NCBI RefSeq assembly: GCF_011602485.2
Contig: NZ_CP050022.2
Location: 7,794,281-7,858,280 of the forward strand
Length of the DNA stretch: 64,000 nt
From: Bradyrhizobium sp. 1(2017)
Lineage (GTDB): Bacteria; Pseudomonadota; Alphaproteobacteria; Rhizobiales; Xanthobacteraceae
Direction of reading: 5' to 3'
The stretch's first letter is position 1; each line of letters starts with the position of its first letter. The notes below the pieces were generated by a model. The model saw nothing but the letters and a program-made list of their open reading frames with translations. It had not been told where the DNA came from and did no database searches. Position numbers and translations under genes: made by a program. Positions 1 through 64,000 of this stretch are shown here, piece by piece.

Positions 1-66
1 GTGCCCATATTGCCGAAAGAAAATCCGTGAAAAACAGCCGCGAAAACACAATCTGCCAAAGTAGTG
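1..66 (+). mobile_element. 3' end of a truncated IS701-like element
   Basis: These 66 bases are identical to the last bases of the IS701-like element at 13836-15280, including the terminal repeat CTGCCAAAGTAGTG. They are followed by CTAG (67-70), the same four bases that flank the full copy. The rest of this copy lies outside the window. It abuts the 3' end of an IS5-family transposase. Confidence 0.85.
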
Positions 67-498
67 CTAGGGCGCGGACTCATAACGCGCGGCCAGCGAT
101 AGGCGGATAAATGCGAGTTGGACGAAGGCAAGGTAATTTCCTGCAAGCCTGTCGTAGCGCGTCGCCACCCGACGGCACTGCTTGATCCTGTTGAAGAACC
201 GTTCGACGAGGTTGCGAGCGCGATAGAGGTAGGGGCTAAAGCAGATCGGATCGCTGCGATTGCTTTTCGGCGGGATGTTGGCCCACGCGCCCTTCTTCAT
301 GGCAAGCTCCCTGATCCAGTCGGCGTCATAGCCACGGTCGGCAAGCAGCATTGATCCGGATTTGAGACGAGACAGCAGTTTTCCGGCAAGTCGAACATCG
401 TGCGCCTCGCCGGGGCGCAACGCGAGCCGTATCGGTAAACCATTGCTATCGACTACCGCGTGGATCTTGCTCGTCAGACCGCCGCGTGACCTTACCAT
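67..498 (-). CDS. IS5-family transposase, second frame
   Basis: This 143-residue frame continues the transposase. It starts at the RSRGGLTSKIHAVVD motif, contains the second aspartate in LLADRGYDADWIRE and ends with the catalytic glutamate block RARNLVERFFNRIKQCRRVATRYD. Together with 492-830 it gives the full DDE catalytic set. The stop codon is TAG at 69-67, formed by the CTAG target site of the adjoining IS701-like element. A native C-terminus is therefore uncertain. Confidence 0.8.
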   Translation of the reverse strand: MVRSRGGLTSKIHAVVDSNGLPIRLALRPGEAHDVRLAGKLLSRLKSGSMLLADRGYDADWIRELAMKKGAWANIPPKSNRSDPICFSPYLYRARNLVERFFNRIKQCRRVATRYDRLAGNYLAFVQLAFIRLSLAARYESAP

Positions 499-830
499 CG
501 ATTGGCGCTGGTTCCTGTGATACAGGCCCCATGTTGATGGACTCGAACAATGGACGTATCGATCATCTGCACGGCAGAATCATGGGCACCGGCCAGTGCG
601 CTCATGAGCTTGGCCCACACGCCCGCCCGTCGCCAGCGAACGAACCGATTGTAGCAGGTCGTGTACGGACCGAAGCTTTCCGGCAGGTCGCGCCACGGTG
701 CCCCGGATCGCAAGACCCAGAAGATGCCATTGAGGACACGACGGTCATTCACCCGTGGCACGCCGCGCGACTTATTGGGCAGTATCGGCTTAATGGCAAA
801 CCACTCATAGTCCTTGAGTTCGTAGCGCAT
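492..830 (-). CDS. IS5-family transposase, first frame
   Basis: This 112-residue frame carries the N-terminal part of an IS5/IS427-type transposase: the MRYEL start, the DRRVLNGIFWVLRSGAPWRDLP block and the first catalytic aspartate in MIDTSIVRVHQHG. It ends just after the HQHGACI motif and overlaps the start of the second frame (67-498). Two-frame transposases read by a programmed frameshift are common in the IS427 group. The other copy in this window is one continuous frame, so this copy could be either a natural two-frame form or a frameshifted relic. Cutting and joining of the element is the expected role. Confidence 0.8.
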   Translation of the reverse strand: MRYELKDYEWFAIKPILPNKSRGVPRVNDRRVLNGIFWVLRSGAPWRDLPESFGPYTTCYNRFVRWRRAGVWAKLMSALAGAHDSAVQMIDTSIVRVHQHGACITGTSANRW

Positions 831-882
831 GATTCGACCCCTTCCGATGGGTGGCTTGAATCATGGCTCGGCTGGCAAGCTC

Positions 883-1567
883 AACTGGTCGCTATGCACC
901 CGAAAGCGGACCTATTATGCTCTCCTTGAATTTTGTCGTTCATGACCCTTAACGGACTCCGGCCGCCCCACCCTCGAAGAGAGTCGACTGTCTTATCACG
1001 GGTGAATGCGGCCTCTAGGTTGTCGGCTAGAGTTCTATCCGATGACGGTTGATGTACACCAACGGGCGCGCTCCTCCGGGGAGAAAGCCGACGGCTGCGG
1101 TTAGAAGGCCGCCTTCTCTAGGCCGTCACGCAGACGCACGTGGCGACGGTCCGAACGGCTCGCCTCGAAGTGATTTCGACGAAGGCTGAGGTCTGCGCCC
1201 CTAGAGTTGAGCAAGCCTTGATAGAGCCGAGCGAATTACAACGCATGAAGTCCCCTAGGAAGCCTCGGAAACTCAAAAAGCCGCCGGAGCCGGTTAAAGC
1301 GTCGAACTGACGCGACAGGACAGGTGGTCGCCGAGTACATCGAGGATCAGCGTAAAATCCTGCAGAAGCTGGCTTCGCCGGCCCTATCACTGATAGCTGG
1401 CCCTGAAGGAGGGATAGATCACATTTCCGGCTTGCCGAAAGTCACGTTTCCGATCGGCCCAACGGGCTTGATCCAGATCAAGAAGTCCGTCGCGATTGTG
1501 CAGCATGTGTGAGACAACGTCGTAGAGCTTGCCTAGGGCAACGTTGCGGGGCACGGGAGCGACCGGC
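883..1567. other. Gap with no convincing gene
   Basis: Open frames here are short and lack ribosome-binding sites. A lysine- and proline-rich stretch near 1244-1309 and a short coding-like piece near 1324-1400 (VAEYIEDQRKILQKL) may be remnants of genes. Nothing else can be supported. Confidence 0.4.
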
Positions 1568-2023
1568 ATGCCGCTGTTGGCATATCTCTGGAAGGTCGGA
1601 GCGGCGTTGCTCTTACTTCTCTTTGTGGCTGACTACTGTCTTCCGAGGTCGCCAATCTCTGAACAGGCGCTGGCCGATCGACCAACGATACGCATTCACT
1701 CCGATCGCAAATGGCCGGAGCGAATCGTCTTCGATACCCGGTCGCCGACAATCGTTGCCGCCGCTCCCGCGGTGAAGCTCCCCGATGTCGCGATGTCGTC
1801 AGACGTCACCGAACTGCCTGTTAACCGGACGGATAACCCGACGGTCGCAAATGCGCTCGCAATGCTGCCGCGTCCGGATATGCGCCCGCCTGAATCCATC
1901 GATCGCAAGCGACAACCCAAGATATCAAGCGTCGCCGCCCGGCCGAGACGACACGTCAAGCCGCAGACGCTTCTGGCGGCACGACAAGGGCAGTTCACTT
2001 GGCTCGGCTTCAGATCCTGGTGA
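1568..2023 (+). CDS. Membrane-anchored hypothetical protein
   Basis: This 151-residue protein has one hydrophobic segment at about residues 4-22 (LAYLWKVGAALLLLLFVADY). A long, proline- and arginine-rich region follows, so it is probably a periplasmic protein held by an N-terminal anchor. I chose the ATG at 1568 because it places the membrane segment at the N-terminus. An in-frame ATG lies 13 codons upstream. The shape resembles uncharacterised Bradyrhizobium proteins I have seen, but no function is known. It stands alone between IS5 and small genes. Confidence 0.6.
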   Translation: MPLLAYLWKVGAALLLLLFVADYCLPRSPISEQALADRPTIRIHSDRKWPERIVFDTRSPTIVAAAPAVKLPDVAMSSDVTELPVNRTDNPTVANALAMLPRPDMRPPESIDRKRQPKISSVAARPRRHVKPQTLLAARQGQFTWLGFRSW

Positions 2024-2284
2024 TCGGCGTCCGGACACGATCCGAATGCCGACGTCGTAGCGCCTATTCGTACGCCGCACAGGTACTTCCCTGCCATCCC
2101 CTGCGGATGGCGCGACGGGTCTGGCGGATTGTCGTTCGCGCTACGCAAACGCCGTTGACGCGCGTTCGACCCGGACCGCACGTGGCCGCGACCGGCGTGA
2201 TCACGCTTTCCGATTGAGCGAGCGGTGCGGGCGCACCATAGCCGCTCCCGATCTGGCAACAGATGTATGTAGACGAGAACGTGC

Positions 2285-2551
2285 TTATTCCGCGTCGGGA
2301 CCTGTATCTCGCTCAGCGTTCCATTGTTCATCGACAAGCCAAGCTTGGATGCGGGACGACGGAACGAGTTGCCTGGGGGCGTGCGGATTGATCGTACCCG
2401 CAAATACAGCGAGATCTTCGTCGAGCTTTGCACGAACGAACGCCTTGGCCTCTGCTTCCGTAGCGAAGGTCCTCGTTTCTCGAGGGCTCCGCTGCTTCGG
2501 CAGCGTGCCGCGTTTACGAACTTCGAAGGTGACATACCAGGTTGGCGTCAT
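2285..2551 (-). CDS. Small hypothetical protein
   Basis: This 88-residue soluble protein begins MTPTWYVTFEVRKRG and carries the phrase RTFATEAEAKAFVRAKLDEDL. That pattern is typical of small alphaproteobacterial proteins that look like a beta-strand followed by a helix. The ATG at 2551 is preferred; a TTG four codons upstream is possible. There is no signal peptide or membrane segment. No function is recognised. Confidence 0.6.
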   Translation of the reverse strand: MTPTWYVTFEVRKRGTLPKQRSPRETRTFATEAEAKAFVRAKLDEDLAVFAGTINPHAPRQLVPSSRIQAWLVDEQWNAERDTGPDAE

Positions 2552-2700
2552 CGCACGCACCAAACACGGATAATCTTCGGCGGAGTTAATGAACAGCCTA
2601 GCTCACCCTTGATCTACGTCAATGTCGCTCATCTCTCGGCGCACACACTATTCGTAAGCCGTAGGAATGCGGCTTCCGCTACGCATAGAGGAGGACCATC

Positions 2701-2964
2701 ATGAAACCTAAGACGCGACTTTCGATCAAGCCAGTGACGCTTACAGGCATCGCTGCCAGCGCACTTCTGGGACTTGCAGGGGCCACGCTTGCTCCATCAC
2801 CGGCCCGCGCGATCGTGTATTGCCAGTACGTCGACTATCCGGTGGGTTGCGCTGCCCGGGCTGGCGTTGTCCTCCGGCCACGGCCCGTTGCGCGCGCTGC
2901 AGTCCGTCATAACGTAGGCGGTAATGCCAATGGCGGCGTTAATCGCGTCGGAGCGCGTCGATAG
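2701..2964 (+). CDS. Small secreted hypothetical protein
   Basis: This 87-residue protein has a clear Sec signal peptide (basic start, hydrophobic core TLTGIAASALLGLAGATLA, cleavage near ARA-IV at about residue 37). A short mature part with one Cys pair (YCQYVDYPVGC) and an arginine/valine-rich tail follows. The start is set by the strong GAGGAGG sequence 6-12 bases upstream. Mature region is only about 50 residues. Function unknown. Confidence 0.7.
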   Translation: MKPKTRLSIKPVTLTGIAASALLGLAGATLAPSPARAIVYCQYVDYPVGCAARAGVVLRPRPVARAAVRHNVGGNANGGVNRVGARR

Positions 2965-3505
2965 AGTGATTTGCCTACGGGCCACTAGCCTTGGTGTGTA
3001 AACCAACCTCGTGACCCGCGGCAGCATTCAGCACCACTTCTCGGCCAAGCCAGCGTACCTCCCTTTCCAGGCCGGTTATTGGCCCCATTGCCGACTTTGC
3101 CGCCGACGCCGCTCGCGTTTGGTCTTGGAGGGAAAGCGGACCAAAACGCGCTTCGTCGGCGACGGCGCTTATGACGCAAATCGGAAGCCGCGCCTACTCG
3201 TGATGGCTGTTATTTTCGCCGCGCAGCAACGGCGGCTGGCCGCGGGAAAATCAATCCGGATGTATAAAAAAGAACATCCTGCGCGACCTTTTCGTGCCCT
3301 AATGCTGCGAGTTCCGATATGGAGCCGCAGAAAGTGACGATTACTCCTAGACGGCTTGGTTCTCTCTGCCGGAACAGGTAAGGCGACCTCAGGCGGAGCC
3401 TCTCGCGCTCTATCCTGGCGGCGATCTCAGGCCGACAAATAGGCATACAGACCAGACAGCTTTTGTTGGTGGCACGGCCATGGTGGACAATAGGGAGTAG
3501 GTGCA
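2965..3505. other. Gap with possible transposase scrap
   Basis: No frame here has a good start signal. A short plus-strand stretch near 3140-3190 encodes FVGDGAYDAN, which resembles the second catalytic block of IS4/IS5 transposases, but nothing around it supports a complete gene. Confidence 0.3.
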
Positions 3506-3715
3506 ATGAGAGTCTCCTCGATTGTCGGACTGCTGTTTGCAGCAGTGATGTTGGCGATCATTCCGGTCTCGCCGCAGGTGACACCGCGCGGCGTGGAGTT
3601 AAGCGCTGATCAAGCGCAGGCCGTCACGTACCGGCGCGCCCGCGTGACTGCGCGTCGTGTCGACCGTCGCGATTACCGCTATACGCGTCGCGCTGTGCGA
3701 CGTGGTGCGTATTAG
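3506..3715 (+). CDS. Small secreted Arg/Tyr-rich protein
   Basis: This 69-residue protein has an N-terminal signal sequence (VGLLFAAVMLAIIPVSP). Its mature tail is dominated by arginine and tyrosine (RRARVTARRVDRRDYRYTRRAVRRGAY), so it is strongly basic. GGGAGTAGGT lies just upstream of the ATG. The mature part resembles the tyrosine-rich secreted protein at 17883-18239 in style only. Role unknown; a basic envelope-binding peptide would be a guess. Confidence 0.65.
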   Translation: MRVSSIVGLLFAAVMLAIIPVSPQVTPRGVELSADQAQAVTYRRARVTARRVDRRDYRYTRRAVRRGAY

Positions 3716-4064
3716 CGGAGCGCGACGCGGGCAGAGAGCCAGAACCGGTTCCAGTCGTCGCAACGCGCGAGGCATGCTATGACCCGTCTACCAGCGGGCG
3801 ACGCGTTCCTTACGGTCGCCATTATGAGCGCCACGTTCCTGACAGAGGTCGCTATTTTCATCCTGATTGGAATGATCTGAACTCTGGGCCCCACGCGGAA
3901 GTCCTGAAACGTCCGCTTTGCCCCGCTATCAGAGGTATAGCGGACGTCGAACGGCGTCCCCGACTTATGGGCACACGCCCAAGCCCGCAATATGCAGGAA
4001 CCCGCTGGGCTGGGGCTGCAAAGAAAGCAAACCTCAATAAGGTTGGCCAAGCGGAGGAGCACAA
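3716..4064. other. Gap with a repeat copy
   Basis: A block at about 3897-3923 (GGAAGTCC...AACGTCCGCTTTG) is repeated with small changes near 4294-4318, inside the 3' end of the next gene. Upstream of it, one frame encodes an Arg/Tyr/His-rich stretch similar in flavour to the preceding small secreted protein, possibly its former neighbour. Confidence 0.35.
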
Positions 4065-4391
4065 ATGCCGTCAATCGAACAATGCAGAGCCTATGCTGCG
4101 GAATACAAAATCCTAGGAGCTGATCCGAAAAATTCAGCCCGCCTGTCTACCGTGCTTAGGAACATTTCACGTAGCTGGATAGCACTAGGGCACCAGCTTG
4201 AGAGCCTTGCGGATATCGCAAAATCGGAAAGAAGTAAGACCGCCTCGGTTGGCGGCTTCCCTCATTTAGAATGTCGCCTGTTGGCCCTTCTCGGAAGTCC
4301 GACAACGTCCGCTTTCGCGCCGCAGTTGGAGCACAAGCGGACATCACGCGCGCCTACTCTTAGCAGCAGATTTTATGAGTACGCACCCTAG
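4065..4391 (+). CDS. Small hypothetical protein, C-terminus replaced by repeat
   Basis: The first 55 or so residues (IEQCRAYAAEYKILG..., NISRSWIALGHQLESLADI) look like a compact helical protein family that I associate with Bradyrhizobium. The start has GGAGGAG upstream. From about residue 65 the frame runs through a dispersed repeat (GGAAGTCCGACAACGTCCGC), so the natural C-terminus was probably lost and the last 40 residues are accidental. No function is known. Confidence 0.55.
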   Translation: MPSIEQCRAYAAEYKILGADPKNSARLSTVLRNISRSWIALGHQLESLADIAKSERSKTASVGGFPHLECRLLALLGSPTTSAFAPQLEHKRTSRAPTLSSRFYEYAP

Positions 4392-4845
4392 CTAGCTAGA
4401 TTGCGGACCTCAAACGATATCCGTCTCACGGCGGAAACGTGCGTCAATCGGACAACTCCGACGACTGTTCCGAATTTTTTGGGTTTAGCCCCGAGGAGGC
4501 GCGGCCAAGAGCTGGGGCTAGTTGGTGTGCGCTTGCGCCGAAGCAATGATACCATCGCCGACGGCTGATCAAAGATCTCTTGTCAGAACGCCATCCTGGA
4601 ACTGCCCCTTTGTTGTCATGCATCTTTCCACATGGGTGACCGTTAGCGCTGCAACTTGGCCAGTCGGAAACTACACGCGCCAGCGACATATGCGCGCAGA
4701 ACTGCATTTAACGGCTAGTTCGCGCAAACAGCGGGAATGAACTCGCGTGGACCACCATGAGCAATTTTATACAGACTGTGGTCATGCCCCTGCGCAAGTT
4801 ATCGTCACTCACCGCGCGTGACCTGCAAGTTTTTCCTGTCTCCAT
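4392..4845. other. Gap upstream of the FixJ-like regulator
   Basis: No frame is convincing. The region probably holds the promoter of the response-regulator gene at 4846, but I see no recognisable binding site. Confidence 0.4.
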
Positions 4846-5475
4846 ATGGGAGAAGTATTGTTGCCTAGCGTGGTCTACATCGTCGACGACGACCGTTTTT
4901 TCCAAACCGCTATCCGGCGGCGACTACAGCTATCCGGATATGAGGTGCAGATATATTCGTCCGCCGAACAGTTCATTGATCAGCAACCTGACGATAGCCG
5001 ACTTGGCTGTCTTGTCGTCGATGCCAAGATACCCAGACTTGGCGGCCCGAAGCTACAAGCCCGTCTGCACGAAGCCGGTTCGACGCTCCCAGTTGTGTTT
5101 GTTTCCTACTACAACGATATCAACACGGTCGTGCAGACGGTGAAGGCCGGCGCGGAAGATTTTCTGCTGAAGCCGGTGACATCTAACGTACTGATCGCGG
5201 CAATCGAACGCGCGATAGCTCGGCATGATGTTTCAAGAAAGCTCCAGAGCGAGCTGAACCTCCTGCGCGCTCATGTTGCTACGTTGACCCCGCGTGAACG
5301 GCAGGTCTTCGGACTTCTGGTTCAAGGCAAGCCCAACAAGCAGATTGCGTATGCATTGGGCCCGACTGAACGGACGATCAAGGCGCACCGACACATGGTC
5401 ATGGAGAAAATGAACGTACGATCAGTGGCCGAACTGGTCCTGATCGCTAACCGGCTGGGTCATTCGGCGGTATGA
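4846..5475 (+). CDS. FixJ/LuxR-type response regulator, orphan
   Basis: This 209-residue two-domain transcription regulator has an N-terminal receiver (residues about 8-122) with the acidic pocket DDD near residue 15, the phospho-acceptor Asp in LVVDAKIP near 58 and the conserved Lys in FLLKPVT near 110. A C-terminal LuxR helix-turn-helix follows (LTPRERQVFGLLVQGKPNKQIA...RTIKAHRHMVMEKM). The usual switch Thr region reads FVSYYND, which is atypical for the family. No histidine kinase gene is adjacent, so it must take its phosphate from a distant partner. The start GTG/ATG choice is not certain; the ATG at 4846 gives a normal length. Confidence 0.85.
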   Translation: MGEVLLPSVVYIVDDDRFFQTAIRRRLQLSGYEVQIYSSAEQFIDQQPDDSRLGCLVVDAKIPRLGGPKLQARLHEAGSTLPVVFVSYYNDINTVVQTVKAGAEDFLLKPVTSNVLIAAIERAIARHDVSRKLQSELNLLRAHVATLTPRERQVFGLLVQGKPNKQIAYALGPTERTIKAHRHMVMEKMNVRSVAELVLIANRLGHSAV

Positions 5476-5527
5476 GGCAGACAGCGGCTCAATGGCGTGC
5501 GCGGAAATGCCCTTCCGACTTCGATGA

Positions 5528-5806
5528 TTAGTGAACCCGGTCTATGTTGCCGTTGTGCTCGATGACGAGCCGCGCGGTCTTATTGTTTTGGCTGACGACC
5601 GTGATTTTCATGGGCAGCATGAACGCGTTGTTATCGCAGTGCTTGATCAATACGACAAGCTCCGCACCTTCGTTGAAGTTCGCCACCAGCACGCTGCCGT
5701 TGTCAGCCACGGCGCGAAAGGCGAGCGGTAGCTGCATGTCATGCTCGTAGAGGCACTGATCGATGATCGTCGCCAAGAACTCCTCGAAGCCGTCGTTCAT
5801 GTTCAT
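5528..5806 (-). CDS. Small hypothetical protein downstream of an FNR/FixK box
   Basis: This 92-residue acidic protein (MNMNDGFEEFLATIIDQCLYEHDMQLPLAFRA...) lacks signal or membrane segments. GGGGAGAAGG sits just before the ATG. A perfect FNR/FixK half-site pair (5936-5949) lies about 136 bases upstream on the same strand, so low-oxygen control is possible. I do not recognise a function. Confidence 0.65.
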   Translation of the reverse strand: MNMNDGFEEFLATIIDQCLYEHDMQLPLAFRAVADNGSVLVANFNEGAELVVLIKHCDNNAFMLPMKITVVSQNNKTARLVIEHNGNIDRVH

Positions 5807-5931
5807 GTCCTTCTCCCCAATCGAGCGCGACGATCTAGACTGCCGAACGATCGATGGCTTCGAGCGGAGATGCGCCGCGCCAAAGCGCGCCCCTCGTCAC
5901 CCGCCAACAGACTTCTACCCCACTGGCATTC

Positions 5932-6189
5932 CTATTTGATCTGGATCAAGGTTCCAACGAGAACCCGCAACCCGGTCATAGTGCTGTTGCGGTTGCTGAT
6001 GCTCGCGCCGGTCTCGTCCAAGTGCAACTGGAAGCGGCGGATGTCCTCGAGTGTGGCCCTGTGTGGGGAGCGCTCGAGAAACGCGGCGAACCGCTTGCAG
6101 CTGCTGATGTCGCCGAGCAGCGAGACTAGCGTGCTGTTCGAACTCATCGGCGCACGCTGCGAGCGCCGCTCGATGTTGATCACCGCCAA
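5932..6189 (-). pseudogene. Tyrosine recombinase N-terminal fragment
   Basis: The readable part contains the SAM-like N-terminal domain of phage/transposon integrases: FAAFLERSPHRATLEDIRRF followed by QLHLDETGASISNRNSTMTGLRVL. The catalytic C-terminal domain with its Arg-His-Arg-Tyr set is missing. The frame stops about 20 residues after this block, at the FNR-like box. It is a relic of an integrase gene, probably from a transposon or genomic island. Confidence 0.65.
5936..5949. promoter_or_regulatory. FNR/FixK-type box
   Basis: TTGATCTGGATCAA is a perfect palindromic match to the FNR/FixK consensus TTGAT-N4-ATCAA. It lies inside the end of a dead recombinase fragment and upstream of the minus-strand gene at 5528-5806. 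With activation from about 40 bases upstream, the transcript would start near 5900. Whether it is used is inference. Confidence 0.55.
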
Positions 6190-6439
6190 TCAGCCCTTCG
6201 GCGATGACGCTCGCCGCCATCGATGGTCGCGTGGTGAACGAGACCATCGTTGAGATGAACGTTGAGAGCTATCGCAGGCGCACCGCGGTCCGGGACGATC
6301 GGCCCCGCACACCACACCCAAACCATCGCTGATTGACGCTCCGCGACAATCAGACTTCAACAAAACTCTTGCGCATGACAATCTGCGCGGCAATCATCGC
6401 CGCGACACTGACTCGCCATCTAGATTGCCGCTTCCGATC

Positions 6440-6690
6440 CAGATCGACGCGCTACACCAGTCTGCGAGTCGAAGCCATAGCCGTATTGTTCCTTCTCCAG
6501 GGCCTTACGGATCACGAGCGGGCTGTCCTCGCCCGCGTTTTATCGCGATCTTGCGGGCCGGTCAGGACAGCGCCTTGCGCGCGATGTCGATGCCGGTCTT
6601 TTTGGTTATCGTTCTCGGTGCGCGGCTCCTTGAGACGCTGCGAGGCAACGCAGCAATGCTCGGCAGCAGCCAGCGCGGTGCTGACCTTAG
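6440..6690 (-). pseudogene. groEL: groEL fragment, multiply broken
   Basis: The minus strand encodes, in adjoining frames, QRLKEPRTENDNQ, KTGIDIARKALS, a stop, PARKIAI and [28 protein letters not shown]. This is the C-terminal apical/equatorial region of a GroEL chaperonin, where family members read about GIDIVRKAL-APARQIAINAGEDG...YGFDSQTG. At least two frameshifts and one internal stop (probably a Trp codon turned into TGA) disrupt it, and both ends are missing. It cannot make a working chaperonin. It is the relic of an extra groEL copy. Confidence 0.75.
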
Positions 6691-6858
6691 GCCCAGACTT
6701 TGAACCGGCCGAGCACTGGCTAGTGCCTTGGTCCGCCCGTTTGCATTAACCGATCAAGGTGCCGACGACACGTTAAAGGACTCGCATTTGGTGCGGGCCA
6801 AGCGCCTAATGGCGCATGTTAATGTTCCAAGCCGCACGTTGAGGCCGGAGGCCATAAA

Positions 6859-7092
6859 ATGAGTGAGGATCAGGAACGATCCCTTCGCCGAGCTGCCCAA
6901 GCGAACAGAGAACGCCTTGCGGTCGCGCATCGCGAGGGGGTCATGCAAGAAGAGGCAGAAAAGGCCGCTGATGTTCGCCAAAACATGGCGCGCCTCAAGG
7001 AGCGACGGTTAGCCAAGGAAGCGCAAGGGGCTCGGACGGCAATCTCCAAGGCAAACCAGCCCCAAGCGTTCAAGCCAAGGCGATTCAGATAA
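6859..7092 (+). CDS. Small charged coiled protein
   Basis: This 77-residue, highly charged, predicted all-helical protein has the core AAQANRERLAVAHREG...EKAADVRQNMARLKERRLAKEA. A related core occurs in the protein at 29868-30317 (IARSNRKRLAAEDGARA...AIEVRKNMARLRELREAKE), so the two are paralogues. The tail is basic (KPRRFR). GAGGCC precedes the ATG. The family looks restricted to Bradyrhizobium relatives; function unknown. Confidence 0.65.
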   Translation: MSEDQERSLRRAAQANRERLAVAHREGVMQEEAEKAADVRQNMARLKERRLAKEAQGARTAISKANQPQAFKPRRFR

Positions 7093-7255
7093 AAGGATGC
7101 GGAGACGAGGCCGCCGCCCGTGTCCAGACGGGACCGAAGTCATCAGAAAAACGGTCGCGCGCTGCACTCGCTCCTAAAAGTGAGGCAGGCCGCGCCGGCG
7201 TAAACCGAGCCCAAATTGACTCGCACTTCGGGTCAACCAGGCGCATGCTCGTGCC

Positions 7256-7329
7256 ATCACCGTTCTGCATCCTGGCATTTGCCGGTGACTGAGAGTGTTG
7301 CGCTCCCGCCTATGCGTAGGGAGGTATTC
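7256..7329 (+). promoter_or_regulatory. Candidate structured 5' leader (copy 1 of 7)
   Basis: TCACCG (7257-7262) pairs with CGGTGA (7283-7288), followed by CTGAGAG and then GCGCTCCCGCC, whose CTCCC (7303-7307) can pair with the Shine-Dalgarno GGGAG (7319-7323) seven bases before the ATG at 7330. The same order of elements occurs in front of six other genes in the window. Confidence 0.6.
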
Positions 7330-7575
7330 ATGGCCCAACCTCAAAGCCCGTCACCTGCCGTTGCACCGATCACAATCCAGCGCCCCCTCTGTCCAAGGTG
7401 CAAGGCTTCGATGATGCTCCTCAGCGTCGAGCCAGAGCGCCCAGGCGTGGACTTGCATAGGTTTCAGTGCGCACTCTGCAATGACGTACTTACGTTGCGT
7501 GCCGCCTACGAAGATCCTATGTGTTCCAGGTCCCTTGGCCGCTGGCTACAAGGCGATTTGCATCCACCGAAGTGA
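7330..7575 (+). CDS. Small zinc-ribbon protein
   Basis: This 81-residue protein has two Cys pairs, LCPRCKASM and FQCALCNDVL, spaced about 30 residues apart, the layout of a zinc ribbon. The start at 7330 is chosen over an ATG eighteen bases upstream because it has GGGAGG at the right distance. It carries the candidate leader described for 7256-7329. It could bind nucleic acid or protein; no specific role is known. Confidence 0.7.
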   Translation: MAQPQSPSPAVAPITIQRPLCPRCKASMMLLSVEPERPGVDLHRFQCALCNDVLTLRAAYEDPMCSRSLGRWLQGDLHPPK

Positions 7576-7848
7576 GGTCATGTAGTCCCCAAAAAAGCAG
7601 TTTCAGTCACGGGTTTGGCGCTGATCTGGGCCACGTCGGGAGCGACCCAAACAGCCGCGCAACAACAGGTGCAGCGCGATTTCACTCAGCTTTTCGGTGT
7701 ACCGAATCTCGACTTCGCGTCCCTGGCGGAACGAACACTGTCGGCGCGACTTGGTGAGGGGCGACCGGATGCATATGCCCCCAAGCATACGATGAAATGA
7801 CGGCCTCAGCGCGCCCCGCACGCCCTGGGGTCGTTTTTTGCGACGGGC
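7576..7848. other. Short gap; possible secreted-peptide relic
   Basis: One plus-strand frame to 7800 reads like a signal peptide and short tail (VTGLALIWATSGATQTAAQQ), but it lacks an ATG/GTG start with a ribosome-binding site (only TTG at 7615). I treat it as doubtful. A weak hairpin CCCC...GGGG followed by TTTTTT at about 7816-7839 may terminate plus-strand transcripts. Confidence 0.3.
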
Positions 7849-8528
7849 CTACTGATCTCGCTCTCTCAGCAGGGGCTTCTCATGCAAAACCGCGCTCAAT
7901 AGCGAATTGTGGACCTCGATGTGTCCATTATAGCTGATGAAGCCCAGCCTGCGAAACTTGTTCATGAATAGCTGACGCGGGATCGCGTGGTCCCGATCAT
8001 CTCCGCCAATGTTTCCTGACTAATGTTCGCGCTGATCGGCTGCGGATTGCCTTCCTTGCCGAAATTGGCGAGCAGCAACAGGAGTCGAGCAAGCCGCCGC
8101 TCGCTCGAATTGAAGAGCTGGTCGATCAGGTCCTCCTCAATCCGACTGTTCCGGGTCAGGAGATACGACATGAAGAGCTGTGAAAAGTTCGGCTCGTCAC
8201 GAATAGCCCCCATCATCGCGTCTTTGGTGATCGACGTGATGACGCAATCCTCCATCGTCGTTGTCGTCGCGATGCGTAACGGATGACCGTTCATGCATCC
8301 TTCGCCAAAGAATTGGCCGGGCTCCAGAATTGCGACAACCGCCTCCTTACCCTGCTCAGATACGACCGTTAGCTTCACTTTGCCTTTTTGAATGTAAAAC
8401 ACCGAGTCTGCGACATCGCCTTGCTGGAACACGCGCCGGTTCTTGGGAAGCTCGAGAATCGTTTTCCCCGCGCCCACTTTGGCGAGGAATTTTTTGGGGT
8501 CAAAGATGTCCTTGGTTGGCTTGGCCAC
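7849..8528 (-). pseudogene. Crp/Fnr-family regulator, frameshifted in the DNA-binding helix
   Basis: The first 188 residues hold a cyclic-nucleotide-binding-type domain (FQQGDVADSVFYIQKGKVKL, GQFFGEGCMNG), the dimer helix (NSRIEEDLIDQLFNSSERRLARLLLLL) and the start of the winged helix (ISQETLAEMIGTTRSRVS). One base is missing near 7965-7970. In the other frame the sequence continues FMNKFRRLGFISYNGHIEVH and runs to a TAG at 7849. The product therefore stops inside the recognition helix. The family usually activates stress or oxygen-response genes; this copy probably cannot bind DNA. No Cys cluster for iron-sulphur sensing is seen. Confidence 0.75.
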
Positions 8529-8940
8529 GAGAGCCTCCCCTGACTCACAAACTTGTCCGATCTCGGTTAACTGACAAACGCACAGGTATTTTGAACGAGT
8601 GGCGAGTGTTGTTTAGCCAGCTAATCGCTTGCGGCGCTAACCCCATTTTCAAACATTACCTGTTGATTTTCACCAGTTCTACAGAAAAGCCCGACTTTTG
8701 AGCGCGTCAGTTTGCTGCCCGCCGGGCGGCATCCGCCGGCAGTCCCGCAAACGCATCGAGCATAGGCTGCCACTCACCAGATCAGGCGACGGCCACGATC
8801 TGAACGTGAGCGCGGTTGACATGTTGAAGTGGACGGATATTGAAACCGGTAGGCCCTGCGTAACCTGCGGATGCTCGCCTCAACTCAACCCTGAGGTCGG
8901 GAGAGCGAGGCAGCTCGGGATTCCGAGTTTGATAGACGTC
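8529..8940. other. Gap with no gene
   Basis: Upstream region of the Crp/Fnr relic. No frame with a start signal is seen on either strand. Confidence 0.4.
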
Positions 8941-9155
8941 TTATGGGAGCGGCTCGCCGTCAGCCTGTCGTCTTTGCCGTACCGTTGGCCGTTTCGGTAT
9001 CAGCCATTCCTTCCTGTTTGCTGCGAGGCGAAGCTGCGCGGCGCTTCTGATGGCTTTGCATCGCATCGGGTAGCAACTTCTGCCTGTGCCAAAGCCTCGG
9101 ATGCCCGGGCAGCCCAATCGCGACGGTCGAGATCGTGCGGCGGTGAGTCTGTCAT
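8941..9155 (-). pseudogene. Small helical protein, frameshifted
   Basis: The frame starts MTDSPPHDLDRRDWAARASE ALAQA, then needs two frame changes to read on as AIRSAAQLRLAANRKEWLIPKR. The pieces fit a family of 50-70 residue helical Bradyrhizobium proteins of unknown role. As it stands the gene would give a 51-residue product with an unrelated tail. Confidence 0.35.
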
Positions 9156-9459
9156 TTCATCCTTGTTACTTTGGCTCTCACATCGCTGCACCATGAATCT
9201 GGATAAGGCGGAATAGCGATCGCACTCTCCTGTGCTCATGAATGCTGATGGTCGCGAGGTGACGCGGCAGTATGCTGGCTCGGCAGCTCAACGCGCAGGT
9301 CAATATTGCTCACTCTCGTGCCCTCTTATTTGTGCGCCGGGGCTCGTTATTTGAACCTTCGATCCCCATGTCTATCTAAGTCTGACGGTCCGGAGTGGCC
9401 GGAGATTTAAATCTCTGCAATACCGCGCAAAGGCAGCCGAGTACGAGGAACTGATTAAG
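9156..9459. other. Gap holding the lost N-terminus of the next gene
   Basis: From 9421 the frame of the following gene already reads like coding sequence (YRAKAAEYEELIK). An ATG at 9368 is out of frame with it, so the original start was probably lost by a frameshift near 9370-9410. Confidence 0.35.
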
Positions 9460-9900
9460 GTGTCGGCCGACCCGGATGAGATCCGTAGATTTCAAGAGCT
9501 GCAGAACCGATTTGCCTCGCTCGCCGATAACGCGCAAGGACTGGCGGGCGAGTATGACAATGCGGTGGCGGAACAGGGCCGATCGCACGGCGTAGCCTTT
9601 GCGGCCGAAGAAGAGCTTGTTCTGCGGTGTCTTGGCGCAGCTATCATCATGCAATGGAACGCTCCACCGACGACGTTGCAACGGGAAATCTTCGACACCG
9701 CCGGGTCGATTGGCAAATTGCTGGAGACGGCGGCGCTCCGCGGCCAAATCGCCCGATTTCTTCATAACCACAAGGATGACGCCGGTCACGGCAAATTGCC
9801 TCTAACAGAAGACATGCCTGCCGATGCAAGATCGAGCACTTTGGCTTTCTCTCGGTGGGACAACGAGGGAGGCGCAGTTCGCGACGCGCTGCCGATCTGA
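9460..9900 (+). CDS. Hypothetical helical protein, N-terminus damaged
   Basis: The frame encodes PDEIRRFQELQNRFASLADNAQ, a helical block common in short Bradyrhizobium proteins, and ends in PADARSSTLAFSRWDNEGG at 9900. Coding-like sequence begins earlier, at 9421, without a start codon, so only a GTG at 9460 is available. The gene may therefore be inactive. It is followed 26 bases later by another small gene. No function recognised. Confidence 0.4.
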   Translation: MSADPDEIRRFQELQNRFASLADNAQGLAGEYDNAVAEQGRSHGVAFAAEEELVLRCLGAAIIMQWNAPPTTLQREIFDTAGSIGKLLETAALRGQIARFLHNHKDDAGHGKLPLTEDMPADARSSTLAFSRWDNEGGAVRDALPI

Positions 9901-9926
9901 CCGGACGCCCATTACAGGAGGTTTCC

Positions 9927-10298
9927 ATGTCACTTACACAGTTTCGGGTCGATGACTGTCCACATACCATGGACGGGTTGCGGCTTCTTGCTCAGGATGC
10001 AAATCAACAGATCGAGGCGTTCATGAGCCGGAAAGTGATGGACATTTGGGCGGAGTCTGTGGAGCATCGTGGAGGACGACAAAGTCTATTTCGCGATCAA
10101 TACAACGCCCTTGGTAGACTGAACCTTGCCGCCCTTCAGCGGATTGTGAGCGCGAAATATCAGCGAGGCCCTGCATTCAACCGCCAACATCCCTTTGTCG
10201 AGATACTATTCTCTGACATTACGGAAAGCCGCGAGGCTCTAAATCTGAGTCAACTCGTGCGAGAAGCGTTGCCGCCAGCATTTCATAGGCTGGCCTGA
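9927..10298 (+). CDS. Hypothetical protein
   Basis: This 123-residue soluble protein (MSLTQFRVDDCPHTMDGLRLLAQDANQQIEAF...) has a strong AGGAGG seven bases before the ATG. The composition looks normal for a folded helical protein, with one Cys and no membrane segment. It lies 26 bases after the gene ending at 9900, so the two may be cotranscribed. I do not recognise the family. Confidence 0.6.
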   Translation: MSLTQFRVDDCPHTMDGLRLLAQDANQQIEAFMSRKVMDIWAESVEHRGGRQSLFRDQYNALGRLNLAALQRIVSAKYQRGPAFNRQHPFVEILFSDITESREALNLSQLVREALPPAFHRLA

Positions 10299-10353
10299 GA
10301 TCGATCTACACCACGAAAGTGCTGCCGACCAACAGGGGGATCGGTGGGCGGTT

Positions 10354-10539
10354 ATGGCGAAAGTCAAAACCTGCAAAACAAGAATAGCCGGAGTTTCTAC
10401 TCGACGAATCGCGAGATCGATAAGAAGAGCAATGAATCCGCCCACCGGTGAAGAGCGGAAGGAATGCAAGCGTCAACTGGCGGATCGACCGAATTGCGAA
10501 GGGCGCCTCGACCAGCCGAGGAGAGGGTGGTTAAGATGA
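10354..10539 (+). CDS. Doubtful small basic protein
   Basis: This 61-residue frame is rich in Arg and Lys and uses AGA/ATA codons unlike its neighbours. The ribosome-binding site is weak. It overlaps the next start by four bases. I list it as possible only. Confidence 0.25.
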   Translation: MAKVKTCKTRIAGVSTRRIARSIRRAMNPPTGEERKECKRQLADRPNCEGRLDQPRRGWLR

Positions 10540-10889
10540 TGATGCCAGCGAAAGCCGAGGCCCCACCTCTGCCTGTCTTCGTGCTGGAGATCGATGGTCA
10601 GCCAATTCTGGCGTTCAGAGCGGCGACGTTTCGTCAGGCCAGAGAACTCGGCAAGGAGGACTGGTTGCAAGAAGACTTGAAGCGAATGATGATTGGGTAC
10701 AGGCCGCTTTGGGATGGGAAGTCTCCGATCCGGGTGCGTCGGGCCGGCCCGGCAGAAGAAGTGTACTACGTTGACGCCAAAACGGAGAACGCTCCGGGCG
10801 ACTTGCCTTTGGTCTATCTGATCCAGCGCGACGATGAAATGGATACAACTGGTCCCGTTACTCGTGGATCATTTCCGCCCCGGAGATGA
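10536..10889 (+). CDS. Conserved small hypothetical protein
   Basis: This 117-residue protein contains VLEIDGQPILAFRAATFRQA, WLQEDLKRM, PLWDGKSPIRVRRA and LPLVYLIQRDD, a pattern I associate with a recurrent Bradyrhizobium family of unknown role. The start at 10536 follows GAGAGGG. Upstream in-frame starts would add a random-looking extension. Soluble; no catalytic motif is visible. Confidence 0.6.
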   Translation: MMMPAKAEAPPLPVFVLEIDGQPILAFRAATFRQARELGKEDWLQEDLKRMMIGYRPLWDGKSPIRVRRAGPAEEVYYVDAKTENAPGDLPLVYLIQRDDEMDTTGPVTRGSFPPRR

Positions 10890-11004
10890 GCTCGAACTGA
10901 CACCTTATCGGTGGACTGTGTCAGATTGGTAGACGAGCGAACCGGGACCTGCTGCAGTGATGGATCCTTCAAACGACCTCCTCAGTTAGGCCGTGTACTC
11001 ATCT

Positions 11005-12360
11005 GTGGACGCCCCGCCAGATGCAAGCGGTTTTTGAAGAAGATTGGCACGTAGTCGGATGCTGCCATCTGTCCGGCCTCTGATGCAGCGATGGAGCTGC
11101 GGGCCCGTATGGGAGTTCGCGGACCGGAACCAAATCATAAATGCGTGCTCTGGGCACGATGAGTACATCTGGTTCTTCCGGCCCCGTCTCGCCGACTGTT
11201 GCGCCATACTCTCCTTCGACCGACTGCACCTGCGACGACCTCAGGCCCGCCAGGCTCACGCCATGGCCGCGACCGGAGCTCTGTAGTTTTCCTGCTTTAC
11301 AAGCAGCGCCCAGACGATCCGCGCCATCTTGTTCGCGAGCGCCACGGTTACCAGCATGCGCGGTTTGCGTGCCAGCATCTGCTCGAGCCACGAACCTCTT
11401 GGCGCGCCCCGTTTGCTCGCCTGCTGCACGACGGCGCTGCTGCCGATGATGAGGAGGCGCCTGAGCGTGCGTTCGCCCATTTTGGACGTCGCGCCAAGCT
11501 TCTGTTTGCCACCCGTCGATCGTTGAAGAGGCGTAAGCCCCAGCCAGGCGGCAAAGTCGCGGCCCTTGGCGAAGGTCTCGATCGGCGGCGCTAGGGCGGC
11601 GATCGCTGTGGCGGAGATCGGGCCGATGCCAGGAACGGTCATCAGCCTGCGCGATACTTCGTCCTCGCGAGCACGTCGCGCGATTTCCTGGTCGAGGTCC
11701 GCGACCTTGCCATTGAGGTCGGTCAGCAGGTCCAACATCAATCGGAACATGGCGTGGGCCGCTTTGGGGAGCGAGCTGGCCATCTCTTCTTCCTCGATCA
11801 GGTCGGTAAGCATCGTCACGTGCGACGGCCCCTTAGGTGCGACCCATCCATATTCAGTGAGGTGTCCCCGGATCGCGTTGATGAGCTGCGTTCGCTGCCG
11901 CACTAACAGGTCACGGGTCCGAAACACCAGACCCGCCGCCTGTTGCTGTTCGCTCTTCACGGCCACGAACCGCATGCTCGGCCGCTGCGCTGCTTCGCAG
12001 ATCGCCTCGGCATCGATCGCGTCATTCTTTTGCCGCTTCACAAACGGCTTTACGTAGGCGGGAGGGATCAGCCGAACTTCATGGCCAAGCTGGGTCAGTT
12101 GACGGGCCCAGTGATGCGCTCCGCCACATGCCTCCAGAGCTACCGTGCAACTCGGCTGAGCTGCGAAGAAATCCAGCAGCTTTCCTCGGCTGATCCGTTT
12201 GCTGAATATTGCTCGCCCTTTCCCGTCTGCTCCATGAGCGTGGAAAACATGCTTGGCGATATCCAGACCGATTATGATAACCTCTGACACGGACGCCTCC
12301 CTTAAGTGGTGCTCAACACCTCCACTTTGGCACATCGATGCCGTCGGGCGGGGCGTCCAC
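11005..12360 (-). mobile_element. IS1111-type IS110-family insertion sequence
   Basis: A perfect 14-base inverted repeat, GTGGACGCCCCGCC at 11005-11018 and its complement at 12347-12360, flanks a single transposase gene. Such sub-terminal inverted repeats mark the IS1111 group of IS110; the true ends should lie a few bases further out. Confidence 0.8.
11256..12290 (-). CDS. IS110/IS1111 transposase
   Basis: This 344-residue transposase has the RuvC-like N-terminal domain starting IIIGLDIAKHVF, with further acidic residues in VALEACGG and KNDAIDAEAICEA (the DEDD set). The C-terminal transposase_20 domain follows, with the LMTVPGIGPISATAIAA helix-hairpin-helix, GLTPLQRSTGGKQKLG and the conserved Ser near LIIGSSAVV. 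The start is GTG at 12290, which gives the usual length; longer in-frame starts run into the terminal repeat. The frame looks intact, so the element may be active. Confidence 0.85.
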   Translation of the reverse strand: MSEVIIIGLDIAKHVFHAHGADGKGRAIFSKRISRGKLLDFFAAQPSCTVALEACGGAHHWARQLTQLGHEVRLIPPAYVKPFVKRQKNDAIDAEAICEAAQRPSMRFVAVKSEQQQAAGLVFRTRDLLVRQRTQLINAIRGHLTEYGWVAPKGPSHVTMLTDLIEEEEMASSLPKAAHAMFRLMLDLLTDLNGKVADLDQEIARRAREDEVSRRLMTVPGIGPISATAIAALAPPIETFAKGRDFAAWLGLTPLQRSTGGKQKLGATSKMGERTLRRLLIIGSSAVVQQASKRGAPRGSWLEQMLARKPRMLVTVALANKMARIVWALLVKQENYRAPVAAMA

Positions 12361-12438
12361 CCCATCATAAATCAGAGCGCTTGCGTCAGGACGTCTGAAG
12401 TCCGCTTGCGAGACGACAGCAGAGCAACAGGCGGACGT

Positions 12439-12639
12439 TTACTGACTCTCGGAGGATGGGTCGGACTGACTCGAAGCTGGGTCAGCTTTGTACCGGCCCA
12501 ACAGGATGGATGGATCAGACTCCGCCAAAACCTTTTTTGCGAATCTGATAAACTCCCGGGCGCGTTCGATCTCATCGCGATCATAGTCGCGTGGTCGAAA
12601 AATCGGGATTTGAGGCGCCGGGCGAGGTTTTTCGGGCAT
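12439..12639 (-). CDS. Small hypothetical protein
   Basis: This 66-residue protein (MPEKPRPAPQIPIFRPRD...) has a helical block EIERAREFIRFAKKVLAESDPSILLG and a polar serine-rich tail. It lies 39 bases downstream of the gene at 12679-12855 on the same strand, so the two may form an operon under the leader at 12856-12940. Function unknown. Confidence 0.55.
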   Translation of the reverse strand: MPEKPRPAPQIPIFRPRDYDRDEIERAREFIRFAKKVLAESDPSILLGRYKADPASSQSDPSSESQ

Positions 12640-12678
12640 GGGTCGTCGAGCCGTGACCGAATGGGAAACGCAGAAAAG

Positions 12679-12855
12679 CTATTTAGGTTTCTTTATTTCA
12701 CGGAGGAAGGCAAGACGGATTTCCTGGCGGTGCCGGGTCCTCTCGCATTGCGCCATCATCTCTTTGCGCTGTTCAGCAAGGTCACGACTGCGGGCAATCG
12801 CCCGGTCGGCAGCATCCAATAATTCCTGGGTTTCCAGGCTAAACGCGTCAACCAT
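12679..12855 (-). CDS. Small helical protein under the candidate leader
   Basis: This 58-residue protein (MVDAFSLETQELLDAADRAI...) is predicted to be a helical hairpin with charged surface. The start at 12855 is preferred because GGAGC lies just upstream and because the conserved leader ends there. No function is recognised. Confidence 0.6.
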   Translation of the reverse strand: MVDAFSLETQELLDAADRAIARSRDLAEQRKEMMAQCERTRHRQEIRLAFLREIKKPK

Positions 12856-12940
12856 CGCGTGCTCCTTCTGCGTATGCAGGCGGGAGCGCAATCGGTCTCT
12901 CGGCCACCGACGCCTACGGGCAGAGCCGAAGCCGGTGATG
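12856..12940 (-). promoter_or_regulatory. Candidate structured 5' leader (copy 2 of 7)
   Basis: Read on the minus strand: TCACCG (12938-12933), then CGGTGG (12909-12904), CCGAGAG, GCGCTCCCGCC, and GGAGC (12865-12861) as ribosome-binding site. GCTCC (12887-12883) and GGAGC form a 5-bp stem. The upstream stem has one mismatch relative to the other copies. Confidence 0.55.
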
Positions 12941-13023
12941 GCGAGACAATATACCGTTTGCCAGAGGGTTCCTAGCTCGGATTAGAATGGTCCGGTTCCA
13001 GTCGTCATTTGGCCGGCCAGGTT

Positions 13024-13835
13024 GAGCCTGTCTACCGAGCCGTGATTCAAGCTCCTGATCGGGGGAGCGAATCATGCGCTACGAACTCACTGACGACGAG
13101 TGGGCAGCCATCAAGGCAATGCTGCCGAGCAAGCCGCGCGGCGTGCCACGAGTGAATGACCGACGAGTTCTTAATGGAATCTTCTGGGTCTTGCGATCCG
13201 GAGCACCATGGCGCGACCTGCCACGCAACTTCGGTCCTTATACGACCTGCTACAATCGATTCGTTCGCTGGCGAAGAGCTGGTGTATGGGCCAAGATCAT
13301 GAACGCATTGGCAGCCGCACATGACGCTGCTGTGCAGATGATTGACACCTCGATTGTCCGCGTGCATCAGCACGGCGCCTGCATCAACCGGAGCAACAGA
13401 CAGTCGATTGGACGGTCTCGAGGTGGGTTGACCAGCAAGATTCATGCGCTCGTGGACACCAATGGCCTGCCAGTACGCTTGGCGCTGTCAGCAGGTGAGG
13501 CCCACGACAATCGGCTTGCCGGAAAGCTCATGTCTAACCTACAGCCCGGATCAATGCTGCTTGCTGACCGCGGCTACGACGCCGATTGGATTAGAGAGCT
13601 TGCCGTGAAGAGGGGCGCATGGGCCAACATCCCTCCCAAAAGCAATCGCACCAGCCCAATTTGCTTCAGTCCTTATCTCTACCGCGCCCGCAACCGGGTC
13701 GAACGATTCTTCAACAGCTTCAAGCAATGTCGCAGGGTCGCCACGCGCTACGACAAGCTTGCCGCCAACTACCTGGCCTTCGTCCAACTCGCGTCAATCC
13801 GGCTATGGCTGCGCGTTAATGAGTCCACGCCCTAG
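13024..13835 (+). mobile_element. IS5-family insertion sequence, right copy, 3' end missing
   Basis: It is a close relative of the copy at 67-882 in the opposite orientation. The 5' end is placed at GAGCCTGTC (13024) from the first bases shared with the other copy. The 3' terminal repeat is cut off by the IS701-like element inserted at CTAG 13832-13835. Confidence 0.8.
13074..13835 (+). CDS. IS5-family transposase
   Basis: This 253-residue single-frame DDE transposase has all blocks seen in the two-frame left copy: DRRVLNGIFWVLRSGAPWRDLP, MIDTSIVRVHQHG, SRGGLTSKIHALVDTNGLP, LLADRGYDADWIRE and the glutamate block RARNRVERFFNSFKQCRR. It ends ESTP with TAG formed by the CTAG junction. The protein looks complete, but with the 3' repeat gone the element cannot move on its own. 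Confidence 0.85.
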   Translation: MRYELTDDEWAAIKAMLPSKPRGVPRVNDRRVLNGIFWVLRSGAPWRDLPRNFGPYTTCYNRFVRWRRAGVWAKIMNALAAAHDAAVQMIDTSIVRVHQHGACINRSNRQSIGRSRGGLTSKIHALVDTNGLPVRLALSAGEAHDNRLAGKLMSNLQPGSMLLADRGYDADWIRELAVKRGAWANIPPKSNRTSPICFSPYLYRARNRVERFFNSFKQCRRVATRYDKLAANYLAFVQLASIRLWLRVNESTP

Positions 13836-15280
13836 CACTACTTTGGCAGAATGTTGATTTTGCCGTGTTTTATAGGATTCCCGAATCAATTTTTCAATGA
13901 TTCATGGGTGGTCGGCTCTTGGAGGGCTGACCATGCCGGGATGGGAAGACGAACTTGAACGCTGGCTGATGCCGTTCTTGGACCGGCTGGGTCATAAGGC
14001 CCGGCAGCGTATGTGTCCTCTGTATGTTGCGGGATTGATCGGTCCGGGCGATCGCAAGAGCGTTCAGCCAATGGCGGAACGCCTTGCCACGAGCAACTAC
14101 GACCAGTTGCACCATTTTATTGCGGACGGTGTCTGGGATGCGACGTCGCTGGAGACGGAGTTGCTCAACCAAGCGGACCGACTTGTGGCGGCAGGGATGC
14201 GGTGCTCGTTATTGATGACACCTCACTGCCGAAGAAAGGTGAGCGATCGGTCGGTGTTGCGGCTCAATACGCGTCGGCTCTCGGTAAGACTGCAAATTGC
14301 CAAACGCTGGTGTCTTTAACGCTTGCGCGCGGCGAAGTGCCAGTGATGGTCGCGTTACGTCTCTTTCTGCCTGACAGCTGGACAGGCGACATGTCTCGTT
14401 TGAAGCGCGCTCGCGTGCCAATCGAACACCGAACGCCAAGGTCCAAGCCGGAGATCGCATTGGCCGAGATTGACCGCGCGATGGCAGCCAACATGCGCTT
14501 TGGATGTGTTCTGGCGGATGCGGGATACGGCCTCAGCGCACCGTTTCGCCAAGGGCTAACAGAGCGCGGGCTGACCTGGGCTGTCGGTATCCCTCGGCAC
14601 CAGAAAGTGTATCCGGTCGATGTGAAGCTCATTTGGCCGATCACCAAAGTCCGTGGCAAGCCACGAAAGCACCACGTGCTCGATATCTTATCGATTGCCG
14701 CAGAACAAATGCTGGCCAGCGCCAAAAGGGAAACCGTGAGTTGGCGTAGCGGGACGAAAGGTCGGCTTAAAGCTCGTTTTGCTGCTCTCCGTGTCCGCAC
14801 CGCCGACGGCCCTCCGCAGCGAATATGGGATAAAGGTCAGCAGCATCTCCCAGGCGACGAAGCCTGGCTCATTGGCGAGCAACGTACCTCCGGGAGAAGA
14901 AATACTATCTTGCCAATCTTCCGGCTGCGACGGATCTGCGCACCCTGGCCGCCACCATCAAGGCACGGTGGATTTGTGAGCAGGCGCATCAGCAGCTGAA
15001 GGAGGAGCTTGGACTTGATCACTTCGAAGGGCGATCTTGGCAAGGTCTTCATCGCCACGCTTTGATGACAATGATTGCCTACGCCTTCCTGCAACATCGT
15101 CGCCTCGCATACGCGGGGCGGAAAAAAAAGAATCAACGGGCCTCCGCCTCAGCCAACCATGCCAGCCGTACGTCACGCCATCGTCGATCTCATCCTTCGG
15201 CCGCCGTCTCAGCAGTGCCCATATTGCCGAAAGAAAATCCGTGAAAAACAGCCGCGAAAACACAATCTGCCAAAGTAGTG
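13836..15280 (+). mobile_element. IS701-like insertion sequence, full length
   Basis: Perfect 14-base terminal inverted repeats (CACTACTTTGGCAG at 13836-13849; complement at 15267-15280) are flanked by CTAG on both sides (13832-13835 and 15281-15284). CTAG is a target duplication typical of IS701 relatives. The left flank is the end of IS5 and the right flank is the end of otsA, so the two flanks did not come from one simple insertion. Confidence 0.85.
13933..15278 (+). pseudogene. IS701-family transposase with three frameshifts
   Basis: The three catalytic blocks are readable: VLVIDDTSLPKKG (first Asp), CVLADAGYG (second Asp) and [20 protein letters not shown] (Glu). They sit in different frames. 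One base is missing near 14195, another near 14898, and the A8 run at 15121-15128 causes a third frame change before the Cys-rich tail QQCPYCRKK. The natural protein would be about 450 residues. This copy could only move with a transposase supplied by another copy. Confidence 0.8.
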
Positions 15281-16645
15281 CTAGTTGCCGAGGGCCCCAA
15301 GGAAACTCTCGCGCCACGCCGTAATGCTATTGCGGCGGAGGACCGCCATCATGGCCCGCCAACGTTCGGATCTCTCTTCAAGTGGCATTTCCAGCGCAGT
15401 CTTCAATGCTTCGGCGACGGCCTCGGGGTCATACGGGTTGGCGATCACCGCAGCGTCGAGTTCGTAGGCTGCGCCTGCAAAGGGCGAGAGAATGAGCACG
15501 CCGGGGTCGTCGGAGATCTGTGCAGCGACATACTCTTTGGCGACCAGGTTCATCCCGTCGCGCAACGGAGTGACAAGAGCCACGCGGCTGAGCCGAAAGA
15601 ACCCAGCGAGCGAGCGCTGGGAGAAGCTCCTGTTCAGATACTGGATTGGCGCCCAATCGAGTTCCGCGAAGCGTCCGGCCACATCTCCCGCCAGCGCGCC
15701 GAGTCTCTGCCTCAGCTCACGATATTCAGGAACCTCGCTGCGCGTCGCGGTGGCGATCTGCAGCAAGCGGACATGGTTGCGGTACGCGGGATAGGCTTCG
15801 AGAAAGCGGGCGAATGCTTTGAACCGGTGCTCGAGCCCCTTACTGTAATCCAGCCGGTCCACCCCAATGATAAGCTGGCGCCCCCGGAGACTCTCCTGCA
15901 GCCGGCGCGCCGTTCGGGATTTCACAGCGCCACTGGCCATTTCGGCAATGGCTTCAGTATCGATACCGATCGGGAAGGCACCGGCGCGTAGAACCCGATC
16001 GAAAGCGTGAACGTGGCCATCGGTCGAAATCTTGCCGCCTGCACGGCGCGAGATGGCGTCATGGAACGCGGTCAAATCCTCCGTTGTCTGGAAGCCGACG
16101 AGATCATAGGCGCAGAGTGATTTCAGCAGGTCGTCGCAGTGAGGAAGGGTCGCCATTACCCCCAAAGACGGAAACGGCGTATGCAAGAAGAACCCGATCC
16201 GTTGTGTGGTCCTGGCGCGGCGAAGTTCCTCGGCCATGGGGATCAGGTGATAGTCATGCACCCAGACGAGATCACTCGGGTTGAGCAGCGGCGCCAGGGC
16301 GTTGGCGAGCAGTGCGTTCACCCGTCGATAGGCGGCCAAGTCGCGGCGGGTAAAGTTCATGAGATCGAGTCGATAGTGGAATAGAGGCCACAGTGCCGCG
16401 TTGGAAAAGCCGCTGTAGTAGCCGTCATAATCCGCGCGGCTAAGATCGACGGTGGCGTACGTCACGCCCTCGGTCTCGAAAACATTCGGCTCCGGTGCCG
16501 TTTCTCCTAGCCTGCCACTCCACCCAAACCATAATCCTCCAGCCTGATGCAGAGCATCGACGAGGCCGGTCACGAGCCCGCCGCTGCGCTGCGCAGCTTC
16601 TCCCGGCAAGGCGACACGGTTGGAGACGACGACCAAGCGGCTCAA
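15281..16645 (-). CDS. otsA: Trehalose-6-phosphate synthase
   Basis: This is a GT20-family glucosyltransferase that makes trehalose 6-phosphate from UDP-glucose and glucose 6-phosphate in the cytosol, for osmotic and desiccation tolerance. At 454 residues it is close to the family's usual length. Visible landmarks are the N-terminal VVVSNRVALP with the GGL loop, LVWVHDYHLIPMAEELR, RIGFFLHTPFP, GVDRLDYSKGLEHRFKAF, and the nucleotide-binding DGMNLVAKEYVAAQ followed by LILSPFAGAAYEL. The stop codon TAG is part of the CTAG beside the IS701-like element, so the last residue or residues may have been altered. No otsB phosphatase gene is next to it. Confidence 0.92.
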   Translation of the reverse strand: MSRLVVVSNRVALPGEAAQRSGGLVTGLVDALHQAGGLWFGWSGRLGETAPEPNVFETEGVTYATVDLSRADYDGYYSGFSNAALWPLFHYRLDLMNFTRRDLAAYRRVNALLANALAPLLNPSDLVWVHDYHLIPMAEELRRARTTQRIGFFLHTPFPSLGVMATLPHCDDLLKSLCAYDLVGFQTTEDLTAFHDAISRRAGGKISTDGHVHAFDRVLRAGAFPIGIDTEAIAEMASGAVKSRTARRLQESLRGRQLIIGVDRLDYSKGLEHRFKAFARFLEAYPAYRNHVRLLQIATATRSEVPEYRELRQRLGALAGDVAGRFAELDWAPIQYLNRSFSQRSLAGFFRLSRVALVTPLRDGMNLVAKEYVAAQISDDPGVLILSPFAGAAYELDAAVIANPYDPEAVAEALKTALEMPLEERSERWRAMMAVLRRNSITAWRESFLGALGN

Positions 16646-16769
16646 GCGGGTTCCCCGGTCCTTTCAGATTACCTTAACCGGGAAATGGTGGTCGTTGCAC
16701 GGAACATGTCGTCGCCACCGACAAGATCTTCGGGAGAACGCCGGGCCAACGCAGCCCTCACATACAGGA

Positions 16770-16934
16770 TCAAAGCCGACCCAGCAGCAGCAATACGAGG
16801 AGGATGACCACGATGGTACCAATGACACCCATGCCACCGTGGCCATAGCCGTAGCCGTAGCCGCCAAAGCGGCCGCTGAAGCCGCCAAGCAGGAAGATGA
16901 CGAGAACAATGATGATGATAAGTCCGATCGACAT
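16770..16934 (-). CDS. Small double-TM glycine/tyrosine-rich protein
   Basis: This 54-residue membrane protein has two hydrophobic helices (IGLIIIIVLVIFLLGGF and VIGTIVVILLVLLLLGRL) separated by a GRFGGYGYGYGHGGMG loop. It resembles DUF3309-type small proteins of Rhizobiales. The start follows GAGGAGCC. It lies between otsA and a dead histidine kinase. Role unknown; such proteins often belong to stress regulons. Confidence 0.7.
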   Translation of the reverse strand: MSIGLIIIIVLVIFLLGGFSGRFGGYGYGYGHGGMGVIGTIVVILLVLLLLGRL

Positions 16935-16976
16935 TATGCGGCTCCTCGGGCTGGACGTAAGGATCTGACCGTCGCG

Positions 16977-17793
16977 TCAACTGGTCGCGGCGTTTGGCGA
17001 AAGCGGCTGAACGACCGCTGCAGAAAACAGCACGGTAAATCGTGCGCCCTGACCGTCGGCGCCCCGCTCGATCCGCAACTCACCGCCAATCTGATCGATA
17101 AATGATCGAACAATTTTCATTCCCAGCCCTCTGCTTGCGCAGGGGTCGAAGCCCTGGGGCAAAGCCGGGCCATCATTGGAGACGGACAGCGCATAGCCAT
17201 GTTCCGGATCCGGCTCCAGCCTGATGGCGATCTGGCCCTTGCCGTATTTTGCCGCATTCGTGATCAACTCGTTGGCGATGAAGCCGAGCGGAATGGCGGT
17301 GACAGCAGGCAGATCGATCTGACTACCTTCGACGCTAACTTTTCCGTTGCAGGTGTCCGACGATGACATCGCAGAAAATTCGCGTCCAAAATCCTGAAGG
17401 AATTTCTTGAACTCAATTGTTCTCACGCCCTCGAAGGAATGAACGCGATGGTGGATGCGCGCAATCATCAAGACCCGATTGGCCGCCGCGCTCAATTGTG
17501 AGGCCGCTTCGGGATTGATCGAATTGCGGCTCTGCAGCGAAAGCAGGCTGATGGTCGGTCATCTGGAGATCGTTCAACAGCCGATGGTCGGACTCCTCCT
17601 TCAATAGTTGCTGTCTGTGGATCAATTCGTCCTTTTGAAGAAGCCGCGCCTCGCTCTTCGCAAGCGCCTTTCGCAATCGAACCGCGATGAGCCGGTAATC
17701 CGTCAGCTCCGCAGCAGGCAGGCGTTGTTCCGGATCCTGAAAAATCACGCCCGGAGGTCGGCCCGAACTGCCTGACGCGTCTTCGTCAATCAT
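16977..17793 (-). pseudogene. HWE/HisKA_2 histidine kinase, frameshifted
   Basis: The first part (from 17793) has a coiled helix RLRKALAKSEARLLQKDELIHRQ and the phospho-acceptor block KEESDHRLLNDLQM with its His. One base too many near 17550-17562 then shifts the frame. The rest reads ISLLSLQSRNSINPEAASQL, then an HATPase domain with FIANELITNAAKYGKG (N box) and RGLGMKIVRSFIDQIGGEL. The joined product would be a soluble kinase of about 270 residues, typical of general-stress (PhyR-type) signalling, but no PhyR/NepR/EcfG genes are adjacent. Confidence 0.75.
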
Positions 17794-17882
17794 GACATCG
17801 GTCCCCTGATTAGCTCGCAACCGCATTGAGTGCGACGGTCTATGATATAGACCGTCGCACTCGAACAGCGTCACTCGTGCGC

Positions 17883-18239
17883 TCAATACGGGGCGTAGTA
17901 TTGGCGGCGATAGGGATACGGGCCGCCGTAGTAGCCTGGCGCGTAGTAGCCCGGTGCATAGCCCCGCCCGTAATAGCCCTCGCCGTAGGCTCCATAGGCA
18001 GCGGCTCCAGCCGCAGCACCCAGGATGCCAAGACCGATTGCGGCCCCCGGAGCGCCGTAGTAGCCGCGACGGTAGTGACGTCGGTAGTAGACCTCTGTCA
18101 CTCCGGATGAAGAAGCGGCTTGCTCTGGAAGACTCGTGCTCGGCGAGATCGGAGCAGCCCCCGAAGGGAGCACCGAGCCGAGCATCGCCGCACCGAAGAC
18201 CGCGACGGCAACCGCGCCTTTTATTATCTGGTGGTTCAT
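17883..18239 (-). CDS. Secreted Gly/Tyr-rich protein
   Basis: This 118-residue protein has a signal peptide (MNHQIIKGAVAVAVFGAAML, cleavage near SGA-AP), a serine-rich spacer and a low-complexity tail of RRHYRRGYYG, GYYGRGY and GGPYPYRRQYY blocks around one hydrophobic glycine/alanine helix (GAAIGLGILGAAAGAAAYGA). Such proteins sit in the envelope or periplasm. No function is established. Confidence 0.7.
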   Translation of the reverse strand: MNHQIIKGAVAVAVFGAAMLGSVLPSGAAPISPSTSLPEQAASSSGVTEVYYRRHYRRGYYGAPGAAIGLGILGAAAGAAAYGAYGEGYYGRGYAPGYYAPGYYGGPYPYRRQYYAPY

Positions 18240-18284
18240 AGTCGTATCCTCTCGAATTTGAAGTACGCCGTTCCTTGATGCGGT

Positions 18285-18440
18285 TCAACGCGGCAAGAGA
18301 ACGCCTCTTTTCGGCTGAGGCTCTTTCGCCTCCTCATCCGCCAGCAACTTCAAGAGCACGTCGCGCTCCGCGTCACTGTGCGGCTCTGCAAGACGTTTCT
18401 TGAATAAAATGAGGTTCTGTAGGTGAATGTATTCCTCCAT
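18285..18440 (-). CDS. Small hypothetical protein
   Basis: This 51-residue protein (MEEYIHLQNLILFKKRLAEP...) looks like a helical hairpin; the block DAERDVLLKLLADEEAKEP resembles many short Rhizobiales proteins. AGG precedes the ATG by about eight bases. Function unknown. Confidence 0.6.
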   Translation of the reverse strand: MEEYIHLQNLILFKKRLAEPHSDAERDVLLKLLADEEAKEPQPKRGVLLPR

Positions 18441-18542
18441 GGGTGACCTCGCTGATTGGAGCGAAAGACGACGTTTTTGCGCGGGAGGCACGTTCGATCC
18501 ATCCGCGCAATGCCTCCGAATTCATGGGATTCTCCGAACTTC

Positions 18543-18695
18543 CTAAGTCCGGATAGGGCGCTGCGCCTTCGGGCATCGCTTGCATCCCGGGAAATCAAAC
18601 GCGCAGAACTCCTCGTCTGAAAGCGCGCCTGCCGCCAGTTCGAAGCGGCACCACAACGCGACGGGTTGAAATTTAGCGGGCTGAATGTCGGGCAT
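18543..18695 (-). CDS. Possible small cysteine-containing protein
   Basis: This 50-residue frame (MPDIQPAKFQPVALWCRFELAA...) has GAAGAG before its ATG and four cysteines, one pair as CKRC. It overlaps nothing else. Weakly supported. Confidence 0.35.
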   Translation of the reverse strand: MPDIQPAKFQPVALWCRFELAAGALSDEEFCAFDFPGCKRCPKAQRPIRT

Positions 18696-18872
18696 GATGC
18701 TCTTCCCAAGACCAAATGGGAGCAACACGCTCCCACTCACCGATGGATGCCGAGAATGCAGCGGTGATGAGGATATCGTGCCGCAGTGCAGTTCGAGCTT
18801 ATGGTCAAAGTTGCTCATTCACGACAAATTAATGGACGGGATTTTGCCATCCCGAAGCTCCATTGCGTCGCG

Positions 18873-19735
18873 CTAGGATGTGACGAGAACTTCTACGGAC
18901 ATCCCGGGGAAGGCACCGGTGCTGCCGACGAAGCTGCCGGATACCGGGATCGTTTGCCGGATGTCGCGCGCGACCGCGACCGGGATCAGATTGAAGCCCC
19001 CGAGACTGCGATTGGTCGGGTCGAAAGTGATCCAGCCGGCTCCCGGTACGAAGACCTCCGCCGACGCATGGGTTGATCCCGCACCGGTCGATCCGACGCC
19101 GCCTTGTTCTGGATTGTAAAGGTAGCCGGAGACAATCCTGGCTCCGAAGCCGAGCATGCGTGCTGCTTCAGTGAATAAGACCGCGAAATCCCGGCATGAT
19201 CCCCAACCACGATTCAGGGTTTCTACTGGCGTTTGGGTGCCCTCATCCTCACGGCTCTGATACCGAACAGCCTCGGAAACGCCGACGCTGAGGTCCTTTA
19301 GCAGCGACAGCGTGTCAGTCTGGCTGCCTCGAACGAACATTTGTGCCCAGTTTTTCAGGACTCCTGCTCCGTCCGGGAATTGAGGGGAGGACAGGGCGCC
19401 GAGATCGGTCCAATCGTCGTCAGAATAGCGGAATGGGTAAGCCATGGCCGAGACCGCGATGTCGAACACCGGCCACGCAACTGCGTCGAGCTGCAGCTCC
19501 GCGGTGTTGACGATCACCAGGTTGGAAGCCGCCATCTGAAACGTGGCCGTCGCGATCGTATTGCCGAACACATCGTGCGCCCAGGTCAGGTCCGCATGCG
19601 GCGTCACCGTGACGCTGCTCGAAATCAAACGAAGCTCGCGGCTTTCGCGCGGACGAAGCATCAAGCGGTGCGGCAACAGGCGCCATGTTCGTTGAATCGA
19701 TAGGTCGTCGTGTAAAGAACCTTCAGCGTCGTCAA
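18873..19735 (-). pseudogene. Transglutaminase-like protein, N-terminal frameshift
   Basis: From about 19690 down the frame encodes a bacterial transglutaminase/protease-like protein: PHRLMLRPRESREL (N-terminal beta domain), GWGSCRDFAVLFTEAARMLG (catalytic Cys), STHASAEVFVPGAGWITFDPTN (His and Asp). The first strand LKVLYTTTYRFNE lies in another frame just upstream with a TTG start near 19735, so one indel near 19676-19695 separates them. A shorter product from an internal start is conceivable. A second, intact family member is at 27087-27896. Confidence 0.7.
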
Positions 19736-19872
19736 CGGAAAGCTCCGATCGGCGCAGCTACGGCCAGGCCCGTTATCCGGTGGTCCCCTTCGGGAAGTGT
19801 GGCCGAGTTGATGAGGCTATGCAAATGTCGCTCCAGATGACCGAAACCCGAGGCGACCAGGAGGAACGCGCC

Positions 19873-20661
19873 ATGAAGAACCGGCCACCGCTTCCGCAAG
19901 ATTTGAGCCGCCATACATATCACATGCTGCTGGTCCGGCTGCAGATCGAGCTCGTGAAGCTGCAGCGCAGCGTGATTGATCGCCGCCAACGCATCCTTGT
20001 CATCGTCGAAGGTCGCGACGCCGCCGGCAAGGATGGCATGATCAAGTCGATTGTCGAACATCTGAGCCCACGCGATACCCGCGTTGTGGCGCTGGGCCCG
20101 CCAAGCAACCGGGAACAGTGTTCATGGTACTTCCAGGGACACGTTCCGCACTTGCCCGCGGCGGGAGAAATCGTGCTTTTCAATCGAAGCTGGTACAACC
20201 GTGCCGGAGTTGAACGTGTCATGGGCTTTTGCACCAAGGAGGAAACCGAAGAATTCCTGGAGACCGTGCCGGCCTTCGAGGCAATGATCGGGCGTTCGGG
20301 GATAACTCTGCTCAAGTACTACCTTGATATTTCGAAACAAGAGCAGAAGCGGCGGCTCGCCGACCGCCAAAGGGATCCCCTGAAGCAGTGGAAGCTGAGT
20401 CCCATCGATGCCAAGGCGCAGAAGTATTGGAAGGCCTATTCCGAAGCACGGGACAAGATGCTGGAGCGGACGCACACCGTCACCTCGCCTTGGACCGTGG
20501 TCCGGGCTGGTGACAAGGAACATGCGCGGCTCAATGTCATACGCGATGTGCTGTGGCGGCTGAACTATCCGGGAAAGCACCGTCGTCTCCAGAGACCAGA
20601 TCCGGCGGTCGTTTTTCCCTACGATAAAGCCTGTTATGAGCGTGGCTTGATCGAGGGATAG
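19873..20661 (+). CDS. ppk2: Polyphosphate kinase 2 family protein
   Basis: This 262-residue P-loop kinase of the PPK2 family moves phosphate between polyphosphate and nucleoside di- or monophosphates in the cytosol. Walker A is VEGRDAAGKDGMIK; the Walker B/lid area shows FNRSWYNRAGVERVMGFC and QKRRLADRQRDPLKQWKLSP. Length and motifs fit the short single-domain class. The ATG at 19873 has GAGGAACG upstream; earlier in-frame starts lack a site. It sits near otsA and small stress-type genes, which suggests a starvation or desiccation role. Confidence 0.88.
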   Translation: MKNRPPLPQDLSRHTYHMLLVRLQIELVKLQRSVIDRRQRILVIVEGRDAAGKDGMIKSIVEHLSPRDTRVVALGPPSNREQCSWYFQGHVPHLPAAGEIVLFNRSWYNRAGVERVMGFCTKEETEEFLETVPAFEAMIGRSGITLLKYYLDISKQEQKRRLADRQRDPLKQWKLSPIDAKAQKYWKAYSEARDKMLERTHTVTSPWTVVRAGDKEHARLNVIRDVLWRLNYPGKHRRLQRPDPAVVFPYDKACYERGLIEG

Positions 20662-20696
20662 ATGGAGCCCCGTGATGCCTCAGTTCGCATCACTCT

Positions 20697-20855
20697 TCAG
20701 ACATAAGCCGTCCCCGACGACTGCCGGACGCGCTCACGATTCTCTGAAGCGACGTGGCTGCAATTATCGCAACGAGCTGGGCGGGCGCCAACACTGCGAA
20801 GATCGGCCAGATGCCTCATCGACACGCCACATTGATCGCAGAGCCGTGGCGGCAT
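20697..20855 (-). CDS. Possible small zinc-ribbon protein
   Basis: This 52-residue frame (MPPRLCDQCGVSMRHLADLR...) has two Cys pairs (CDQC and CDNC) about 24 residues apart, like the zinc ribbon at 7330-7575. The tail is basic and polar. No strong ribosome-binding site is seen. Confidence 0.4.
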   Translation of the reverse strand: MPPRLCDQCGVSMRHLADLRSVGARPARCDNCSHVASENRERVRQSSGTAYV

Positions 20856-20892
20856 CTCCGACGCTCTATCAGGAGAGTGGGCGGCATCTCGG

Positions 20893-21111
20893 TCACTTCT
20901 CAATGCTTGAGATTCCGTTGATCCAGCCAAACCAGATGACTGACCGGATTGGGTCTTCCAGAGTGCGAGCTTGGTCAAATTCCAACTTTGGATCTTCAGG
21001 GGGAGGGAACTCAAAGCCCCCAAAAAAGTCGTCGCGAACAAATCTGTGGCTATTGGGGATGGTTGGGAAGCGAGTCGTTGAGAGCGGGGAAATCTGCGAC
21101 ATCCTCAACAA
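20893..21111 (-). CDS. Possible small hypothetical protein
   Basis: This 72-residue frame ends FEFPPPEDPKLEFDQARTLE DPIRSVIWFGWINGISSIEK, which has the residue mix of a real protein. It lies 37 bases upstream of the small zinc-ribbon frame on the same strand. No family recognised. Confidence 0.35.
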   Translation of the reverse strand: MLRMSQISPLSTTRFPTIPNSHRFVRDDFFGGFEFPPPEDPKLEFDQARTLEDPIRSVIWFGWINGISSIEK

Positions 21112-21152
21112 TGGACTGACCAGAGTTCCGCCGCTGTACCGTTTTGCTCACT

Positions 21153-21589
21153 CGCCAAGAAGTCCGATGCCAAACCTGCGATGGTGGAGGATCCTCAAAG
21201 GTGGCCGGATCATCCATCCGCAGTCCGTGCTCCAGATCGCCCGTTGTCAGCGCCGATACCGGGGGACGCCGGCCTATACGTTGTTGGACCAGTCATCCGG
21301 CTTCGTATGCTTGGCTTCTTCTCACCACCCGCTTCTCGGACAGTGGGGCCTGCCGCTCAAGGATGGACGAGCGCGCACTTGGGCTGATCTCATGTTTGAT
21401 GAGAGCCGCGTTATCGTTGCTGCCATGCAAGGGTTGATGCGGGATGGCGTCCCTAGCTTAGCGGTGCATGATAGCCTAATTTTGCCTGAACAGCATGAGC
21501 GCCGGGGAGCAATGGCGTTGATGGCGGCTTTCGGGGGGCATTTCCGCGTGGGCCATATCCCAGCGCAACATATGGCGATGCGCCGATAG
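21153..21589 (+). pseudogene. Fragment of a mobile-element replication-type protein
   Basis: The end of this frame (TWADLMFDESRVIVAAMQGLM followed by PSLAVHDSLILPEQH) resembles the C-terminal VHDSLI block of large rhizobial plasmid/phage-associated proteins. The upstream part does not read like coding sequence. It is probably a decayed fragment. Confidence 0.3.
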
Positions 21590-21635
21590 CAAACCCAAAC
21601 ATCTGTCAGAGAGTCGTCGCTTGGGACAAAGGAAC

Positions 21636-21671
21636 AAAAACGCCGCCCGCTTAAATAAAGCGCAGGCGGCG
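21636..21671 (-). terminator. Rho-independent terminator, minus strand
   Basis: CGCCGCC (21641-21647) and GGCGGCG (21665-21671) form the outer stem, with CGCTT/AAGCG inside. On the minus strand the hairpin is followed by TTTTT (21640-21636). It would end transcripts from the small gene at 21783-21995. Confidence 0.7.
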
Positions 21672-21782
21672 GATCACCAGCCCCGGGAGGGTGAGAGTAA
21701 AATCCCGATAAAGGTTAGTCCCGACGTGTCGCCCTAAGGTTCATCGGCATCGAGTGGCAACGCCCGAGGTCAAAGATAAAAT

Positions 21783-21995
21783 TCAAGAATCGGCAGGTCG
21801 CAGACCGAGCGTATTTGATTGAAGCTGCTTTTCCCTGAGCCATTGGATGATGGCACGTTGAGCTGTGATGATAGCCTCTGCTCGATTGAAGCCGATCCCT
21901 GTTTTCGATGACCGACCGGCTCGCTCAAACGACCATTTCCAGCCAGGTGGATTGATCGTTTGGACCACCGTATACTCAATACCCTGATGTTCCAT
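21783..21995 (-). CDS. Small hypothetical protein
   Basis: This 70-residue protein (MEHQGIEYTVVQTINPPGWKW...) continues with GIGFNRAEAIITAQRAIIQWLRE, a beta-strand plus helix layout seen in many uncharacterised Rhizobiales proteins. A clear terminator follows 112 bases downstream, which supports transcription of this strand. Confidence 0.6.
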   Translation of the reverse strand: MEHQGIEYTVVQTINPPGWKWSFERAGRSSKTGIGFNRAEAIITAQRAIIQWLREKQLQSNTLGLRPADS

Positions 21996-22047
21996 GCACC
22001 GTCATCACTCTGCGACGAATCAACACGTAGACAGCGAGAAATGTTGG

Positions 22048-22260
22048 TTACTCAGCATCGCTTGAAGTCTTCTCTGAACGATCGACTCGAACTTCCCTAA
22101 ACTCCGCGGGCCCGTCGAGAAGACACTGCTTGCGCATCTGGTGCTCCTGCGAGCTCGCGGGGCTGTCGGCCCTGTCATCCAGCACCGCACCCGCCAAACG
22201 AAGGGCTCGCCTTCGTTTGCGGCCCGTCCGACGACCTCTTGCATCCTCGTTCGTCATCAA
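22048..22260 (-). CDS. Small charged protein, paralogue of 31490-31693
   Basis: This 70-residue protein ends MRKQCLLDGPAEFREVRVDR S, matching MRRQRLIEGPSEFRAARVDR S in the protein at 31490-31693. The two therefore belong to one family. The N-terminal half is rich in Arg and Asp. Function unknown. Confidence 0.6.
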   Translation of the reverse strand: MMTNEDARGRRTGRKRRRALRLAGAVLDDRADSPASSQEHQMRKQCLLDGPAEFREVRVDRSEKTSSDAE

Positions 22261-22317
22261 ATTGGACCCTCAAATTGGAGCGCACATGATCGGACACGCC
22301 CGCTCGGTCGGCGAAGC

Positions 22318-22590
22318 TCAGCAACCGCGGCAAATGTTCTTCAGCTTTGCGGCGGTTCGGGCCTCTTCCGCAACGAATGGGTCCTTGTAACCTGACGACG
22401 AGGCACTATCGGTTTCGGCGGGCTTCTTGGCCTTTGGCGGAAACGCCGCATCGTAACAGGAGAGGCGGGCACTGGTGCTCTCGATCGCGCTGCAATTCGG
22501 TTCCGCTACGGAAGCGGCTAACGCAGATGTGCTTAAGCCCGACGCGAGCAGGAGCGCCGCCGTCCGCATACCGGATCGAGTTCTGCTCAT
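22318..22590 (-). CDS. Small secreted Cys protein
   Basis: This 90-residue protein starts MSRTRSGMRTAALLLASGLS, a signal peptide cleaved near ALA-AS. Its mature part has CSAIESTSARLSCYDAAFPP and ends KDPFVAEEARTAAKLKNICRGC. The ARLxCYDxxFP phrase occurs in a family of periplasmic proteins of uncertain role. A GGGAC site precedes the ATG. Confidence 0.55.
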   Translation of the reverse strand: MSRTRSGMRTAALLLASGLSTSALAASVAEPNCSAIESTSARLSCYDAAFPPKAKKPAETDSASSSGYKDPFVAEEARTAAKLKNICRGC

Positions 22591-22603
22591 ACTGAAGGTC
22601 CCG

Positions 22604-22849
22604 TCACGATCCACCTTTGTTGACCCAAGAAGGACGCTCGCCGGTCCAGATTGGAAGAGCATCCCACTCCGAGCAGCGCATCCGGCGCTCCTCACCTCCG
22701 ACGCTCACGAAAACAAAAGGCGCATCGTCCCGGCCTGTTTTCGAGCCAACGAAAATTGCCGGAACGCCGTAGGCATCCCTGATGATTGCAGTGTTTGCCA
22801 CTATCGGCTCCCATGGGGCCCAAACTAGCTCCAGGCATTCGATTTGCAT
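22604..22849 (-). CDS. Possible hypothetical protein
   Basis: This 81-residue frame (MQIECLELVWAPWEPIVANT...) has plausible composition but no known motif. It lies between the micro-protein at 22881-22982 and the secreted protein at 22318-22590, all on the minus strand, so the three may be cotranscribed. Confidence 0.4.
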   Translation of the reverse strand: MQIECLELVWAPWEPIVANTAIIRDAYGVPAIFVGSKTGRDDAPFVFVSVGGEERRMRCSEWDALPIWTGERPSWVNKGGS

Positions 22850-22880
22850 TTTGAACGCATGGTGACTGAACCGCTTGCAG

Positions 22881-22982
22881 CTACAGAATAGCCACAACCG
22901 CAATCAGCAGTGCGAGGAAGACCGGCACCAATAGCGGCGGCACAAGCCACTCACGGATTTCGAATTTGTCGGATTTTGACAT
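22881..22982 (-). CDS. Single-TM micro-protein under the candidate leader
   Basis: This 33-residue peptide has a charged N-terminus (MSKSDKFEIREW) followed by one hydrophobic helix (LVPPLLVPVFLALLIAVVAIL). It is homologous to the 32-residue peptide at 33000-33098 (SEW-IVPPVIVPLFLLLLVCAAAIL): both have EW-x-VPP-xx-VP and the same leader. It probably sits in the inner membrane, with its N-terminus in the cytosol. AGGCGG lies four bases before the ATG. No function is known. Confidence 0.65.
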   Translation of the reverse strand: MSKSDKFEIREWLVPPLLVPVFLALLIAVVAIL

Positions 22983-23060
22983 CTTACCGCCTTCACTGGG
23001 TTGAGGCGGGAGCGCAAAGCTCTCAGTCACCGATAACAGCCACGAAGCGCGCGGTGATGC
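22983..23060 (-). promoter_or_regulatory. Candidate structured 5' leader (copy 3 of 7)
   Basis: On the minus strand: TCACCG (23057-23052), CGGTGA (23032-23027) with CTGAGAG, then GCGCTCCCGCCT. Here CCGCCT (23009-23004) pairs over 6 bp with the ribosome-binding site AGGCGG (22992-22987). The register differs from the other copies but the result is the same, a hidden ribosome-binding site. Confidence 0.6.
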
Positions 23061-23160
23061 CCATCCTATAGCAGTCTTCTTACCACCGAGCCAGATCAAT
23101 CTTGGCCCATTGCTGCCGAAAGTAGATTGGCAGTCGATTGCGTCTCCGGATCGGGCGGGT

Positions 23161-23247
23161 TCACCTCCAAAAAACGGCGATCACCAACACGACCGGGATA
23201 GTCCCGAGTACGATCACGCCTATGCGGAAGCCAATTTCGCCAAGCAT
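23161..23247 (-). CDS. Possible single-TM micro-protein
   Basis: This 28-residue frame (MLGEIGFRIG followed by VIVLGTIPVVLVIAVFWR) is one hydrophobic helix with a charged end. GGGAGCTCCC, a perfect 10-base palindrome containing the ribosome-binding site, ends two bases before the ATG. It resembles the other micro-proteins only in shape. Confidence 0.4.
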   Translation of the reverse strand: MLGEIGFRIGVIVLGTIPVVLVIAVFWR

Positions 23248-23662
23248 TGGGAGCTCCCGCCAAGGCAAGAGTGCAAGCTGTCCTTCTGACCCAGATAGAC
23301 GCTTTAAGCACGCTGCATGATTGACCATAGTCGAAACCTTCGCAGGCGCCGCGTCGAAATCGAAACACAGCGCCTTCAAACGCCGCCGCCGCCCCGCGAA
23401 CACTCACGTCGTTCTGCTCGGTTACGCCCCGATGGAACCTTCCATCGGAACGTTACCCGCAGCTCAACGCACCTTGACAGCTCCTTCGATCGAAAGAAAC
23501 CCAATGTCGAGTAGTCGGTGGGCAAATGCGTATCCCTTGCCGGTTGGAGATGACAACGTCCTGCGCTGGTGCTCGCCGGTGGGCACGCGAACCCCTCGAC
23601 AGGCGCTTCTACTTCCAGGTACTTCCATCGCTGGTGCGCGTAACGCGACGGGCGGCTGGCCA
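23248..23662. other. Gap with no gene
   Basis: Frames on both strands look like chance. Nothing can be supported. Confidence 0.4.
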
Positions 23663-24097
23663 TCATCCGGTGAGAGCATGGAGATGCTGGCCGAGTTGCC
23701 CTTGCACATAGGGCTTGGCCAGGAAGCGGGCTCCGGCGGGAAGATCCTCGACGGCAGGTTCTACCTGGCCCGAAGTCACCAGCAGTGCGATCGGAGGCCA
23801 ACGGTTGCGAACAATGGCCAGAAGTCCCAGGCCGTCCATCGAGCCGGGCATCTGGATATCGGTAAATACGATCGCGACGTCGGCGGTGGTCTCCAAGAGC
23901 TCGATTGCATGATCCGCATCGACGGCCTCTACAACCTCAAAGCCCAGCTCGCGCACCATCTCAGCCGCGCTCAGGCGAATGAGAAACTCGTCCTCGACTA
24001 TCAAAACAAGGAATTTGTGAGCCACCGAATCGGGTACTTTACTCTGGAGGTTGACAGGTAACTGCCTCCGCCTCGCATTGTTCCGAGAACGTTTCAC
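23663..24097 (-). CDS. Single-domain response regulator (CheY-like)
   Basis: This receiver-only protein has the acidic pocket in VLIVEDEFLIR, the phospho-acceptor Asp in VFTDIQMPGSMDG, the switch Thr/Ser in LLVTSGQ and the Lys in FLAKPYV. It has no output domain. It is divergent from, and overlaps the upstream region of, the GAF histidine kinase at 24126-25406, so the two probably form one signalling pair. The start is uncertain: GTG at 24097, or a later start just before HKFLVLIVEDE. Confidence 0.8.
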   Translation of the reverse strand: MKRSRNNARRRQLPVNLQSKVPDSVAHKFLVLIVEDEFLIRLSAAEMVRELGFEVVEAVDADHAIELLETTADVAIVFTDIQMPGSMDGLGLLAIVRNRWPPIALLVTSGQVEPAVEDLPAGARFLAKPYVQGQLGQHLHALTG

Positions 24098-24125
24098 CTC
24101 TTCGGGCGTTGGCCTTGGAACCCGA

Positions 24126-25406
24126 ATGCTCCCTGACTATAGTTTAATGATGACCGACCTCAGCGCCGACATCATTGCTGTTCAGCAAATCAACGCTGTT
24201 CCGAAGATTTTGGATGCCGTAACCCGAATGACGGGCATGGGCTTTGTAGCGGTCGCCAGAGTGACCAGCGATCGCTGGTTGTGCTGTGCCGTTCGTGACA
24301 GCATCGATTTCGGCCTCGTGGAAGGGAGCGAGCTTCGCGTCGAAACGACGATCTGCAATGAGATTCGCGACCATGGCGAACTGGTCGTCATCGATGACGT
24401 CGAGACGGATGCCGGATTTTGCAATCACCCCACGGCGCGCATGTATGGTTTCAGAAGCTACATCTCGGCTCCGATCAAGCGTGCGAACGGAGAGATCTGG
24501 GGCACGCTCTGCGCGATCGATCCGCGACCGCGAGAAATAGATCGACCTGAGATCGTTGATAGCGTTCGGCTCTTCGGAGAATTGATCGCTGCGCAACTCG
24601 ATCTCAATGAGCGCTTCGAGCGCTCTCAAGCCGACCTTGCCGCGAGGTCGCAAAGCCTGCTGGCCAGTGAGGTGGGGCGGCAGTCTGCCGAAGCGGATCT
24701 GAAAAGCACCCGAGCCGATCTGCTTGACGAACGAAGGACGTCGGAGCTGCGCGAGCAGTTTATCGGCGTCCTGGGACACGACCTCCGCAATCCGCTGGCG
24801 TCAATAGCCGGCGGCATGCGCGTTCTCCTCAAAAATGCGAATAGCGAGCGAGCGCCCGACATCGTCGCATCAATCCAGAAATCCGTGATGCGAATGGCGG
24901 GTCTGGTGGACAACATCATGGATTTTGCCCGCGGCCGCCTCGGTGGCGGATTGACGATCAGGCCCGACGCAAACGAGCCGCTTACCCCCGTGATCGAGCA
25001 CGTTGTCAACGAAATGCGTCTGGCGTGGCCAAGCCTTAACATCGAGACCGATATTGCCCTGAACGAGCTGGTTCGATGCGACCGCATCAAGATCAGCCAA
25101 TTGTTCTCCAATTTACTCGGGAATGCGATCACCTATGGCGACATCGACAAGCCAATCATTGTTTCGGCGAAGACGGGGGATGGAAGATTTACCCTCAGGG
25201 TGACAAACTACGGTACGCCGATCTCGAATAAGGCGATGCAAAGCCTGTTTCTGCCTTACACCCGCGGCGATCGTCCCAGCCAGCAAGGTCTAGGTCTCGG
25301 CCTCTACATCGCATCCGAGATTGCGCGAGCCCATGACGGGACGCTTGAGGCCGTCTCGAGCGGCAAAGAGACAATTTTTGAGTTCAGTATGCCTGCAACG
25401 ACTTAG
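24126..25406 (+). CDS. GAF-domain sensor histidine kinase
   Basis: This 426-residue soluble kinase has an N-terminal GAF domain (about residues 15-150, with FVAVARVTSDRWLCCAVRD and SYISAPIKRANGEIWGTLCAI), a coiled linker, a HisKA domain with the phospho-acceptor His in FIGVLGHDLRNPLASIAGG, and an HATPase domain (N box LFSNLLGNAITYG, G2 box GLGLGLYIASEIARAH). No membrane helices are present, so the signal is internal. Start ATG 24126; ATG 24147 is also possible. Its partner is probably the divergent receiver at 23663-24097. Confidence 0.87.
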   Translation: MLPDYSLMMTDLSADIIAVQQINAVPKILDAVTRMTGMGFVAVARVTSDRWLCCAVRDSIDFGLVEGSELRVETTICNEIRDHGELVVIDDVETDAGFCNHPTARMYGFRSYISAPIKRANGEIWGTLCAIDPRPREIDRPEIVDSVRLFGELIAAQLDLNERFERSQADLAARSQSLLASEVGRQSAEADLKSTRADLLDERRTSELREQFIGVLGHDLRNPLASIAGGMRVLLKNANSERAPDIVASIQKSVMRMAGLVDNIMDFARGRLGGGLTIRPDANEPLTPVIEHVVNEMRLAWPSLNIETDIALNELVRCDRIKISQLFSNLLGNAITYGDIDKPIIVSAKTGDGRFTLRVTNYGTPISNKAMQSLFLPYTRGDRPSQQGLGLGLYIASEIARAHDGTLEAVSSGKETIFEFSMPATT

Positions 25407-25611
25407 GCCGCTCTTGCGAGTAAGCAAAGTAGATTGAGTATGCATTAGAACGGAGAGCTGCTGTGTGCGGCTTGCGCCAGATTTTTTCGGTCACGTTGAT
25501 CTTTGTTATGGTTTGAACCTATCTGTTTTGTAGCGTTATGTTCATCGTGAGTCCGTGGCTATCGCCCGGAGCGGATCGCCAGTTGTCGACATCAACTTGG
25601 AGATGAACGCC

Positions 25612-25812
25612 ATGCAGAACCGACGTCGTTTCAAACAACAACTCACGTTGCAGGAGCGACTAACAGCGTGGTCCAAAGAGGTTCTTGACCAGGCCGCCAA
25701 GCTCCCGCCGGGACCAGAAAGGGATGCGCTGATCAAGAAGGCCCGTCAGGCCGATGTCGCCTGTCACCTGGATGAATGGGCGCATTCGCTGGAATTACAG
25801 CCACCGGTCTGA
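25612..25812 (+). CDS. Small helical protein, paralogue of 26524-26721
   Basis: This 66-residue protein has the block LTAWSKEVLDQAAKLPPGPE followed by KKARQADVACHLDEWAHSLELQPP. The ARQxDVA...W..S..LQPP ending is shared with the protein at 26524-26721. GGAG lies nine bases before the ATG. Soluble and helical; no function known. Confidence 0.65.
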   Translation: MQNRRRFKQQLTLQERLTAWSKEVLDQAAKLPPGPERDALIKKARQADVACHLDEWAHSLELQPPV

Positions 25813-25987
25813 TAGTCTTGTCGTCGGAACAATCCATTGACCAAGTCAGGTGATGGTGGTCGATGCCCGATGGCTCGAATTCGATTCTGCGGCGCTTACG
25901 GAGGCAGCCTGTCCAAGTTGCCGCTGCTTAGACCCGGATGGCCCCGGAATCTCTGGCAACCAAGTTAGAGCTGGCGTATTGTCTTCC

Positions 25988-26071
25988 GATCACCGGCCGA
26001 GGCTTGTCCCGTAGGCGTCGGTGACTGAGAGACCGAGAGCGCTCCCGCCTGCACGGAACTGGAGTGCTCTT
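25988..26071 (+). promoter_or_regulatory. Candidate structured 5' leader (copy 4 of 7)
   Basis: TCACCG (25990-25995) and CGGTGA (26019-26024) form the first stem, followed by CTGAGAG. AGAGCGCTCC (26036-26045) can pair with GGAGTGCTCT (26061-26070) over ten positions with one G-U pair, which buries the ribosome-binding site and reaches to within one base of the ATG. It is the longest ribosome-binding-site stem of the seven copies. Confidence 0.65.
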
Positions 26072-26308
26072 ATGGAACGCTATTTCTTTGACATCCAGAG
26101 TGGCCGCGAGTTTTTCGCCGACGAGGAAGGACAACGACTGCCCAATCAGAAGGCTGCTGAAGTTGAAGCGATGCAAACGCTGACCGGGATCGCCAGAGAG
26201 TCCGTGTTCAAAGGCAGTCGTCCAGATTTGGCGGTGGAAGTGCGCTCGATGACTGAACGGCTTTTCTGCGTATCGATCGTCTATCGAAGTGAGAGCACCA
26301 AACATTGA
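26072..26308 (+). CDS. DUF6894-like small protein (1 of 3)
   Basis: This 78-residue protein starts MERYFFDIQSGREFFADEEG and continues KAAEVEAMQTLTGIARES and DLAVEVRSM. The RYFFDI...DEEG...A..EA...L..+AR...A+EVR pattern is shared with 26788-27027 and 33553-33798. I associate it with the DUF6894 family. The start at 26072 is the only one after the leader. A beta-alpha-beta fold is likely; role unknown. Confidence 0.7.
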   Translation: MERYFFDIQSGREFFADEEGQRLPNQKAAEVEAMQTLTGIARESVFKGSRPDLAVEVRSMTERLFCVSIVYRSESTKH

Positions 26309-26447
26309 GGCTGCCTGTGAGAACAGACACCTCCATCTCGACTGGGTCTCCCGCTCCAGTTGGAGTACTCGACTAGCCGTGAGGCTGTCCAAAAACATTT
26401 CTTCAATCATGTCTGGTCGGAGTGCCTTCGCGCACATATGTTGGGGT

Positions 26448-26523
26448 CGTCACCGCCCCACCCGAGGCAACCATCGGTGATGAGAACGCCTGTCGCGCTC
26501 CCGCCCATTCAAGGGAGAAAGCC
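26448..26523 (+). promoter_or_regulatory. Candidate structured 5' leader (copy 5 of 7)
   Basis: TCACCG (26450-26455) and CGGTGA (26475-26480) form the first stem. CTCCC (26498-26502), inside GCGCTCCCGCCC, can pair with the ribosome-binding site GGGAG (26513-26517). CTGAGAG is changed to TGAGAAC here. Confidence 0.55.
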
Positions 26524-26721
26524 GTGCAGGTTCGTAGCGAGTCTCAATCTTCGACATTCGAATACCGTCTCACTCAAGAGGCGATCAATTTGCGCCAGCA
26601 GGCTCAAGGAATGCCTGTTTGCGTCCGGCTCGCCGAACTACTTCAGAAGGCCCGGCAGATCGATGTTGCCCTGGAGGTGAACAGGTGGCTCAGTTCTCCG
26701 GGACTTCAGCCGCCAATGTAA
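26524..26721 (+). CDS. Small helical protein under the candidate leader
   Basis: This 65-residue protein with a GTG start is placed by GGGAGA seven bases upstream. Its core LTQEAINLRQQAQGMPVCVR and ending KARQIDVALEVNRWLSSPGL QPPM match the protein at 25612-25812. The two paralogues flank a DUF6894-like gene. No function known. Confidence 0.6.
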   Translation: MQVRSESQSSTFEYRLTQEAINLRQQAQGMPVCVRLAELLQKARQIDVALEVNRWLSSPGLQPPM

Positions 26722-26787
26722 TTTGAAGGCCTGGACCTGCTTTCGGGCCTCTCGCGCTGGCGCAGACATCTTTCCAACAGGGCGCTC

Positions 26788-27027
26788 ATGATGATCCGAT
26801 ATTTCTTCGATATCAGAGACGATCGGGAGCTCTACCCGGACGAAGACGGAATAGAGTTTTCAACGCAACGTGAGGCCGAGATGGAGGCGGCTCACACATT
26901 GGCGGGATTGGCCCGCGATTTGGTGGGTCAGGAAGACCGGCCGGACGTTGCTATCGAGGTTCGAACGGAAGCCGGGCACGTATTTCAAGCTGCATTGACC
27001 TTCGAGGCCAATAAAGCCGGTCAATAG
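26788..27027 (+). CDS. DUF6894-like small protein (2 of 3)
   Basis: This 79-residue paralogue (MMIRYFFDIRDDRELYPDED) has EAEMEAAHTLAGLARDL and DVAIEVRTEAGHVF. Unlike the other two family members here, it does not show the conserved leader. The start may be ATG 26788 or 26791. Confidence 0.7.
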   Translation: MMIRYFFDIRDDRELYPDEDGIEFSTQREAEMEAAHTLAGLARDLVGQEDRPDVAIEVRTEAGHVFQAALTFEANKAGQ

Positions 27028-27086
27028 GGGGTTTGTCGCGGTTCCGCGGGCTCGACATGGACTGTCGCATTGCAGCCCTCTTGCGA

Positions 27087-27896
27087 TCAGCCAACGAGTT
27101 GGTCGGTCCAAACCCTGAAACTCAGCAACGTGTTGGGTCCAAATGTCTGGGTGATTGGAACGTCGGCGGCATCGCGGCCCTGCGCGATCAGGACGCGACC
27201 GATCCGGGGAATGTTGTTACGTGGATCGAATGTGTACCAGCGACCACCGATATAAGCCTCGAACCAGCCGGCGAAATCGCCGGCGGCATATGGAGGCGCC
27301 ATGCCGATGTCACCGAGATAGCCGGTGCAGTAGCGCGCAGGAATGTTCATGCAGCGGCAGAACGCCATAGCCAGATGTGCATAGTCCCGGCAAACGCCTT
27401 TGCCTTCGTTGAACACTTCCCAGGCGGTCTTGGTCGGGCGGGCGTGCTCGTAGCCGAAAGCGATGTGGTTATGCACGAAGTCGCAGATCGCCTTGACCCG
27501 TGCCCAACCGGGCGCGGTCCTCTCGAACAACTTCCACGCCACGTCGGTAAGTCGGTCAGTCTCGACGTACCGACTACCGAGCAAATATACGATGGTGTCC
27601 GACGGAAGATCTTCCACTGCATGCTGCTGCGCCGATGGTGCGATCGCGTCGGGTAGACCGCTGTCTCGGACAGTGCCGTCCGCTGTGAGGCGCATGCGGC
27701 CGGCGGGCGCGACAAGACGACTACACCAATTCCCGAAACCGTCGCGGTATGGCGTGATCGGCACTGACGGCTCGCTGACAAGATGATCGGGCAGGACAAT
27801 GTCGGATGCCCGTGTGAAGTGAGTGCCGACAACTGCGATAAGAGGGGTCGGTTGCGGAAAGTCGTAGATCATCTCGAAGCCGACGCGGATCTTCAT
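27087..27896 (-). CDS. Transglutaminase-like cysteine protein
   Basis: This 269-residue protein of the transglutaminase/cysteine-protease-like superfamily has an N-terminal beta domain (KIRVGFEMIYDFPQPTPLIA), then the core with the Cys in GKGVCRDYAHLAMAFCRCMN, His in the GWFEAYIGGRWYTFDPRNN strand region (GDFAGWFEAY in place of the usual HAWVEVY) and Asp in FDPRNN. The catalytic His position reads AGWFEAY with no His visible, so activity is doubtful. It is intact, unlike the relative at 18873-19735. No signal peptide, so it is cytosolic. Confidence 0.75.
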   Translation of the reverse strand: MKIRVGFEMIYDFPQPTPLIAVVGTHFTRASDIVLPDHLVSEPSVPITPYRDGFGNWCSRLVAPAGRMRLTADGTVRDSGLPDAIAPSAQQHAVEDLPSDTIVYLLGSRYVETDRLTDVAWKLFERTAPGWARVKAICDFVHNHIAFGYEHARPTKTAWEVFNEGKGVCRDYAHLAMAFCRCMNIPARYCTGYLGDIGMAPPYAAGDFAGWFEAYIGGRWYTFDPRNNIPRIGRVLIAQGRDAADVPITQTFGPNTLLSFRVWTDQLVG

Positions 27897-28120
27897 GGAA
27901 GTAGCTCCAAAGAGATGATTGCGATCGTCGCGAAACCCGTTTGGGCATCGTCACCGATGAAGGCTGCGAGCGCTCGGGTGTGAACAGTATGCCATCGCAG
28001 TCCCGACCGCCAGCCGTATGCTCGATTGCGTTGAGAACATCCGCCCAGCGCCTGACGGGAACCCGTTCAAACTGAAGGCATTGTTGAAGGAAGATGAAAA
28101 TCCGATCCGGAGTCGCGCCC

Positions 28121-28291
28121 ATGTCCGTTCAACCGGCGCAAGACTGGCGGGCACAGCCTGTATCCAAGAAGGCCTCCTACCAGGGCGCGTGTCGCACTGT
28201 GGGCGAGGCCGATGCTGACATTCTGAGGAAGCGCGCGTTGAAGAGGCAACGTGCGCTGATCGACACCCTCAATGGTCGTGCGCCATCATGA
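28121..28291 (+). CDS. Small basic protein coupled to the metallopeptidase
   Basis: This 56-residue protein (MSVQPAQDWRAQPVSKKASY...) ends ILRKRALKRQRALIDTLNGR APS. Its TGA stop overlaps the ATG of the next gene as ATGA, which implies translational coupling. GGAGT lies seven bases before its start. It may be a partner or inhibitor of the metallopeptidase, but that is inference from position only. Confidence 0.6.
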   Translation: MSVQPAQDWRAQPVSKKASYQGACRTVGEADADILRKRALKRQRALIDTLNGRAPS

Positions 28292-29295
28292 GAGATTTCA
28301 AATGTCCTCATTGCGGGCAGCTATCGGCGTTCGAGCTCTCCAAATGCAACGGCTGCATGCAGCCGTTGATCTTCGATCCCGAGAACATGGCAATGATCGG
28401 TGCGGAAAGTGCCCTTGTATGCGTCAACCGGAATATCATCGGTTGCAACTGGTGCGCGGTTGCGACGACTCCCTACTGCATGTCCTGCTCCCTGACTCAT
28501 GTCATTCCCGCCACGCAGAATCCGCGTAACGTAGCCCTTTGGAAGCGCGTGGAGGAAGCCAAGCGCAGGCTGATCTACGACCTGCGACGGCTCCGCGTGC
28601 CCATCGTGTTCGCGGGTGGATTTCGTCTGGCATTCGAGATTCTGTCGGACGAGCATGGGCCGGTCATGACCGGTCACGAATCCGGCCTGATAACGCTCAA
28701 TCTTGCGGAGGCCGACGATGTGCAGCGCGAGATCAGGCGCGTTTCCTTTCGCGAACCCTATCGCACCCTGCTTGGTCACTTTCGACACGAAATAGGGCAC
28801 TTTTACTGGAATGCCCTGATCTACGAAGCGGGCTTTCGAGCGCCGTTTCGGCTGGTGTTTGGCGACGAGACCGAGAACTACCAAGCTGCGCTTGCCGACT
28901 ATTATGCCCGTCAAGATTGGTCTTGCGATCCGGCGAGTCACATCAGCATGTATGCGACATCTCATCCCTGGGAAGATTGGGCAGAGACTTTCGCTCACTT
29001 CCTGCACATCGTCTCGACCTTGGATTCCCTGGCAGGACTTCCGTTGTCGTTGGACGCGCGCGGGAAGCACACGCTGAACGACCCGTATCTGGAAAGCGAT
29101 TTCGGTGCGCTCCTTGAGTTATGGACCCCGCTCGCTCTGACGATCAACCGCCTCAACCGCTCACTTGGTCTTGCCGACGCGTACCCGTTCGACATTTCAC
29201 CCGCAGTCGAGGGCAAGCTACACTTGGTGCATATGGCGATTACCGCCTTCAGGAATCGGCAAGGAAACGCGCACACAACGCAGATGATGTGCTAA
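28288..29295 (+). CDS. Zinc-binding metallopeptidase family protein
   Basis: This 335-residue protein has an N-terminal zinc ribbon (FKCPHCGQL, KCNGCMQP, then CNWC and YCMSC) and a gluzincin-type catalytic site LLGHFRHEIGHFYWNALI with the HExxH motif. A downstream DETENYQAALADYY and DWAETFAHFLHIV region could supply the third ligand. It fits the family annotated as putative zinc-binding metallo-peptidase. No signal peptide, so the site of action is the cytosol. It is coupled by ATGA overlap to the small protein at 28121-28291. Confidence 0.85.
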   Translation: MRDFKCPHCGQLSAFELSKCNGCMQPLIFDPENMAMIGAESALVCVNRNIIGCNWCAVATTPYCMSCSLTHVIPATQNPRNVALWKRVEEAKRRLIYDLRRLRVPIVFAGGFRLAFEILSDEHGPVMTGHESGLITLNLAEADDVQREIRRVSFREPYRTLLGHFRHEIGHFYWNALIYEAGFRAPFRLVFGDETENYQAALADYYARQDWSCDPASHISMYATSHPWEDWAETFAHFLHIVSTLDSLAGLPLSLDARGKHTLNDPYLESDFGALLELWTPLALTINRLNRSLGLADAYPFDISPAVEGKLHLVHMAITAFRNRQGNAHTTQMMC

Positions 29296-29605
29296 CTGAA
29301 TTCCGGTCGAAGCGCTTAGCTCGTGAGCAGCGCCACACCTGGTTGGGATTTTAGCTGAACGTCTGGCAGACGAGCGGCGGCGTGGGCTTCGGTTCGCCAC
29401 TCGGGAACCTGCGTCCTGCGAAAGCGTTGATAACCATAGGCAGCGTCCGCTTGCCGTCGTTTCGGCAACGCGCTGGGCCCTCGCGAAAGATCTGGCGCGA
29501 AGCGGAGCGTTCACGCTTATCCGCTCCCGGGCGAATATCTCTTGGGGCCGCCATGGCGACTATCCGAGCTCCAGACCGGCGCTGATCCAATTTCTGGAGA
29601 TCAAA
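29296..29605. other. Gap with degenerate coding-like sequence
   Basis: One frame near 29346-29400 reads LAERLADERRRGLRF and may be the remnant of a small charged protein. The promoter and leader of the next gene occupy the end. Nothing firmer can be said. Confidence 0.35.
29569..29599 (+). promoter_or_regulatory. Hairpin covering a ribosome-binding site
   Basis: CTCCAGA (29569-29575) is perfectly complementary to TCTGGAG (29593-29599), which contains the ribosome-binding site of the gene starting at 29606. The upstream TCACCG stem of the seven-copy leader is missing, so this is a separate, simpler device. Confidence 0.5.
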
Positions 29606-29791
29606 ATGATGAAAAACGAAGCGAAGGCTGCCCGGCATCTGCGGGAGGCGAACAACGCGTTCAAAGCGGTGCGGACAGAAAAACCAATGACCGATTACGC
29701 GAAAGATCAGCAATCCCTGCACGACAATCACGAGCGCCTGAAGGCGGCCCGATTGGCGCGTGAAGCCAAGCCGAAAGACGGCCAGGCATAA
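29606..29791 (+). CDS. Small charged helical protein
   Basis: This 61-residue protein (MMKNEAKAARHLREANNAFK...) contains NHERLKAARLAREAKPKD, similar in style to the charged families at 6859-7092 and 29868-30317. TCTGGAG precedes the start and is locked in a hairpin. A strong palindrome follows the stop. Function unknown. Confidence 0.6.
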   Translation: MMKNEAKAARHLREANNAFKAVRTEKPMTDYAKDQQSLHDNHERLKAARLAREAKPKDGQA

Positions 29792-29830
29792 TCGTCGCTC
29801 TCGATTTAGAGCATCGAGAGCACGACGATT
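29790..29830. terminator. Large hairpin between convergent genes
   Basis: AATCGTCG + CTCTCGAT (29790-29805) and ATCGAGAG + CGACGATT (29813-29830, with CA between the two parts) form a 16-bp stem with a two-base bulge around TTAGAGC. It lies at the meeting point of the plus gene ending 29791 and the minus gene ending 29806. No T-run, so bidirectional termination is inferred from structure and position. Confidence 0.6.
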
Positions 29831-30021
29831 CCGTTTTCGAGCTCGCCGGAGGCGAGCCGCGCACGGGCTATATGCTCGAATTCTTTTCGATATTTGTGGA
29901 GATAACTGAAGGCCTGCTTGTCAGTCTGAAACGTCGTCGTAAGCCTGCACATCTGTCGTGCTGCGCCAAGCGCAAGCATGAAAGTGATCGTTCCCCCGCC
30001 GTCTGCTTTGACTCTAGGCAT
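29806..30021 (-). CDS. Small hypothetical protein
   Basis: This 71-residue protein (MPRVKADGGGTITFMLALGA...) has RLTTTFQTDKQAFSYLHKYRKEF and ends ELENGIVVLSML. This beta-helix-beta layout is recurrent in Bradyrhizobium. Its start lies inside the 3' part of the gene at 29868-30317 (other frame, same strand). Function unknown. Confidence 0.65.
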   Translation of the reverse strand: MPRVKADGGGTITFMLALGAARQMCRLTTTFQTDKQAFSYLHKYRKEFEHIARARLASGELENGIVVLSML

Positions 30022-30317
30022 CCACCCTGCTCGTGTAATTCGGTTTCACGATGATGCCGTGTGATCGCGAGTTCGACTATCGCACCGACCTGTTTTTGCG
30101 TTTCGTCGGTGCGGGCGCAGGCAGCGATGCCGCGAAACGCGGTGTCGGCAACTTCCTTGGCCTCACGCAGCTCGCGGAGGCGCGCCATGTTCTTTCGCAC
30201 CTCGATGGCCTGCCGTTCCGCGTCAGCCAATGCCCGCGCGCCGTCTTCAGCAGCCAATCGCTTGCGGTTCGAGCGCGCGATGCCTTCGGGCGACGGCTCT
30301 GCCGATTTCCTGGCCAT
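29868..30317 (-). CDS. Charged helical protein with run-on C-terminus
   Basis: The first 60 or so residues (SPEGIARSNRKRLAAEDGAR, RKNMARLRELREAKEVAD) match the family at 6859-7092. The remaining 85 residues lack family character and overlap the start of the next gene by about 150 bases in another frame. I think the natural stop was lost and the frame runs on. Start at ATG 30317. Confidence 0.5.
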   Translation of the reverse strand: MARKSAEPSPEGIARSNRKRLAAEDGARALADAERQAIEVRKNMARLRELREAKEVADTAFRGIAACARTDETQKQVGAIVELAITRHHRETELHEQGGCLESKQTAGERSLSCLRLAQHDRCAGLRRRFRLTSRPSVISTNIEKNSSI

Positions 30318-30343
30318 CATCCTCAACCCGCATTAGGATAAAC

Positions 30344-30373
30344 AAAACCCGCTCCATCCGAAGATCGAGCGGG
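30344..30373 (-). terminator. Rho-independent terminator of cspA
   Basis: CCCGCTC (30348-30354) and GAGCGGG (30367-30373) form a perfect 7-bp stem. On the minus strand the hairpin is followed by TTTTGTTT. It lies 44 bases after the cspA stop codon. Confidence 0.75.
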
Positions 30374-30416
30374 CAGCGTGCCGTTTCAGTACATCCGTGA
30401 AAACGGCGTCGACAAA

Positions 30417-30626
30417 TCAAGCCAGCGAGAGGTTTTCGGCGCTCACTTTGCCGCGCATCTTGTCGGTCTTGACCTCAAAGCTGACCTTTTGGCCCTCGGC
30501 GAGACCCGCAAGGCCAGCCCGTTCGACCGCGCTGATATGAACGAACACATCATTGGTGCCGTCGGTCGGTTGGATAAATCCAAAGCCTTTTTGGCCGTTG
30601 AACCACTTAACAGTGCCTGTCGTCAT
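30417..30626 (-). CDS. cspA: Cold-shock protein
   Basis: This 69-residue single cold-shock domain binds single-stranded RNA and DNA. RNP1 is KGFGFIQ and RNP2 is DVFVHIS, within [18 protein letters not shown]. The length is standard. GGAGA lies six bases before the ATG. The upstream region contains the palindrome TGATATATATCA at 30755-30766, which would fit the AT-rich promoter or long leader usual for these genes. A terminator follows. Confidence 0.92.
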
Positions 30627-31076
30627 TTTCGTTCTCCAAGGCGCACGAGCGCGTACCGCGTGACAATCACGCGATTGCTTCAACTTCGTCGATGTCTTTG
30701 GAAAAGGAGCCCGCGGGCGCGTTCAACAAGGCACAGCGGCTAATCGAATTTCTCTGATATATATCATTTTCGGCTTTTTGCAAGGCAACACTCAAAATTG
30801 TTTCCGAGAGCGCTGCTACTCGAGCGCGTTTGGGCGAACGTTCCTTTGCGATCGAGGGGCTCCAAACGACGTGTGGGAACGGCTCTATCCATTGACAGCG
30901 CGGCTTACAGTAGTCACGTTGCTCTACCGAACTTGATTGCCGTGACGCATAGACCGGCTTGTTCGAGGCCGGCGGAAGAAGACGCCGTCACTCCCATCAT
31001 CACAATCGCCACGAGACTCCTGCGCAATTGGCTGCATGCAGGAATTGCGCATTCGCAGCCCAGCGAGGAATTTCAA
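30627..31076. other. Intergenic region between cspA and the S21-like gene
   Basis: It holds the divergent control regions of cspA (minus) and the S21 gene (plus), with the 12-base palindrome TGATATATATCA at 30755-30766. The open plus-strand frame continuous with the S21 gene does not read like ribosomal protein before 31077. Confidence 0.5.
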
Positions 31077-31355
31077 TTGCAGGTACTTGTTCGCGACAAC
31101 AATGTCGACCAGGCCCTTCGTGTTCTGAAGAAGAAGATGCAACGCGAGGGTGTCTTTCGCGAAATGAAGCAGCGGCGCTCATACGAAAAGCCTTCGGAAA
31201 GAAAGACGCGCGAAAAATCCGAGGCTATTCGCCGGGCCCGTAAGCTCGCTCGGAAGCAGGCCATCAGGGAAGGTTTGCTGCCGGCGTCCCCCAAGAAGAA
31301 GCTTCCAGAGCGCAAGCCGCCGTTGCCGCAGATCGCCGGCAAGGAACGCGCGTAA
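31077..31355 (+). CDS. rpsU: Ribosomal protein S21 with TTG start
   Basis: This 92-residue small-subunit protein has the core [30 protein letters not shown]...[12 protein letters not shown], then a basic helix [18 protein letters not shown] and a lysine/proline tail [14 protein letters not shown]. The S21 family starts at M-QVLVRDNN, which here corresponds to TTG at 31077, with GAGGA upstream. Longer in-frame starts add unrelated residues. Bradyrhizobium carries more than one S21 copy; whether this one is the main copy cannot be told. It lies divergent to cspA. Confidence 0.85.
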
Positions 31356-31489
31356 CGGGAATGCCGCGCGTAGAGGAACGTTGTTGCTATAGATTCATTG
31401 CCATGGTGGTTGCGCCGGGTTCGACGCAGCGAAAGCCAGGGTCCGTAGCTGCCAAATTCCAGTCGCGGTCTCTAATCCAGGAGATTGAG

Positions 31490-31693
31490 ATGGCGAAGAC
31501 GGATACGAGTGATCATCGCATTCTGGTCCAACGCGCGCGTGCCGCCCACCTGGCTGGCAAAGCCATAGACGAGAGGGCGGACAATTCTGCGAATGGCGAT
31601 GATCAAGCGATGCGAAGGCAGCGTTTGATCGAGGGACCATCAGAATTCAGGGCCGCCCGAGTCGATCGTTCAAGAAAGGCTCTTGATCGTTGA
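31490..31693 (+). CDS. Small charged protein, paralogue of 22048-22260
   Basis: This 67-residue protein (MAKTDTSDHRILVQRARAAH...) ends MRRQRLIEGPSEFRAARVDR S, matching the protein at 22048-22260. GGAG lies seven bases upstream of the ATG. Function unknown. Confidence 0.6.
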   Translation: MAKTDTSDHRILVQRARAAHLAGKAIDERADNSANGDDQAMRRQRLIEGPSEFRAARVDRSRKALDR

Positions 31694-31853
31694 CTGGCTA
31701 TCAGTCGCTTACGGGTTCCTTGCGACTTCCGGAACGCGTTGACATTGTCTTGAGCATCGGCCTGTCCGTCTCTGCTCGGCGAGTTATGGGGCGGCGGGGT
31801 CAACTTGTTAAGAATTCGCCTAAGCGGCTCCAGTATCACGACGTGGCAAGTTG

Positions 31854-32132
31854 TTAGGTTCTGAAATCGATGCCACGCAACACGATGCCCCGTGGATCGC
31901 CTTCAAGTTCCGTCGCTCGATACTTGCTGGCCGCGCGGGCCTCGATGCGGTCGCGTAGGCGGATGAACTGAGCTTCGCGCTGCTCGGGGCGGACCTGCGG
32001 GCCGCGCTCGAGATAGTCCATCGCGGTGGTCGAGATCGCGCAGGGAATTTCCTTACCGCCGTCCTGCATCGAGAACAGTACGATCATCCGGTCATATTCG
32101 TGGCCGATGTAGCGACCGCTCGTGAGCGTCAT
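31854..32132 (-). CDS. DUF1488-like protein
   Basis: This 92-residue protein (MTLTSGRYIGHEYDRMIVLF...) has CAISTTAMDYLERG and helical FIRLRDRIEARAASKYR, which matches the shape of DUF1488 proteins. GAGGA precedes the ATG. It is the last of three closely spaced minus-strand genes (32743 to 31854). No function is established for the family. Confidence 0.7.
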   Translation of the reverse strand: MTLTSGRYIGHEYDRMIVLFSMQDGGKEIPCAISTTAMDYLERGPQVRPEQREAQFIRLRDRIEARAASKYRATELEGDPRGIVLRGIDFRT

Positions 32133-32193
32133 GGTTTCCTCCTTTACGCGATGGTTGCTGGCACGATCGCGCGTGCGGAAAGTTGCTCTGCCG

Positions 32194-32490
32194 TCAGCCC
32201 TCGCCGGAGAGCCGAACGAAGTCGTCGAGCAACGCCGCCACCAGCGCCCGATGCCTCGTATCCTCGGCAGGCAGGCTCGCGGCATAGAGGTTGAGCAGAT
32301 GCCGCGCCTTGACGGCCGCCTCCGGCCAGGAGGCGGCGGGCACCGTCATCATGCGATGTTCAAGCTCGGCCTCCCGCTCGCGCAATTCCCTGACATGGGC
32401 CTCGACCTCGGCCAGCGCGCGGCGCAGATCGGTAGCCTTCTGCGCAGCCATCCCGCGATGCTTGTCGAGATCGACGGGATGGTCAGTCAT
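32194..32490 (-). CDS. Helical coiled protein
   Basis: This 98-residue protein (MTDHPVDLDKHRGMAAQKAT...) has a coiled-coil stretch LRRALAEVEAHVRELREREAELEH (residues about 18-43) and a second helix. Its start overlaps the end of the preceding gene by eight bases, so the two are coupled. No function known. Confidence 0.65.
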   Translation of the reverse strand: MTDHPVDLDKHRGMAAQKATDLRRALAEVEAHVRELREREAELEHRMMTVPAASWPEAAVKARHLLNLYAASLPAEDTRHRALVAALLDDFVRLSGEG

Positions 32491-32743
32491 GGCTCGCATC
32501 CGCAGCCTGCGCATTGGCAAGGTCGACCGAGCCGATCGAGAGCATCTCCATGGAGTCGCGAACGCCTTCGGCGGGCACCATGATCATCGTAGCGACGCGT
32601 CGATAGGCCGAGAAGGTGAGACCCTCGATTGTCTCTTCATCGGTGACGACCTCGTAGGCGCCGGCGGGCAGCACTCGCTCGATGCCGCGGATTCGGAACG
32701 GATGTCTGAACGTGACGGTCTCTCGCCGTGAGCGGATGGTCAT
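32483..32743 (-). CDS. Small hypothetical beta protein
   Basis: This 86-residue protein (MTIRSRRETVTFRHPFRIRG...) has RVLPAGAYEVVTDEETIEGLTF, a beta-rich pattern common in uncharacterised Rhizobiales proteins. It is the first gene of the three-gene set ending with DUF1488. Role unknown. Confidence 0.65.
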   Translation of the reverse strand: MTIRSRRETVTFRHPFRIRGIERVLPAGAYEVVTDEETIEGLTFSAYRRVATMIMVPAEGVRDSMEMLSIGSVDLANAQAADASHD

Positions 32744-32919
32744 GCACGCCTGCCTTTTTTGCAAGAGGGCCCCTGACCGACCGACAGCAACGACCATGCG
32801 CTCATCATTGAGCAATAGCCAGCACATTCGTCATTCCCGCGCGCTGACGCCGCAGTGCAGCCTTGCCCGAACTGCGTTTTAGTACTCGCTATTGGTGCCT
32901 CGCAGGCGTAGGTTTGTCG

Positions 32920-32999
32920 CATCACCGCTCTTCTCAACGGCATCGACCGGTGACTGAGGGTCACGTGCGCTCCCGCCGACGGAGTTGCAGGAGCGCTCG
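32920..32999 (+). promoter_or_regulatory. Candidate structured 5' leader (copy 6 of 7)
   Basis: TCACCG (32922-32927) and CGGTGA (32948-32953) form the first stem, followed by CTGAGGG. GCGCTCC (32967-32973) is perfectly complementary over 7 bp to GGAGCGC (32990-32996), the ribosome-binding site of the ATG at 33000. Confidence 0.65.
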
Positions 33000-33098
33000 A
33001 TGTCGCGTTTTCGCGCCTCGGAATGGATCGTCCCGCCGGTGATCGTTCCGTTATTCCTTTTGCTTCTGGTGTGTGCTGCGGCCATCCTCAATGGCTAG
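33000..33098 (+). CDS. Single-TM micro-protein under the candidate leader
   Basis: This 32-residue peptide is MSRFRASEWIVPPVIVPLF followed by LLLLVCAAAILNG. It is homologous to the peptide at 22881-22982 and has the same leader. One membrane helix, charged cytosolic start. The next gene begins inside it (ATG at 33091, another frame), so the two are translationally coupled. Function unknown. Confidence 0.7.
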   Translation: MSRFRASEWIVPPVIVPLFLLLLVCAAAILNG

Positions 33099-33438
33099 GG
33101 CAAAGCGCGTGCCTTACCTGGTCACGGGAACCAACGAATATGGCAGCGCAAATCTCGGGCGCGGCAGCGCGACCGTTGCACTGCGGCTCGCGCGAAAGCT
33201 GCTGCGTGACGGCTACATGGATGTCCGCGTCTGTACGCCGCGCGGGCGCATCCTGCAGTCGGACGAACCGAATGAACTTGAATTCCAACGGGAGATGGAC
33301 GTCATGGCCAAGGGACAGCAACGCGGCAATCGCGAAGCCAAGAAGCCGAAGAAGGAAAAAGCCAAGGTGATCGCGGCACAGCCCAGCCGGAAAGAGGTCG
33401 TCTGGCAGCCGGATTTCGGGTCTGCGAAAAAGAGGTAG
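33091..33438 (+). CDS. Two small-protein families joined in one frame
   Basis: Residues 1-65 (MARAKRVPYLVTGTNEYGSA...) contain LRLARKLLRDGYMDVRVCTPRGRIL, a small beta-alpha family. Residues from the ATG at 33304 (MAKGQQRGNREAKKPKKEKA...) form a lysine-rich unit that I have seen as an independent protein. The internal ATG has GGGAG at nine bases, so a separate 44-residue product is also likely. The first start overlaps the micro-protein at 33000-33098. Confidence 0.55.
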   Translation: MARAKRVPYLVTGTNEYGSANLGRGSATVALRLARKLLRDGYMDVRVCTPRGRILQSDEPNELEFQREMDVMAKGQQRGNREAKKPKKEKAKVIAAQPSRKEVVWQPDFGSAKKR

Positions 33439-33552
33439 GCGGCGCAGTCAAGCGTGAGGCGGACGCTTGACCGCTATTGCGGCGCGACGAGGGGCCACCT
33501 CATGGATGCTCGAAGGTGGATCGAGGAGCAACGCCGGGACCCACAAGCCGTG

Positions 33553-33798
33553 TCACTGTTGCCGCCCTCCGTCCCCAAATTCGAACCCGACATGCATCAC
33601 GGGACCGGCGTCGTCCCGTACCTCAATTGCCAAATGGCGCTTTGAAGAGCTGCCAGAGTCATACGTCGCATCCCGTGCCATGTCGGCCAATGACTTTGCC
33701 GCCTCAACCTGCACCGCCCGAAAGTCCGAAAGTTCCAGACCTTCCTCGTCAAGGAACAGGCCGTCATCGTCGACGAGATCGAAGTAGTACCGGGTCAT
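33553..33798 (-). CDS. DUF6894-like small protein (3 of 3)
   Basis: This 81-residue protein (MTRYYFDLVDDDGLFLDEEG) has VQVEAAKSLADMARDA and HLAIEVRDDAGPVMHV. It is paralogous to 26072-26308 and 26788-27027. GGAGC precedes the ATG inside the leader stem. Role unknown. Confidence 0.7.
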   Translation of the reverse strand: MTRYYFDLVDDDGLFLDEEGLELSDFRAVQVEAAKSLADMARDATYDSGSSSKRHLAIEVRDDAGPVMHVGFEFGDGGRQQ

Positions 33799-33872
33799 GA
33801 CGCGCTCCGGAGACAGACGGGAGCTCCATGTGTCAGCGACCGATGCCCCTTGTGCAGCCTCGATCGGTGATG
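33799..33872 (-). promoter_or_regulatory. Candidate structured 5' leader (copy 7 of 7)
   Basis: On the minus strand: TCACCGAT (33870-33863), then ATCGGT (33844-33839), a spacer with GCTGACAC in place of GACTGAGAG, and GCTCC (33824-33820), which pairs with the ribosome-binding site GGAGC (33808-33804). It is the most diverged copy, but the two stems are kept by compensating sequence. Confidence 0.5.
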
Positions 33873-34076
33873 GAGGACAACAGATGTGGCAGCAAATGGT
33901 TGCTGGTCCGACGGCCCGCACGAGGATCCGAAAGTCAGCTGCGTAAGCTGCACGGCAGCCTTCGGGGGACTATCACTGCGTCGACTGCGTTGCGTGGAAG
34001 GCGATCGTTGTTGTTAGCTCCGCGCTGGGGCCGGAGATAAATCGGACAACAACGGGTGATCGTGCTATCGGCATTG

Positions 34077-34313
34077 ATGAAAAAGATCTTAGGGGTCGGC
34101 GCGATCCTCTTCCTGTCATCCAGTGCTATTGTTCGATCGGCCGAGCAAGCGACTGCTGCAGCCGAAACGTCAATTCGCGACAAGATCAAGGCCGCGCGCG
34201 CTAAAGATGTATTGGAAGAGAAAGCAGGATCGGTTGCGCGCCCATGGGATCGTGACGCGTCCGGCAAACGCCCATGGGATACCGCGAAACCTACTGAGCC
34301 TGTGAAGCGGTGA
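34077..34313 (+). CDS. Small secreted protein
   Basis: This 78-residue protein begins MKKILGVGAILFLSSSAIVR SA, a signal peptide. The mature part has the repeat ARPWDRDASGKRPWDTAKP. A start upstream at 34056 is possible but would shift the signal peptide inward. Function unknown. Confidence 0.5.
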   Translation: MKKILGVGAILFLSSSAIVRSAEQATAAAETSIRDKIKAARAKDVLEEKAGSVARPWDRDASGKRPWDTAKPTEPVKR

Positions 34314-34395
34314 AATATTTCGGTGCAGCGAGCGGCCCCGAGGTGAAGCCTGTCGAGCATTCTTCTGTTGTTTTGCTTGCCGGCTGGGGCGCCAT

Positions 34396-34770
34396 TTGCT
34401 GAGATTGATCAAGATCACGTTGGCAGCAGCCATTGCGCTCGCGCTGATCCCCCATGCGGTGAGATACTATGCTTTTCCCCGCGACCGTCTGATTCAGATC
34501 GCAAAGCAGTGCGAGACCGACTCAGACAAGTTAACGGCCTCCGACGCGGCAGAATGGACGGAAGCTCACAACGGAGGGACAAATAATCCGTATCGAGCGC
34601 AAAGGGATGCTCGAGTCGAGGTCTGCATTAAGCCGGACGGCTGGTGTTCATTGGGTGATGACCGGCCGGCATTCAGTAATCCAGCCATGTTCGCGCCGCG
34701 TGATCCGGTCGCCCGAGCGCTATATCGTTGGCGATACGCCGACGAATCTGGAATCGTCTGTCACGATTGA
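34396..34770 (+). CDS. Hypothetical membrane-anchored protein, TTG start
   Basis: This 124-residue frame has a hydrophobic N-terminus (IKITLAAAIALALIPHAVRYY) and a polar region with CETDSDKL and VEVCIKPDGWC. The only start giving the anchor is TTG at 34396. Residue mix in the middle is plausible; the C-terminal part less so. Confidence 0.4.
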   Translation: MLRLIKITLAAAIALALIPHAVRYYAFPRDRLIQIAKQCETDSDKLTASDAAEWTEAHNGGTNNPYRAQRDARVEVCIKPDGWCSLGDDRPAFSNPAMFAPRDPVARALYRWRYADESGIVCHD

Positions 34771-34861
34771 GCTACTGGGACAATCGGCCGGACTATCGAC
34801 ACGACAATCAATTGCGTCGCAAGACAATGAAGACAAGACGATCTTCATGCGCTGATGTTCG

Positions 34862-35036
34862 TTACTTAAAAGTAGAGGCTTCCTTGGTGATAGCCGAGAT
34901 CGAAATGCCCGATTTGCGAAGGACGCTGGTAAATTGCTCATCCGTCAGCTTGAGCGCGCTTGCGCAGGATCTTGACCTGCACCTTGTCTCTCAAATTCAA
35001 CGAATTGCGGAAATGGGTTGGCTTCGACCTGTTCAT
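34862..35036 (-). pseudogene. DUF3606-like small protein, frameshifted
   Basis: MNRSKPTHFRNSLNLRDKVQ followed by VKILRKRA continues, after removal of one base near 34948, as KLTDEQFTSVLRKSGISISA ITKEAS. The joined protein resembles a DUF3606-like helical family. As it stands the product ends after 32 residues. Confidence 0.45.
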
Positions 35037-35645
35037 GATGTTTCTCTTGCTTGGAGGGATGGCTTGATCGCGACCAAGCGGCGTTACGCCGCTCCGGCCG
35101 CGATGGTGACTGTCCCGCTCCTCGCGAAGATTCCGCCACCGCAGAGGCAACAGTCCCCCCAAACCGGCGTTCCGCCATTCCGGGAAATATCTCGGGGCGT
35201 AGCGCTAAGGTGGGCTTGGCCGGGGGCTGCCTGCAAATCTCGCGGTTCAGAAAAGCCGCCCTTGGACACAACACAATGTCCGTGCCCACATTTCGGTCCC
35301 GCGGCCGATAGTTGGGCAATTCAACAGCTGCTCAAATTGAGCTGCGCTCCGCTCACAATCGCCCCCTAAACTCAATCACTTGTCAGGCATATTGATTTTA
35401 TATAATAACTTCAATGATATACGAGTTCGTCGTTTTGTTCTGAATGGCGCGCCAGTCGGCACGAGAATATGCACTCCAAAACCTGTCGATTTTGCGCTTG
35501 AAGCCGCGTTGCGATGCGCCTGAAACCAACCGCTTCGCCGATGGAGATGTTCTTTTCCGAGGGCCGTTAGCGTGCCTGCTCGCGGCGCCGGTGACGCGTC
35601 CGAGACCGGTCGCGAGCCGCGGCTCGCACAACCGCGGGCCACCGA
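35037..35645. other. Gap with no convincing gene
   Basis: A palindrome AGCGGCG-TTA-CGCCGCT lies near 35080. Frames on both strands have no start signals. This gap marks the border between the small-gene region and the more GC-rich right part. Confidence 0.4.
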
Positions 35646-36179
35646 TCATTTCGACCGCCATGGGGTCATCCGCGGTATCCAGCGCGGGACGGCGGCGCGG
35701 AACGCCTCGTACTCTCTCCCAAACGTCTGCTCGAGCGCGGGTTCTTCGTACGCCACGACGAAGACGTGGAAGAAGAGCCACAACAGCGCGCCGTAGACGA
35801 TGAGGCGCCAATCGCCCATCAGCACCGCTTGACCCAGGATGATGGCAACCACCGCGACGTATATTGGGTTACGCACATAACGGTATAGACCGGTCACCAC
35901 GAGATTCCGAGTCGGCGCGATGGGCGCGGGGGTGCCGAGACCCTGCAGCGCAAAACGCGCAAATGCGTCAACGAGGCCAGGCACGCCTGCGAGAATCATG
36001 ATCGCGCCGACGCCGCGCGTCAGCTCCAGACCAAGGAACGGCGGCTGGAGTTGCCAACCCGTGATCAACCACGGAACGAGCCCCGCCAGCGTACAAGGGG
36101 CGACCACGAAGAAAGCCGCCGAGCCCAGCACGGCAATGGTTCGTTGCACGGCGGTTCCCGACACTCGCTGCGAGGTCAT
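35646..36179 (-). CDS. Isoprenylcysteine methyltransferase-like membrane protein
   Basis: This 177-residue protein has four to five hydrophobic helices and the ICMT/phospholipid methyltransferase signature LVVTGLYRYVRNPIYVAVVA, followed by EEPALEQTFGREYEAFRAAVPRWIP, the family's usual C-terminus. It probably uses S-adenosylmethionine to methylate a membrane-located substrate. It lies downstream of the ECF sigma gene cluster on the same strand, 101 bases after the last cluster gene. Confidence 0.82.
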   Translation of the reverse strand: MTSQRVSGTAVQRTIAVLGSAAFFVVAPCTLAGLVPWLITGWQLQPPFLGLELTRGVGAIMILAGVPGLVDAFARFALQGLGTPAPIAPTRNLVVTGLYRYVRNPIYVAVVAIILGQAVLMGDWRLIVYGALLWLFFHVFVVAYEEPALEQTFGREYEAFRAAVPRWIPRMTPWRSK

Positions 36180-36280
36180 TCCAACCTCCCCTCATGGCCT
36201 CTGGTCGTGAGACCCCAAATGCCACTCGCAAGTGCCGCGCTGAGTGCAAGATAAGGATGCCACCTCACGCGCGCCAACAG

Positions 36281-36520
36281 CTATCTGGCCCTTGAATCGC
36301 GACGGCCTTTCGAAAGCGTCTCGATCAGGCCCACAGTCCAGCACATCGGACATCCGCGTAGCGCGACGAGGGCGGCAACGCCCGCGCCCAAGGATAGCCA
36401 AGGATGCGCGGTCTGGTGGACGATGGCCAAAGCGAATAGCGCCGCCGCAGCTGCGCCGCGCATCAGGTGTGCGCCCAGGAAAGCGCTCCCGAATATGCCG
36501 ACTCCACGAAAGAAATTCAT
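36281..36520 (-). CDS. Small membrane protein with a CPMC motif
   Basis: This 79-residue protein has two to three hydrophobic helices and the motif LRGCPMCWTVGLIETL near the C-terminus. Its ATG overlaps the sigma factor stop (36517-36520), so it is translated with it. The CxxC pair and membrane location would suit a redox-linked partner of the sigma factor, but that is inference. Confidence 0.65.
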   Translation of the reverse strand: MNFFRGVGIFGSAFLGAHLMRGAAAAALFALAIVHQTAHPWLSLGAGVAALVALRGCPMCWTVGLIETLSKGRRDSRAR

Positions 36521-37071
36521 GTGCTCCCTCGTCCGCTGTCCTTTGTGCCGAGCAGGTATTCGCGCACCAATGTGCGGGCGCGGCGTAAGCGGCTCTTGGC
36601 CGCTTCGCGCGTCACGCCGAGCCGCCCGGCGATTTCCCCGATCGTCAGATCTTCGAGATCTCGCAGCAGCAACACTTCGCGATGGGACGGCGAAAGCGAC
36701 TCGATCGCATTGACTAAGTCCATGCGTAACTCGTCCGGCGGGACCTTTGCGAGCGCGCGTGACTCTTCCAGGCTAGCGAGCTCCTCGACTCCGCGCATCA
36801 GCATCAGCGCCGGCAGCATGCAAAGGCGCGCGATGACGGTGAGCAGCCAGCCGGCGAGTGCGGTTGGACTGCGGATCGTGCCCACGCGCCGGTACACGAC
36901 GATCAGTGCTTCTTGCACCACATCTTCGATGACCGAGGTGCGGTGGCAAAGGCGCCGGGCGTAGCGTCGAATGTCCGGCTGCAGCGCCACCAGGAGCTGT
37001 GTGAGCGCGTGCCGGTCACCCGACTGTGCCGCGAGCACGAGATCGTCTGATACGCGGGCCAAGGCGGTCAC
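36517..37071 (-). CDS. ECF-type RNA polymerase sigma factor
   Basis: This 184-residue sigma factor has region 2 in RRYARRLCHRTSVIEDVVQE ALIVVYRR and region 4 in SLSPSHREVLLLRDLEDLTI followed by GEIAGRLGVTREAAKSRLRRART. The GTG start at 37071 overlaps the stop of the upstream gene as GTGA; a longer in-frame extension is arginine-rich and unlikely. It is flanked by two small membrane proteins with Cys pairs and no classical anti-sigma domain. Confidence 0.85.
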   Translation of the reverse strand: MTALARVSDDLVLAAQSGDRHALTQLLVALQPDIRRYARRLCHRTSVIEDVVQEALIVVYRRVGTIRSPTALAGWLLTVIARLCMLPALMLMRGVEELASLEESRALAKVPPDELRMDLVNAIESLSPSHREVLLLRDLEDLTIGEIAGRLGVTREAAKSRLRRARTLVREYLLGTKDSGRGST

Positions 37072-37277
37072 CCCTTCATCGGCTCGCGCCCGGCGACGGC
37101 GCAGGCAGGACAATAGCCGAACACGCCGGTGACCAGCGTCACGACACCCGCACCGCTGACCAGCAGCCCGAGCGGCGAAGCGTGCAGCGCAACCACACCG
37201 CAGATGAGCATCAAGCCCCCGCCGATCAGCCTGGCCGCGCGCTCCCACCCGCCAACGTTCCTCTTCCTATACCACAT
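37068..37277 (-). CDS. DUF2892-like two-helix membrane protein
   Basis: This 69-residue protein (MWYRKRNVGGWERAARLIGG...) has two helices (LIGGGLMLICGVVALHA and LLVSGAGVVTLVTGVFGY) and a Cys pair in GYCPACAVAG. This is the layout of the DUF2892/YgaP-type membrane domain. It is the first gene of the sigma cluster and overlaps the sigma start. Start at ATG 37277. Confidence 0.7.
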   Translation of the reverse strand: MWYRKRNVGGWERAARLIGGGLMLICGVVALHASPLGLLVSGAGVVTLVTGVFGYCPACAVAGREPMKG

Positions 37278-37754
37278 GGTTCTGTGCTCCGGCTCGTGAC
37301 GCGCCGCTATGGCGCATTCACCCACACAAGAGGGCGCGAACCCGGCGCCGGGGTCGCGGAACAAAGATTAATTTGAGGGGGTGGGCAGCTTCAGCAGGAT
37401 GGCGCGGGCGTCGGGTGCGGGCCTGGGCCCCTGAGGAACGCCGGCATCGGGTCGCCGGGGTGTGGACGCGCCGAAGAGGTGATCGAATAGGACGCTATTT
37501 GCCGCACTGCATTAGTCACCAGTGGCCCGTCGCGTCCATCTGGGAGCTGATCGAGATTACCGCTATGAAGGGGTAAGCGGACCACCCGGCAACATCGGGG
37601 GATACACGATGCGTCGTGCTAGATGGCAGAGCATCGCAGACTTGCTGACTGTAGCGCATCGCGGGCTTCGGCATCATAGGGGTATCGTGAGGGAGTAGTG
37701 CCCGTCTTCATCGGCCGCGGCGCGCCAGTATTGTCGCCGCTTTCACACCGGCAC
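37278..37754. other. Gap with a degenerate repetitive segment
   Basis: The minus strand near 37460-37560 reads NAVRQIASYSITSSARP, a phrase that turns up as a chance translation of repetitive DNA in many Bradyrhizobium genomes. I think this is a repeat relic. No gene is supported. Confidence 0.35.
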
Positions 37755-37964
37755 TCACGTCAGCATCGAGACGATCGTCTGGATCTGGTCGGAGGCGGAC
37801 GTCACCAGTCCGTCGTATGACGTCTGGCCGTGTGCGGCGGCGTTCAGGATGCATTCGGCGACGGCCGCTTTCAGGCCGAATACCGATTGATGGGCCGGTA
37901 CGCTCGCCATCACGGTTTCCAGCGCTTGACGCATCGTGTGAATGAGCTCGGAGCTGTATTGCAT
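37755..37964 (-). CDS. Small helical protein
   Basis: This 69-residue protein (MQYSSELIHTMRQALETVMA...) is predicted to be all helical, with the block VFGLKAAVAECILNAAAHGQ TSYDGL typical of a recurrent Rhizobiales family. GGAGGAC lies just upstream of its ATG. Function unknown. Confidence 0.65.
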   Translation of the reverse strand: MQYSSELIHTMRQALETVMASVPAHQSVFGLKAAVAECILNAAAHGQTSYDGLVTSASDQIQTIVSMLT

Positions 37965-38059
37965 GGGTCTGTCCTCCGCCGGCTCATATTAGGTCGCGAG
38001 CCCCTGCTTGCCAGTCACAAGCCTGAGACTGCGCTTTGATCGGCTCTGGATTGAAGACC

Positions 38060-38503
38060 TCAATTCAAACGCCAGATTGCCGCATTGAGCACGCCGGCAA
38101 ACGCGACCCAGGCTGCGTAGGGCACGAACAATGCGGCGGCGAGCCTGTCGCGTGACATCTCCAGACCGATGTAACCCACGATCGCGACGAACAGGCCGAT
38201 GAGAATGACCAGCGCGGCGCCGATCTGGTGCATCGTGAACATGACCGGAGACCATGCAAAGTTCAGCGCCAGTTGCGCAGCCCAGGCCAACATCGCTTTG
38301 CCCCTGGGTTCACGGCGATAGGTCCGCCATCCCGCAATCGCGATCATGACATACAGGATCGTCCAGGCGATCGGGAACGCCCAGTTCGGCGGCACGAAGC
38401 CGGGTTTGGCGAGCCCGGCATACCATTCCCCCGGCAGATTGGTCGCACCGATCAGCCAGCCGATGCCGACCACGGCTGCCACGAAGACCAACAAGTGCAG
38501 CAT
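38060..38503 (-). CDS. tspO: TspO/MBR family protein
   Basis: This 147-residue inner-membrane protein has five helices and the family motifs WYAGLAKPGFVPPNWAFPIAW (helix 1-2) and QLALNFAWSPVMF (helix 3). It ends WVAFAGVLNAAIWRLN. TspO proteins bind porphyrins and affect stress and pigment responses; the exact substrate is not visible. It stands alone and diverges from dinB. Confidence 0.9.
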   Translation of the reverse strand: MLHLLVFVAAVVGIGWLIGATNLPGEWYAGLAKPGFVPPNWAFPIAWTILYVMIAIAGWRTYRREPRGKAMLAWAAQLALNFAWSPVMFTMHQIGAALVILIGLFVAIVGYIGLEMSRDRLAAALFVPYAAWVAFAGVLNAAIWRLN

Positions 38504-38546
38504 CCATCACCTCGCGCTTCCCTGTGCCCGATTGTATCATCTTTGC

Positions 38547-39647
38547 ATGAGCGATTCCGACACAGTGACCGGCGACGCCTCGCCCGTCCGCAAGATCATC
38601 CATATCGACATGGATGCCTTCTATGCGTCGGTGGAGCAGCGCGACAATCCGGAACTACGTGGAAAGCCGGTCGCGGTCGGAGGTTCCGCCGAACGCGGCG
38701 TCGTCGCGGCCGCCAGCTACGAGGCCCGCAAATTCGGCGTCCGCTCCGCGATGCCGTCGGTGACGGCGAAGCGGCAATGTCCCGATCTGATCTTCGTCAA
38801 GCCGCGCTTCGAGGTCTACAAGGCGATCTCCAGGCAGATCCGCGACATCTTCGCCGAGCACACGCCGATGATCGAGCCGCTGTCGCTCGACGAGGCCTAT
38901 CTCGACGTCACGGAAAATCTGCAAGGCATCCCGCTGGCACGCGACATCGCGCTGAAGATTCGCGAGAAGATCAAGGCCGAGACCGGGCTCAACGCGTCGG
39001 CCGGCATCTCCTACAACAAGTTTCTGGCCAAGCTCGCCTCCGACCATCGCAAGCCCAACGGACAGTTCGTGATCTCGCCGGAGACGGGGCCAGCTTTCGT
39101 CGAGACGCTTCCCGTCGGCAGGTTTCACGGCATAGGCCCGGCGACAGCCGCGAAGATGAATGCGCTCGGCCTGTTCACCGGTCTCGACATCCGCAACCAG
39201 ACACTTGAGTTCATGAACGCGAATTTCGGCAAGTCAGGCGCGTATTATTACTGGATCTCACGCGGTGTCGACGAACGGCCGGTGCGGGCCAACCGGATTC
39301 GCAAGTCCATCGGCGCCGAGAACACGTTCTCGATCGACCTCGACGCATTCGACGCGCTGGTCGCCGAGCTCAGGCCTCTCGTCGACAAGGTCTGGCGCCA
39401 TTGCGAGGCGACCGGCAATCGCGGCCGCACCGTCACGCTGAAGATCAAGTTTGCCGATTTCGAGATCATCACGCGCAGCCGGTCCGTCCCGGCGCCGGTT
39501 GCGGGGCGGGACGATCTGGAACGGCTGGCCTGCGGCCTGCTCGAGATCGAGATGCCGCTGCCCACGCGCGTCAGGCTGCTGGGGGTCTCGCTGTCCGCGC
39601 TCCAGACCGGGGACGAGGCGGAGCCGCAGCTGACGCTGGGCATCTGA
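38547..39647 (+). CDS. dinB: DNA polymerase IV
   Basis: This 366-residue Y-family translesion polymerase has the first metal site in IIHIDMDAFYASVEQRDNPE, the second in PLSLDEAYLDVTENLQ, the thumb in LPVGRFHGIGPATAAKMNALG and a little-finger domain with RKSIGAENTFSIDL. The ATG at 38547 fits other family members. The C-terminal beta-clamp motif is not obvious. Probably SOS- or stress-induced, though no LexA box is visible in the short upstream region. Confidence 0.92.
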   Translation: MSDSDTVTGDASPVRKIIHIDMDAFYASVEQRDNPELRGKPVAVGGSAERGVVAAASYEARKFGVRSAMPSVTAKRQCPDLIFVKPRFEVYKAISRQIRDIFAEHTPMIEPLSLDEAYLDVTENLQGIPLARDIALKIREKIKAETGLNASAGISYNKFLAKLASDHRKPNGQFVISPETGPAFVETLPVGRFHGIGPATAAKMNALGLFTGLDIRNQTLEFMNANFGKSGAYYYWISRGVDERPVRANRIRKSIGAENTFSIDLDAFDALVAELRPLVDKVWRHCEATGNRGRTVTLKIKFADFEIITRSRSVPAPVAGRDDLERLACGLLEIEMPLPTRVRLLGVSLSALQTGDEAEPQLTLGI

Positions 39648-39745
39648 GCGAGGCCGCTCCCCGCCGAACGCGACATCTTTGTCCGCGACGTGGCTCAAAA
39701 CCTGTCGTAGAGACACCAAACATGTTTTTTTGTGATTGATCTGAA

Positions 39746-41215
39746 ATGCTTGCCTTATTGATACGCCTCGGGCTGCGCTTCGAAGACCGCATCGAGGAAC
39801 GCCGGTTTGTCGACCAGTACGTCCGAGGCAGTCTCGGCTGGACGCAGATCGCGATGCTGCTCGGCGCGGCCACCTATGCCGGCTACACGCTCTGGGATTG
39901 GGTGCTCTACCCCGAAGTGGTTCCGACCACGCTCGCCATCCGTGGCGGCACGGCGCTGTTCATCCTGCTGCCCCTGACCGCGCTGCTGTCGCGGCGAAGG
40001 ATGAAGCCGTGGGCGGAGACGATCTTCCTGGTCTATTGCGTCATTCCCGGCTGCATCCTGCCGAGCATCTATCTCGTCCTGCCGTCGGGCTTCACCTTTG
40101 CCGCACCCGGCATGATGATGATCATCCTGTTCGTCTCGACCATGCTGCCTTTGCGGATCGGCTCGCTGGCGATTTTCTGCCTACTCTCGTGGGTGGCGCT
40201 GCTGGTCGCCGAGTCGTTCGCGCTGACGATGCCGACGGGCTTGAGCTTCATCAACCACTCTCTCGTCGGCAACGCTTACGCATTGTCGCTCTATGCCGTG
40301 GCTGCGCGCGAATACCGGGCGCGACGACAATTCCGGACATCCGAGGCGTTGCAGCGGGAAAAGGAACGGTCGGAGAAATCGCTGCGCGACCTGCGCGCGA
40401 CCCAGGAGCAGCTCGTGCAGGCCGAAAAGCTCGCCTCGCTCGGGCAGTTGGTGGCCGGCGTCGCGCACGAAGTCAGCACCCCCCTTGGCCTCGCCTTGAC
40501 GACCTCGACGACCATGCAGACGGACCTGCAAACGATGGCTGACGCATTGGGCGGAGCGTCGGTCCGGCGGTCCGACCTGACCAAGGGAATCGACAGGCTC
40601 AAGCAGGGGCTCGATCTGACTTTCGACAATCTGCACCGCGCATCCGAGATGGTGCACAGCTTCAGGCAGGTCGCGGTTCATCAAGCCGACGAGGACCGGC
40701 GCAGTTTCGAGTTGAGGGATTGGCTGACCGAGTTGATGTCCAAGCTTGCGCCGTTGCTGTCGCATCATGCCTTGACGGTCGAGGTGCAATGCCCGGCGGG
40801 GATCACGCTCAACAGCTATCCCGGAGCACTTGCACAGGTGATCAGCAATCTCGCGCTCAATACGGCCGGGCACGCCTACCCCGGCAAGACGGGCGGCCGC
40901 TTTGTCGTCACGGTCAGCCAATCGAACGCGAAATCGGTCCGCCTCGTCTGCGCCGACGACGGCGTCGGGATTCCCGAGCATTTGCAGGCGCACATCTTCG
41001 ATCCGTTCGTGACGACAAGTCGCGAGAAAGGCAATGCCGGTCTGGGGCTGCACATCGCATTCAATCTCGTCGCCTCATCGCTCAACGGGCGCCTGCGGCT
41101 CGAGAGCAAAGCGGGTCCGGGAACTCGAATCGTCATCGAGATTCCCGTCGAAGGTACGTTGCAGGAGAACAGCGCGCTCTTGCGGTCTGAAGCCAGCGCG
41201 ATCGGTTCCCGGTGA
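39746..41215 (+). CDS. Membrane-bound sensor histidine kinase
   Basis: This 489-residue protein has six hydrophobic helices in residues 30-185, a coiled linker, a HisKA-like domain with the phospho-acceptor His in LGQLVAGVAHEVSTPLGLAL, and an HATPase domain (N box LAQVISNLALNTAGHAYPG, G1 CADDGVGIPE, G2 GNAGLGLHIAFNLVA). The first box has EVSTP where ELNNP is common. No response regulator gene is adjacent. The six-helix input domain is not one I can name. Confidence 0.85.
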   Translation: MLALLIRLGLRFEDRIEERRFVDQYVRGSLGWTQIAMLLGAATYAGYTLWDWVLYPEVVPTTLAIRGGTALFILLPLTALLSRRRMKPWAETIFLVYCVIPGCILPSIYLVLPSGFTFAAPGMMMIILFVSTMLPLRIGSLAIFCLLSWVALLVAESFALTMPTGLSFINHSLVGNAYALSLYAVAAREYRARRQFRTSEALQREKERSEKSLRDLRATQEQLVQAEKLASLGQLVAGVAHEVSTPLGLALTTSTTMQTDLQTMADALGGASVRRSDLTKGIDRLKQGLDLTFDNLHRASEMVHSFRQVAVHQADEDRRSFELRDWLTELMSKLAPLLSHHALTVEVQCPAGITLNSYPGALAQVISNLALNTAGHAYPGKTGGRFVVTVSQSNAKSVRLVCADDGVGIPEHLQAHIFDPFVTTSREKGNAGLGLHIAFNLVASSLNGRLRLESKAGPGTRIVIEIPVEGTLQENSALLRSEASAIGSR

Positions 41216-41680
41216 TTGGGCTGGCCTCCTGATGCGGCCGGCCTCTCTGTTTGTCTTTGCCTGACCGTTGGACAATCAGACTCCAATTGCTTTCTTTCTA
41301 TGTCGATGTTCGAGGCAGTGCCTGACATCAACCTGACAGGCGGCCTCGATTTCAACGCGACGCACCGCTTCAACAAGACGTATTCCATTGCTTTTCGTTC
41401 GACCGCGATCGGCGCAGATTTTTTTGCCGATGCATTTTGCCCGCGCCATTCAAATGACACGTACTGACGGATAGTCGTCGGCGTTTCGCGACGTTGCTCA
41501 CGCGCGACAAGTTCGACGTCACTCATGCGCGGCGATCCACGCATGAGCGGTGTCCGATTGATCGCACATGCATGAAGCGCACCTCGCATGAAATCGGAAA
41601 ACAAAAACTGCCATTGGTTCACCGTCTCGCTTTCGAACTGCGCCTGAAACTTTCGTTGTTCGCCGCTCGAGGAGCTGATC
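41216..41680. other. Intergenic region
   Basis: No gene-like frame. It separates the kinase from the flippase gene and probably contains the flippase promoter. Confidence 0.5.
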
Positions 41681-43156
41681 GTGACTCAACTCAACATGCA
41701 TTTCTCCGAGGACGAGCAGTCCCGGAACGTACGCAATGGCGCGCTCGCCGCGGTCGTCACGCAGGCCGTGCGCGTCGCGACACAGGCCGGATCCGTGATC
41801 CTGCTCTCGCGCCTGCTGACACCCGTCGACTTCGGTACTTATGCGATGGCTTCGCCGGTGCTTGCCTTCGCGGTGCTGTTCCAGGATCTCGGCCTTGGAC
41901 ACGCGACCGTACAGAAGGACGAATTGACCCAGATCGAGCTGAGTGCGTTGTTCTGGGTGAACCTCTCGGTCGGCGCGCTGCTGGCGGTCGCCCAGGTCGC
42001 GCTATCGCCACTTGTCGCCAGGTTCTATAGCGTACCGAATCTCGCCCCATTGACCTCGGGCATGAGCGTCACGTTGCTGCTCAGCGGAGCCGACGTCCAG
42101 CATCTGTCGTTGCTGACACGCCAGATGAGATTCTGGACGCTGGCAGGCCTGGAGTCCGCGGCCGCACTGACGGGGTTGCTGACCTCGGTCGTGGTCGCGC
42201 TGGTCTACCACAGCTATTGGGCCATCCTCGCCGGCAGCCTGGCATCGGGCCTGGTGCTCGCGGGCGGCGCGTGGCTGAGTTCGGGATGGTTGCCGTCGAG
42301 GCCAGGCTCGATCATGGCCGCACGCGACATGCTGACCTTCGGGCTCGGCGTCACCGGCTACAATCTTGCCGAATTCCTTTCCCGCAATACCGACGGGGTT
42401 CTGATCGGCAAAGTCTGGGGCACAGCCTCGCTCGGCGCCTATAACCGCGCCTACCGGCTGCTGCTGTTTCCGCTTCAGCAAGTCACCAATCCGATGGTGC
42501 GAATCATGCTACCGACGTTGTCGGGCCTGCTGAAGGAGCCTGAGCGCTACCGCGAGTCGTTCCGTCGTGCGGTGCTGCCGGCGTTCCTGCTGGTGTTGCC
42601 TGGCGTCGCCTTCATGATCGCCTCGGCCGACACGCTCGTCGAAACGCTGCTCGGCGGCCAGTGGAGCGAGGCCGCGCCGATCTTCATCGCCCTCAGCATC
42701 GCCGGACTGCTGCAGACCAGCAACAGCCCCGCCACCTGGCTATTCCTCAGCCAGGGCCGCGCCAAGGAATACATGCGCTGGGGCTTGTTCAATGTCGCGA
42801 CGTCGATCCTCGCCTTCATCTGCGGGCTACCGTTCGGACCGGTCGGCGTCGCCAGCGCATATTCGATCAGCGAGTGCGTGCGCACGCCGATTCTCTGGTG
42901 GCTGATCGGGCGAAGCGGCCCTGTGCGTCATCGAGATCTCATCAAAGTGGTCGGGCCTCATCTCGCCGGCGCCCTTGCTTCCGCCCTGGCCGTATGTCTG
43001 CTGCATCGCTGGCTGCTCGCGCGCTCGATCGGCGGGATTCCCGATTTGGCAGCCTGCTTCTGCCTTTCGTATGCCGTCTCGCTTACGATCGTCGTGCTGT
43101 TTCCGGCCTGTCGCGGAGAAATGCGGCGCTACGCACGCAGCGTTCGTGGCGGATGA
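41681..43156 (+). CDS. Polysaccharide flippase (Wzx/MATE-like)
   Basis: This 491-residue inner-membrane protein has about twelve to fourteen helices and the polysaccharide-synthase signature near the N-terminus: VRVATQAGSVILLSRLLTP followed by DFGTYAMASPVLAFA. SLGAYNRAYRLLLFPLQQ marks the middle. It would move lipid-linked sugar units across the inner membrane for exopolysaccharide or LPS. No glycosyltransferase genes flank it, so it is an isolated flippase. Start GTG 41681 or ATG 41696. Confidence 0.85.
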   Translation: MTQLNMHFSEDEQSRNVRNGALAAVVTQAVRVATQAGSVILLSRLLTPVDFGTYAMASPVLAFAVLFQDLGLGHATVQKDELTQIELSALFWVNLSVGALLAVAQVALSPLVARFYSVPNLAPLTSGMSVTLLLSGADVQHLSLLTRQMRFWTLAGLESAAALTGLLTSVVVALVYHSYWAILAGSLASGLVLAGGAWLSSGWLPSRPGSIMAARDMLTFGLGVTGYNLAEFLSRNTDGVLIGKVWGTASLGAYNRAYRLLLFPLQQVTNPMVRIMLPTLSGLLKEPERYRESFRRAVLPAFLLVLPGVAFMIASADTLVETLLGGQWSEAAPIFIALSIAGLLQTSNSPATWLFLSQGRAKEYMRWGLFNVATSILAFICGLPFGPVGVASAYSISECVRTPILWWLIGRSGPVRHRDLIKVVGPHLAGALASALAVCLLHRWLLARSIGGIPDLAACFCLSYAVSLTIVVLFPACRGEMRRYARSVRGG

Positions 43157-43293
43157 TGCGTGCGTAGCGCCAGATCGTTGACAAAACGGCGGACCCGACT
43201 GCCACACTGGGAGTCACGCCAAAGCCGCGCGCCACGGGAGTGATCCGCACTTCACCGTGGCGCACGTGTCTCAGAACGTCCCGTTCGGGCCGA

Positions 43294-43587
43294 TCAATGC
43301 CTCACATGCTCGAACACGACGATCACGCCGGTCGGCTCGGGCTCGTGCGCCATGAGGCGCGTCAGGTCGGAATCGCCCCAATCGGCGAGGCTGACGACTT
43401 CGCCGCTCTGGCGATCGGCACCGAGCGACGGTGTCGGCTCGAGGACCTTGAGGCCCGTCTCGTCGACGAAGAAGGTGTGCTCGCCGAACATGCTGTTGAG
43501 CTGCGGCATGGCCGGATGTTCGTCGGGCAGCACCTGAGCGCCGAGTTGGCTGACGGTCTGCTTCACCTGTTCGGATGTGAGCTTCAT
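43294..43587 (-). CDS. Hypothetical protein
   Basis: This 97-residue acidic soluble protein (MKLTSEQVKQTVSQLGAQVL...) has HTFFVDETGLKVLEPTPSLG and a short C-terminal strand VIVVFEHVRH. No cysteines or membrane helices. I do not recognise a family. Confidence 0.65.
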   Translation of the reverse strand: MKLTSEQVKQTVSQLGAQVLPDEHPAMPQLNSMFGEHTFFVDETGLKVLEPTPSLGADRQSGEVVSLADWGDSDLTRLMAHEPEPTGVIVVFEHVRH

Positions 43588-43791
43588 GAGCTGCTCCGTT
43601 TTGTCACGTCGGGTTTCAGTGGATCGAGCCAGAACGGGCGTTCCCTGCGACGCCGTTCGCCTGGCTCAACCTCCCGAACAAGTGCTGCGCACAAATGTTC
43701 CCGAGAAATGTATTTCGTGATCGCGCATGGCACCTGCCGCGCTGACGGCACGAGATCGCCACAGGATGTCCACGATCTGGGGGCGGCGGCG

Positions 43792-44085
43792 CTACTCGGC
43801 GGCTTCAACGATCCGGATGTCGCGATCAACCTCGTCGCCGAGCAGATCGTGAGCGGCCTTGTAGGCCGCGCTTTCATATGCCGCCTTGGCGCTTGCGACG
43901 CTGTCGAACTCGATGAGAACGACGCGTTCCATCTGGCCGTGCTCGAAGGCCGCGGCCGGCATCCCGCGCGCGAGCACACGGCCGCCGGCGGCTTCGATCG
44001 CCGGACGCGACACTTTGGCGTAGGCCGCCATGGCTTCGGGGTTCCTGATCGCGCGGTAGGTCGCGACCCAATAAGCTTTTGCCAT
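43792..44085 (-). CDS. DUF1330 family protein
   Basis: This 97-residue ferredoxin-like (dimeric alpha-beta barrel) protein has MAKAYWVATYRAIRNPEAMA, the AAGGRVLARG strand and ERVVLIEFDSVASAKAAYES, the standard DUF1330 pattern. The family is thought to be small enzymes or binders without a settled reaction. The start is fixed by family N-termini. The gene downstream on the same strand is unrelated. Confidence 0.82.
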   Translation of the reverse strand: MAKAYWVATYRAIRNPEAMAAYAKVSRPAIEAAGGRVLARGMPAAAFEHGQMERVVLIEFDSVASAKAAYESAAYKAAHDLLGDEVDRDIRIVEAAE

Positions 44086-44110
44086 CGTTCCTCTCTCGGT
44101 TGTCGTCGTG

Positions 44111-44911
44111 TTACTCGCTTCTGCTCTCGCCGATCGACAGCGCGCAGATGCGCGATAGATAGGTGTAAGACAGCCCGGTCTCCTCGGCCCAGGCGTTGAA
44201 CTGCGCCTGCACCTTGGCGAGGTCACCCTTCGACTTCACCTCTTCGGCGATGTCGAGACCTGCATCGCGCAGGCAAGCCACCACGTCCTTCGACGTCACA
44301 AAACCGTCCCAGCCGACGAAGCGCAGCAGCATCTGGCCGGTGTTGCCGCCCAGCCGGCTGCCGTGCCTGGTGAGGAGATTGAGCAGGCCGATCTCGTCGG
44401 ACGACGGCCATTTGGCCAGAAACTTGCCGAAGCTGCCGTGCTCCTTGGCGATCTCCTGGACGAAGGCGGCATTGTCGCGCACCGACATGATCTTGGCACC
44501 GTTGCGTACGATGCGGGCATCGCGCAGCAGGCCTTCCCAAAAATCGTCGGGCTGGAAGCTGAGCTTGGCCGGCTGGAAATGCAGGAAGGCCTCTTCGAAA
44601 CCGTCCCACTTCGTGTCGATCACGCTCCAGGCAAAGCCGGCGCGGAACACCCGCTTGGTCATCTCGGCGAGGATGCGGTCATCGCCGAGCCTGGCCAGCT
44701 GCTTGTGGTCCGGCTTGGCCGGCATCAATTTCTCCAGCGCCTTGGGCCCGCCCTTGCGTTTCTCGGCGCGAGCACGAATGGTCTTGAAGGAGGTCATGAG
44801 GAAATCCGGTGGAGGGCGCGCCACGACATCAGAATTCAATAACTCGGTCCAGTCCTGCGGTGATGGCGCCGGAAAAGCGGCCATGCTGGTCCATTTCTTG
44901 CTTGATGACAT
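44111..44911 (-). CDS. DNA-3-methyladenine glycosylase I-like protein
   Basis: This helix-hairpin-helix DNA glycosylase of the adenine-glycosylase (Tag) family excises alkylated adenine. Landmarks are ILAEMTKRVFRAGFAWSVID, WEGLLRDARIVRNGAKI and LTRHGSRLGGNTGQMLLRF. The conserved zinc Cys/His set of E. coli Tag is not seen, as in the shorter alphaproteobacterial branch. Start uncertain: 44911 has AGGAAA upstream, while 44797 (MTSFKTIRARAEKRKGG) matches what I remember of relatives. A palindrome covers the first start. Confidence 0.8.
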   Translation of the reverse strand: MSSSKKWTSMAAFPAPSPQDWTELLNSDVVARPPPDFLMTSFKTIRARAEKRKGGPKALEKLMPAKPDHKQLARLGDDRILAEMTKRVFRAGFAWSVIDTKWDGFEEAFLHFQPAKLSFQPDDFWEGLLRDARIVRNGAKIMSVRDNAAFVQEIAKEHGSFGKFLAKWPSSDEIGLLNLLTRHGSRLGGNTGQMLLRFVGWDGFVTSKDVVACLRDAGLDIAEEVKSKGDLAKVQAQFNAWAEETGLSYTYLSRICALSIGESRSE

Positions 44912-44925
44912 CAGGAATTTCCTGA
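44911..44925. promoter_or_regulatory. Palindrome between divergent genes
   Basis: TCAGGAA-T-TTCCTGA is a perfect 15-base palindrome in the 45-base space between the divergent glycosylase and metallophosphoesterase starts. It overlaps the start codon of the glycosylase if 44911 is used. It is a plausible operator. Confidence 0.45.
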
Positions 44926-44956
44926 CATTTTTTTATCTCTTGCGGACGGATTTCCA

Positions 44957-45784
44957 ATGCGCTGCCTCGTCGTGGCCGATCTGCACTATTCGCTGCCGCA
45001 GCTCGACTGGCTGGTCAGCGCGTCCGCGCAGTTCGACCTCGTGATCTTCGCAGGCGACGCGCTCGACATCGGTTCGATGGTGGATTTTCGCGCCCAGATC
45101 GTGGTGGTGAAAAAATACCTCGCGCTGCTCGCCGCGCAGACCCGTGTGATTCTTTGCTCCGGCAATCACGACCTCGACGAGCGCAACGCGGACGGCGAGA
45201 AGGTCTCGCGCTGGATCTCGGAGGTGCGCGAAATGGGCATTGCCTGCGACGGCGACAGCCTCGTCATCGGCGAGGCGCTGTTCACGGTATGCCCGTGGTG
45301 GGACGGGCCGCTGGTCAGGCAGCGCATCATCGATCAGCTCGATCACGCCGCTTCCAGCCGGCTGCAGCGCTGGATCTGGGTGCATCACGCGCCGCCGGCG
45401 GACTCACCGACGAGCTGGGGCGGCAAGCGCTTCTTCGGCGATGTCGAGCTGGTGCACTGGATCAGGACATACCAGCCGTCGATGGTGATCTCGGGCCATG
45501 TGCACCAATCGCCCTTCATCAAGGATGGGTCGTGGTACGACCGGCTGGACCAGACCTGGGTCTTCAACACCGGCCTGCAGCCCGGCCGCCCGCCGACCTG
45601 CATCGTGCTGGATCTCGATGCGGACCAGGCGTTCTGGCTGGCGGCCGGCGAGGCGCAATGGATCGACCTGACCGCCCCGCTGAAGCGGCCGGCCGCTGCC
45701 ATCGAGGCGCCGCCCGACTGGCTCACATCCTTGGATCGGATTGTCGATCCGAGCCTGGCGAAACCTCCCGCGGCGGCAGGTTGA
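44957..45784 (+). CDS. Calcineurin-like metallophosphoesterase
   Basis: This 275-residue phosphoesterase has all five metal-ligand blocks: VVADLH, IFAGDALD, CSGNHD, VHHAPP and ISGHVH. These bind two metals for hydrolysis of a phosphodiester or phosphomonoester; the substrate is not evident. No signal peptide, so it is cytosolic. It is divergent from the DNA glycosylase, with 45 bases between starts, which hints at a shared regulator and possibly a nucleic-acid role. Its 3' end overlaps the next gene (opposite strand) by 62 bases. Confidence 0.85.
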   Translation: MRCLVVADLHYSLPQLDWLVSASAQFDLVIFAGDALDIGSMVDFRAQIVVVKKYLALLAAQTRVILCSGNHDLDERNADGEKVSRWISEVREMGIACDGDSLVIGEALFTVCPWWDGPLVRQRIIDQLDHAASSRLQRWIWVHHAPPADSPTSWGGKRFFGDVELVHWIRTYQPSMVISGHVHQSPFIKDGSWYDRLDQTWVFNTGLQPGRPPTCIVLDLDADQAFWLAAGEAQWIDLTAPLKRPAAAIEAPPDWLTSLDRIVDPSLAKPPAAAG

Positions 45785-46208
45785 CCATGCTCTGGAGCAC
45801 CTCGCCGACCATGGCCAGATGCGTGCCGTGGTCGGCATATTGCCGCTTGAGATCGGCCAGATAGGTATTCGCCGTATTGAGCCGCTGCGCCAGCATCTTT
45901 GCGATCAGCAGCGCCACGCCCGGCTCCTTCTCGAGCAACGAGGCGGCATCCTCGAATTCGTAGACGACCGCATCGGAGCAGGCCCGCACGGTGGCGGTGT
46001 GCGGCTGACCCAGCAGCACCGACATCTCGCCGAGCACCGCGCCGGGCTCGGTGACAGTGGCGACCACCATCTCGCCCTTGAGCACCTCGAGCTTGCCCTG
46101 CATGAGCACGTAGAGATGGCCGCTGGCGCCGCCTTCGGTGACGAGGAGCGTACCTGCTTCGACCTGCCGCTCCGTTCCGCCGCTGCAATAATCCAGAACT
46201 GCGCGCAT
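45723..46208 (-). CDS. Cyclic nucleotide-binding domain protein
   Basis: This 161-residue protein has a cNMP-binding beta-roll: RQVEAGTLLVTEGGASGHLYVLMQGKLEVL, GAVLGEMSVLLGQPHTATVRA with the phosphate-binding loop GEMSVLLGQPHTATV, then helices. It has no DNA-binding domain. The ATG at 46208 is chosen because GGGAG lies upstream; 46262 is also open. The family may regulate a partner enzyme by binding cAMP or a related ligand. The 3' end overlaps the convergent phosphoesterase. Confidence 0.82.
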   Translation of the reverse strand: MRAVLDYCSGGTERQVEAGTLLVTEGGASGHLYVLMQGKLEVLKGEMVVATVTEPGAVLGEMSVLLGQPHTATVRACSDAVVYEFEDAASLLEKEPGVALLIAKMLAQRLNTANTYLADLKRQYADHGTHLAMVGEVLQSMVNLPPREVSPGSDRQSDPRM

Positions 46209-46322
46209 CTTGCGAACTCCCGCCGCAAAACGCAGTAAAGCACGATCCGCGGAGGCTTGCATCGTTTTTCAATTGCGCCGCGGCGCGGCTCAAACGAACC
46301 GTTCGTTGTCATGTGCGGCGCA

Positions 46323-47063
46323 TCACGCACGAGAGAGTGACGGCACCTCCTCGGGCATGATCGCCTGGAGGCCGCCGAAGCGGCGTTCGCGGCCATGGAA
46401 GGCGGCGAGCGCCTCGGCGAGATCGCCCGCATCGAATTCGGGCCACATCCGCTCGGTGAAGTGCAGCTCGGCATAGGCGCCTTCCCAGAGCAGGAAGTCG
46501 GACAGCCGCTTCTCGCCCGAGGTGCGAATAATGAGGTCGACATCGCGCAGCCCGGCTTCGCCGGTGATCAGTTGCGAGAAGGCTTCGCGCGTGAGGCTGG
46601 TCAGCGCCGCCGCCTTCGTCGCGGCGTTGAGAATGGCATCGCGCGCGGAATAGTCGACCGCGATGCGCAAATGCAGCGTGCTGCCATGGGCGGTGGCTGC
46701 TTCGGCGCGCGCGATCGCACTGGCGATGCCGTCGGGCAGGCGGTCGCGGCGGCCGATCACGGTGAGGCGCACGCCGTTCTTCACCAGGCTCTGCACTTCG
46801 TTGGAGAGATAGAAGCGCAGCAGCGTCATCAGCGCAGCGACCTCGGCCCTGGGCCTCCGCCAATTGTCGGTGGAGAAGGCATAGAGCGTGAGCGTGCCGA
46901 TGCCCTGCTTGGGCGCGGCCTCGACGATGCGGCGGATCGTCTCGACGCCGGCCTCGTGGCCGCGCACGCGCGACAGGCCGCGGCGCGTCGCCCATCTGCC
47001 GTTGCCGTCCATGATGATGCCGACGTGAAGCTTGTCGTCGCGGGACGTGAGGTTACTTTGCAT
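46323..47063 (-). CDS. uppS: Isoprenyl (cis-prenyl) transferase, UppS family
   Basis: This 246-residue cis-prenyl transferase elongates farnesyl diphosphate with isopentenyl diphosphate to a polyprenyl diphosphate. Motifs are VGIIMDGNGRWATRRG (catalytic Asp and P-loop), TLYAFSTDNWRRP, DLIIRTSGEKRLSDFLLW, and EGAYAELHFTERMWPEFD. The ATG at 47063 has CGGAG upstream. An inverted repeat ACTTTG-N5-CAAAGT overlaps this start. Being tied to a regulator, it may be a specialised second copy rather than the housekeeping enzyme. Confidence 0.88.
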   Translation of the reverse strand: MQSNLTSRDDKLHVGIIMDGNGRWATRRGLSRVRGHEAGVETIRRIVEAAPKQGIGTLTLYAFSTDNWRRPRAEVAALMTLLRFYLSNEVQSLVKNGVRLTVIGRRDRLPDGIASAIARAEAATAHGSTLHLRIAVDYSARDAILNAATKAAALTSLTREAFSQLITGEAGLRDVDLIIRTSGEKRLSDFLLWEGAYAELHFTERMWPEFDAGDLAEALAAFHGRERRFGGLQAIMPEEVPSLSRA

Positions 47064-47071
47064 TACAAAGT
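47055..47071. promoter_or_regulatory. Operator-like inverted repeat at the uppS start
   Basis: ACTTTGCATTACAAAGT is a perfect 6+5+6 inverted repeat. The same arms occur at 48128-48144 in front of the membrane-protein/regulator operon. Here it spans the uppS start codon. Confidence 0.6.
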
Positions 47072-47093
47072 CTCCGGGCAAAAAAGGGGAAGA

Positions 47094-47468
47094 TCAGGTC
47101 GATACGATACCGAGGCGCCCGAGCGGCGGCGCGTCGCGGCCGGCGGCCTTGGCAGCGTCGCGCACCAGCCGCTCCAGCACGGCGAGATAATCGAGAAAGC
47201 GGCGGCGTCCGATCTTGGTCAGGCGGCAGGTCGTGTGCGGGCGATTGCCTTCATAACCCTTGGTTACCTCAACGAGCCCGGCCTCCTGCAGCACGGCGAG
47301 ATGACGGCTGAGATTGCCGTCGGTGAGGCCGCAGAGCTGCTTGAGGTCGGCGAACGCCAGGCCCTTGGGATGCGCCATCAGCGAGGTCAGGAGGCCGAGC
47401 CTCGCCTTTTCATGGATCACGCGATCGAGCCCCTCATAGGAGAAGGGCGCGCTGTCAGACTTCGACAT
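47094..47468 (-). CDS. Winged-helix transcriptional regulator
   Basis: This 124-residue DNA-binding protein of the MarR/ArsR-like (HTH_34) type has YEGLDRVIHEKARLGLLTSL, the HTH GLTDGNLSRHLAVLQEAGLVEVTKGYEGNRPHTTCRLT, and a C-terminal helix for dimerisation. It overlaps the upstream membrane protein gene by 14 bases, and uppS follows 31 bases downstream. The shared inverted repeats in front of the operon and of uppS are its likely binding sites. Confidence 0.85.
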   Translation of the reverse strand: MSKSDSAPFSYEGLDRVIHEKARLGLLTSLMAHPKGLAFADLKQLCGLTDGNLSRHLAVLQEAGLVEVTKGYEGNRPHTTCRLTKIGRRRFLDYLAVLERLVRDAAKAAGRDAPPLGRLGIVST

Positions 47469-48072
47469 CATGGTCTCCGGACGCGACATACAGAATGGCC
47501 GCCATCATCGACTGCCCGATCACGAAGGGCAGCCCCATGGTCCATGGCGACAGCAGCTTGGTCTGGCTCGCCAGCGCCACCACGGCAAAGCCGGACACGA
47601 AGTACCATGCGCCGGCGAATGCGACGGTGCGCGGCAGCGAGCGGACGGAGGCGAAGATGCCGAGCGACACCAGGATCTGCCACAAGCCCGGCAGGAGCCA
47701 CAGCGTTTCCGTCGCAAATTTCCACATCACCACCGCGAGCAGCACGCCAGCGATGCCTGCGGGCAGAAATTGCTCGACCGCCTGGTGAATCATGGCGTCG
47801 GCGAGGCCCGAATGATGGCGGCGCGAACGCGCGCGCATCTCGATCCCGATGATCAGGCCGGAGAGCGCGGCAGCAATGAACCAGCCGATGAAGAAGCCGA
47901 GCGGTTCGCCGGTGGGATCGTCGAGCAGCCAGAATTGCAGAATCGCGGTGATGAGCGCGACGGCGCCGGTCGCCGCCATGGCCGCCGGGCCGTAACCGCG
48001 GAAGGCGGTGCCCGCCGCGATCTGGCTGCGAATCGCCACGATGTCGGCCAGTGCCTTGTCGAGATCACGCAT
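47455..48072 (-). CDS. Multi-pass membrane protein
   Basis: This 205-residue protein has about five hydrophobic helices after a cytosolic helix MRDLDKALADIVAIRSQIAA. The remaining helices include MAATGAVALITAILQFWLL, FFIGWFIAAALSGLIIGIE and AGVLLAVVMWKF. It is the first gene of the pair with the winged-helix regulator, which overlaps its end, a common layout for a membrane sensor or effector with its own repressor. No named family. Confidence 0.75.
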   Translation of the reverse strand: MRDLDKALADIVAIRSQIAAGTAFRGYGPAAMAATGAVALITAILQFWLLDDPTGEPLGFFIGWFIAAALSGLIIGIEMRARSRRHHSGLADAMIHQAVEQFLPAGIAGVLLAVVMWKFATETLWLLPGLWQILVSLGIFASVRSLPRTVAFAGAWYFVSGFAVVALASQTKLLSPWTMGLPFVIGQSMMAAILYVASGDHDVEV

Positions 48073-48127
48073 TGGCGACGCCAAAACCTCGTTCCACCCG
48101 GGCGTTTGCGGGACTGCCTGTCCCGTA

Positions 48128-48144
48128 ACTTTGTATCGCAAAGT
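48128..48144. promoter_or_regulatory. Operator-like inverted repeat upstream of the membrane/regulator operon
   Basis: ACTTTGTATCGCAAAGT is a perfect 6+5+6 inverted repeat, 56 bases before the start at 48072, followed on the upstream side by another half-site CAAAGT near 48156. Same arms as 47055-47071. Confidence 0.6.
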
Positions 48145-48275
48145 ATATAGGACTGCAAAGTAAATGCAAGCGCCGATGTCGTGGCAAGCGGCTCGGACCT
48201 GTACGAACAACTGGTGGTTGCGCCACATATGTCCGGGCGGATAGGATGGATCCAAAAGCATTCTAGGGGGCTGGT

Positions 48276-49523
48276 ATGTGGTTTAGGTCGTTCGTCGTTG
48301 CGTCCTTGTTGCAGGTGAGCGTCGTTGGAGCCGCGCAGGCCGCGGGACCATTTGGCAGTGTCAGTGTCGGTAACTGGATCGGCGGTGCCTTCAGCAATGA
48401 CGAGACGGGCGCGTTCTCCCATTGCGCGGCGACGACGCCCTACGCGAACGGCGTCATCCTGGTCGTGGGCTACAACTCGGTCGGCACCTGGACGCTGGCC
48501 TTCGCAAGCCCCAGCTACCGCTTCAAGCAGGGCGAGAACGCCGCGATCGACGTCATCTTCGACGGACAGGAGCAGGCCAGGCTGTTCGCCACCGCCAATC
48601 AGCCGAACATGCTCACCTCTGTGATGCCGCCCAACGTCGTGCGGACGTTCCAGAAGGCGAGCTTGATGGTCGCAACGAGCGGCCGCACCGTTCTGAATTT
48701 CAGCCTGACCTCGACCGGCCCCGTGATCACGGCGTTGGCGAACTGCGTCACCAAAGTGAAAGCCGACGGTCTCGGCAAGGCAGGTGATTTCACCAAGGTC
48801 GCCGCCAAGCCGCAGGCCGCGCCGGACAAGCAGGCGTCGCCGCCAAACGCCGGCAAGGCTGCCAGAGCCAAAAGCGGCTCCGGCTTTGTGGTGAGTGCCA
48901 GCGGGCATGTCATCACCAACAACCATGTCATCAACGGCTGCGCCGGCGACATCAAGGGTAATCTCACCGGTGAGGCCGCGACGGTGTTGCGCGTCGTCTC
49001 GACGGATGCCAACAACGATCTCGCTTTGCTTCAGACGCCGCCGACGACCACCGTCAAGGACTTCGCCCGAATCCGCGATCGCTCCATCCGTTCCGGCGAC
49101 TCCGTCATCGCGATCGGCTTTCCCTTCCACGGGCTGCTGACCTCGGACTTCACCGTCACGACCGGCATCGTCAGTTCGCTGAGTGGCCTGCGCAACGATT
49201 CGCGTTTCCTGCAGATCAGCGCGGCGGTGCAACCCGGCAATAGCGGCGGCCCGCTGTTCGACACCACAGGGCAGGTCGTCGGCGTCGTCACAAGCAAGCT
49301 CGACGGATTACGGGTCGCCGCTGCGACCGGCAACATTCCCGAGAACATCAATTTCGCCATCAAGACCGGCGCGCTGCGCGACTTCCTCGACAATTCCGTG
49401 GTGCCCTACCAGACCGCAGAGCCGAAGGGTGAATTGAAGACCACAGAAATCGCCGGCAGCGCCCGCGCCTACACGATGCTGATCTCGTGCAATGGCACGG
49501 AGCAGGCCGACGCGAAGCGGTAA
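48276..49523 (+). CDS. Secreted trypsin-like serine protease (S1C type)
   Basis: This 415-residue protein has a signal peptide (VVASLLQVSVVGAAQAA), an N-terminal beta domain of about 160 residues, a lysine/alanine linker, and a trypsin-like domain with His in VITNNHVING, Asp in TDANNDLALLQ and Ser in VQPGNSGGPLFD. No PDZ domain follows, unlike DegP. Acts in the periplasm or outside. The N-terminal domain may bind substrate or the envelope. It ends with a short tail containing a single Cys. Confidence 0.85.
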   Translation: MWFRSFVVASLLQVSVVGAAQAAGPFGSVSVGNWIGGAFSNDETGAFSHCAATTPYANGVILVVGYNSVGTWTLAFASPSYRFKQGENAAIDVIFDGQEQARLFATANQPNMLTSVMPPNVVRTFQKASLMVATSGRTVLNFSLTSTGPVITALANCVTKVKADGLGKAGDFTKVAAKPQAAPDKQASPPNAGKAARAKSGSGFVVSASGHVITNNHVINGCAGDIKGNLTGEAATVLRVVSTDANNDLALLQTPPTTTVKDFARIRDRSIRSGDSVIAIGFPFHGLLTSDFTVTTGIVSSLSGLRNDSRFLQISAAVQPGNSGGPLFDTTGQVVGVVTSKLDGLRVAAATGNIPENINFAIKTGALRDFLDNSVVPYQTAEPKGELKTTEIAGSARAYTMLISCNGTEQADAKR

Positions 49524-49559
49524 GTGAGACCGAGGCACGCGCTGTCGCGCCAATCATTG

Positions 49560-49597
49560 CTGTCATTCCCCGCGAAGGCGGGGAATCCAGTACGCCG
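49560..49597. repeat. Dispersed palindromic repeat
   Basis: TCATTCCCCGCGAAGGCGGGGAATCC has a CCCCGC/GCGGGG stem. It is a repeat type common between genes in Bradyrhizobium and relatives. Confidence 0.6.
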
Positions 49598-49690
49598 CAG
49601 CCGCTCGATTCAAGCACGTCCGTCTCGGAGTACTGGATCGCCCGGTCAAGCCCGGCGATGACGCCGTGTGAACCTAACAGGTCTAGCAAC

Positions 49691-50428
49691 TCACCCGTGG
49701 CAGCATGCATCCTTCGTCGCCTGCGGCTCGTACTGGTCGCGCAGGCGCACCCAGTCCATCGGATAGGGCAGACCGTCCTCGTGGCGACCGAGTGGGGTGA
49801 GGTCGAGATATTGATAGGCGACGTTCATCATGTCGAGGCCGCGGGCAAAGCAGGAGTAGGTGTGGAAGATCTCGCCAGCCTCGTTGCGGCAGAACACGCT
49901 GATGCCGGGCAGCTCCGGGCCGTAGATCGACGTGGTGCCGAAATTGTACATGGGCTTTCCGGTCGCGATCTGCTCCGGCGAGAATGTCACGCCGAAATCG
50001 TGGTTGAAGTCGTTGGCCCCTGAGGAAACCCAGTCGAAGCTCCAGCCCATCCGCTTCTTGAAGGCGTCGAGCTTTGCGACCGGCGCCAGCGAGATTGCGA
50101 CCGTCGTGGTGTCGCGCGCGGCCAGGTGCGGCACCATGCGATCAAGACCGTCAGCCCAGAATGAGCAGCTCTTGCAGGCCGCCTCCCAGTCGGGCGCGAA
50201 CATCACGTGCTGAACCACGAGCTGCGGACGCCCCCTGAAGAGATCGCCAAGCGTCAAATTGCCGTCCGGGCCGTCGAACACGTAATTCTTGTCGATCCTG
50301 ACCCAGGGCATGGCGCGACGTTCCTCGGCGAGACGCTCGCGGGCCGCCGTGAGCTCCTTCTCGCGCGCCAGGTGAGCCTTGCGCGCAGAGATCCATTGCT
50401 CGCGCGAGACGATCTGATGCTGCTGCAT
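49691..50428 (-). CDS. DUF899 family protein
   Basis: This 245-residue thioredoxin-fold-like protein starts MQQHQIVSREQWISARKAHL, has LVVQHVMFAPDWEAACKSC SFWADG and SFDWVSSGANDFNHDFGV, and ends GLPYPMDWVRLRDQYEP. These are the landmarks of DUF899. Function unsettled; a dithiol or CoA-linked role has been guessed for relatives. It is the third gene of the ArsR-AHSA1-DUF899 set, 16 bases after the AHSA1 gene. Confidence 0.85.
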   Translation of the reverse strand: MQQHQIVSREQWISARKAHLAREKELTAARERLAEERRAMPWVRIDKNYVFDGPDGNLTLGDLFRGRPQLVVQHVMFAPDWEAACKSCSFWADGLDRMVPHLAARDTTTVAISLAPVAKLDAFKKRMGWSFDWVSSGANDFNHDFGVTFSPEQIATGKPMYNFGTTSIYGPELPGISVFCRNEAGEIFHTYSCFARGLDMMNVAYQYLDLTPLGRHEDGLPYPMDWVRLRDQYEPQATKDACCHG

Positions 50429-50444
50429 GGTGTCCTCCCTGATG

Positions 50445-50912
50445 TCAGGCGACGAAAGCATCGAGCTTGTCGAGGAACGAGCTCCAGCCACGCTGGTGGT
50501 TGTCGCGTGCAACCTCGTCAAAGAACTGGGCGTGATGGAAGATCATCAGCGTGCCGGGGCCGTCCGGTTTCAGCGTGATCGTCACCAGCGATTCGCGCTC
50601 CGGCGTCGAGTGCCAGGCCCAGGTGAAAACCAGCCGCTCGTTCGGCACGACCTCGCGAAAGACCCCGCCCGCCTCGAAATACTCGCCGTCGTCACCCGTG
50701 AAGCTGATGCGGTAACGGCCACCGGCACGGACATCGAGCTCGGCGTTCAGCGTCGCCGGCTTCATGTTCGGCGGCCCGAACCATTGCGCTAGCTGCGCGG
50801 CCTGCGTCCAGGCGGCGTAGACTTTTTCGGGCCGCGCGCGGAGCCGGCGCGTGAGCGTGAGGCTTGGGCGTTCGGTTGAGGCGTCGACTGCGCGGGACTG
50901 GGCGTTGACCAT
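50445..50912 (-). CDS. AHSA1/START-domain protein
   Basis: This 155-residue protein has LTLTRRLRARPEKVYAAWTQ at the start of an SRPBCC domain, and FREVVPNERLVFTWAW and LMIFHHAQFFDEVARDNHQRGW at the end. It would bind a hydrophobic ligand in the cytosol. Its start overlaps the 3' end of the ArsR gene by 124 bases in another frame, which ties their translation. Confidence 0.85.
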   Translation of the reverse strand: MVNAQSRAVDASTERPSLTLTRRLRARPEKVYAAWTQAAQLAQWFGPPNMKPATLNAELDVRAGGRYRISFTGDDGEYFEAGGVFREVVPNERLVFTWAWHSTPERESLVTITLKPDGPGTLMIFHHAQFFDEVARDNHQRGWSSFLDKLDAFVA

Positions 50913-51241
50913 TTCTCTTCCTCCACGAAGGCGGCAAGGCGATCGAACTTCTCGGACCAGAACTGCGCGTAGCGATTGAGCCAGTTCATCGCCTGCTCCA
51001 TCGGCTGTGCGGTGAGCCGGCAGGCGACCGTGCGCCCGGTCTTCTCCCGCACGATCAGGCCCGCATCCGTGAGCACGTCGAGATGCTTCATGATCGCCGG
51101 CAAAGAGACCGGAAACGGCGCGGCCAGCTCGCTCACTGACAGGCTCTCCCGCTCGCCAAGACGTGCGAGCAATGCGCGCCTTGTCGGGTCGGACAGCGCC
51201 GCAAAGGTCCGATCCAGCGTCTCATCTCCATACTTAACCAT
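50789..51241 (-). CDS. ArsR-family repressor
   Basis: This 150-residue protein's first 100 residues form a winged helix: TFAALSDPTRRALLARLGER, ESLSVSELAAPFPVSLPAIM and KHLDVLTDAGLIVREKTGRT. No metal-binding Cys motif is present; this type usually pairs with AHSA1 genes, as here. The last 45 residues are a proline/arginine/serine-rich run-on that overlaps the AHSA1 gene. It starts at ATG 51241 and probably represses its own operon. Confidence 0.85.
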   Translation of the reverse strand: MVKYGDETLDRTFAALSDPTRRALLARLGERESLSVSELAAPFPVSLPAIMKHLDVLTDAGLIVREKTGRTVACRLTAQPMEQAMNWLNRYAQFWSEKFDRLAAFVEEEKWSTPSPAQSTPQPNAQASRSRAGSARGPKKSTPPGRRPRS

Positions 51242-51348
51242 ATGGTTTAGTATAGGCGCAAGCGAAGAGACGTCAAGACGGGACTCGCGGGCGCGGATCT
51301 GCACGACGGCGTGATCAGGAAGCGGTCAGCATAGCGCGAAAGGCGCGA

Positions 51349-51600
51349 CTAGTTTGGCGGAACGCGCCGACCGCGCAGTGCCGGCGGCGGCGGTCGCGTG
51401 ACCACGGCGGGATTCTGTCCGCAGAAGCCCTTGCGGCCGGACGCGCTCGCCTGGCACTGCCCAAGGGTTTGATAGGAACAATCGCCGGGATAGCCGTATT
51501 CCGAATCCTGGATGCACCACGCGTTGTCCGCACGCGCCGTGGCACCGCCGGCGAGCCACATCAGGACCATGGTGCCCAGCACGAATTGCACTTTGCGCAT
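51349..51600 (-). CDS. DUF3551 protein (1 of 3)
   Basis: This 83-residue secreted protein has a signal peptide (VLGTMVLMWLAGGATARA) and the mature core NAWCIQDSEYGYPGDCSYQT followed by QCQASASGRKGFCGQNP, with four conserved Cys. A proline-rich tail follows. Three tandem copies occur here, all minus strand. Periplasmic or surface location; function unknown. Confidence 0.75.
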   Translation of the reverse strand: MRKVQFVLGTMVLMWLAGGATARADNAWCIQDSEYGYPGDCSYQTLGQCQASASGRKGFCGQNPAVVTRPPPPALRGRRVPPN

Positions 51601-51724
51601 GACCGATCTCCCATGTTCGCCGCGCGACATGCGACCTCACAAAGAGAAAGGCTGGCGGAGCCAATTTATTCCGGAGCAATTACGCGAAAATGCGCTGCTG
51701 CGGGACCGCGGAGTGCGTTTGCGG

Positions 51725-51997
51725 CTAGTACGGTGCAACGGGCCGCGTACGCCGATGCGGTTGCGGCTGCTGCACCTGACCGTAGGCAACCCGGGGATTG
51801 CGATCGCAGTACAGGAGTCGCCCAGAGACACTGGCCTGGCATTGCTCATAAGTGCTGTAGGCGCATTCGCCGGGATAATCATACTCGCCACCCTGCGCGC
51901 ACCAGGGATAGTCGCGGGCTGCTGCCGGCGTCGCGTCGGCAATGCCTGCCAGCACGATGGCAGCCAGCGTCGCCAAAACGAATTGGGTCCTGGTCAC
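51725..51997 (-). CDS. DUF3551 protein (2 of 3)
   Basis: This 90-residue secreted protein has the signal peptide TLAAIVLAGIADATPAAA, then DYPWCAQGGEYDYPGECAYS and QCQASVSGRLLYCDRNP. Same Cys pattern as its neighbours. The tail is rich in Gln, Pro, His and Arg. Confidence 0.78.
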   Translation of the reverse strand: MTRTQFVLATLAAIVLAGIADATPAAARDYPWCAQGGEYDYPGECAYSTYEQCQASVSGRLLYCDRNPRVAYGQVQQPQPHRRTRPVAPY

Positions 51998-52088
51998 GGT
52001 CCGTCCTCCAATACAATGAGGACAGAGCGCCCCTTTGGCCAGGTCGCGTCAACTCACTTTATCCGGATCGTGGGGCTGGGCCGCGTCC

Positions 52089-52358
52089 CTAATAGGGCGC
52101 GTAGTAGTCGTGCCGATACCGCCTCGAAGGCCCCTGCTGGTTGTATGCCGTGCGGGGATTGATCCCGCAGCTCAGCAGGCGGCCGGAGACGCTGGCCTGA
52201 CATTGTTGCAGGGTCCGGTAGGCGCATTCGCCGGGGTAACCGTAGCCTTTGCCCTGGGCGCACCAGGGATAGTCATAAGCCGCGGCTGGACCGACGCCGG
52301 CAAGGCTGCCGACACCCAATCCAGCCAGCGCGATCATCGCGAACGTTGCCTTGCGCAT
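52089..52358 (-). CDS. DUF3551 protein (3 of 3)
   Basis: This 89-residue secreted protein has the signal peptide MIALAGLGVGSLAGVGPAAA, then YDYPWCAQGKGYGYPGECAY and QCQASVSGRLLSCGINP. It ends with an Arg/Tyr tail RRYRHDYYAPY, similar to other secreted proteins of this genus. It is closest to the second copy, so a recent duplication is likely. Confidence 0.8.
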   Translation of the reverse strand: MRKATFAMIALAGLGVGSLAGVGPAAAYDYPWCAQGKGYGYPGECAYRTLQQCQASVSGRLLSCGINPRTAYNQQGPSRRYRHDYYAPY

Positions 52359-52430
52359 CTGCGTGCTCCTTGCCGGATGCCTGAGGAAAAAAAGTCTCCT
52401 CCGGAGAACGCCGGCAAGGCCGCAAGGTTG

Positions 52431-53405
52431 CTATTCGACCTTCAGACCGGCGAACTCGACGACCTTCTTCCACTTCTCGGTCTCGGCCTTGATCTCCTCG
52501 CCGAACGCTTCGGGCGTCTGTACCCGCGGCTCGCCGCCGAGCTCGACCAGACGCTTGGCCATGTCGGGCTCCTTCATCAGCGTGTTGATCTCGGTGTTGA
52601 GCTTGGCGATGATCTCCTTCGGCGTGTTCTTCGGCGCGCCCATGCCGAACAGCGCACTGGCCTCATAGCCCTTGACGGTATCGGCGATCGGCTGCACGTC
52701 GGGCAATTGCGGCGAGCGTTCCGTGGTGGTGACGCCGATGGCGCGAAGCGAGCCGGAGCGGATGTGCTGGATGATCGACGGCATGTTGTCGAAGATCACC
52801 TGCACCTGGCCGCCGAGCATGTCGGTGATCGCAGGCGCCGCACCGCGATAGGGCACGTGCTGCATCTTGCAGCCGGTCATCGCCATGAACATCTCGCCGG
52901 ACAGATGCACCGAGGTGCCGTTGCCGGACGAGGCCATGTTCACTTTGCCGGGATTGGCCTTCACATATTCGATGAATTCGGCGACGTTCTTGACCGGCAC
53001 GTCCTTGTTGACCGTCATCACGTTCGGCACGCGCTGGAACGAGGCAACCGGCGCGATGTCGCGGACGAAGTTGAACTTCAGGTTGGCGTACAGCGAGGCA
53101 TTGATGTAGTTGGCCGGATTGACCAGCTGCAGCGTGTAACCGTCGGGCTCGGCGTTGACGACCGATTCGGTTCCGATGTTGTTCCCGGCTCCCGGCTTGT
53201 TCTCGATCACGAATTGCTGGCCGAGCTTTTCCGACAGCCGCTGGCCGATCAGCCGCGCCAGGATGTCGGTGGCCCCGCCCGGCGGATAGCCGACCACCCA
53301 TTTCACCGGCCGGGCCGGATAATCGGCGGCAAGCGCCCGGGACAGCGGGGTGGCTGCAAGCGGACTGGCGGCGAGCAGGCCCAGCGCGGTACGGCGAGTG
53401 ATCAT
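52431..53405 (-). CDS. Bug-type (TctC) periplasmic binding protein
   Basis: This 324-residue solute-binding protein of the tripartite tricarboxylate transporter type has a Tat-like signal (MITRRTALGLLAASPLAATP), then YPARPVKWVVGYPPGGATDILARLIG, the ligand loop FVIENKPGAGNNIGTE, and PYRGAAPAITDMLGGQVQV. The substrate is probably a carboxylate. No TctA/TctB membrane genes are adjacent, as is usual for orphan Bug proteins. Confidence 0.88.
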   Translation of the reverse strand: MITRRTALGLLAASPLAATPLSRALAADYPARPVKWVVGYPPGGATDILARLIGQRLSEKLGQQFVIENKPGAGNNIGTESVVNAEPDGYTLQLVNPANYINASLYANLKFNFVRDIAPVASFQRVPNVMTVNKDVPVKNVAEFIEYVKANPGKVNMASSGNGTSVHLSGEMFMAMTGCKMQHVPYRGAAPAITDMLGGQVQVIFDNMPSIIQHIRSGSLRAIGVTTTERSPQLPDVQPIADTVKGYEASALFGMGAPKNTPKEIIAKLNTEINTLMKEPDMAKRLVELGGEPRVQTPEAFGEEIKAETEKWKKVVEFAGLKVE

Positions 53406-53529
53406 CTCAAGGGTTCTCCCAGTGTTGTTCTTGAAGGTCGAATGGCTTGAAAGCGGCGTCGGCGCGGTTGTAACAAAGCTTGCCGCAGGCGGAAAGTGCG
53501 CGGGACGCATCACGACGAAAGGATAAGGC

Positions 53530-53940
53530 ATGCCGGTCAAGGTTCACGCCCTGGATCATCTCGTGATCAATGTCGTCGATGTTGCGGCGACCGCGGAGTG
53601 GTACCGCAGGATTCTCGGCATGGAAGTCAAGGTATTCGATCCGGGCGGCGGCAAAGCGCCGCGGACTTTCCTCATCTTCGGTAACCAGAGGATCAACGTG
53701 CGGCAACGCGATGCCGACAAGGTGGAATGGTTTACCGCCGACCATCCAACCGCCGGGAGCGAGGATCTGTGCTTCCTCACTTCGGCCACACCAGACGAGG
53801 TGGTGGCGCATCTGCAGGCCCATGGCGTCGCAATCGAGGAAGGGCCCGGCCCGAAGCAGGGCGCGCGCGGCACGCTGCGCTCGGTCTATTGCCGGGATCC
53901 CGATGGCAGCCTGATCGAGATCTCCTCTTACGAAAACTAG
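53530..53940 (+). CDS. VOC/glyoxalase-type metalloprotein
   Basis: This 136-residue vicinal-oxygen-chelate protein has two beta-alpha-beta-beta-beta units: HALDHLVINVVDVAATAEWYRRILGMEV and the later DLCFLTSATPDEVVAHLQAHGVAIEEGP with YCRDPDGSLIEISSYEN. The likely metal ligands are His in LDHLV and Glu in LIEIS. The reaction is unknown; it could be a lyase, isomerase or dioxygenase. Divergent from the Bug gene. Confidence 0.85.
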   Translation: MPVKVHALDHLVINVVDVAATAEWYRRILGMEVKVFDPGGGKAPRTFLIFGNQRINVRQRDADKVEWFTADHPTAGSEDLCFLTSATPDEVVAHLQAHGVAIEEGPGPKQGARGTLRSVYCRDPDGSLIEISSYEN

Positions 53941-54028
53941 ACTCGTCGTTCCGGGGCAGTGCGTAGCACCGAGCCCGGAATCTCGAGATTCCGGATCTGG
54001 TCCTTCGGACCATCCCGGAATGACAACG
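53941..54028. repeat. Dispersed repeat with inverted ends
   Basis: It starts CGTTCCGGGGCAGTGCGTAG and ends CATCCCGGAATGACAAC; the ends TTCCGGG and CCCGGAA are complementary. The same type occurs at 59320-59366 and 60862-60957. Confidence 0.6.
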
Positions 54029-54157
54029 AAGAGAGTGCTAGCGTCCGGCACTGCACGGCGCTCCCAGCCCGATTTGCGCCACGTGCCCCGCGATGGCAGG
54101 AAGACGCAATAATCAAGAGGCAGCCGCCATCAAGATGCGGGCTGCACGGGAGGACAC

Positions 54158-55738
54158 ATGCCCATTCAACAGACCGCTGCCGGAATCGTGGGACCGTTCG
54201 ACGGGCTCGACGTGCCCTGGCTCTTGAGGATGCGGGCCGAGGTGCGCAGCTCACATCCGTTCCTGATCTGGGCGCCGTTCGATGCACCGGCGCGGCGCTG
54301 GAGCTATGGCGAGTTTCACGAGCGGGTCGGCGCGCTCGCTGCGGGGCTCGTAAAGCGCGGCGTCAAGCCGGGCGAATATGTGCTCATCCACCTCGACAAT
54401 TGCATCGAGGCAATGCTGGCCTGGTTTGCCTGTGTCGAGCTAGGCGCCATCGCGGTCACCACCAACACCCGCTCGGCGCCGGCCGAGATCGCGTATTTCG
54501 CAGATCATTGCGGCGCGGTCGCTGCGATCACGCAGCCGGCCTATGCGGACATCGTCGCGCAGAACTGCCGCAACATACGCTGGATGGCGGTGACCTCGCA
54601 TGATGCGGGAGCGGCGCCTGCGCAAGCGGTCGCGCGCGGCGACAGTTTCGAAGCCTTGTTCGCCGACAGTGCCGACCGTCCCAGCCGCGCCACCGATCCG
54701 CTCGCACCGTGCAGCGTGCAATACACCTCGGGCACGACGTCGCGCCCGAAGGCGGTGCTGTGGACCCACGCCAACGCGCTGTGGGGCGCCAAGATCAACG
54801 CCGCGCATGAAGACCTTCATGCCGGCGACGTGCACCAGGCTTATCTGCCGCTGTTCCATACCAACGCGCTGGCCTATTCCATGCTGGCGACGCTGTGGGT
54901 CGGCGCAACCTGCGTGATCCAGCCGCGCTTCTCCGCGAGCCGGTTCTGGGGTGTCGCGCGCGAGCACGGCGCGACCTGGACCTCGACCATTCCGTTCTGC
55001 ATGAAGGCGCTGCTCGAGCAGGAGATTCCGCGCGACCACAAGTTCCGCCTGTGGGGCACCGCCATCAACGAGCCGCCGGCCTTTGCCGCGTTCGGCATCA
55101 AGATGATCGGCTGGTGGGGCATGACCGAGACCATCACCCACGGCATCGTCGGCGAGGTCGACCAGCCCAACCTACCGATGTCGATCGGCCGCGCCGCGCC
55201 GGAATATCAGATCCGCATCAGCGATGACGACGGCCGGCCGACCGACGTCGGCGGCACCGGCAATCTCTCGATCAAGGGCATCCCCGGCCTGTCGCTGTTC
55301 GCCGAATACCTGCACAACGAGAAGGCGACGCGCGAAAGCTTCGACGAGCACGGCTTCTTCCTCACCGGCGATCGCGTCGAGCGGCTCGCGAACGGCTACA
55401 TCAAGTTCGGCGACCGCGCCAAGGACATGCTGAAGGTCGGCGGCGAGAACGTCGCGGCCTCCGAGATCGAGCAGGTGATCGCGCTGGTCCCCGGCGTGCG
55501 CGAGGCGGCCGTGGTGGCCAAGACGCATCCGATGCTGGATGAGGTGCCGGTCGTCTTCATCATCCCGCAGGGCGGCGTCGCGGACGCCGCGCCCGGCCTG
55601 CATGATCGCGTGATGGAAGCCTGCCGCGCCGGCCTCGCCGACTTCAAGGTGCCGCGCGAGATCAGGCTCGTCGACGACATGCCGCGCTCGACGCTGGAGA
55701 AGGTGGCGAAGGCGGAGCTGCGGAAGATGGTGGGGTGA
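54158..55738 (+). CDS. Acyl-CoA synthetase (AMP-forming)
   Basis: This 526-residue adenylate-forming enzyme activates a carboxylic acid to its CoA thioester. Core motifs are VQYTSGTTSRPKAVLWTH (P-loop, with Ser where Gly is common), WWGMTETITHG, FFLTGDRVERLANGYIKFGD RAKDMLKVGGENV and the late Lys in STLEKVAKAELRK. Substrate is unknown; length fits medium- or aromatic-acid CoA ligases. Start follows GGGAGGAC. A repeat pair follows the stop. Confidence 0.9.
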   Translation: MPIQQTAAGIVGPFDGLDVPWLLRMRAEVRSSHPFLIWAPFDAPARRWSYGEFHERVGALAAGLVKRGVKPGEYVLIHLDNCIEAMLAWFACVELGAIAVTTNTRSAPAEIAYFADHCGAVAAITQPAYADIVAQNCRNIRWMAVTSHDAGAAPAQAVARGDSFEALFADSADRPSRATDPLAPCSVQYTSGTTSRPKAVLWTHANALWGAKINAAHEDLHAGDVHQAYLPLFHTNALAYSMLATLWVGATCVIQPRFSASRFWGVAREHGATWTSTIPFCMKALLEQEIPRDHKFRLWGTAINEPPAFAAFGIKMIGWWGMTETITHGIVGEVDQPNLPMSIGRAAPEYQIRISDDDGRPTDVGGTGNLSIKGIPGLSLFAEYLHNEKATRESFDEHGFFLTGDRVERLANGYIKFGDRAKDMLKVGGENVAASEIEQVIALVPGVREAAVVAKTHPMLDEVPVVFIIPQGGVADAAPGLHDRVMEACRAGLADFKVPREIRLVDDMPRSTLEKVAKAELRKMVG

Positions 55739-55739
55739 C

Positions 55740-55872
55740 GATGTCGTCCCGGCGAACGCCGGGACCCATACCGCGTGATCCAACGATGACGCACAATGCC
55801 CCATACCGAACCACTAGTCTTCGCCAAACCTCTCCCTGTGGTTATGGGTCCCGGCGTTCGCCGGGACGACAC
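55740..55872. repeat. Inverted pair of palindromic repeats
   Basis: GTCCCGGCGAACGCCGGGAC plus CCATA (about 55745-55769) and its inverted copy (about 55846-55871) face each other across 75 bases. Each unit is itself a CCCGGCG/CGCCGGG hairpin. Together they could form a large cruciform between convergent genes. Confidence 0.7.
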
Positions 55873-55914
55873 CGAGGGTATGGCGGCGGCGACGCTAGAG
55901 CAGCGGCATCGAAC

Positions 55915-57009
55915 TCAAAACGACCCCAGCGCCACGGGCCTGAACGCCTGCAGCAGCTGCTGGTCGAGCTTGCCGCCCATGCCTTCCATCATCGTGAAGG
56001 CGCGGGTGTGGGTGAAGGGCATGCGGTAGGCACGCTTCTCCACCAGGGCGGCGTAGATGTCGACGATCGTGGTCAGGCGCACGATGTCGCTGATCTGGTT
56101 CGAGGACAGGCCGTTCGGATAGCCGGAGCCGTCGAGGAATTCATGGTGATGCAGGATCACGTCGAGCATCTCCGGCGGGAAGCCGCCTTGCGCGGCGAGC
56201 GCCTCATAGCCGCGGCGGGGATGCTGGCGGACCTCGGCCATCTCCTCGTCGGAGAGCTTGCCGGGCTTGTCGAGCAGCGCGGAGGGAACGAAGGCCTTGC
56301 CGACGTCGTGCAGCAGCGCGGCGCGGGTCAGGCGGCGCTGGTCGTCCTCGCGCATGCCAAGATGCTGGGCGAAGGCGACGGCGAAACCGGTGACGAACAG
56401 GCAGTGCCGATAGCTGCCGACATGGTGGCAGCCGACGGTGGTGAGCCATTCGCGCAGCGAGGAATGCTTGATCGCCTTCAGGATCTTGCTCTCGGCGGCA
56501 ATGACGTCGTCGAAGGTCAGGGGCTCGCCGAGCGGAAGCTTCTCGAACATCCTGGCGAGGACCGCATGCGCCGCCTCGACGCCGCGATTGAGCGTCTTGC
56601 CGCGATCGGTCGCGTCATAGACCGCGGTGTCCGGGAAGGCGGAGCGGATGCGTTGAAGGATGGCGTCGGCCTGGAGCGGGCGCGCGATGGTGTCGGTGGC
56701 GCCCAGCGCCCAGGCCTGCATGGTGCCGTGATGCAGGGCATCGGCAAGCACGAACAGCCGCGGCATCGAGCGATAGGCGTCGCCGCGCAGCTTGTTGCGC
56801 ACCCGCTGCACACTCTCGGGCGAGCGCAGATTGATGTCGACGACGAGGCCGGAGAGATCGCGCGACGGCTTCTCGGGGATGTCCTGGGTCGTCACCGTCG
56901 AGACGTCGCCGACCGCCTTCAAGATGCTGGCAAGCTCGCTGCTCTCGTCGCTCCGGTCGGAGGCGAGCAGAAGCCGGCGTTTGGCGGCGGATTTGGCTGA
57001 GGCGTTCAT
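55915..57009 (-). CDS. Receiver-like/HD-GYP domain protein
   Basis: This 364-residue cytosolic protein has an N-terminal receiver-like domain (RLLLASDRSDESSELASILK, LVVDINLRSPESVQRVRNKL) that seems to have lost the usual acidic triad. A C-terminal HD-GYP domain has the metal ligands in LTRAALLHDVGKAFVPSALL and DVILHHHEFLDGSGYPNGLS. HD-GYP enzymes hydrolyse cyclic di-GMP. The ATG at 57009 has GGGGAAG upstream. It may control surface or motility behaviour; its partner is unknown. Confidence 0.88.
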   Translation of the reverse strand: MNASAKSAAKRRLLLASDRSDESSELASILKAVGDVSTVTTQDIPEKPSRDLSGLVVDINLRSPESVQRVRNKLRGDAYRSMPRLFVLADALHHGTMQAWALGATDTIARPLQADAILQRIRSAFPDTAVYDATDRGKTLNRGVEAAHAVLARMFEKLPLGEPLTFDDVIAAESKILKAIKHSSLREWLTTVGCHHVGSYRHCLFVTGFAVAFAQHLGMREDDQRRLTRAALLHDVGKAFVPSALLDKPGKLSDEEMAEVRQHPRRGYEALAAQGGFPPEMLDVILHHHEFLDGSGYPNGLSSNQISDIVRLTTIVDIYAALVEKRAYRMPFTHTRAFTMMEGMGGKLDQQLLQAFRPVALGSF

Positions 57010-57343
57010 GACTTCCCCAAATGGTACCGAGGGCACGGGCATATTTGCATCAAGCCTAAGCCGGATCAGGTTCTCCGGCCCTTAAGAGGCGTGCTCAATG
57101 GAACCTTCCGGGAATGCACGCAATTTTAGGGAATTCGATCGGGGGCTGATCAAAAGTCGAAAAACAACCCCATGCACAGTAGAGATGTCATTGATAACAA
57201 ATGGATTTTTTTGGACGCCGATCGTGCCCGGACGAGGTGGCGCAAGGCCACGGATGCGGTATCCCTTGATCGGAAGGTTGAGAGCCCGGCGCGCGGAGAC
57301 AGAGACTGCTAACGCGGCAAGAAAAACGAAAAGGAAGGAAACC
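57010..57343. other. Divergent promoter region
   Basis: It lies between the HD-GYP gene (minus) and the hydrolase gene (plus). AT-rich stretches near 57150-57215 probably hold promoters. No specific binding site is recognised. Confidence 0.45.
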
Positions 57344-58108
57344 ATGCCGAAGATCGATCGGGACGGCGTCAATATCTATTACGAAGTTCATGGCGATGGG
57401 CCGCCGTTGCTGCTGACCCATGGCTACTCCTCGACGTCGGCGATGTGGCACGGCCAGATCGATGCGCTGGCGAAGGACCACAAGCTGATCCTGTGGGACA
57501 TGCGCGGCCACGGCCAGTCCGATTATCCCGATGATCCCCGTGCCTACAGTGAAGCGCTGACTGTCGGCGACATAGCCGCAATCCTCGATGCGGTCGGCGC
57601 TGAACGCGCCATCATCGGTGGGCTCTCGCTCGGCGGCTACATGTCGCTGGCGTTCTATCGCACACACCCGCATCGCGCCCGCGCGCTGCTGATCATCGAC
57701 ACCGGTCCCGGCTTCAAGAAGGACGACGCGCGCGAAGCCTGGAACGCGCGGGCGCTTGCCACCGCCGACAGGCTCGACCGCGAAGGCCTCGACGTCTTGA
57801 AATCGGCAACGCGCGAGCGCGCCACCGCCAGCCATCGCAACGCCAAGGGGCTGGCGCTGGCGGCACGCGGCATGCTGACCCAGCGCGATGCGCGCGTCAT
57901 CGAGCTGCTGCCCGACATCAAGGTGCCCAGCCTGATCGTGGTCGGCGCCGACGATACGCCGTTCCTGGCGGCGTCCGACTACATGGCGGCGAAGATTCCC
58001 GGCGCACAAAAGGCCGTGATCCCCGCCGCCGGACACGCCGTCAACATCGATCAGCCCGAGGCTTTTGTTGACGCGGTCGTGCCTTTCCTGAAGAACTTGC
58101 CGGGATAG
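57344..58108 (+). CDS. Alpha/beta hydrolase
   Basis: This 254-residue alpha/beta-hydrolase has the oxyanion block LLTHGYSSTSAMWHGQID, nucleophile Ser in IIGGLSLGGYMSLAF, Asp in VVGADDTPFL and His in PAAGHAVNIDQPEAF. Length and motifs fit the esterase/haloperoxidase-like group. No signal peptide. The start at 57344 follows GGAAGGAA; longer frames add random residues. Substrate unknown. Confidence 0.87.
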   Translation: MPKIDRDGVNIYYEVHGDGPPLLLTHGYSSTSAMWHGQIDALAKDHKLILWDMRGHGQSDYPDDPRAYSEALTVGDIAAILDAVGAERAIIGGLSLGGYMSLAFYRTHPHRARALLIIDTGPGFKKDDAREAWNARALATADRLDREGLDVLKSATRERATASHRNAKGLALAARGMLTQRDARVIELLPDIKVPSLIVVGADDTPFLAASDYMAAKIPGAQKAVIPAAGHAVNIDQPEAFVDAVVPFLKNLPG

Positions 58109-58132
58109 GCCAGACAATCAGGGACGCAGACC

Positions 58133-58474
58133 ATGATGCGAACGATATTCGCGGCAGGTGCGATGGCGACGCTGTTGTCGTCGGCGACGCAGGCCGAGCC
58201 GTTCGGCACCGTGCCGCCGCGCCGGCCCTTCGTCGCGACCTTGTCGAACAACACACCGCTCGCCTTCGGCATGGATGCCGAAGCGACCGCGCGCGCCCTG
58301 GGGCAGCCGCTGCAATATGTGCGGGGACGTCCCGGCAACGAGATCTATCTCGCGCTCCGCAACATCGGCGGCAGCGGCCTGATCCCCTACCGCCACCGCC
58401 TGTTCCTGCAATTCCGTCATGGACGGCTGGCAGGATGGAAAGAGGATTACGGCGAGAACTGGATGTGGGAGTAA
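58133..58474 (+). CDS. Small secreted hypothetical protein
   Basis: This 113-residue protein has a signal peptide (MRTIFAAGAMATLLSSATQA) and a mature part with RPFVATLSNNTPLAFGMDAE, ARALGQPLQYVRGRPGNEIYL and RHRLFLQFRHGRLAGWKEDY. The pattern looks like a compact beta protein family of Rhizobiales. It starts 25 bases after the hydrolase stop, so the two are probably cotranscribed. Function unknown. Confidence 0.7.
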   Translation: MMRTIFAAGAMATLLSSATQAEPFGTVPPRRPFVATLSNNTPLAFGMDAEATARALGQPLQYVRGRPGNEIYLALRNIGGSGLIPYRHRLFLQFRHGRLAGWKEDYGENWMWE

Positions 58475-58485
58475 GGAGTATCCCC

Positions 58486-58588
58486 TCGTGGTGAGGAGCG
58501 CCGCAGGCGCGTCTCGAACCATGCGGGCCAGCCTTTCGCAGCTCGACCCTTCATCCTTCGAGGCGCGCGCAAGGGCGCGCTCCTCAGG
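58486..58588. repeat. Dispersed repeat with inverted ends
   Basis: It starts TGGTGAGGAGCGCCGCAGGC and ends GCGCGCTCCTCAGGATGAGG; GAGGAGCGC and GCGCTCCTC are complementary ends. This is a familiar intergenic repeat type of Bradyrhizobium and relatives. Confidence 0.65.
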
Positions 58589-58637
58589 ATGAGGGAAAGA
58601 GCCGAATTCGGATCCACAACCAACAAGGACAAACCGC

Positions 58638-59309
58638 GTGGGACAGGACATCAAGCTGACGGCCTCCGACAATTTCCAGCTCGGCGCCTATCGCGCCGAT
58701 CCCTCCGGCACGCCGAAAGGCGCGGTGGTGGTGATCCAGGAGATCTTCGGGGTCAATCACCACATCCGCTCGGTCTGCGACCGCCTTGCCGGGCAAGGCT
58801 ATGTCGCGATCGCGCCGTCGATCTTCGACCGGACCTCGCCGAACTTCCAGTCGGGCTACTCACCCGACGAGATCGCGGAGGCGCGCAAGTTCGTCGCCAA
58901 CCCCGACTGGGCCGCGATGCTGCGCGACACGCAAGCGGCGATCGATGCCGTGAAGAGCGTCGGCCCCGTGGGCATCATCGGCTTTTGCCTGGGCGGCAGC
59001 ATCGCCTTCGTCGCGGCGACGCGGCTGTCGGGGCTGAAAGCCGCGATCGGCTATTATGGCGGCGCGGTGGTGCGCTTTGCCGACGAGACGCCGAAGGTGC
59101 CGACGCAGCTGCATTTCGGCGAGAAGGACGCCGGCATTCCGCTCACCGACGTCGAGACCATCAAGGCGAAGCGGCCTGACGTGGAGGTCTTCGTCTATCC
59201 GGGCGCGCAGCACGGCTTCCATTGCGACGAGCGCGCCAGCTACGACAAGGCCAGCGCCGACATCGCCTGGCCGCGCAGCATGGATTTCTTCGCGAAGCAT
59301 TTGAGGTAG
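58638..59309 (+). CDS. Dienelactone hydrolase family protein
   Basis: This 223-residue alpha/beta-hydrolase of the dienelactone type has VVVIQEIFGVNHHIRSVCDR at the first strand, the nucleophile Cys in GIIGFCLGGSIAFVAA, Asp in HFGEKDAGIPLTDV and His in PGAQHGFHCDERASYD. Start GTG 58638. It may cleave a cyclic ester or act in aromatic breakdown, but no pathway genes are adjacent. Confidence 0.9.
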   Translation: MGQDIKLTASDNFQLGAYRADPSGTPKGAVVVIQEIFGVNHHIRSVCDRLAGQGYVAIAPSIFDRTSPNFQSGYSPDEIAEARKFVANPDWAAMLRDTQAAIDAVKSVGPVGIIGFCLGGSIAFVAATRLSGLKAAIGYYGGAVVRFADETPKVPTQLHFGEKDAGIPLTDVETIKAKRPDVEVFVYPGAQHGFHCDERASYDKASADIAWPRSMDFFAKHLR

Positions 59310-59319
59310 AGCGCAGCAT

Positions 59320-59366
59320 CATTCCGGGGCGCGCGCAGCGCAAACTATGGTGCGCCCTGGAATGAC
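59320..59366. repeat. Dispersed repeat with inverted ends
   Basis: TCATTCCGGGGCGCGCGCAG begins the unit, and GCGCCCTGGAATGACGA ends it; the ends are complementary with a single mismatch. Same type as 53941-54028. Confidence 0.65.
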
Positions 59367-59454
59367 GAGAGGCGAGAGCGGGAATCGGGTGGCTGCATCA
59401 TGCTGCCCGGCGATAGAGCTGGCGGATCAAACCCACTCTCGCCGGGAGCTCGCC

Positions 59455-59934
59455 ATGCCGCAGGCCATCACGCACCTTGTCCTCCGCAATCCGTTCGGAA
59501 CGATGGACGTTCCGTCGCCTGACGATTCCGAGGTGAGAGACTTTGCCGCCTCGGCATCGCTGTCCGGCGTTGCGGCCGATGTCAACGCAGCGGCATGGGC
59601 ATCCATCGCGACGCCTTTCGACCCGCTCGACGGCATCTGGGCCAGCCGCTGGAATGGCGGCGCCGATCCGACCATTGCCGGCGACACGCCGGAGAACTGG
59701 AAACGGGGGCGCGCGGACGTGCGGGTCGCAGGCGGACGCATCTACCTCCGCTTTGATTGGGACCATGGGCGCCGACATGGGCTGATCGATGCTGCGCGAG
59801 AGGGTGCACGCCTGGTCGGGAAATACATCAACCTGACCACACCGGCGATCACACGGCCCTGGGTCGGCCTCGTGGTCGACGACGCACGGATCGACGGATG
59901 CTTTCCGGAAGGGCGGCTGGATTTTCGAAGGTGA
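59455..59934 (+). CDS. Hypothetical protein
   Basis: This 159-residue soluble protein (MPQAITHLVLRNPFGTMDVP...) contains FDPLDGIWASRWNGGADPTI, VAGGRIYLRFDWDHGRRHGL and GKYINLTTPAITRPWVGLVV. The beta-rich pattern suggests a lipocalin-like or similar binding fold, but this is a guess. I do not recognise a family. Confidence 0.65.
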   Translation: MPQAITHLVLRNPFGTMDVPSPDDSEVRDFAASASLSGVAADVNAAAWASIATPFDPLDGIWASRWNGGADPTIAGDTPENWKRGRADVRVAGGRIYLRFDWDHGRRHGLIDAAREGARLVGKYINLTTPAITRPWVGLVVDDARIDGCFPEGRLDFRR

Positions 59935-60031
59935 GATGCGGGTGCAGCAGGCCCCGCTCTGTCCTCTCGTCATTCCGGGACGCGACGAAGTCACGGGCCC
60001 GGTGTCCATGGGGCGTCAGAGATGCTGAAAC

Positions 60032-60772
60032 CTAGAACCAGCGCTCGCCGACGAACACGGTGTCCCCCGGCGCCAGGGGCGTGCCGAGCGGGACGACGGC
60101 GCGCATGGCACCGCCATTTTCGGTGTGCGTGACGGTGACCATGTCGCGCTTGGCGCGGGGCGAGAAGCCGCCGGCGATGGCGACCGCGCTCTCGACCGTC
60201 ATGTTCGGGACGTAAGGATATTGGCCGGGCGCGAGGACTTCGCCGAGGATGAAGAACGGGCGATAGGCCTCGATCTCCACCGCGACCGAAGGCTCGCGGA
60301 TGTAGCCGTTGCGCAGGCGTGCGGCGATCTCGCCGGCCAACCCTGCCGTGGTGCGGCCGCGCGCCGGAACGGAGCCGATCAGCGGCATGGTGATGGAGCC
60401 GCCCGCGTCGATCGAATAGCTGTTGGTGAGCCCCTCCTGGCCGTAGACCACGACGCGAAGCTTGTCGCCGGCGTCGAGATGGTAGGAGGCGCCATTGCGC
60501 ACCACCATCGGCGCGGCGTAGCCGACCGGCATGGGCGCGGGCGAAGAGGCAAAGGAATTGCGCAGCGCACCGATGGCGCCGCCACCGTCGGCAACGACGA
60601 CCGGCTGCGGTGCGCTGTAGGGCTGGCCATAGGCCATCGAGTCGAGATCGGCGCGCGGCGGCATCACCGCGACGGGGCCCGCGGTCTGCATACAGCCGCC
60701 AAGGGCAAGCGCGGCGGACGCTGCCAAGGACGTCGCCGAGATCGACCATCGAAACGCGCGTGCAACCGGCAC
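60032..60772 (-). CDS. Polysaccharide export lipoprotein (Wza-like)
   Basis: This 246-residue outer-membrane export protein has a lipobox near residue 27 (LALGGC). A polysaccharide-export domain follows (SYHLDAGDKLRVVVYGQEGL, SIDAGGSITMPLIGSVPARG) and a SLBB-like segment (PFFILGEVLAPGQYPYVPNM). It is a subunit of an outer-membrane pore for exopolysaccharide. No polymerase or tyrosine-kinase genes flank it; a flippase is far upstream at 41681. The ATG at 60772 fits the signal. Confidence 0.87.
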   Translation of the reverse strand: MPVARAFRWSISATSLAASAALALGGCMQTAGPVAVMPPRADLDSMAYGQPYSAPQPVVVADGGGAIGALRNSFASSPAPMPVGYAAPMVVRNGASYHLDAGDKLRVVVYGQEGLTNSYSIDAGGSITMPLIGSVPARGRTTAGLAGEIAARLRNGYIREPSVAVEIEAYRPFFILGEVLAPGQYPYVPNMTVESAVAIAGGFSPRAKRDMVTVTHTENGGAMRAVVPLGTPLAPGDTVFVGERWF

Positions 60773-60861
60773 CGGACCTATCCCTCGAAACGAGACGGCT
60801 TCAGTGATGCACCGGTTATGGTTAACAAAGCGTTGAGGGGGTGGTCGTGGCGCTGCAGCAC

Positions 60862-60957
60862 TGTCATTCCGGGGCGTCGCGATAGCGACGAACCCGGAAT
60901 CCAGAAGGTGTAGCGCGAGATTCCGAGTTCGCGCTAACGCGCGCCCCGGAATGACGA
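60862..60957. repeat. Dispersed repeat with inverted ends
   Basis: GTCATTCCGGGGCG at the left end and CGCCCCGGAATGAC at the right end are perfectly complementary (14 bp). It also contains GAACCCGGAATCCAGA and GAGATTCCGAGTTC inside. It lies between msrA and the export lipoprotein. Confidence 0.7.
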
Positions 60958-60967
60958 ATGCAGATGA

Positions 60968-61624
60968 CTACGCGCTCACACCGACGCCGATCGGGCAGGA
61001 CACGCCGGTGCCGCCAAGACCGCAATAGCCGGCGGGATTCTTCGCCAGATATTGCTGATGATAATCCTCGGCGAAATAGAATTCGCCGGCGGGTGCGATC
61101 TCGGTGGTGATGGCACCGAGCCGCTTTGCAGCAAGTGCCTTCTGGTAGAGCGCCTTCGATTCCTCGGCCGCCTTCTGCTGCGCGTCCGAGTAAGTGTAGA
61201 TCGCGCTCCGGTACTGCGTGCCGACATCGTTGCCCTGCCGCATGCCCTGCGTCGGGTTGTGGCTTTCCCAGAACGTCTTCAGCAGTTTCTCGTAGGAGAT
61301 CTGCTTCGGATCGAACACGACCAGCACCACTTCGGTATGGGCGGTGCGGCCCGAACAGACCTCTTCATAGGTCGGGTTCGGCGTGTGGCCGCCGGCATAG
61401 CCAACAGCGGTCGCAAAGACGCCGTCACCGAGCTCCCAGAACTTGCGCTCGGCGCCCCAGAAGCAGCCGAGCCCGAACACAGCCTGCTCGAAGCCGGCCG
61501 GATAAGGCGGCTGCAATCGCGCGCCGTTGACGAAATGGGTGGTCGCGGTCGGAATGGCCTGCGCGCGGCCGGGCAGTGCTTCGGCTGCACTCGGCAATGC
61601 GGTGGTCTTGCGCATGAACAGCAT
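60968..61624 (-). CDS. msrA: Peptide methionine-S-sulfoxide reductase A
   Basis: This 218-residue repair enzyme reduces methionine-S-sulfoxide in proteins. It has the catalytic Cys in [20 protein letters not shown], then [26 protein letters not shown] and the recycling Cys in [15 protein letters not shown] near the end. The ATG at 61624 gives the usual N-terminal extension of alphaproteobacterial MsrA. Oxidative-stress role in the cytosol. Confidence 0.93.
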
Positions 61625-61770
61625 GATGGGTCTCCGCAGACGAGCTGGCCGTCGCATGAGACAGGCGCTCAGGCGGCGTGCTCGCGATCAGGTGGGAATA
61701 TAGGTATCTACGCAAGCAGGGGCAGCTCTGTTACGCCGCCCTTCGTGCACTCGATCGCGCGATCGAAAGC

Positions 61771-62088
61771 TCAGTCCCGGGAATAGCCGATCAGCGGTTT
61801 CCGCGGACGGAACAGGATCATCAGCAGGATGCCGAGAATGCCGAGGACGGCGAAGACCGGCTGATCCAGCACCAGGCGGATCACCGAGGTCCAGAGCCAG
61901 GGCGCCTTGGCCTCGACCCAGGTCCGGAACGCGGTCTGGCTGGCCTGATTGATATCATTCCAGAACTGGCCGAACCGGGTGAATTTGAGGGTCTGATCGG
62001 CCACCCAGCGGGCGCCGTCATAGACCATGAAGATGAACCCGCCGGCGAGCAGCAACAGCCCAATCAGTCGGAAAAAGCCGCGGATCAT
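61771..62088 (-). CDS. Two-helix membrane protein
   Basis: This 105-residue protein has an N-terminal helix (FFRLIGLLLLAGGFIFMVYD), an aromatic middle part (FGQFWNDINQASQTAFRTWV) and a C-terminal helix (PVFAVLGILGILLMILF) ending in a basic tail RPRKPLIGYSRD. Inner-membrane location. It is commonly near msrA/rpsT in this genus as far as I recall. No known function. Confidence 0.72.
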   Translation of the reverse strand: MIRGFFRLIGLLLLAGGFIFMVYDGARWVADQTLKFTRFGQFWNDINQASQTAFRTWVEAKAPWLWTSVIRLVLDQPVFAVLGILGILLMILFRPRKPLIGYSRD

Positions 62089-62448
62089 GCCTCACCCATG
62101 ATAGCCGTTCGCTCGAACGGCCTTTTCGGAATGTCGCCAGCCAATAGCCGGACGACGGCAGAAATTCAACCGCTTCAGGGCGTTACGGCAACCATTCAAG
62201 CGCCCGGAGGGCTGGTTTTCCAGTCCGGAAAGCGTTGACGGTGCCCAAGAGCCTCTCTATAAGGGCGCCAACTGGCGGTGGGCGCAATCCTGCCGCCGCT
62301 GTTCTTTGAGCAGTTGCAGGCTGTCCAAGCCTCATGTTCCGGGAATAGCCAGCAACCGAACACCCGAAATCCGAGCGTCGATTCAGCGGTCAAGCAGCCG
62401 GCGCTACCCGACCAAGACGCGACCGGTACCGCAAAGGACATTGAGACC
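62089..62448. other. Upstream region of rpsT
   Basis: It contains the promoter and leader of the S20 gene. The in-frame extension from 62278 is not ribosomal in character. No riboswitch-like structure recognised. Confidence 0.5.
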
Positions 62449-62715
62449 ATGGCCAATACCACTTCCGCCAAGAAAGCGACGCGCAAGATCGCCCGCCGCA
62501 CCGCCGTCAACAAGTCGCGCCGCACCCAGATGCGCGGTGCCGTGCGCACCGTCGAGGAAGCCATCGCGACCGGCGACCGCGCCGCTGCCGTGAAGGCGCT
62601 GGCGAACGCCGAGCCGGCTTTGATGCGCGCCGCCCAACGCAACATCATTCACAAGAACAACGCCAGCCGCAAAGTCTCGCGCCTCACCGCGCAGATCGCC
62701 AAGCTCGCCAAGTAA
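62449..62715 (+). CDS. rpsT: Ribosomal protein S20
   Basis: This 88-residue small-subunit primary binding protein contacts 16S rRNA. It is lysine/arginine-rich, with the family pattern [40 protein letters not shown] and [20 protein letters not shown]. Full length. AAGGAC lies upstream of the ATG. A terminator follows about 86 bases downstream. In Bradyrhizobium I recall dnaA as the next gene, which would lie beyond the window. Confidence 0.95.
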
Positions 62716-62800
62716 GCTGACGAAGTAAACTGGCGAGGCAAGCCCGCGAAGCAATCGCGCGGCTTCATCCGATCGGTCGATCCGATCGACGCTGCAAACA

Positions 62801-62827
62801 GCCCGGCATCGCGCCGGGCTTTTTTTG
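62801..62827 (+). terminator. Rho-independent terminator of rpsT
   Basis: GCCCGG and CCGGGC form a perfect stem around CATCGCG, followed directly by TTTTTTT. It is a textbook terminator on the plus strand. Confidence 0.9.
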
Positions 62828-63698
62828 TTGGCCGTCATATTCACGCAAGGTGACGCCACGTTCGATGGTTGATTGGAAGAGCTGCATCGTCAGCGCTATT
62901 CTTCGTTCCGTAGTTTTACCTGCCGAAGTTTTGCCACAGGCGAAACTTTCACTGCGTTGCAAAAAACCGCTGCGCGGCGGGCTCGAATTAAATCGCAGGC
63001 GACGAAAGTTCTACACACCGTAGATTCACAGGAGCGCCCATCGCTGGGGAGTTACCCTGGAAAACGAGACTCAAAAAACGATGTCTCGCTAATCACTTAT
63101 CGACATAGTGATCGCAAGCATTTGGAAAATTCGCCCGCACGTCGGGTGCGTGACGAAATTTTAAAAGATTTTTGGCGGTGGCGGATAATTGTCACATGAG
63201 GCGCGACGTTTTCGATTCTGTGCACGAATCCAAAAACTTGCTTCCGAGCCTGTGAACAACTCGCGCGCGCCGTTAACCGAGGTCAAGTTTTTTGATGCCT
63301 CAAGTGTGAATCAATTCCGTTGCGAGTCTTTCCGCTTAGTGTATTCCTTAAGTCGTCAGCGGCGCCCACGATCTTCAGACCAGCGCGGTTTAGGAAACGG
63401 GGCGAACGTGCAAATCGGCGGCGGTGAGCACGTAGGCGACGCTTCAACAAGCGATGTCGGTTCACAACCCATATCAATATGGGAACGGTAGTTCTTTGTC
63501 TGAATGTCTCCAGGCGGATTTCCCGCCTCGCGCCAAGCGCACTTGAGAGACGTCGCGAGACTATCCCGACACGCAAGGCGGCGACGTCGAGCGGACGACC
63601 AGTACATGGGCAGGCATCCGCGCCAGGAGTACGGCGCGGTTGTCTTCAAGACACGCAGGACCTTGCCGTGAGCGATCACGGCAGGACGGGGAGGTATC
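62828..63698. other. Long non-coding region after rpsT
   Basis: No frame has a good start signal. It is richer in A and T than its surroundings. It has small inverted repeats: GAGAC...GTCTC (63066-63087) and ATCACT...AGTGAT (63092-63112). If dnaA follows, this would be its control region and a place to look for the origin, but no perfect DnaA box (TTATCCACA) is seen; TGTGAACAA near 63252 is a poor match. Confidence 0.4.
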
Positions 63699-63812
63699 AT
63701 GTCTTACGGACTCAACGCGGTATTGAAGCACGTTTCGCATTCCAACGATGCCGTCCTAGATCCGTCTGATCACCAGCCTTCCGCGTGTGACGGAGCGCAG
63801 AGTACGCGCTGA
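63699..63812 (+). CDS. Possible small protein with strong ribosome-binding site
   Basis: This 37-residue frame, MSYGLNAVLKHVSHSNDAVL followed by DPSDHQPSACDGAQSTR, has GGGGAGGT four bases before its ATG, the best such site in this region. It has no recognised family. It may be a leader peptide or a chance frame. Confidence 0.35.
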   Translation: MSYGLNAVLKHVSHSNDAVLDPSDHQPSACDGAQSTR

Positions 63813-64000
63813 CCTCGCGACCCCTCCATCTCTGACATCGCTGATCTGACGCGGCGTTCCCGCCGGACGGTCGAGCCATGCCTGACGATGGACTCGCTTT
63901 GAGGTCGCGCCATTCCGGGGACCCTGTCGAAGGGTTCTGCAGGAGAATCCTGCATGGCGCTCACAACGCAACTATATCTCTCAAGAGAAGTTTTCTGACG

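Follow-up and report, generated by a model that had tools for sequence, protein, structure and literature searches.

A leader element that recurs in front of mostly small protein-coding genes in Bradyrhizobium is best read, as far as sequence can tell, as a new family of cis-regulatory RNA, absent from Rfam 15. In the reading we prefer, to which we assign a probability of roughly 0.6, the element would form the 5' end of the transcript and keep the ribosome-binding site masked until a trans-acting factor, acting on an invariant core, frees it. The computed evidence consists of the placement of the element before genes, its register with promoter-like boxes, the covariation of its hairpin, and a selected complementarity to the ribosome-binding site. 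The parts of the element follow a set order: a 5' hairpin comes first, and two nearly invariant segments, CNGAGAG and then GYGCUCCCGCC, follow with a short spacer between them.

The copies found in the window, the whole 64,000-nucleotide stretch of DNA that was analysed, are listed in Table 1. An earlier note on this DNA had placed seven leader copies, and all seven stand where it put them, with the 5' end off by 0-2 bases; copy 3, absent from its list, was found by the covariance model. The leaders are 73-84 nt long, and each of the seven ends one base ahead of its start codon. The same note described ordered elements shared by all copies. TCACCG does occur in 7 of 7, while the 13-mer CGGTGACTGAGAG is exact in only three of the seven (7283, 23032 and 26019); it has one mismatch at 32948 and two at 12909, is one base short at 26475, and is degenerate at 33842. 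Taken alone, with up to 3 mismatches allowed, this 13-mer has 23 matches in the window where chance predicts 21.48, and so is no more frequent than expected. The anti-Shine-Dalgarno sequence of copy 3 is GCTCCCATT.

Table 1. Leader copies in the window, with the genes that follow them (RBS, ribosome-binding site).
Copy	Leader	Strand	Core	E value	Gene start	Gene	Remarks
1	7256..7329	+	7256-7310	9.5e-14	7330	7330-7575, 81 aa, zinc-ribbon-like	RBS GGGAGG
2	12856..12939	-	12879-12939	1.8e-11	12855	12679-12855, 58 aa	upstream GGAAC box
3	18696..18768	-	18715-18768	1.7e-6		18543-18695, 50 aa	degenerate
4	22983..23058	-	23005-23058	6.3e-15	22982	22881-22982, 33 aa, transmembrane-like	RBS AAGGCGG
5	25989..26071	+	25989-26049	2.8e-12	26072	26072-26308, DUF6894	
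6	26449..26523	+	26449-26505	4.6e-10	26524 (GTG)	26524-26721, 65 aa, helical	subtype one base short (CGGTGATGAGA)
7	32921..32999	+	32921-32977	1.2e-11	33000	33000-33098, 32 aa, transmembrane-like	GGAGCGC:GCGCTCC pairing
8	33799..33871	-	33816-33871	3.6e-6	33798	33553-33798, DUF6894	degenerate

The covariance-model scan that the earlier note proposed extends the element well beyond the window. The genome of the source strain contains 34 copies at E<=1e-3, of which 16 lie at 7.768-7.828 Mb, 12 at 7.284-7.300 Mb, and six elsewhere; one two-copy stretch is duplicated. The ordered pattern CTGAGAG-N2-16-GCTCCCGC is found at 20 sites across the 7.86 Mb genome; its reversed form is absent. Nineteen of the 20 are covariance-model copies; the match at 4767636 has no stem and was judged a chance match. 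All 36 searched genomes of the genus have a match, as do 82 of 149 at the level of the family and few outside it, with up to 41 matches in a genome. The pattern also appears on five viral contigs, on one of them with portal and terminase genes nearby. Comparison with Rfam, likewise proposed, returned no family at gathering score from release 15 in the window, and no match even at E<=1 at any copy within positions 1-40000. No description of the element was found among ranked matches in open-licence papers.

The 5' hairpin reads UCACCG/CGGUGA within the genus and has different sequences elsewhere. Two-sided changes are seen in all six of its pairs, making 18 cells where shuffles average 1.7 and none of 500 shuffles reaches 18. 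In a set that depends only in part on the pattern scan, four of the six pairs yield 12 cells (2.5 in shuffles), and with remote copies added the count becomes 21 (5.4). The alignments behind these figures were fitted to a model that already contained the stem, and in the first 24 rows alone covariation was not significant; on the larger sets the hairpin is a covarying helix, as structured RNA should have. A scan of all column pairs was used for the stem only, subtype structure being dominant and the tail misplaced in some rows. Single sequences are less telling: in folding, the window copies show no clear advantage over their shuffles (z from -0.16 to -2.04), and the hairpin is present in the minimum-energy structure of two of eight.

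Remote genomes retain the invariant core despite a changed stem sequence, and loop and spacer vary in length. Core conservation was taken from 88 copies (90 minus two that were short or gapped), from which stretches fetched by exact pattern were excluded, as figures that include those are biased. The level obtained is an upper bound, because own-genome loci first located by the 13-mer with at most one mismatch were kept and because the model favours consensus-like copies. The GCC of the anti-Shine-Dalgarno sequence is nearly constant; a pseudoknot with a loop GGC was considered by eye.

Because promoter-like boxes, some -10-like and others EcfG-like, keep fixed distances to the first A of the element, the A of ATC, that base is the probable transcription start. 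Among 207 leaders (322 rows minus those with upstream regions more than 72% alike), a TAnnnT box stands at its fixed distance in 54, against four at a control place; the corresponding counts are 31 and 3 for G[GA]AAC, and 53 and 13 for TCG[CA]. The ECF-sigma motifs given in the available part of PMC3420878 show no resemblance to the TCGCTAT box.

At its other end the element is tied to start codons. An open reading frame of at least 30 residues with an ATG 12-29 nt past the core follows 189 of 226 leaders, compared with 35 of 213 at a control place 250 nt further on. The leader chiefly marks small-protein genes, as had been claimed, since 194 of 214 downstream frames encode 100 residues or fewer. 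The description of these proteins as unrelated needs correction, since the seven genes of the earlier note make up five families: the two transmembrane microproteins resemble each other (E 7e-7), as do the two proteins assigned to DUF6894 by Pfam (E 3e-11). Overall the products fall into 40 clusters with no common pathway apparent, among them zinc-ribbon-like, DUF6894 and cyclic-nucleotide-binding-domain proteins and many tiny membrane-like proteins.

Masking of the ribosome-binding site by the predicted pairing is well supported at the level of sequence. The energy of pairing with the leader's own anti-Shine-Dalgarno sequence has a median of -9.8 kcal/mol in 182 leaders and -4.8 at 650 control starts, and an excess of 1.47 kcal/mol (p 9e-14) persists after correction for 16S complementarity. 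About 74 of 114 GGAG sites in leaders read GGAGC, versus about 22 of 74 in controls. Such complementarity beyond that of ordinary sites is what marks a 5' leader that masks its Shine-Dalgarno sequence. The statement that the site is always paired was too strong, since minimum-energy folds, judged by eye, show clear pairing in six of eight window copies. Nor is the pairing fitted copy by copy: exchanging ribosome-binding sites among 125 leaders shifts the mean pairing energy by 0.16 kcal/mol, which 175 of 2000 permutations reach and which is not significant. Where the ribosome-binding site pairs with CUCC only, 44 of 50 copies still retain CGCC.

These observations are consistent with the following mechanism. 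Transcription would begin at the A of ATC, so that the hairpin, CNGAGAG, the spacer and GYGCUCCCGCC make up the first 50-60 nt of the leader. GYGCUCCCGCC would serve as the anti-Shine-Dalgarno sequence: the ribosome-binding site, a few bases downstream, would pair with it, and translation of the mostly small-protein gene would by default be off. Because the anti-Shine-Dalgarno sequence is nearly invariant, yet the sites require complementarity only, a second reader of the core is suggested: an RNA-binding protein or small RNA that would bind the stem base, GAGAG and CUCCCGCC, expose the ribosome-binding site, and so release the whole regulon together. In the cell, masking would then lower translation and the factor, acting in trans, would be an activator. 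Exact 11-mer complements of GCGCTCCCGCC are no commoner than chance (30 places, against 41 for the reversed sequence), and this exact-match search found no partner; element copies read on the antisense strand account for 14 of the 30, and 16 lie outside the element.

Two candidate ON states were set aside. A four-segment form, in which the stem GGUG pairs with CGCC of the anti-Shine-Dalgarno sequence, shows no covariation and does not survive in remote copies with a changed stem. A local CUGAGAG:CUCCC hairpin is predicted but unsupported, because the natural spacers give a weaker hairpin (mean -3.69 kcal/mol in the 176 leaders, out of 227, that were usable) than any of 200 permutations of the spacers (mean -3.83), which shows no fitting of spacer to pairing. 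In copy 3, a degenerate one with its core at 18715-18768, the predicted hairpin is perfect.

A riboswitch for a metabolite or ion seems unlikely. Here the stem base would join CNGAGAG and GYGCUCCCGCC in a small aptamer, and ligand binding would itself capture or free the anti-Shine-Dalgarno sequence, with no trans factor. The invariant bases around a covarying stem do look aptamer-like, and the anti-Shine-Dalgarno sequence lies inside the recognised part, but a conserved second stem was not found, and the numerous matches per genome before 40 clusters lacking an apparent common pathway speak against it, as do the Rfam results. Compact translational-OFF riboswitches such as SAM-II share the anti-Shine-Dalgarno sequence and invariant core; the present element differs in recurring tens of times in a genome, ahead of unrelated small genes, and in lacking a Rfam match.

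Some type I toxin mRNAs are untranslated before a nuclease removes their 5' part, and a stability or processing leader of this sort would fit the 5'-terminal stem, the strong masking and the numerous tiny membrane-like proteins. We regard it as improbable: many targets are not toxin-like, and a cut upstream of the anti-Shine-Dalgarno sequence would leave the site masked.

Bradyrhizobium is known for ROSE thermometers, which likewise mask the ribosome-binding site from a 5' leader and whose models are included in Rfam. A thermometer, which the earlier note had entertained, is nevertheless disfavoured to the point of being very improbable, because predicted masking hardly changes with temperature: ensemble folding of the first 120 of 215 leaders gives a site pairing of 0.72 at 20 C that is still 0.70 at 55 C. 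The element also lacks a Rfam match, and its targets are various small proteins, with no small heat-shock protein seen by eye among the 40 clusters. A DNA operator or plain mobile repeat, before genes by accident, is likewise disfavoured and scarcely credible, for although copies are clustered, once duplicated and present on viral contigs, the stem changes are compensatory, loop, spacer and flanks diverge rather than being conserved as one unit, and the phase to promoter and start codon is fixed.

Other rhizobial elements differ more plainly. The duf1127-1 leader of S. meliloti also places a small-protein gene under leader control, but according to the available part of PMC12218461 it is 279 nt long, has an upstream ORF and involves premature termination. 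Br-REP1 and Br-REP2 of B. japonicum are repeated palindromic elements from the same genus; as described in the available part of PMC5082802, they occupy 3'-UTRs and intergenic regions, and both consensus and location are other than those of our element.

The inferred 5' start, the covarying stem, the nearby start codons, the specific complementarity and the mostly small genes together bear out the earlier proposal of an RNA-level leader, and the sequence-level checks turned up none of the observations that the earlier note had named as refuting it. More tentatively, at somewhat less than even confidence, the element may define a dedicated translational regulon, in which one 5' RNA switch class with a universal anti-Shine-Dalgarno sequence and a single trans factor or ligand would jointly release tens of unrelated small-protein genes. 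If so, release would be shared by genes whose promoters differ, some RpoD-like and others EcfG-like, and acquisition of the leader would let any small gene join. Function and regulation are unknown for most bacterial small proteins, and default masking might hinder the detection of those behind this leader. The leader offers a direct handle: it predicts, at as many as about 40 places in a genome, which of the tiny ORFs are genuine, and it assigns these genes to a single putative regulon. The regulator itself could be sought with the invariant core as bait. For Bradyrhizobium and its relatives, one folded leader before many small-protein genes points to a gene set controlled at the level of translation that had not been recognised before.

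All seven copies of the 5' leader that the earlier note had named in the window are present, each ending at a start codon. The leader runs from ATC through a 5' hairpin, CNGAGAG, a spacer and the anti-Shine-Dalgarno segment GYGCUCCCGCC (the core, up to CCGCC) to a ribosome-binding site and start codon. Its 13-mer is exact in three of the seven, carries one or two mismatches in two, lacks one base in one and is degenerate in one; searched alone with up to three mismatches, it occurs in the window at chance level (23 matches against 21.48 expected). The ordered pair CTGAGAG-N2-16-GCTCCCGC, by contrast with its reversed control, which has no match, occurs 20 times in the genome, and 19 of these matches coincide with covariance-model copies of the leader. 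In the eighth window copy, GTGGGAG replaces CTGAGAG and the anti-Shine-Dalgarno segment is GCTCCCATT; because of these replacements a perfect local hairpin, GUGGGAGC/GCUCCCAU, can form, and the anti-Shine-Dalgarno segment is unpaired with the site before the gene. The subtype carrying CGGTGATGAGAACGCC often lies upstream of a 60-66 aa helical family.

Leader copies and related features. L-numbers denote loci fetched for the analysis.
Feature	Coordinates	Strand	Remarks
Eighth window copy	18715-18768	-	Found by covariance model; degenerate; precedes 50-aa gene
Subtype with CGGTGATGAGAACGCC instead of CGGTGACTGAGAG	window 26449-26505	+	Also in nine of the 88 copies outside the exact-pattern scan
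Leader before 70-82 aa protein resembling RNA polymerase alpha C-terminal domain	L183:5684-5737	+	Weak Pfam match, 20.3 bits (cut-off 23.8)
Leader before similar protein	L109:1130-1186	+	Similarity by eye
Leader before similar protein	L140:4595-4649	+	Similarity by eye
Leader on IMG/VR viral contig	L204:965-1019	-	Portal and terminase genes at L204:2190-6013
Duplicated stretch of own genome, first occurrence	L009:10034-10389		About 7.285 Mb; occurrences ~14 kb apart
Duplicated stretch of own genome, second occurrence	L010:4253-4608		About 7.299 Mb

A first covariance model was built from 24 copies of the own genome and restricted to the core, ATC to CCGCC, which keeps start codons and ribosome-binding sites available as independent tests. 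On the 7.86 Mb chromosome it recovers the 24 training copies and adds 10 more at E≤1e-3; of these 34 places, 16 lie at 7.768-7.828 Mb (the window included), 12 at 7.284-7.300 Mb and six elsewhere. Each occurrence of the duplicated stretch holds two identical copies. Among 60 relatives including the own genome, 39 have a match at E≤0.1: the scan of Bradyrhizobium that the earlier note had proposed gave matches in all 36 genomes of the genus (between 1 and 41 per genome; the weakest of the best matches has E 0.0013). Three of 24 genomes from other families gave weak matches only (E 0.007-0.05). Across the family, 82 of 149 genomes, in 30 of 47 genera, have it at E≤1e-3. A second model, from 127 copies, matched 11 of 199 genomes of the order (the own genome, five of the genus and five of other families) and four of 190 of the class (the own genome and three others). 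Scanning named genomes for the pattern returned at least 120 stretches; among the 80 matches listed, Bradyrhizobium forms the majority, alongside Afipia, Nitrobacter, Rhodopseudomonas, Tardiphaga, Microvirga and several metagenome bins, of which some bear labels from well beyond the class. The pattern also occurs on five viral contigs, and the leader may travel on prophages.

What follows the core is mostly a small gene. The 182 fetched loci yield 243 model matches (142 and 101 in two sets), which comprise 226 distinct copies; 214 of these have an ORF (30 aa or longer, or still open where the sequence ends) beginning 8-50 nt past the core. Of the 226, 189 have an ATG 12-29 nt past the core; at a control place 250 nt further downstream, 35 of 213 do. 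In nine of the 12 copies lacking such an ORF, an ATG at 17-23 nt starts a shorter frame; of the other three, one lacks a start codon where it would be expected, one has none at all and one is cut by the DNA end. In the own genome, 33 of 36 fetched matches (E≤0.01) precede such an ORF, with products of 32-105 aa. Among the 214 products, 194 do not exceed 100 aa and 89 do not exceed 60 aa; 13 are longer than 150 aa. They fall into 40 single-linkage clusters (BLAST E≤1e-3), led by helical proteins of about 66 aa (44 members), single-transmembrane-like proteins of 31-38 aa (40), zinc-ribbon-like proteins with Pfam zinc-ribbon matches below cut-off (36), DUF6894 (16), proteins with a cyclic-nucleotide-binding domain (11) and, by a weak match, an alpha-CTD-like protein (4); many of the rest are small. 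Various small proteins likewise follow 16 copies that are the sole match of their genome in the family survey. The description of the downstream proteins as unrelated holds in that several families are involved, but the two DUF6894 proteins of the window are related to each other, as are its two transmembrane-like microproteins, and its eight genes form six clusters.

Pairing was assessed in 182 of 227 non-redundant leaders, those with an ATG at least 16 nt past the core. The median energy of pairing between the region upstream of the ATG and the leader's own GCUCCCGCC is -9.8 kcal/mol, against -4.8 at 650 control starts of long ORFs, which will include some misassigned ones; after correction for 16S rRNA complementarity the excess is 1.47 kcal/mol (p 9e-14). 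Most informative is the base following GGAG: such sites are extended to GGAGC in about 74 of 114 cases in leaders versus about 22 of 74 in controls. Ensemble folding of 215 leaders gives the site a mean pairing probability of 0.71, with at least two pairs to the anti-Shine-Dalgarno segment in 178. On these calculations, the ribosome-binding site is masked by design. The idea that pairing is fitted copy by copy did not survive: swapping sites among copies hardly changes it, which indicates one invariant anti-Shine-Dalgarno segment and many adapted sites rather than copy-by-copy co-evolution.

In 134 distinct rows, all six pairs of the 5' stem show changes on both sides (18 cells versus 1.7 in shuffles, 0/500), and sliding its 3' strand by one to three columns lowers pairing from 98.2% to 18.5-67.8%. 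An alignment mostly of model matches gave four of six pairs and 12 cells versus 2.5; one enriched in remote copies gave 21 cells versus 5.4 (0/500 shuffles) and four pairs, a number reached by 43/500 shuffles. These alignments were fitted to a model containing the stem, which biases them toward it, and shuffles ignore relatedness; the first 24 rows gave no significant signal. Remote copies have other stem sequences, such as TCGCTGA/TCAGCGA, TCGTCG/CGACGG and TCGGCG/CGCCGA, while retaining ATC, CTGAGAG or CCGAGAG, and GCTCCCGCC. Counting against the overall reading, window copies show no clear folding advantage over shuffles (z -0.16 to -2.04); only two of the eight have the hairpin in their minimum-energy structure. 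Judged by its covariation, the hairpin is real.

Position by position, CUCCCGCC is 91-99% invariant among the 88 copies outside the exact-pattern scan; for GAGAG the figure is 91-98% among the 79 that lack the one-base deletion. All these percentages are upper bounds. Of 50 copies whose ribosome-binding site pairs with CUCC alone, 44 retain CGCC, as do 32 of the 35 others. This retention beyond the need of masking points to a second, sequence-specific state, which would include the anti-Shine-Dalgarno segment and exclude the ribosome-binding site; as the two states would be mutually exclusive, recognition should unmask translation. The cis partners tested for the second state were unsupported, which favours a trans-acting protein or RNA that reads the core. 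The main rival is a ligand-binding aptamer in place of such a factor. Permuted spacers have, if anything, slightly stronger local structure than the real ones, and the single search made for an antisense partner of the core found none. 

Upstream regions suggest that the leader begins a transcript. When 162 non-redundant regions are aligned on the first A of ATC, a -10-like profile appears (T 0.35 at -12, A 0.47 at -11, T 0.48 at -7), with C 0.59 at -1. TAnnnT begins at -13 to -11 in 54 of 207 regions versus four at a control place, G[GA]AAC lies at -37 to -30 in 31 versus three, and TCG[CA] at -37 to -34 in 53 versus 13. Two promoter types share one register from about -42 to -7 in the window and related loci: an EcfG-like one with GGAAC...CGTT, the EcfG consensus, and one that combines a TCGCTAT/TCGAC box near -35 and TAnnnT at -12. 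Two kinds in fixed register indicate the same first base, and the leader is probably the mRNA 5' end. Some promoter regions contain, by eye, a palindrome-like TATGTCG-N6-CGACATA, perhaps a regulator site.

The comparison with Rfam that the earlier note had called for gave no family: no Rfam 15 model reaches its gathering score in the window, and the two matches at E≤1 in 1-40000 lie at no leader copy. Searches of open-licence papers by topic, and by motif letters among the first 30 of 261 matches, showed no description of the leader, nor does the name DUF6894 occur in the open-licence literature searched. Elements described in excerpts of the B. japonicum TSS map (PMC4842269) and of a B. japonicum paper on sORFs, ncRNAs and repeats (PMC5082802) differ from it. 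Its sequence features argue for a new family of cis-regulatory RNAs with a presumed regulatory role, whose general kind, Shine-Dalgarno masking, is known; the leader is unusual in its copy number, its near-exclusive place before small-protein genes and its invariant anti-Shine-Dalgarno core.
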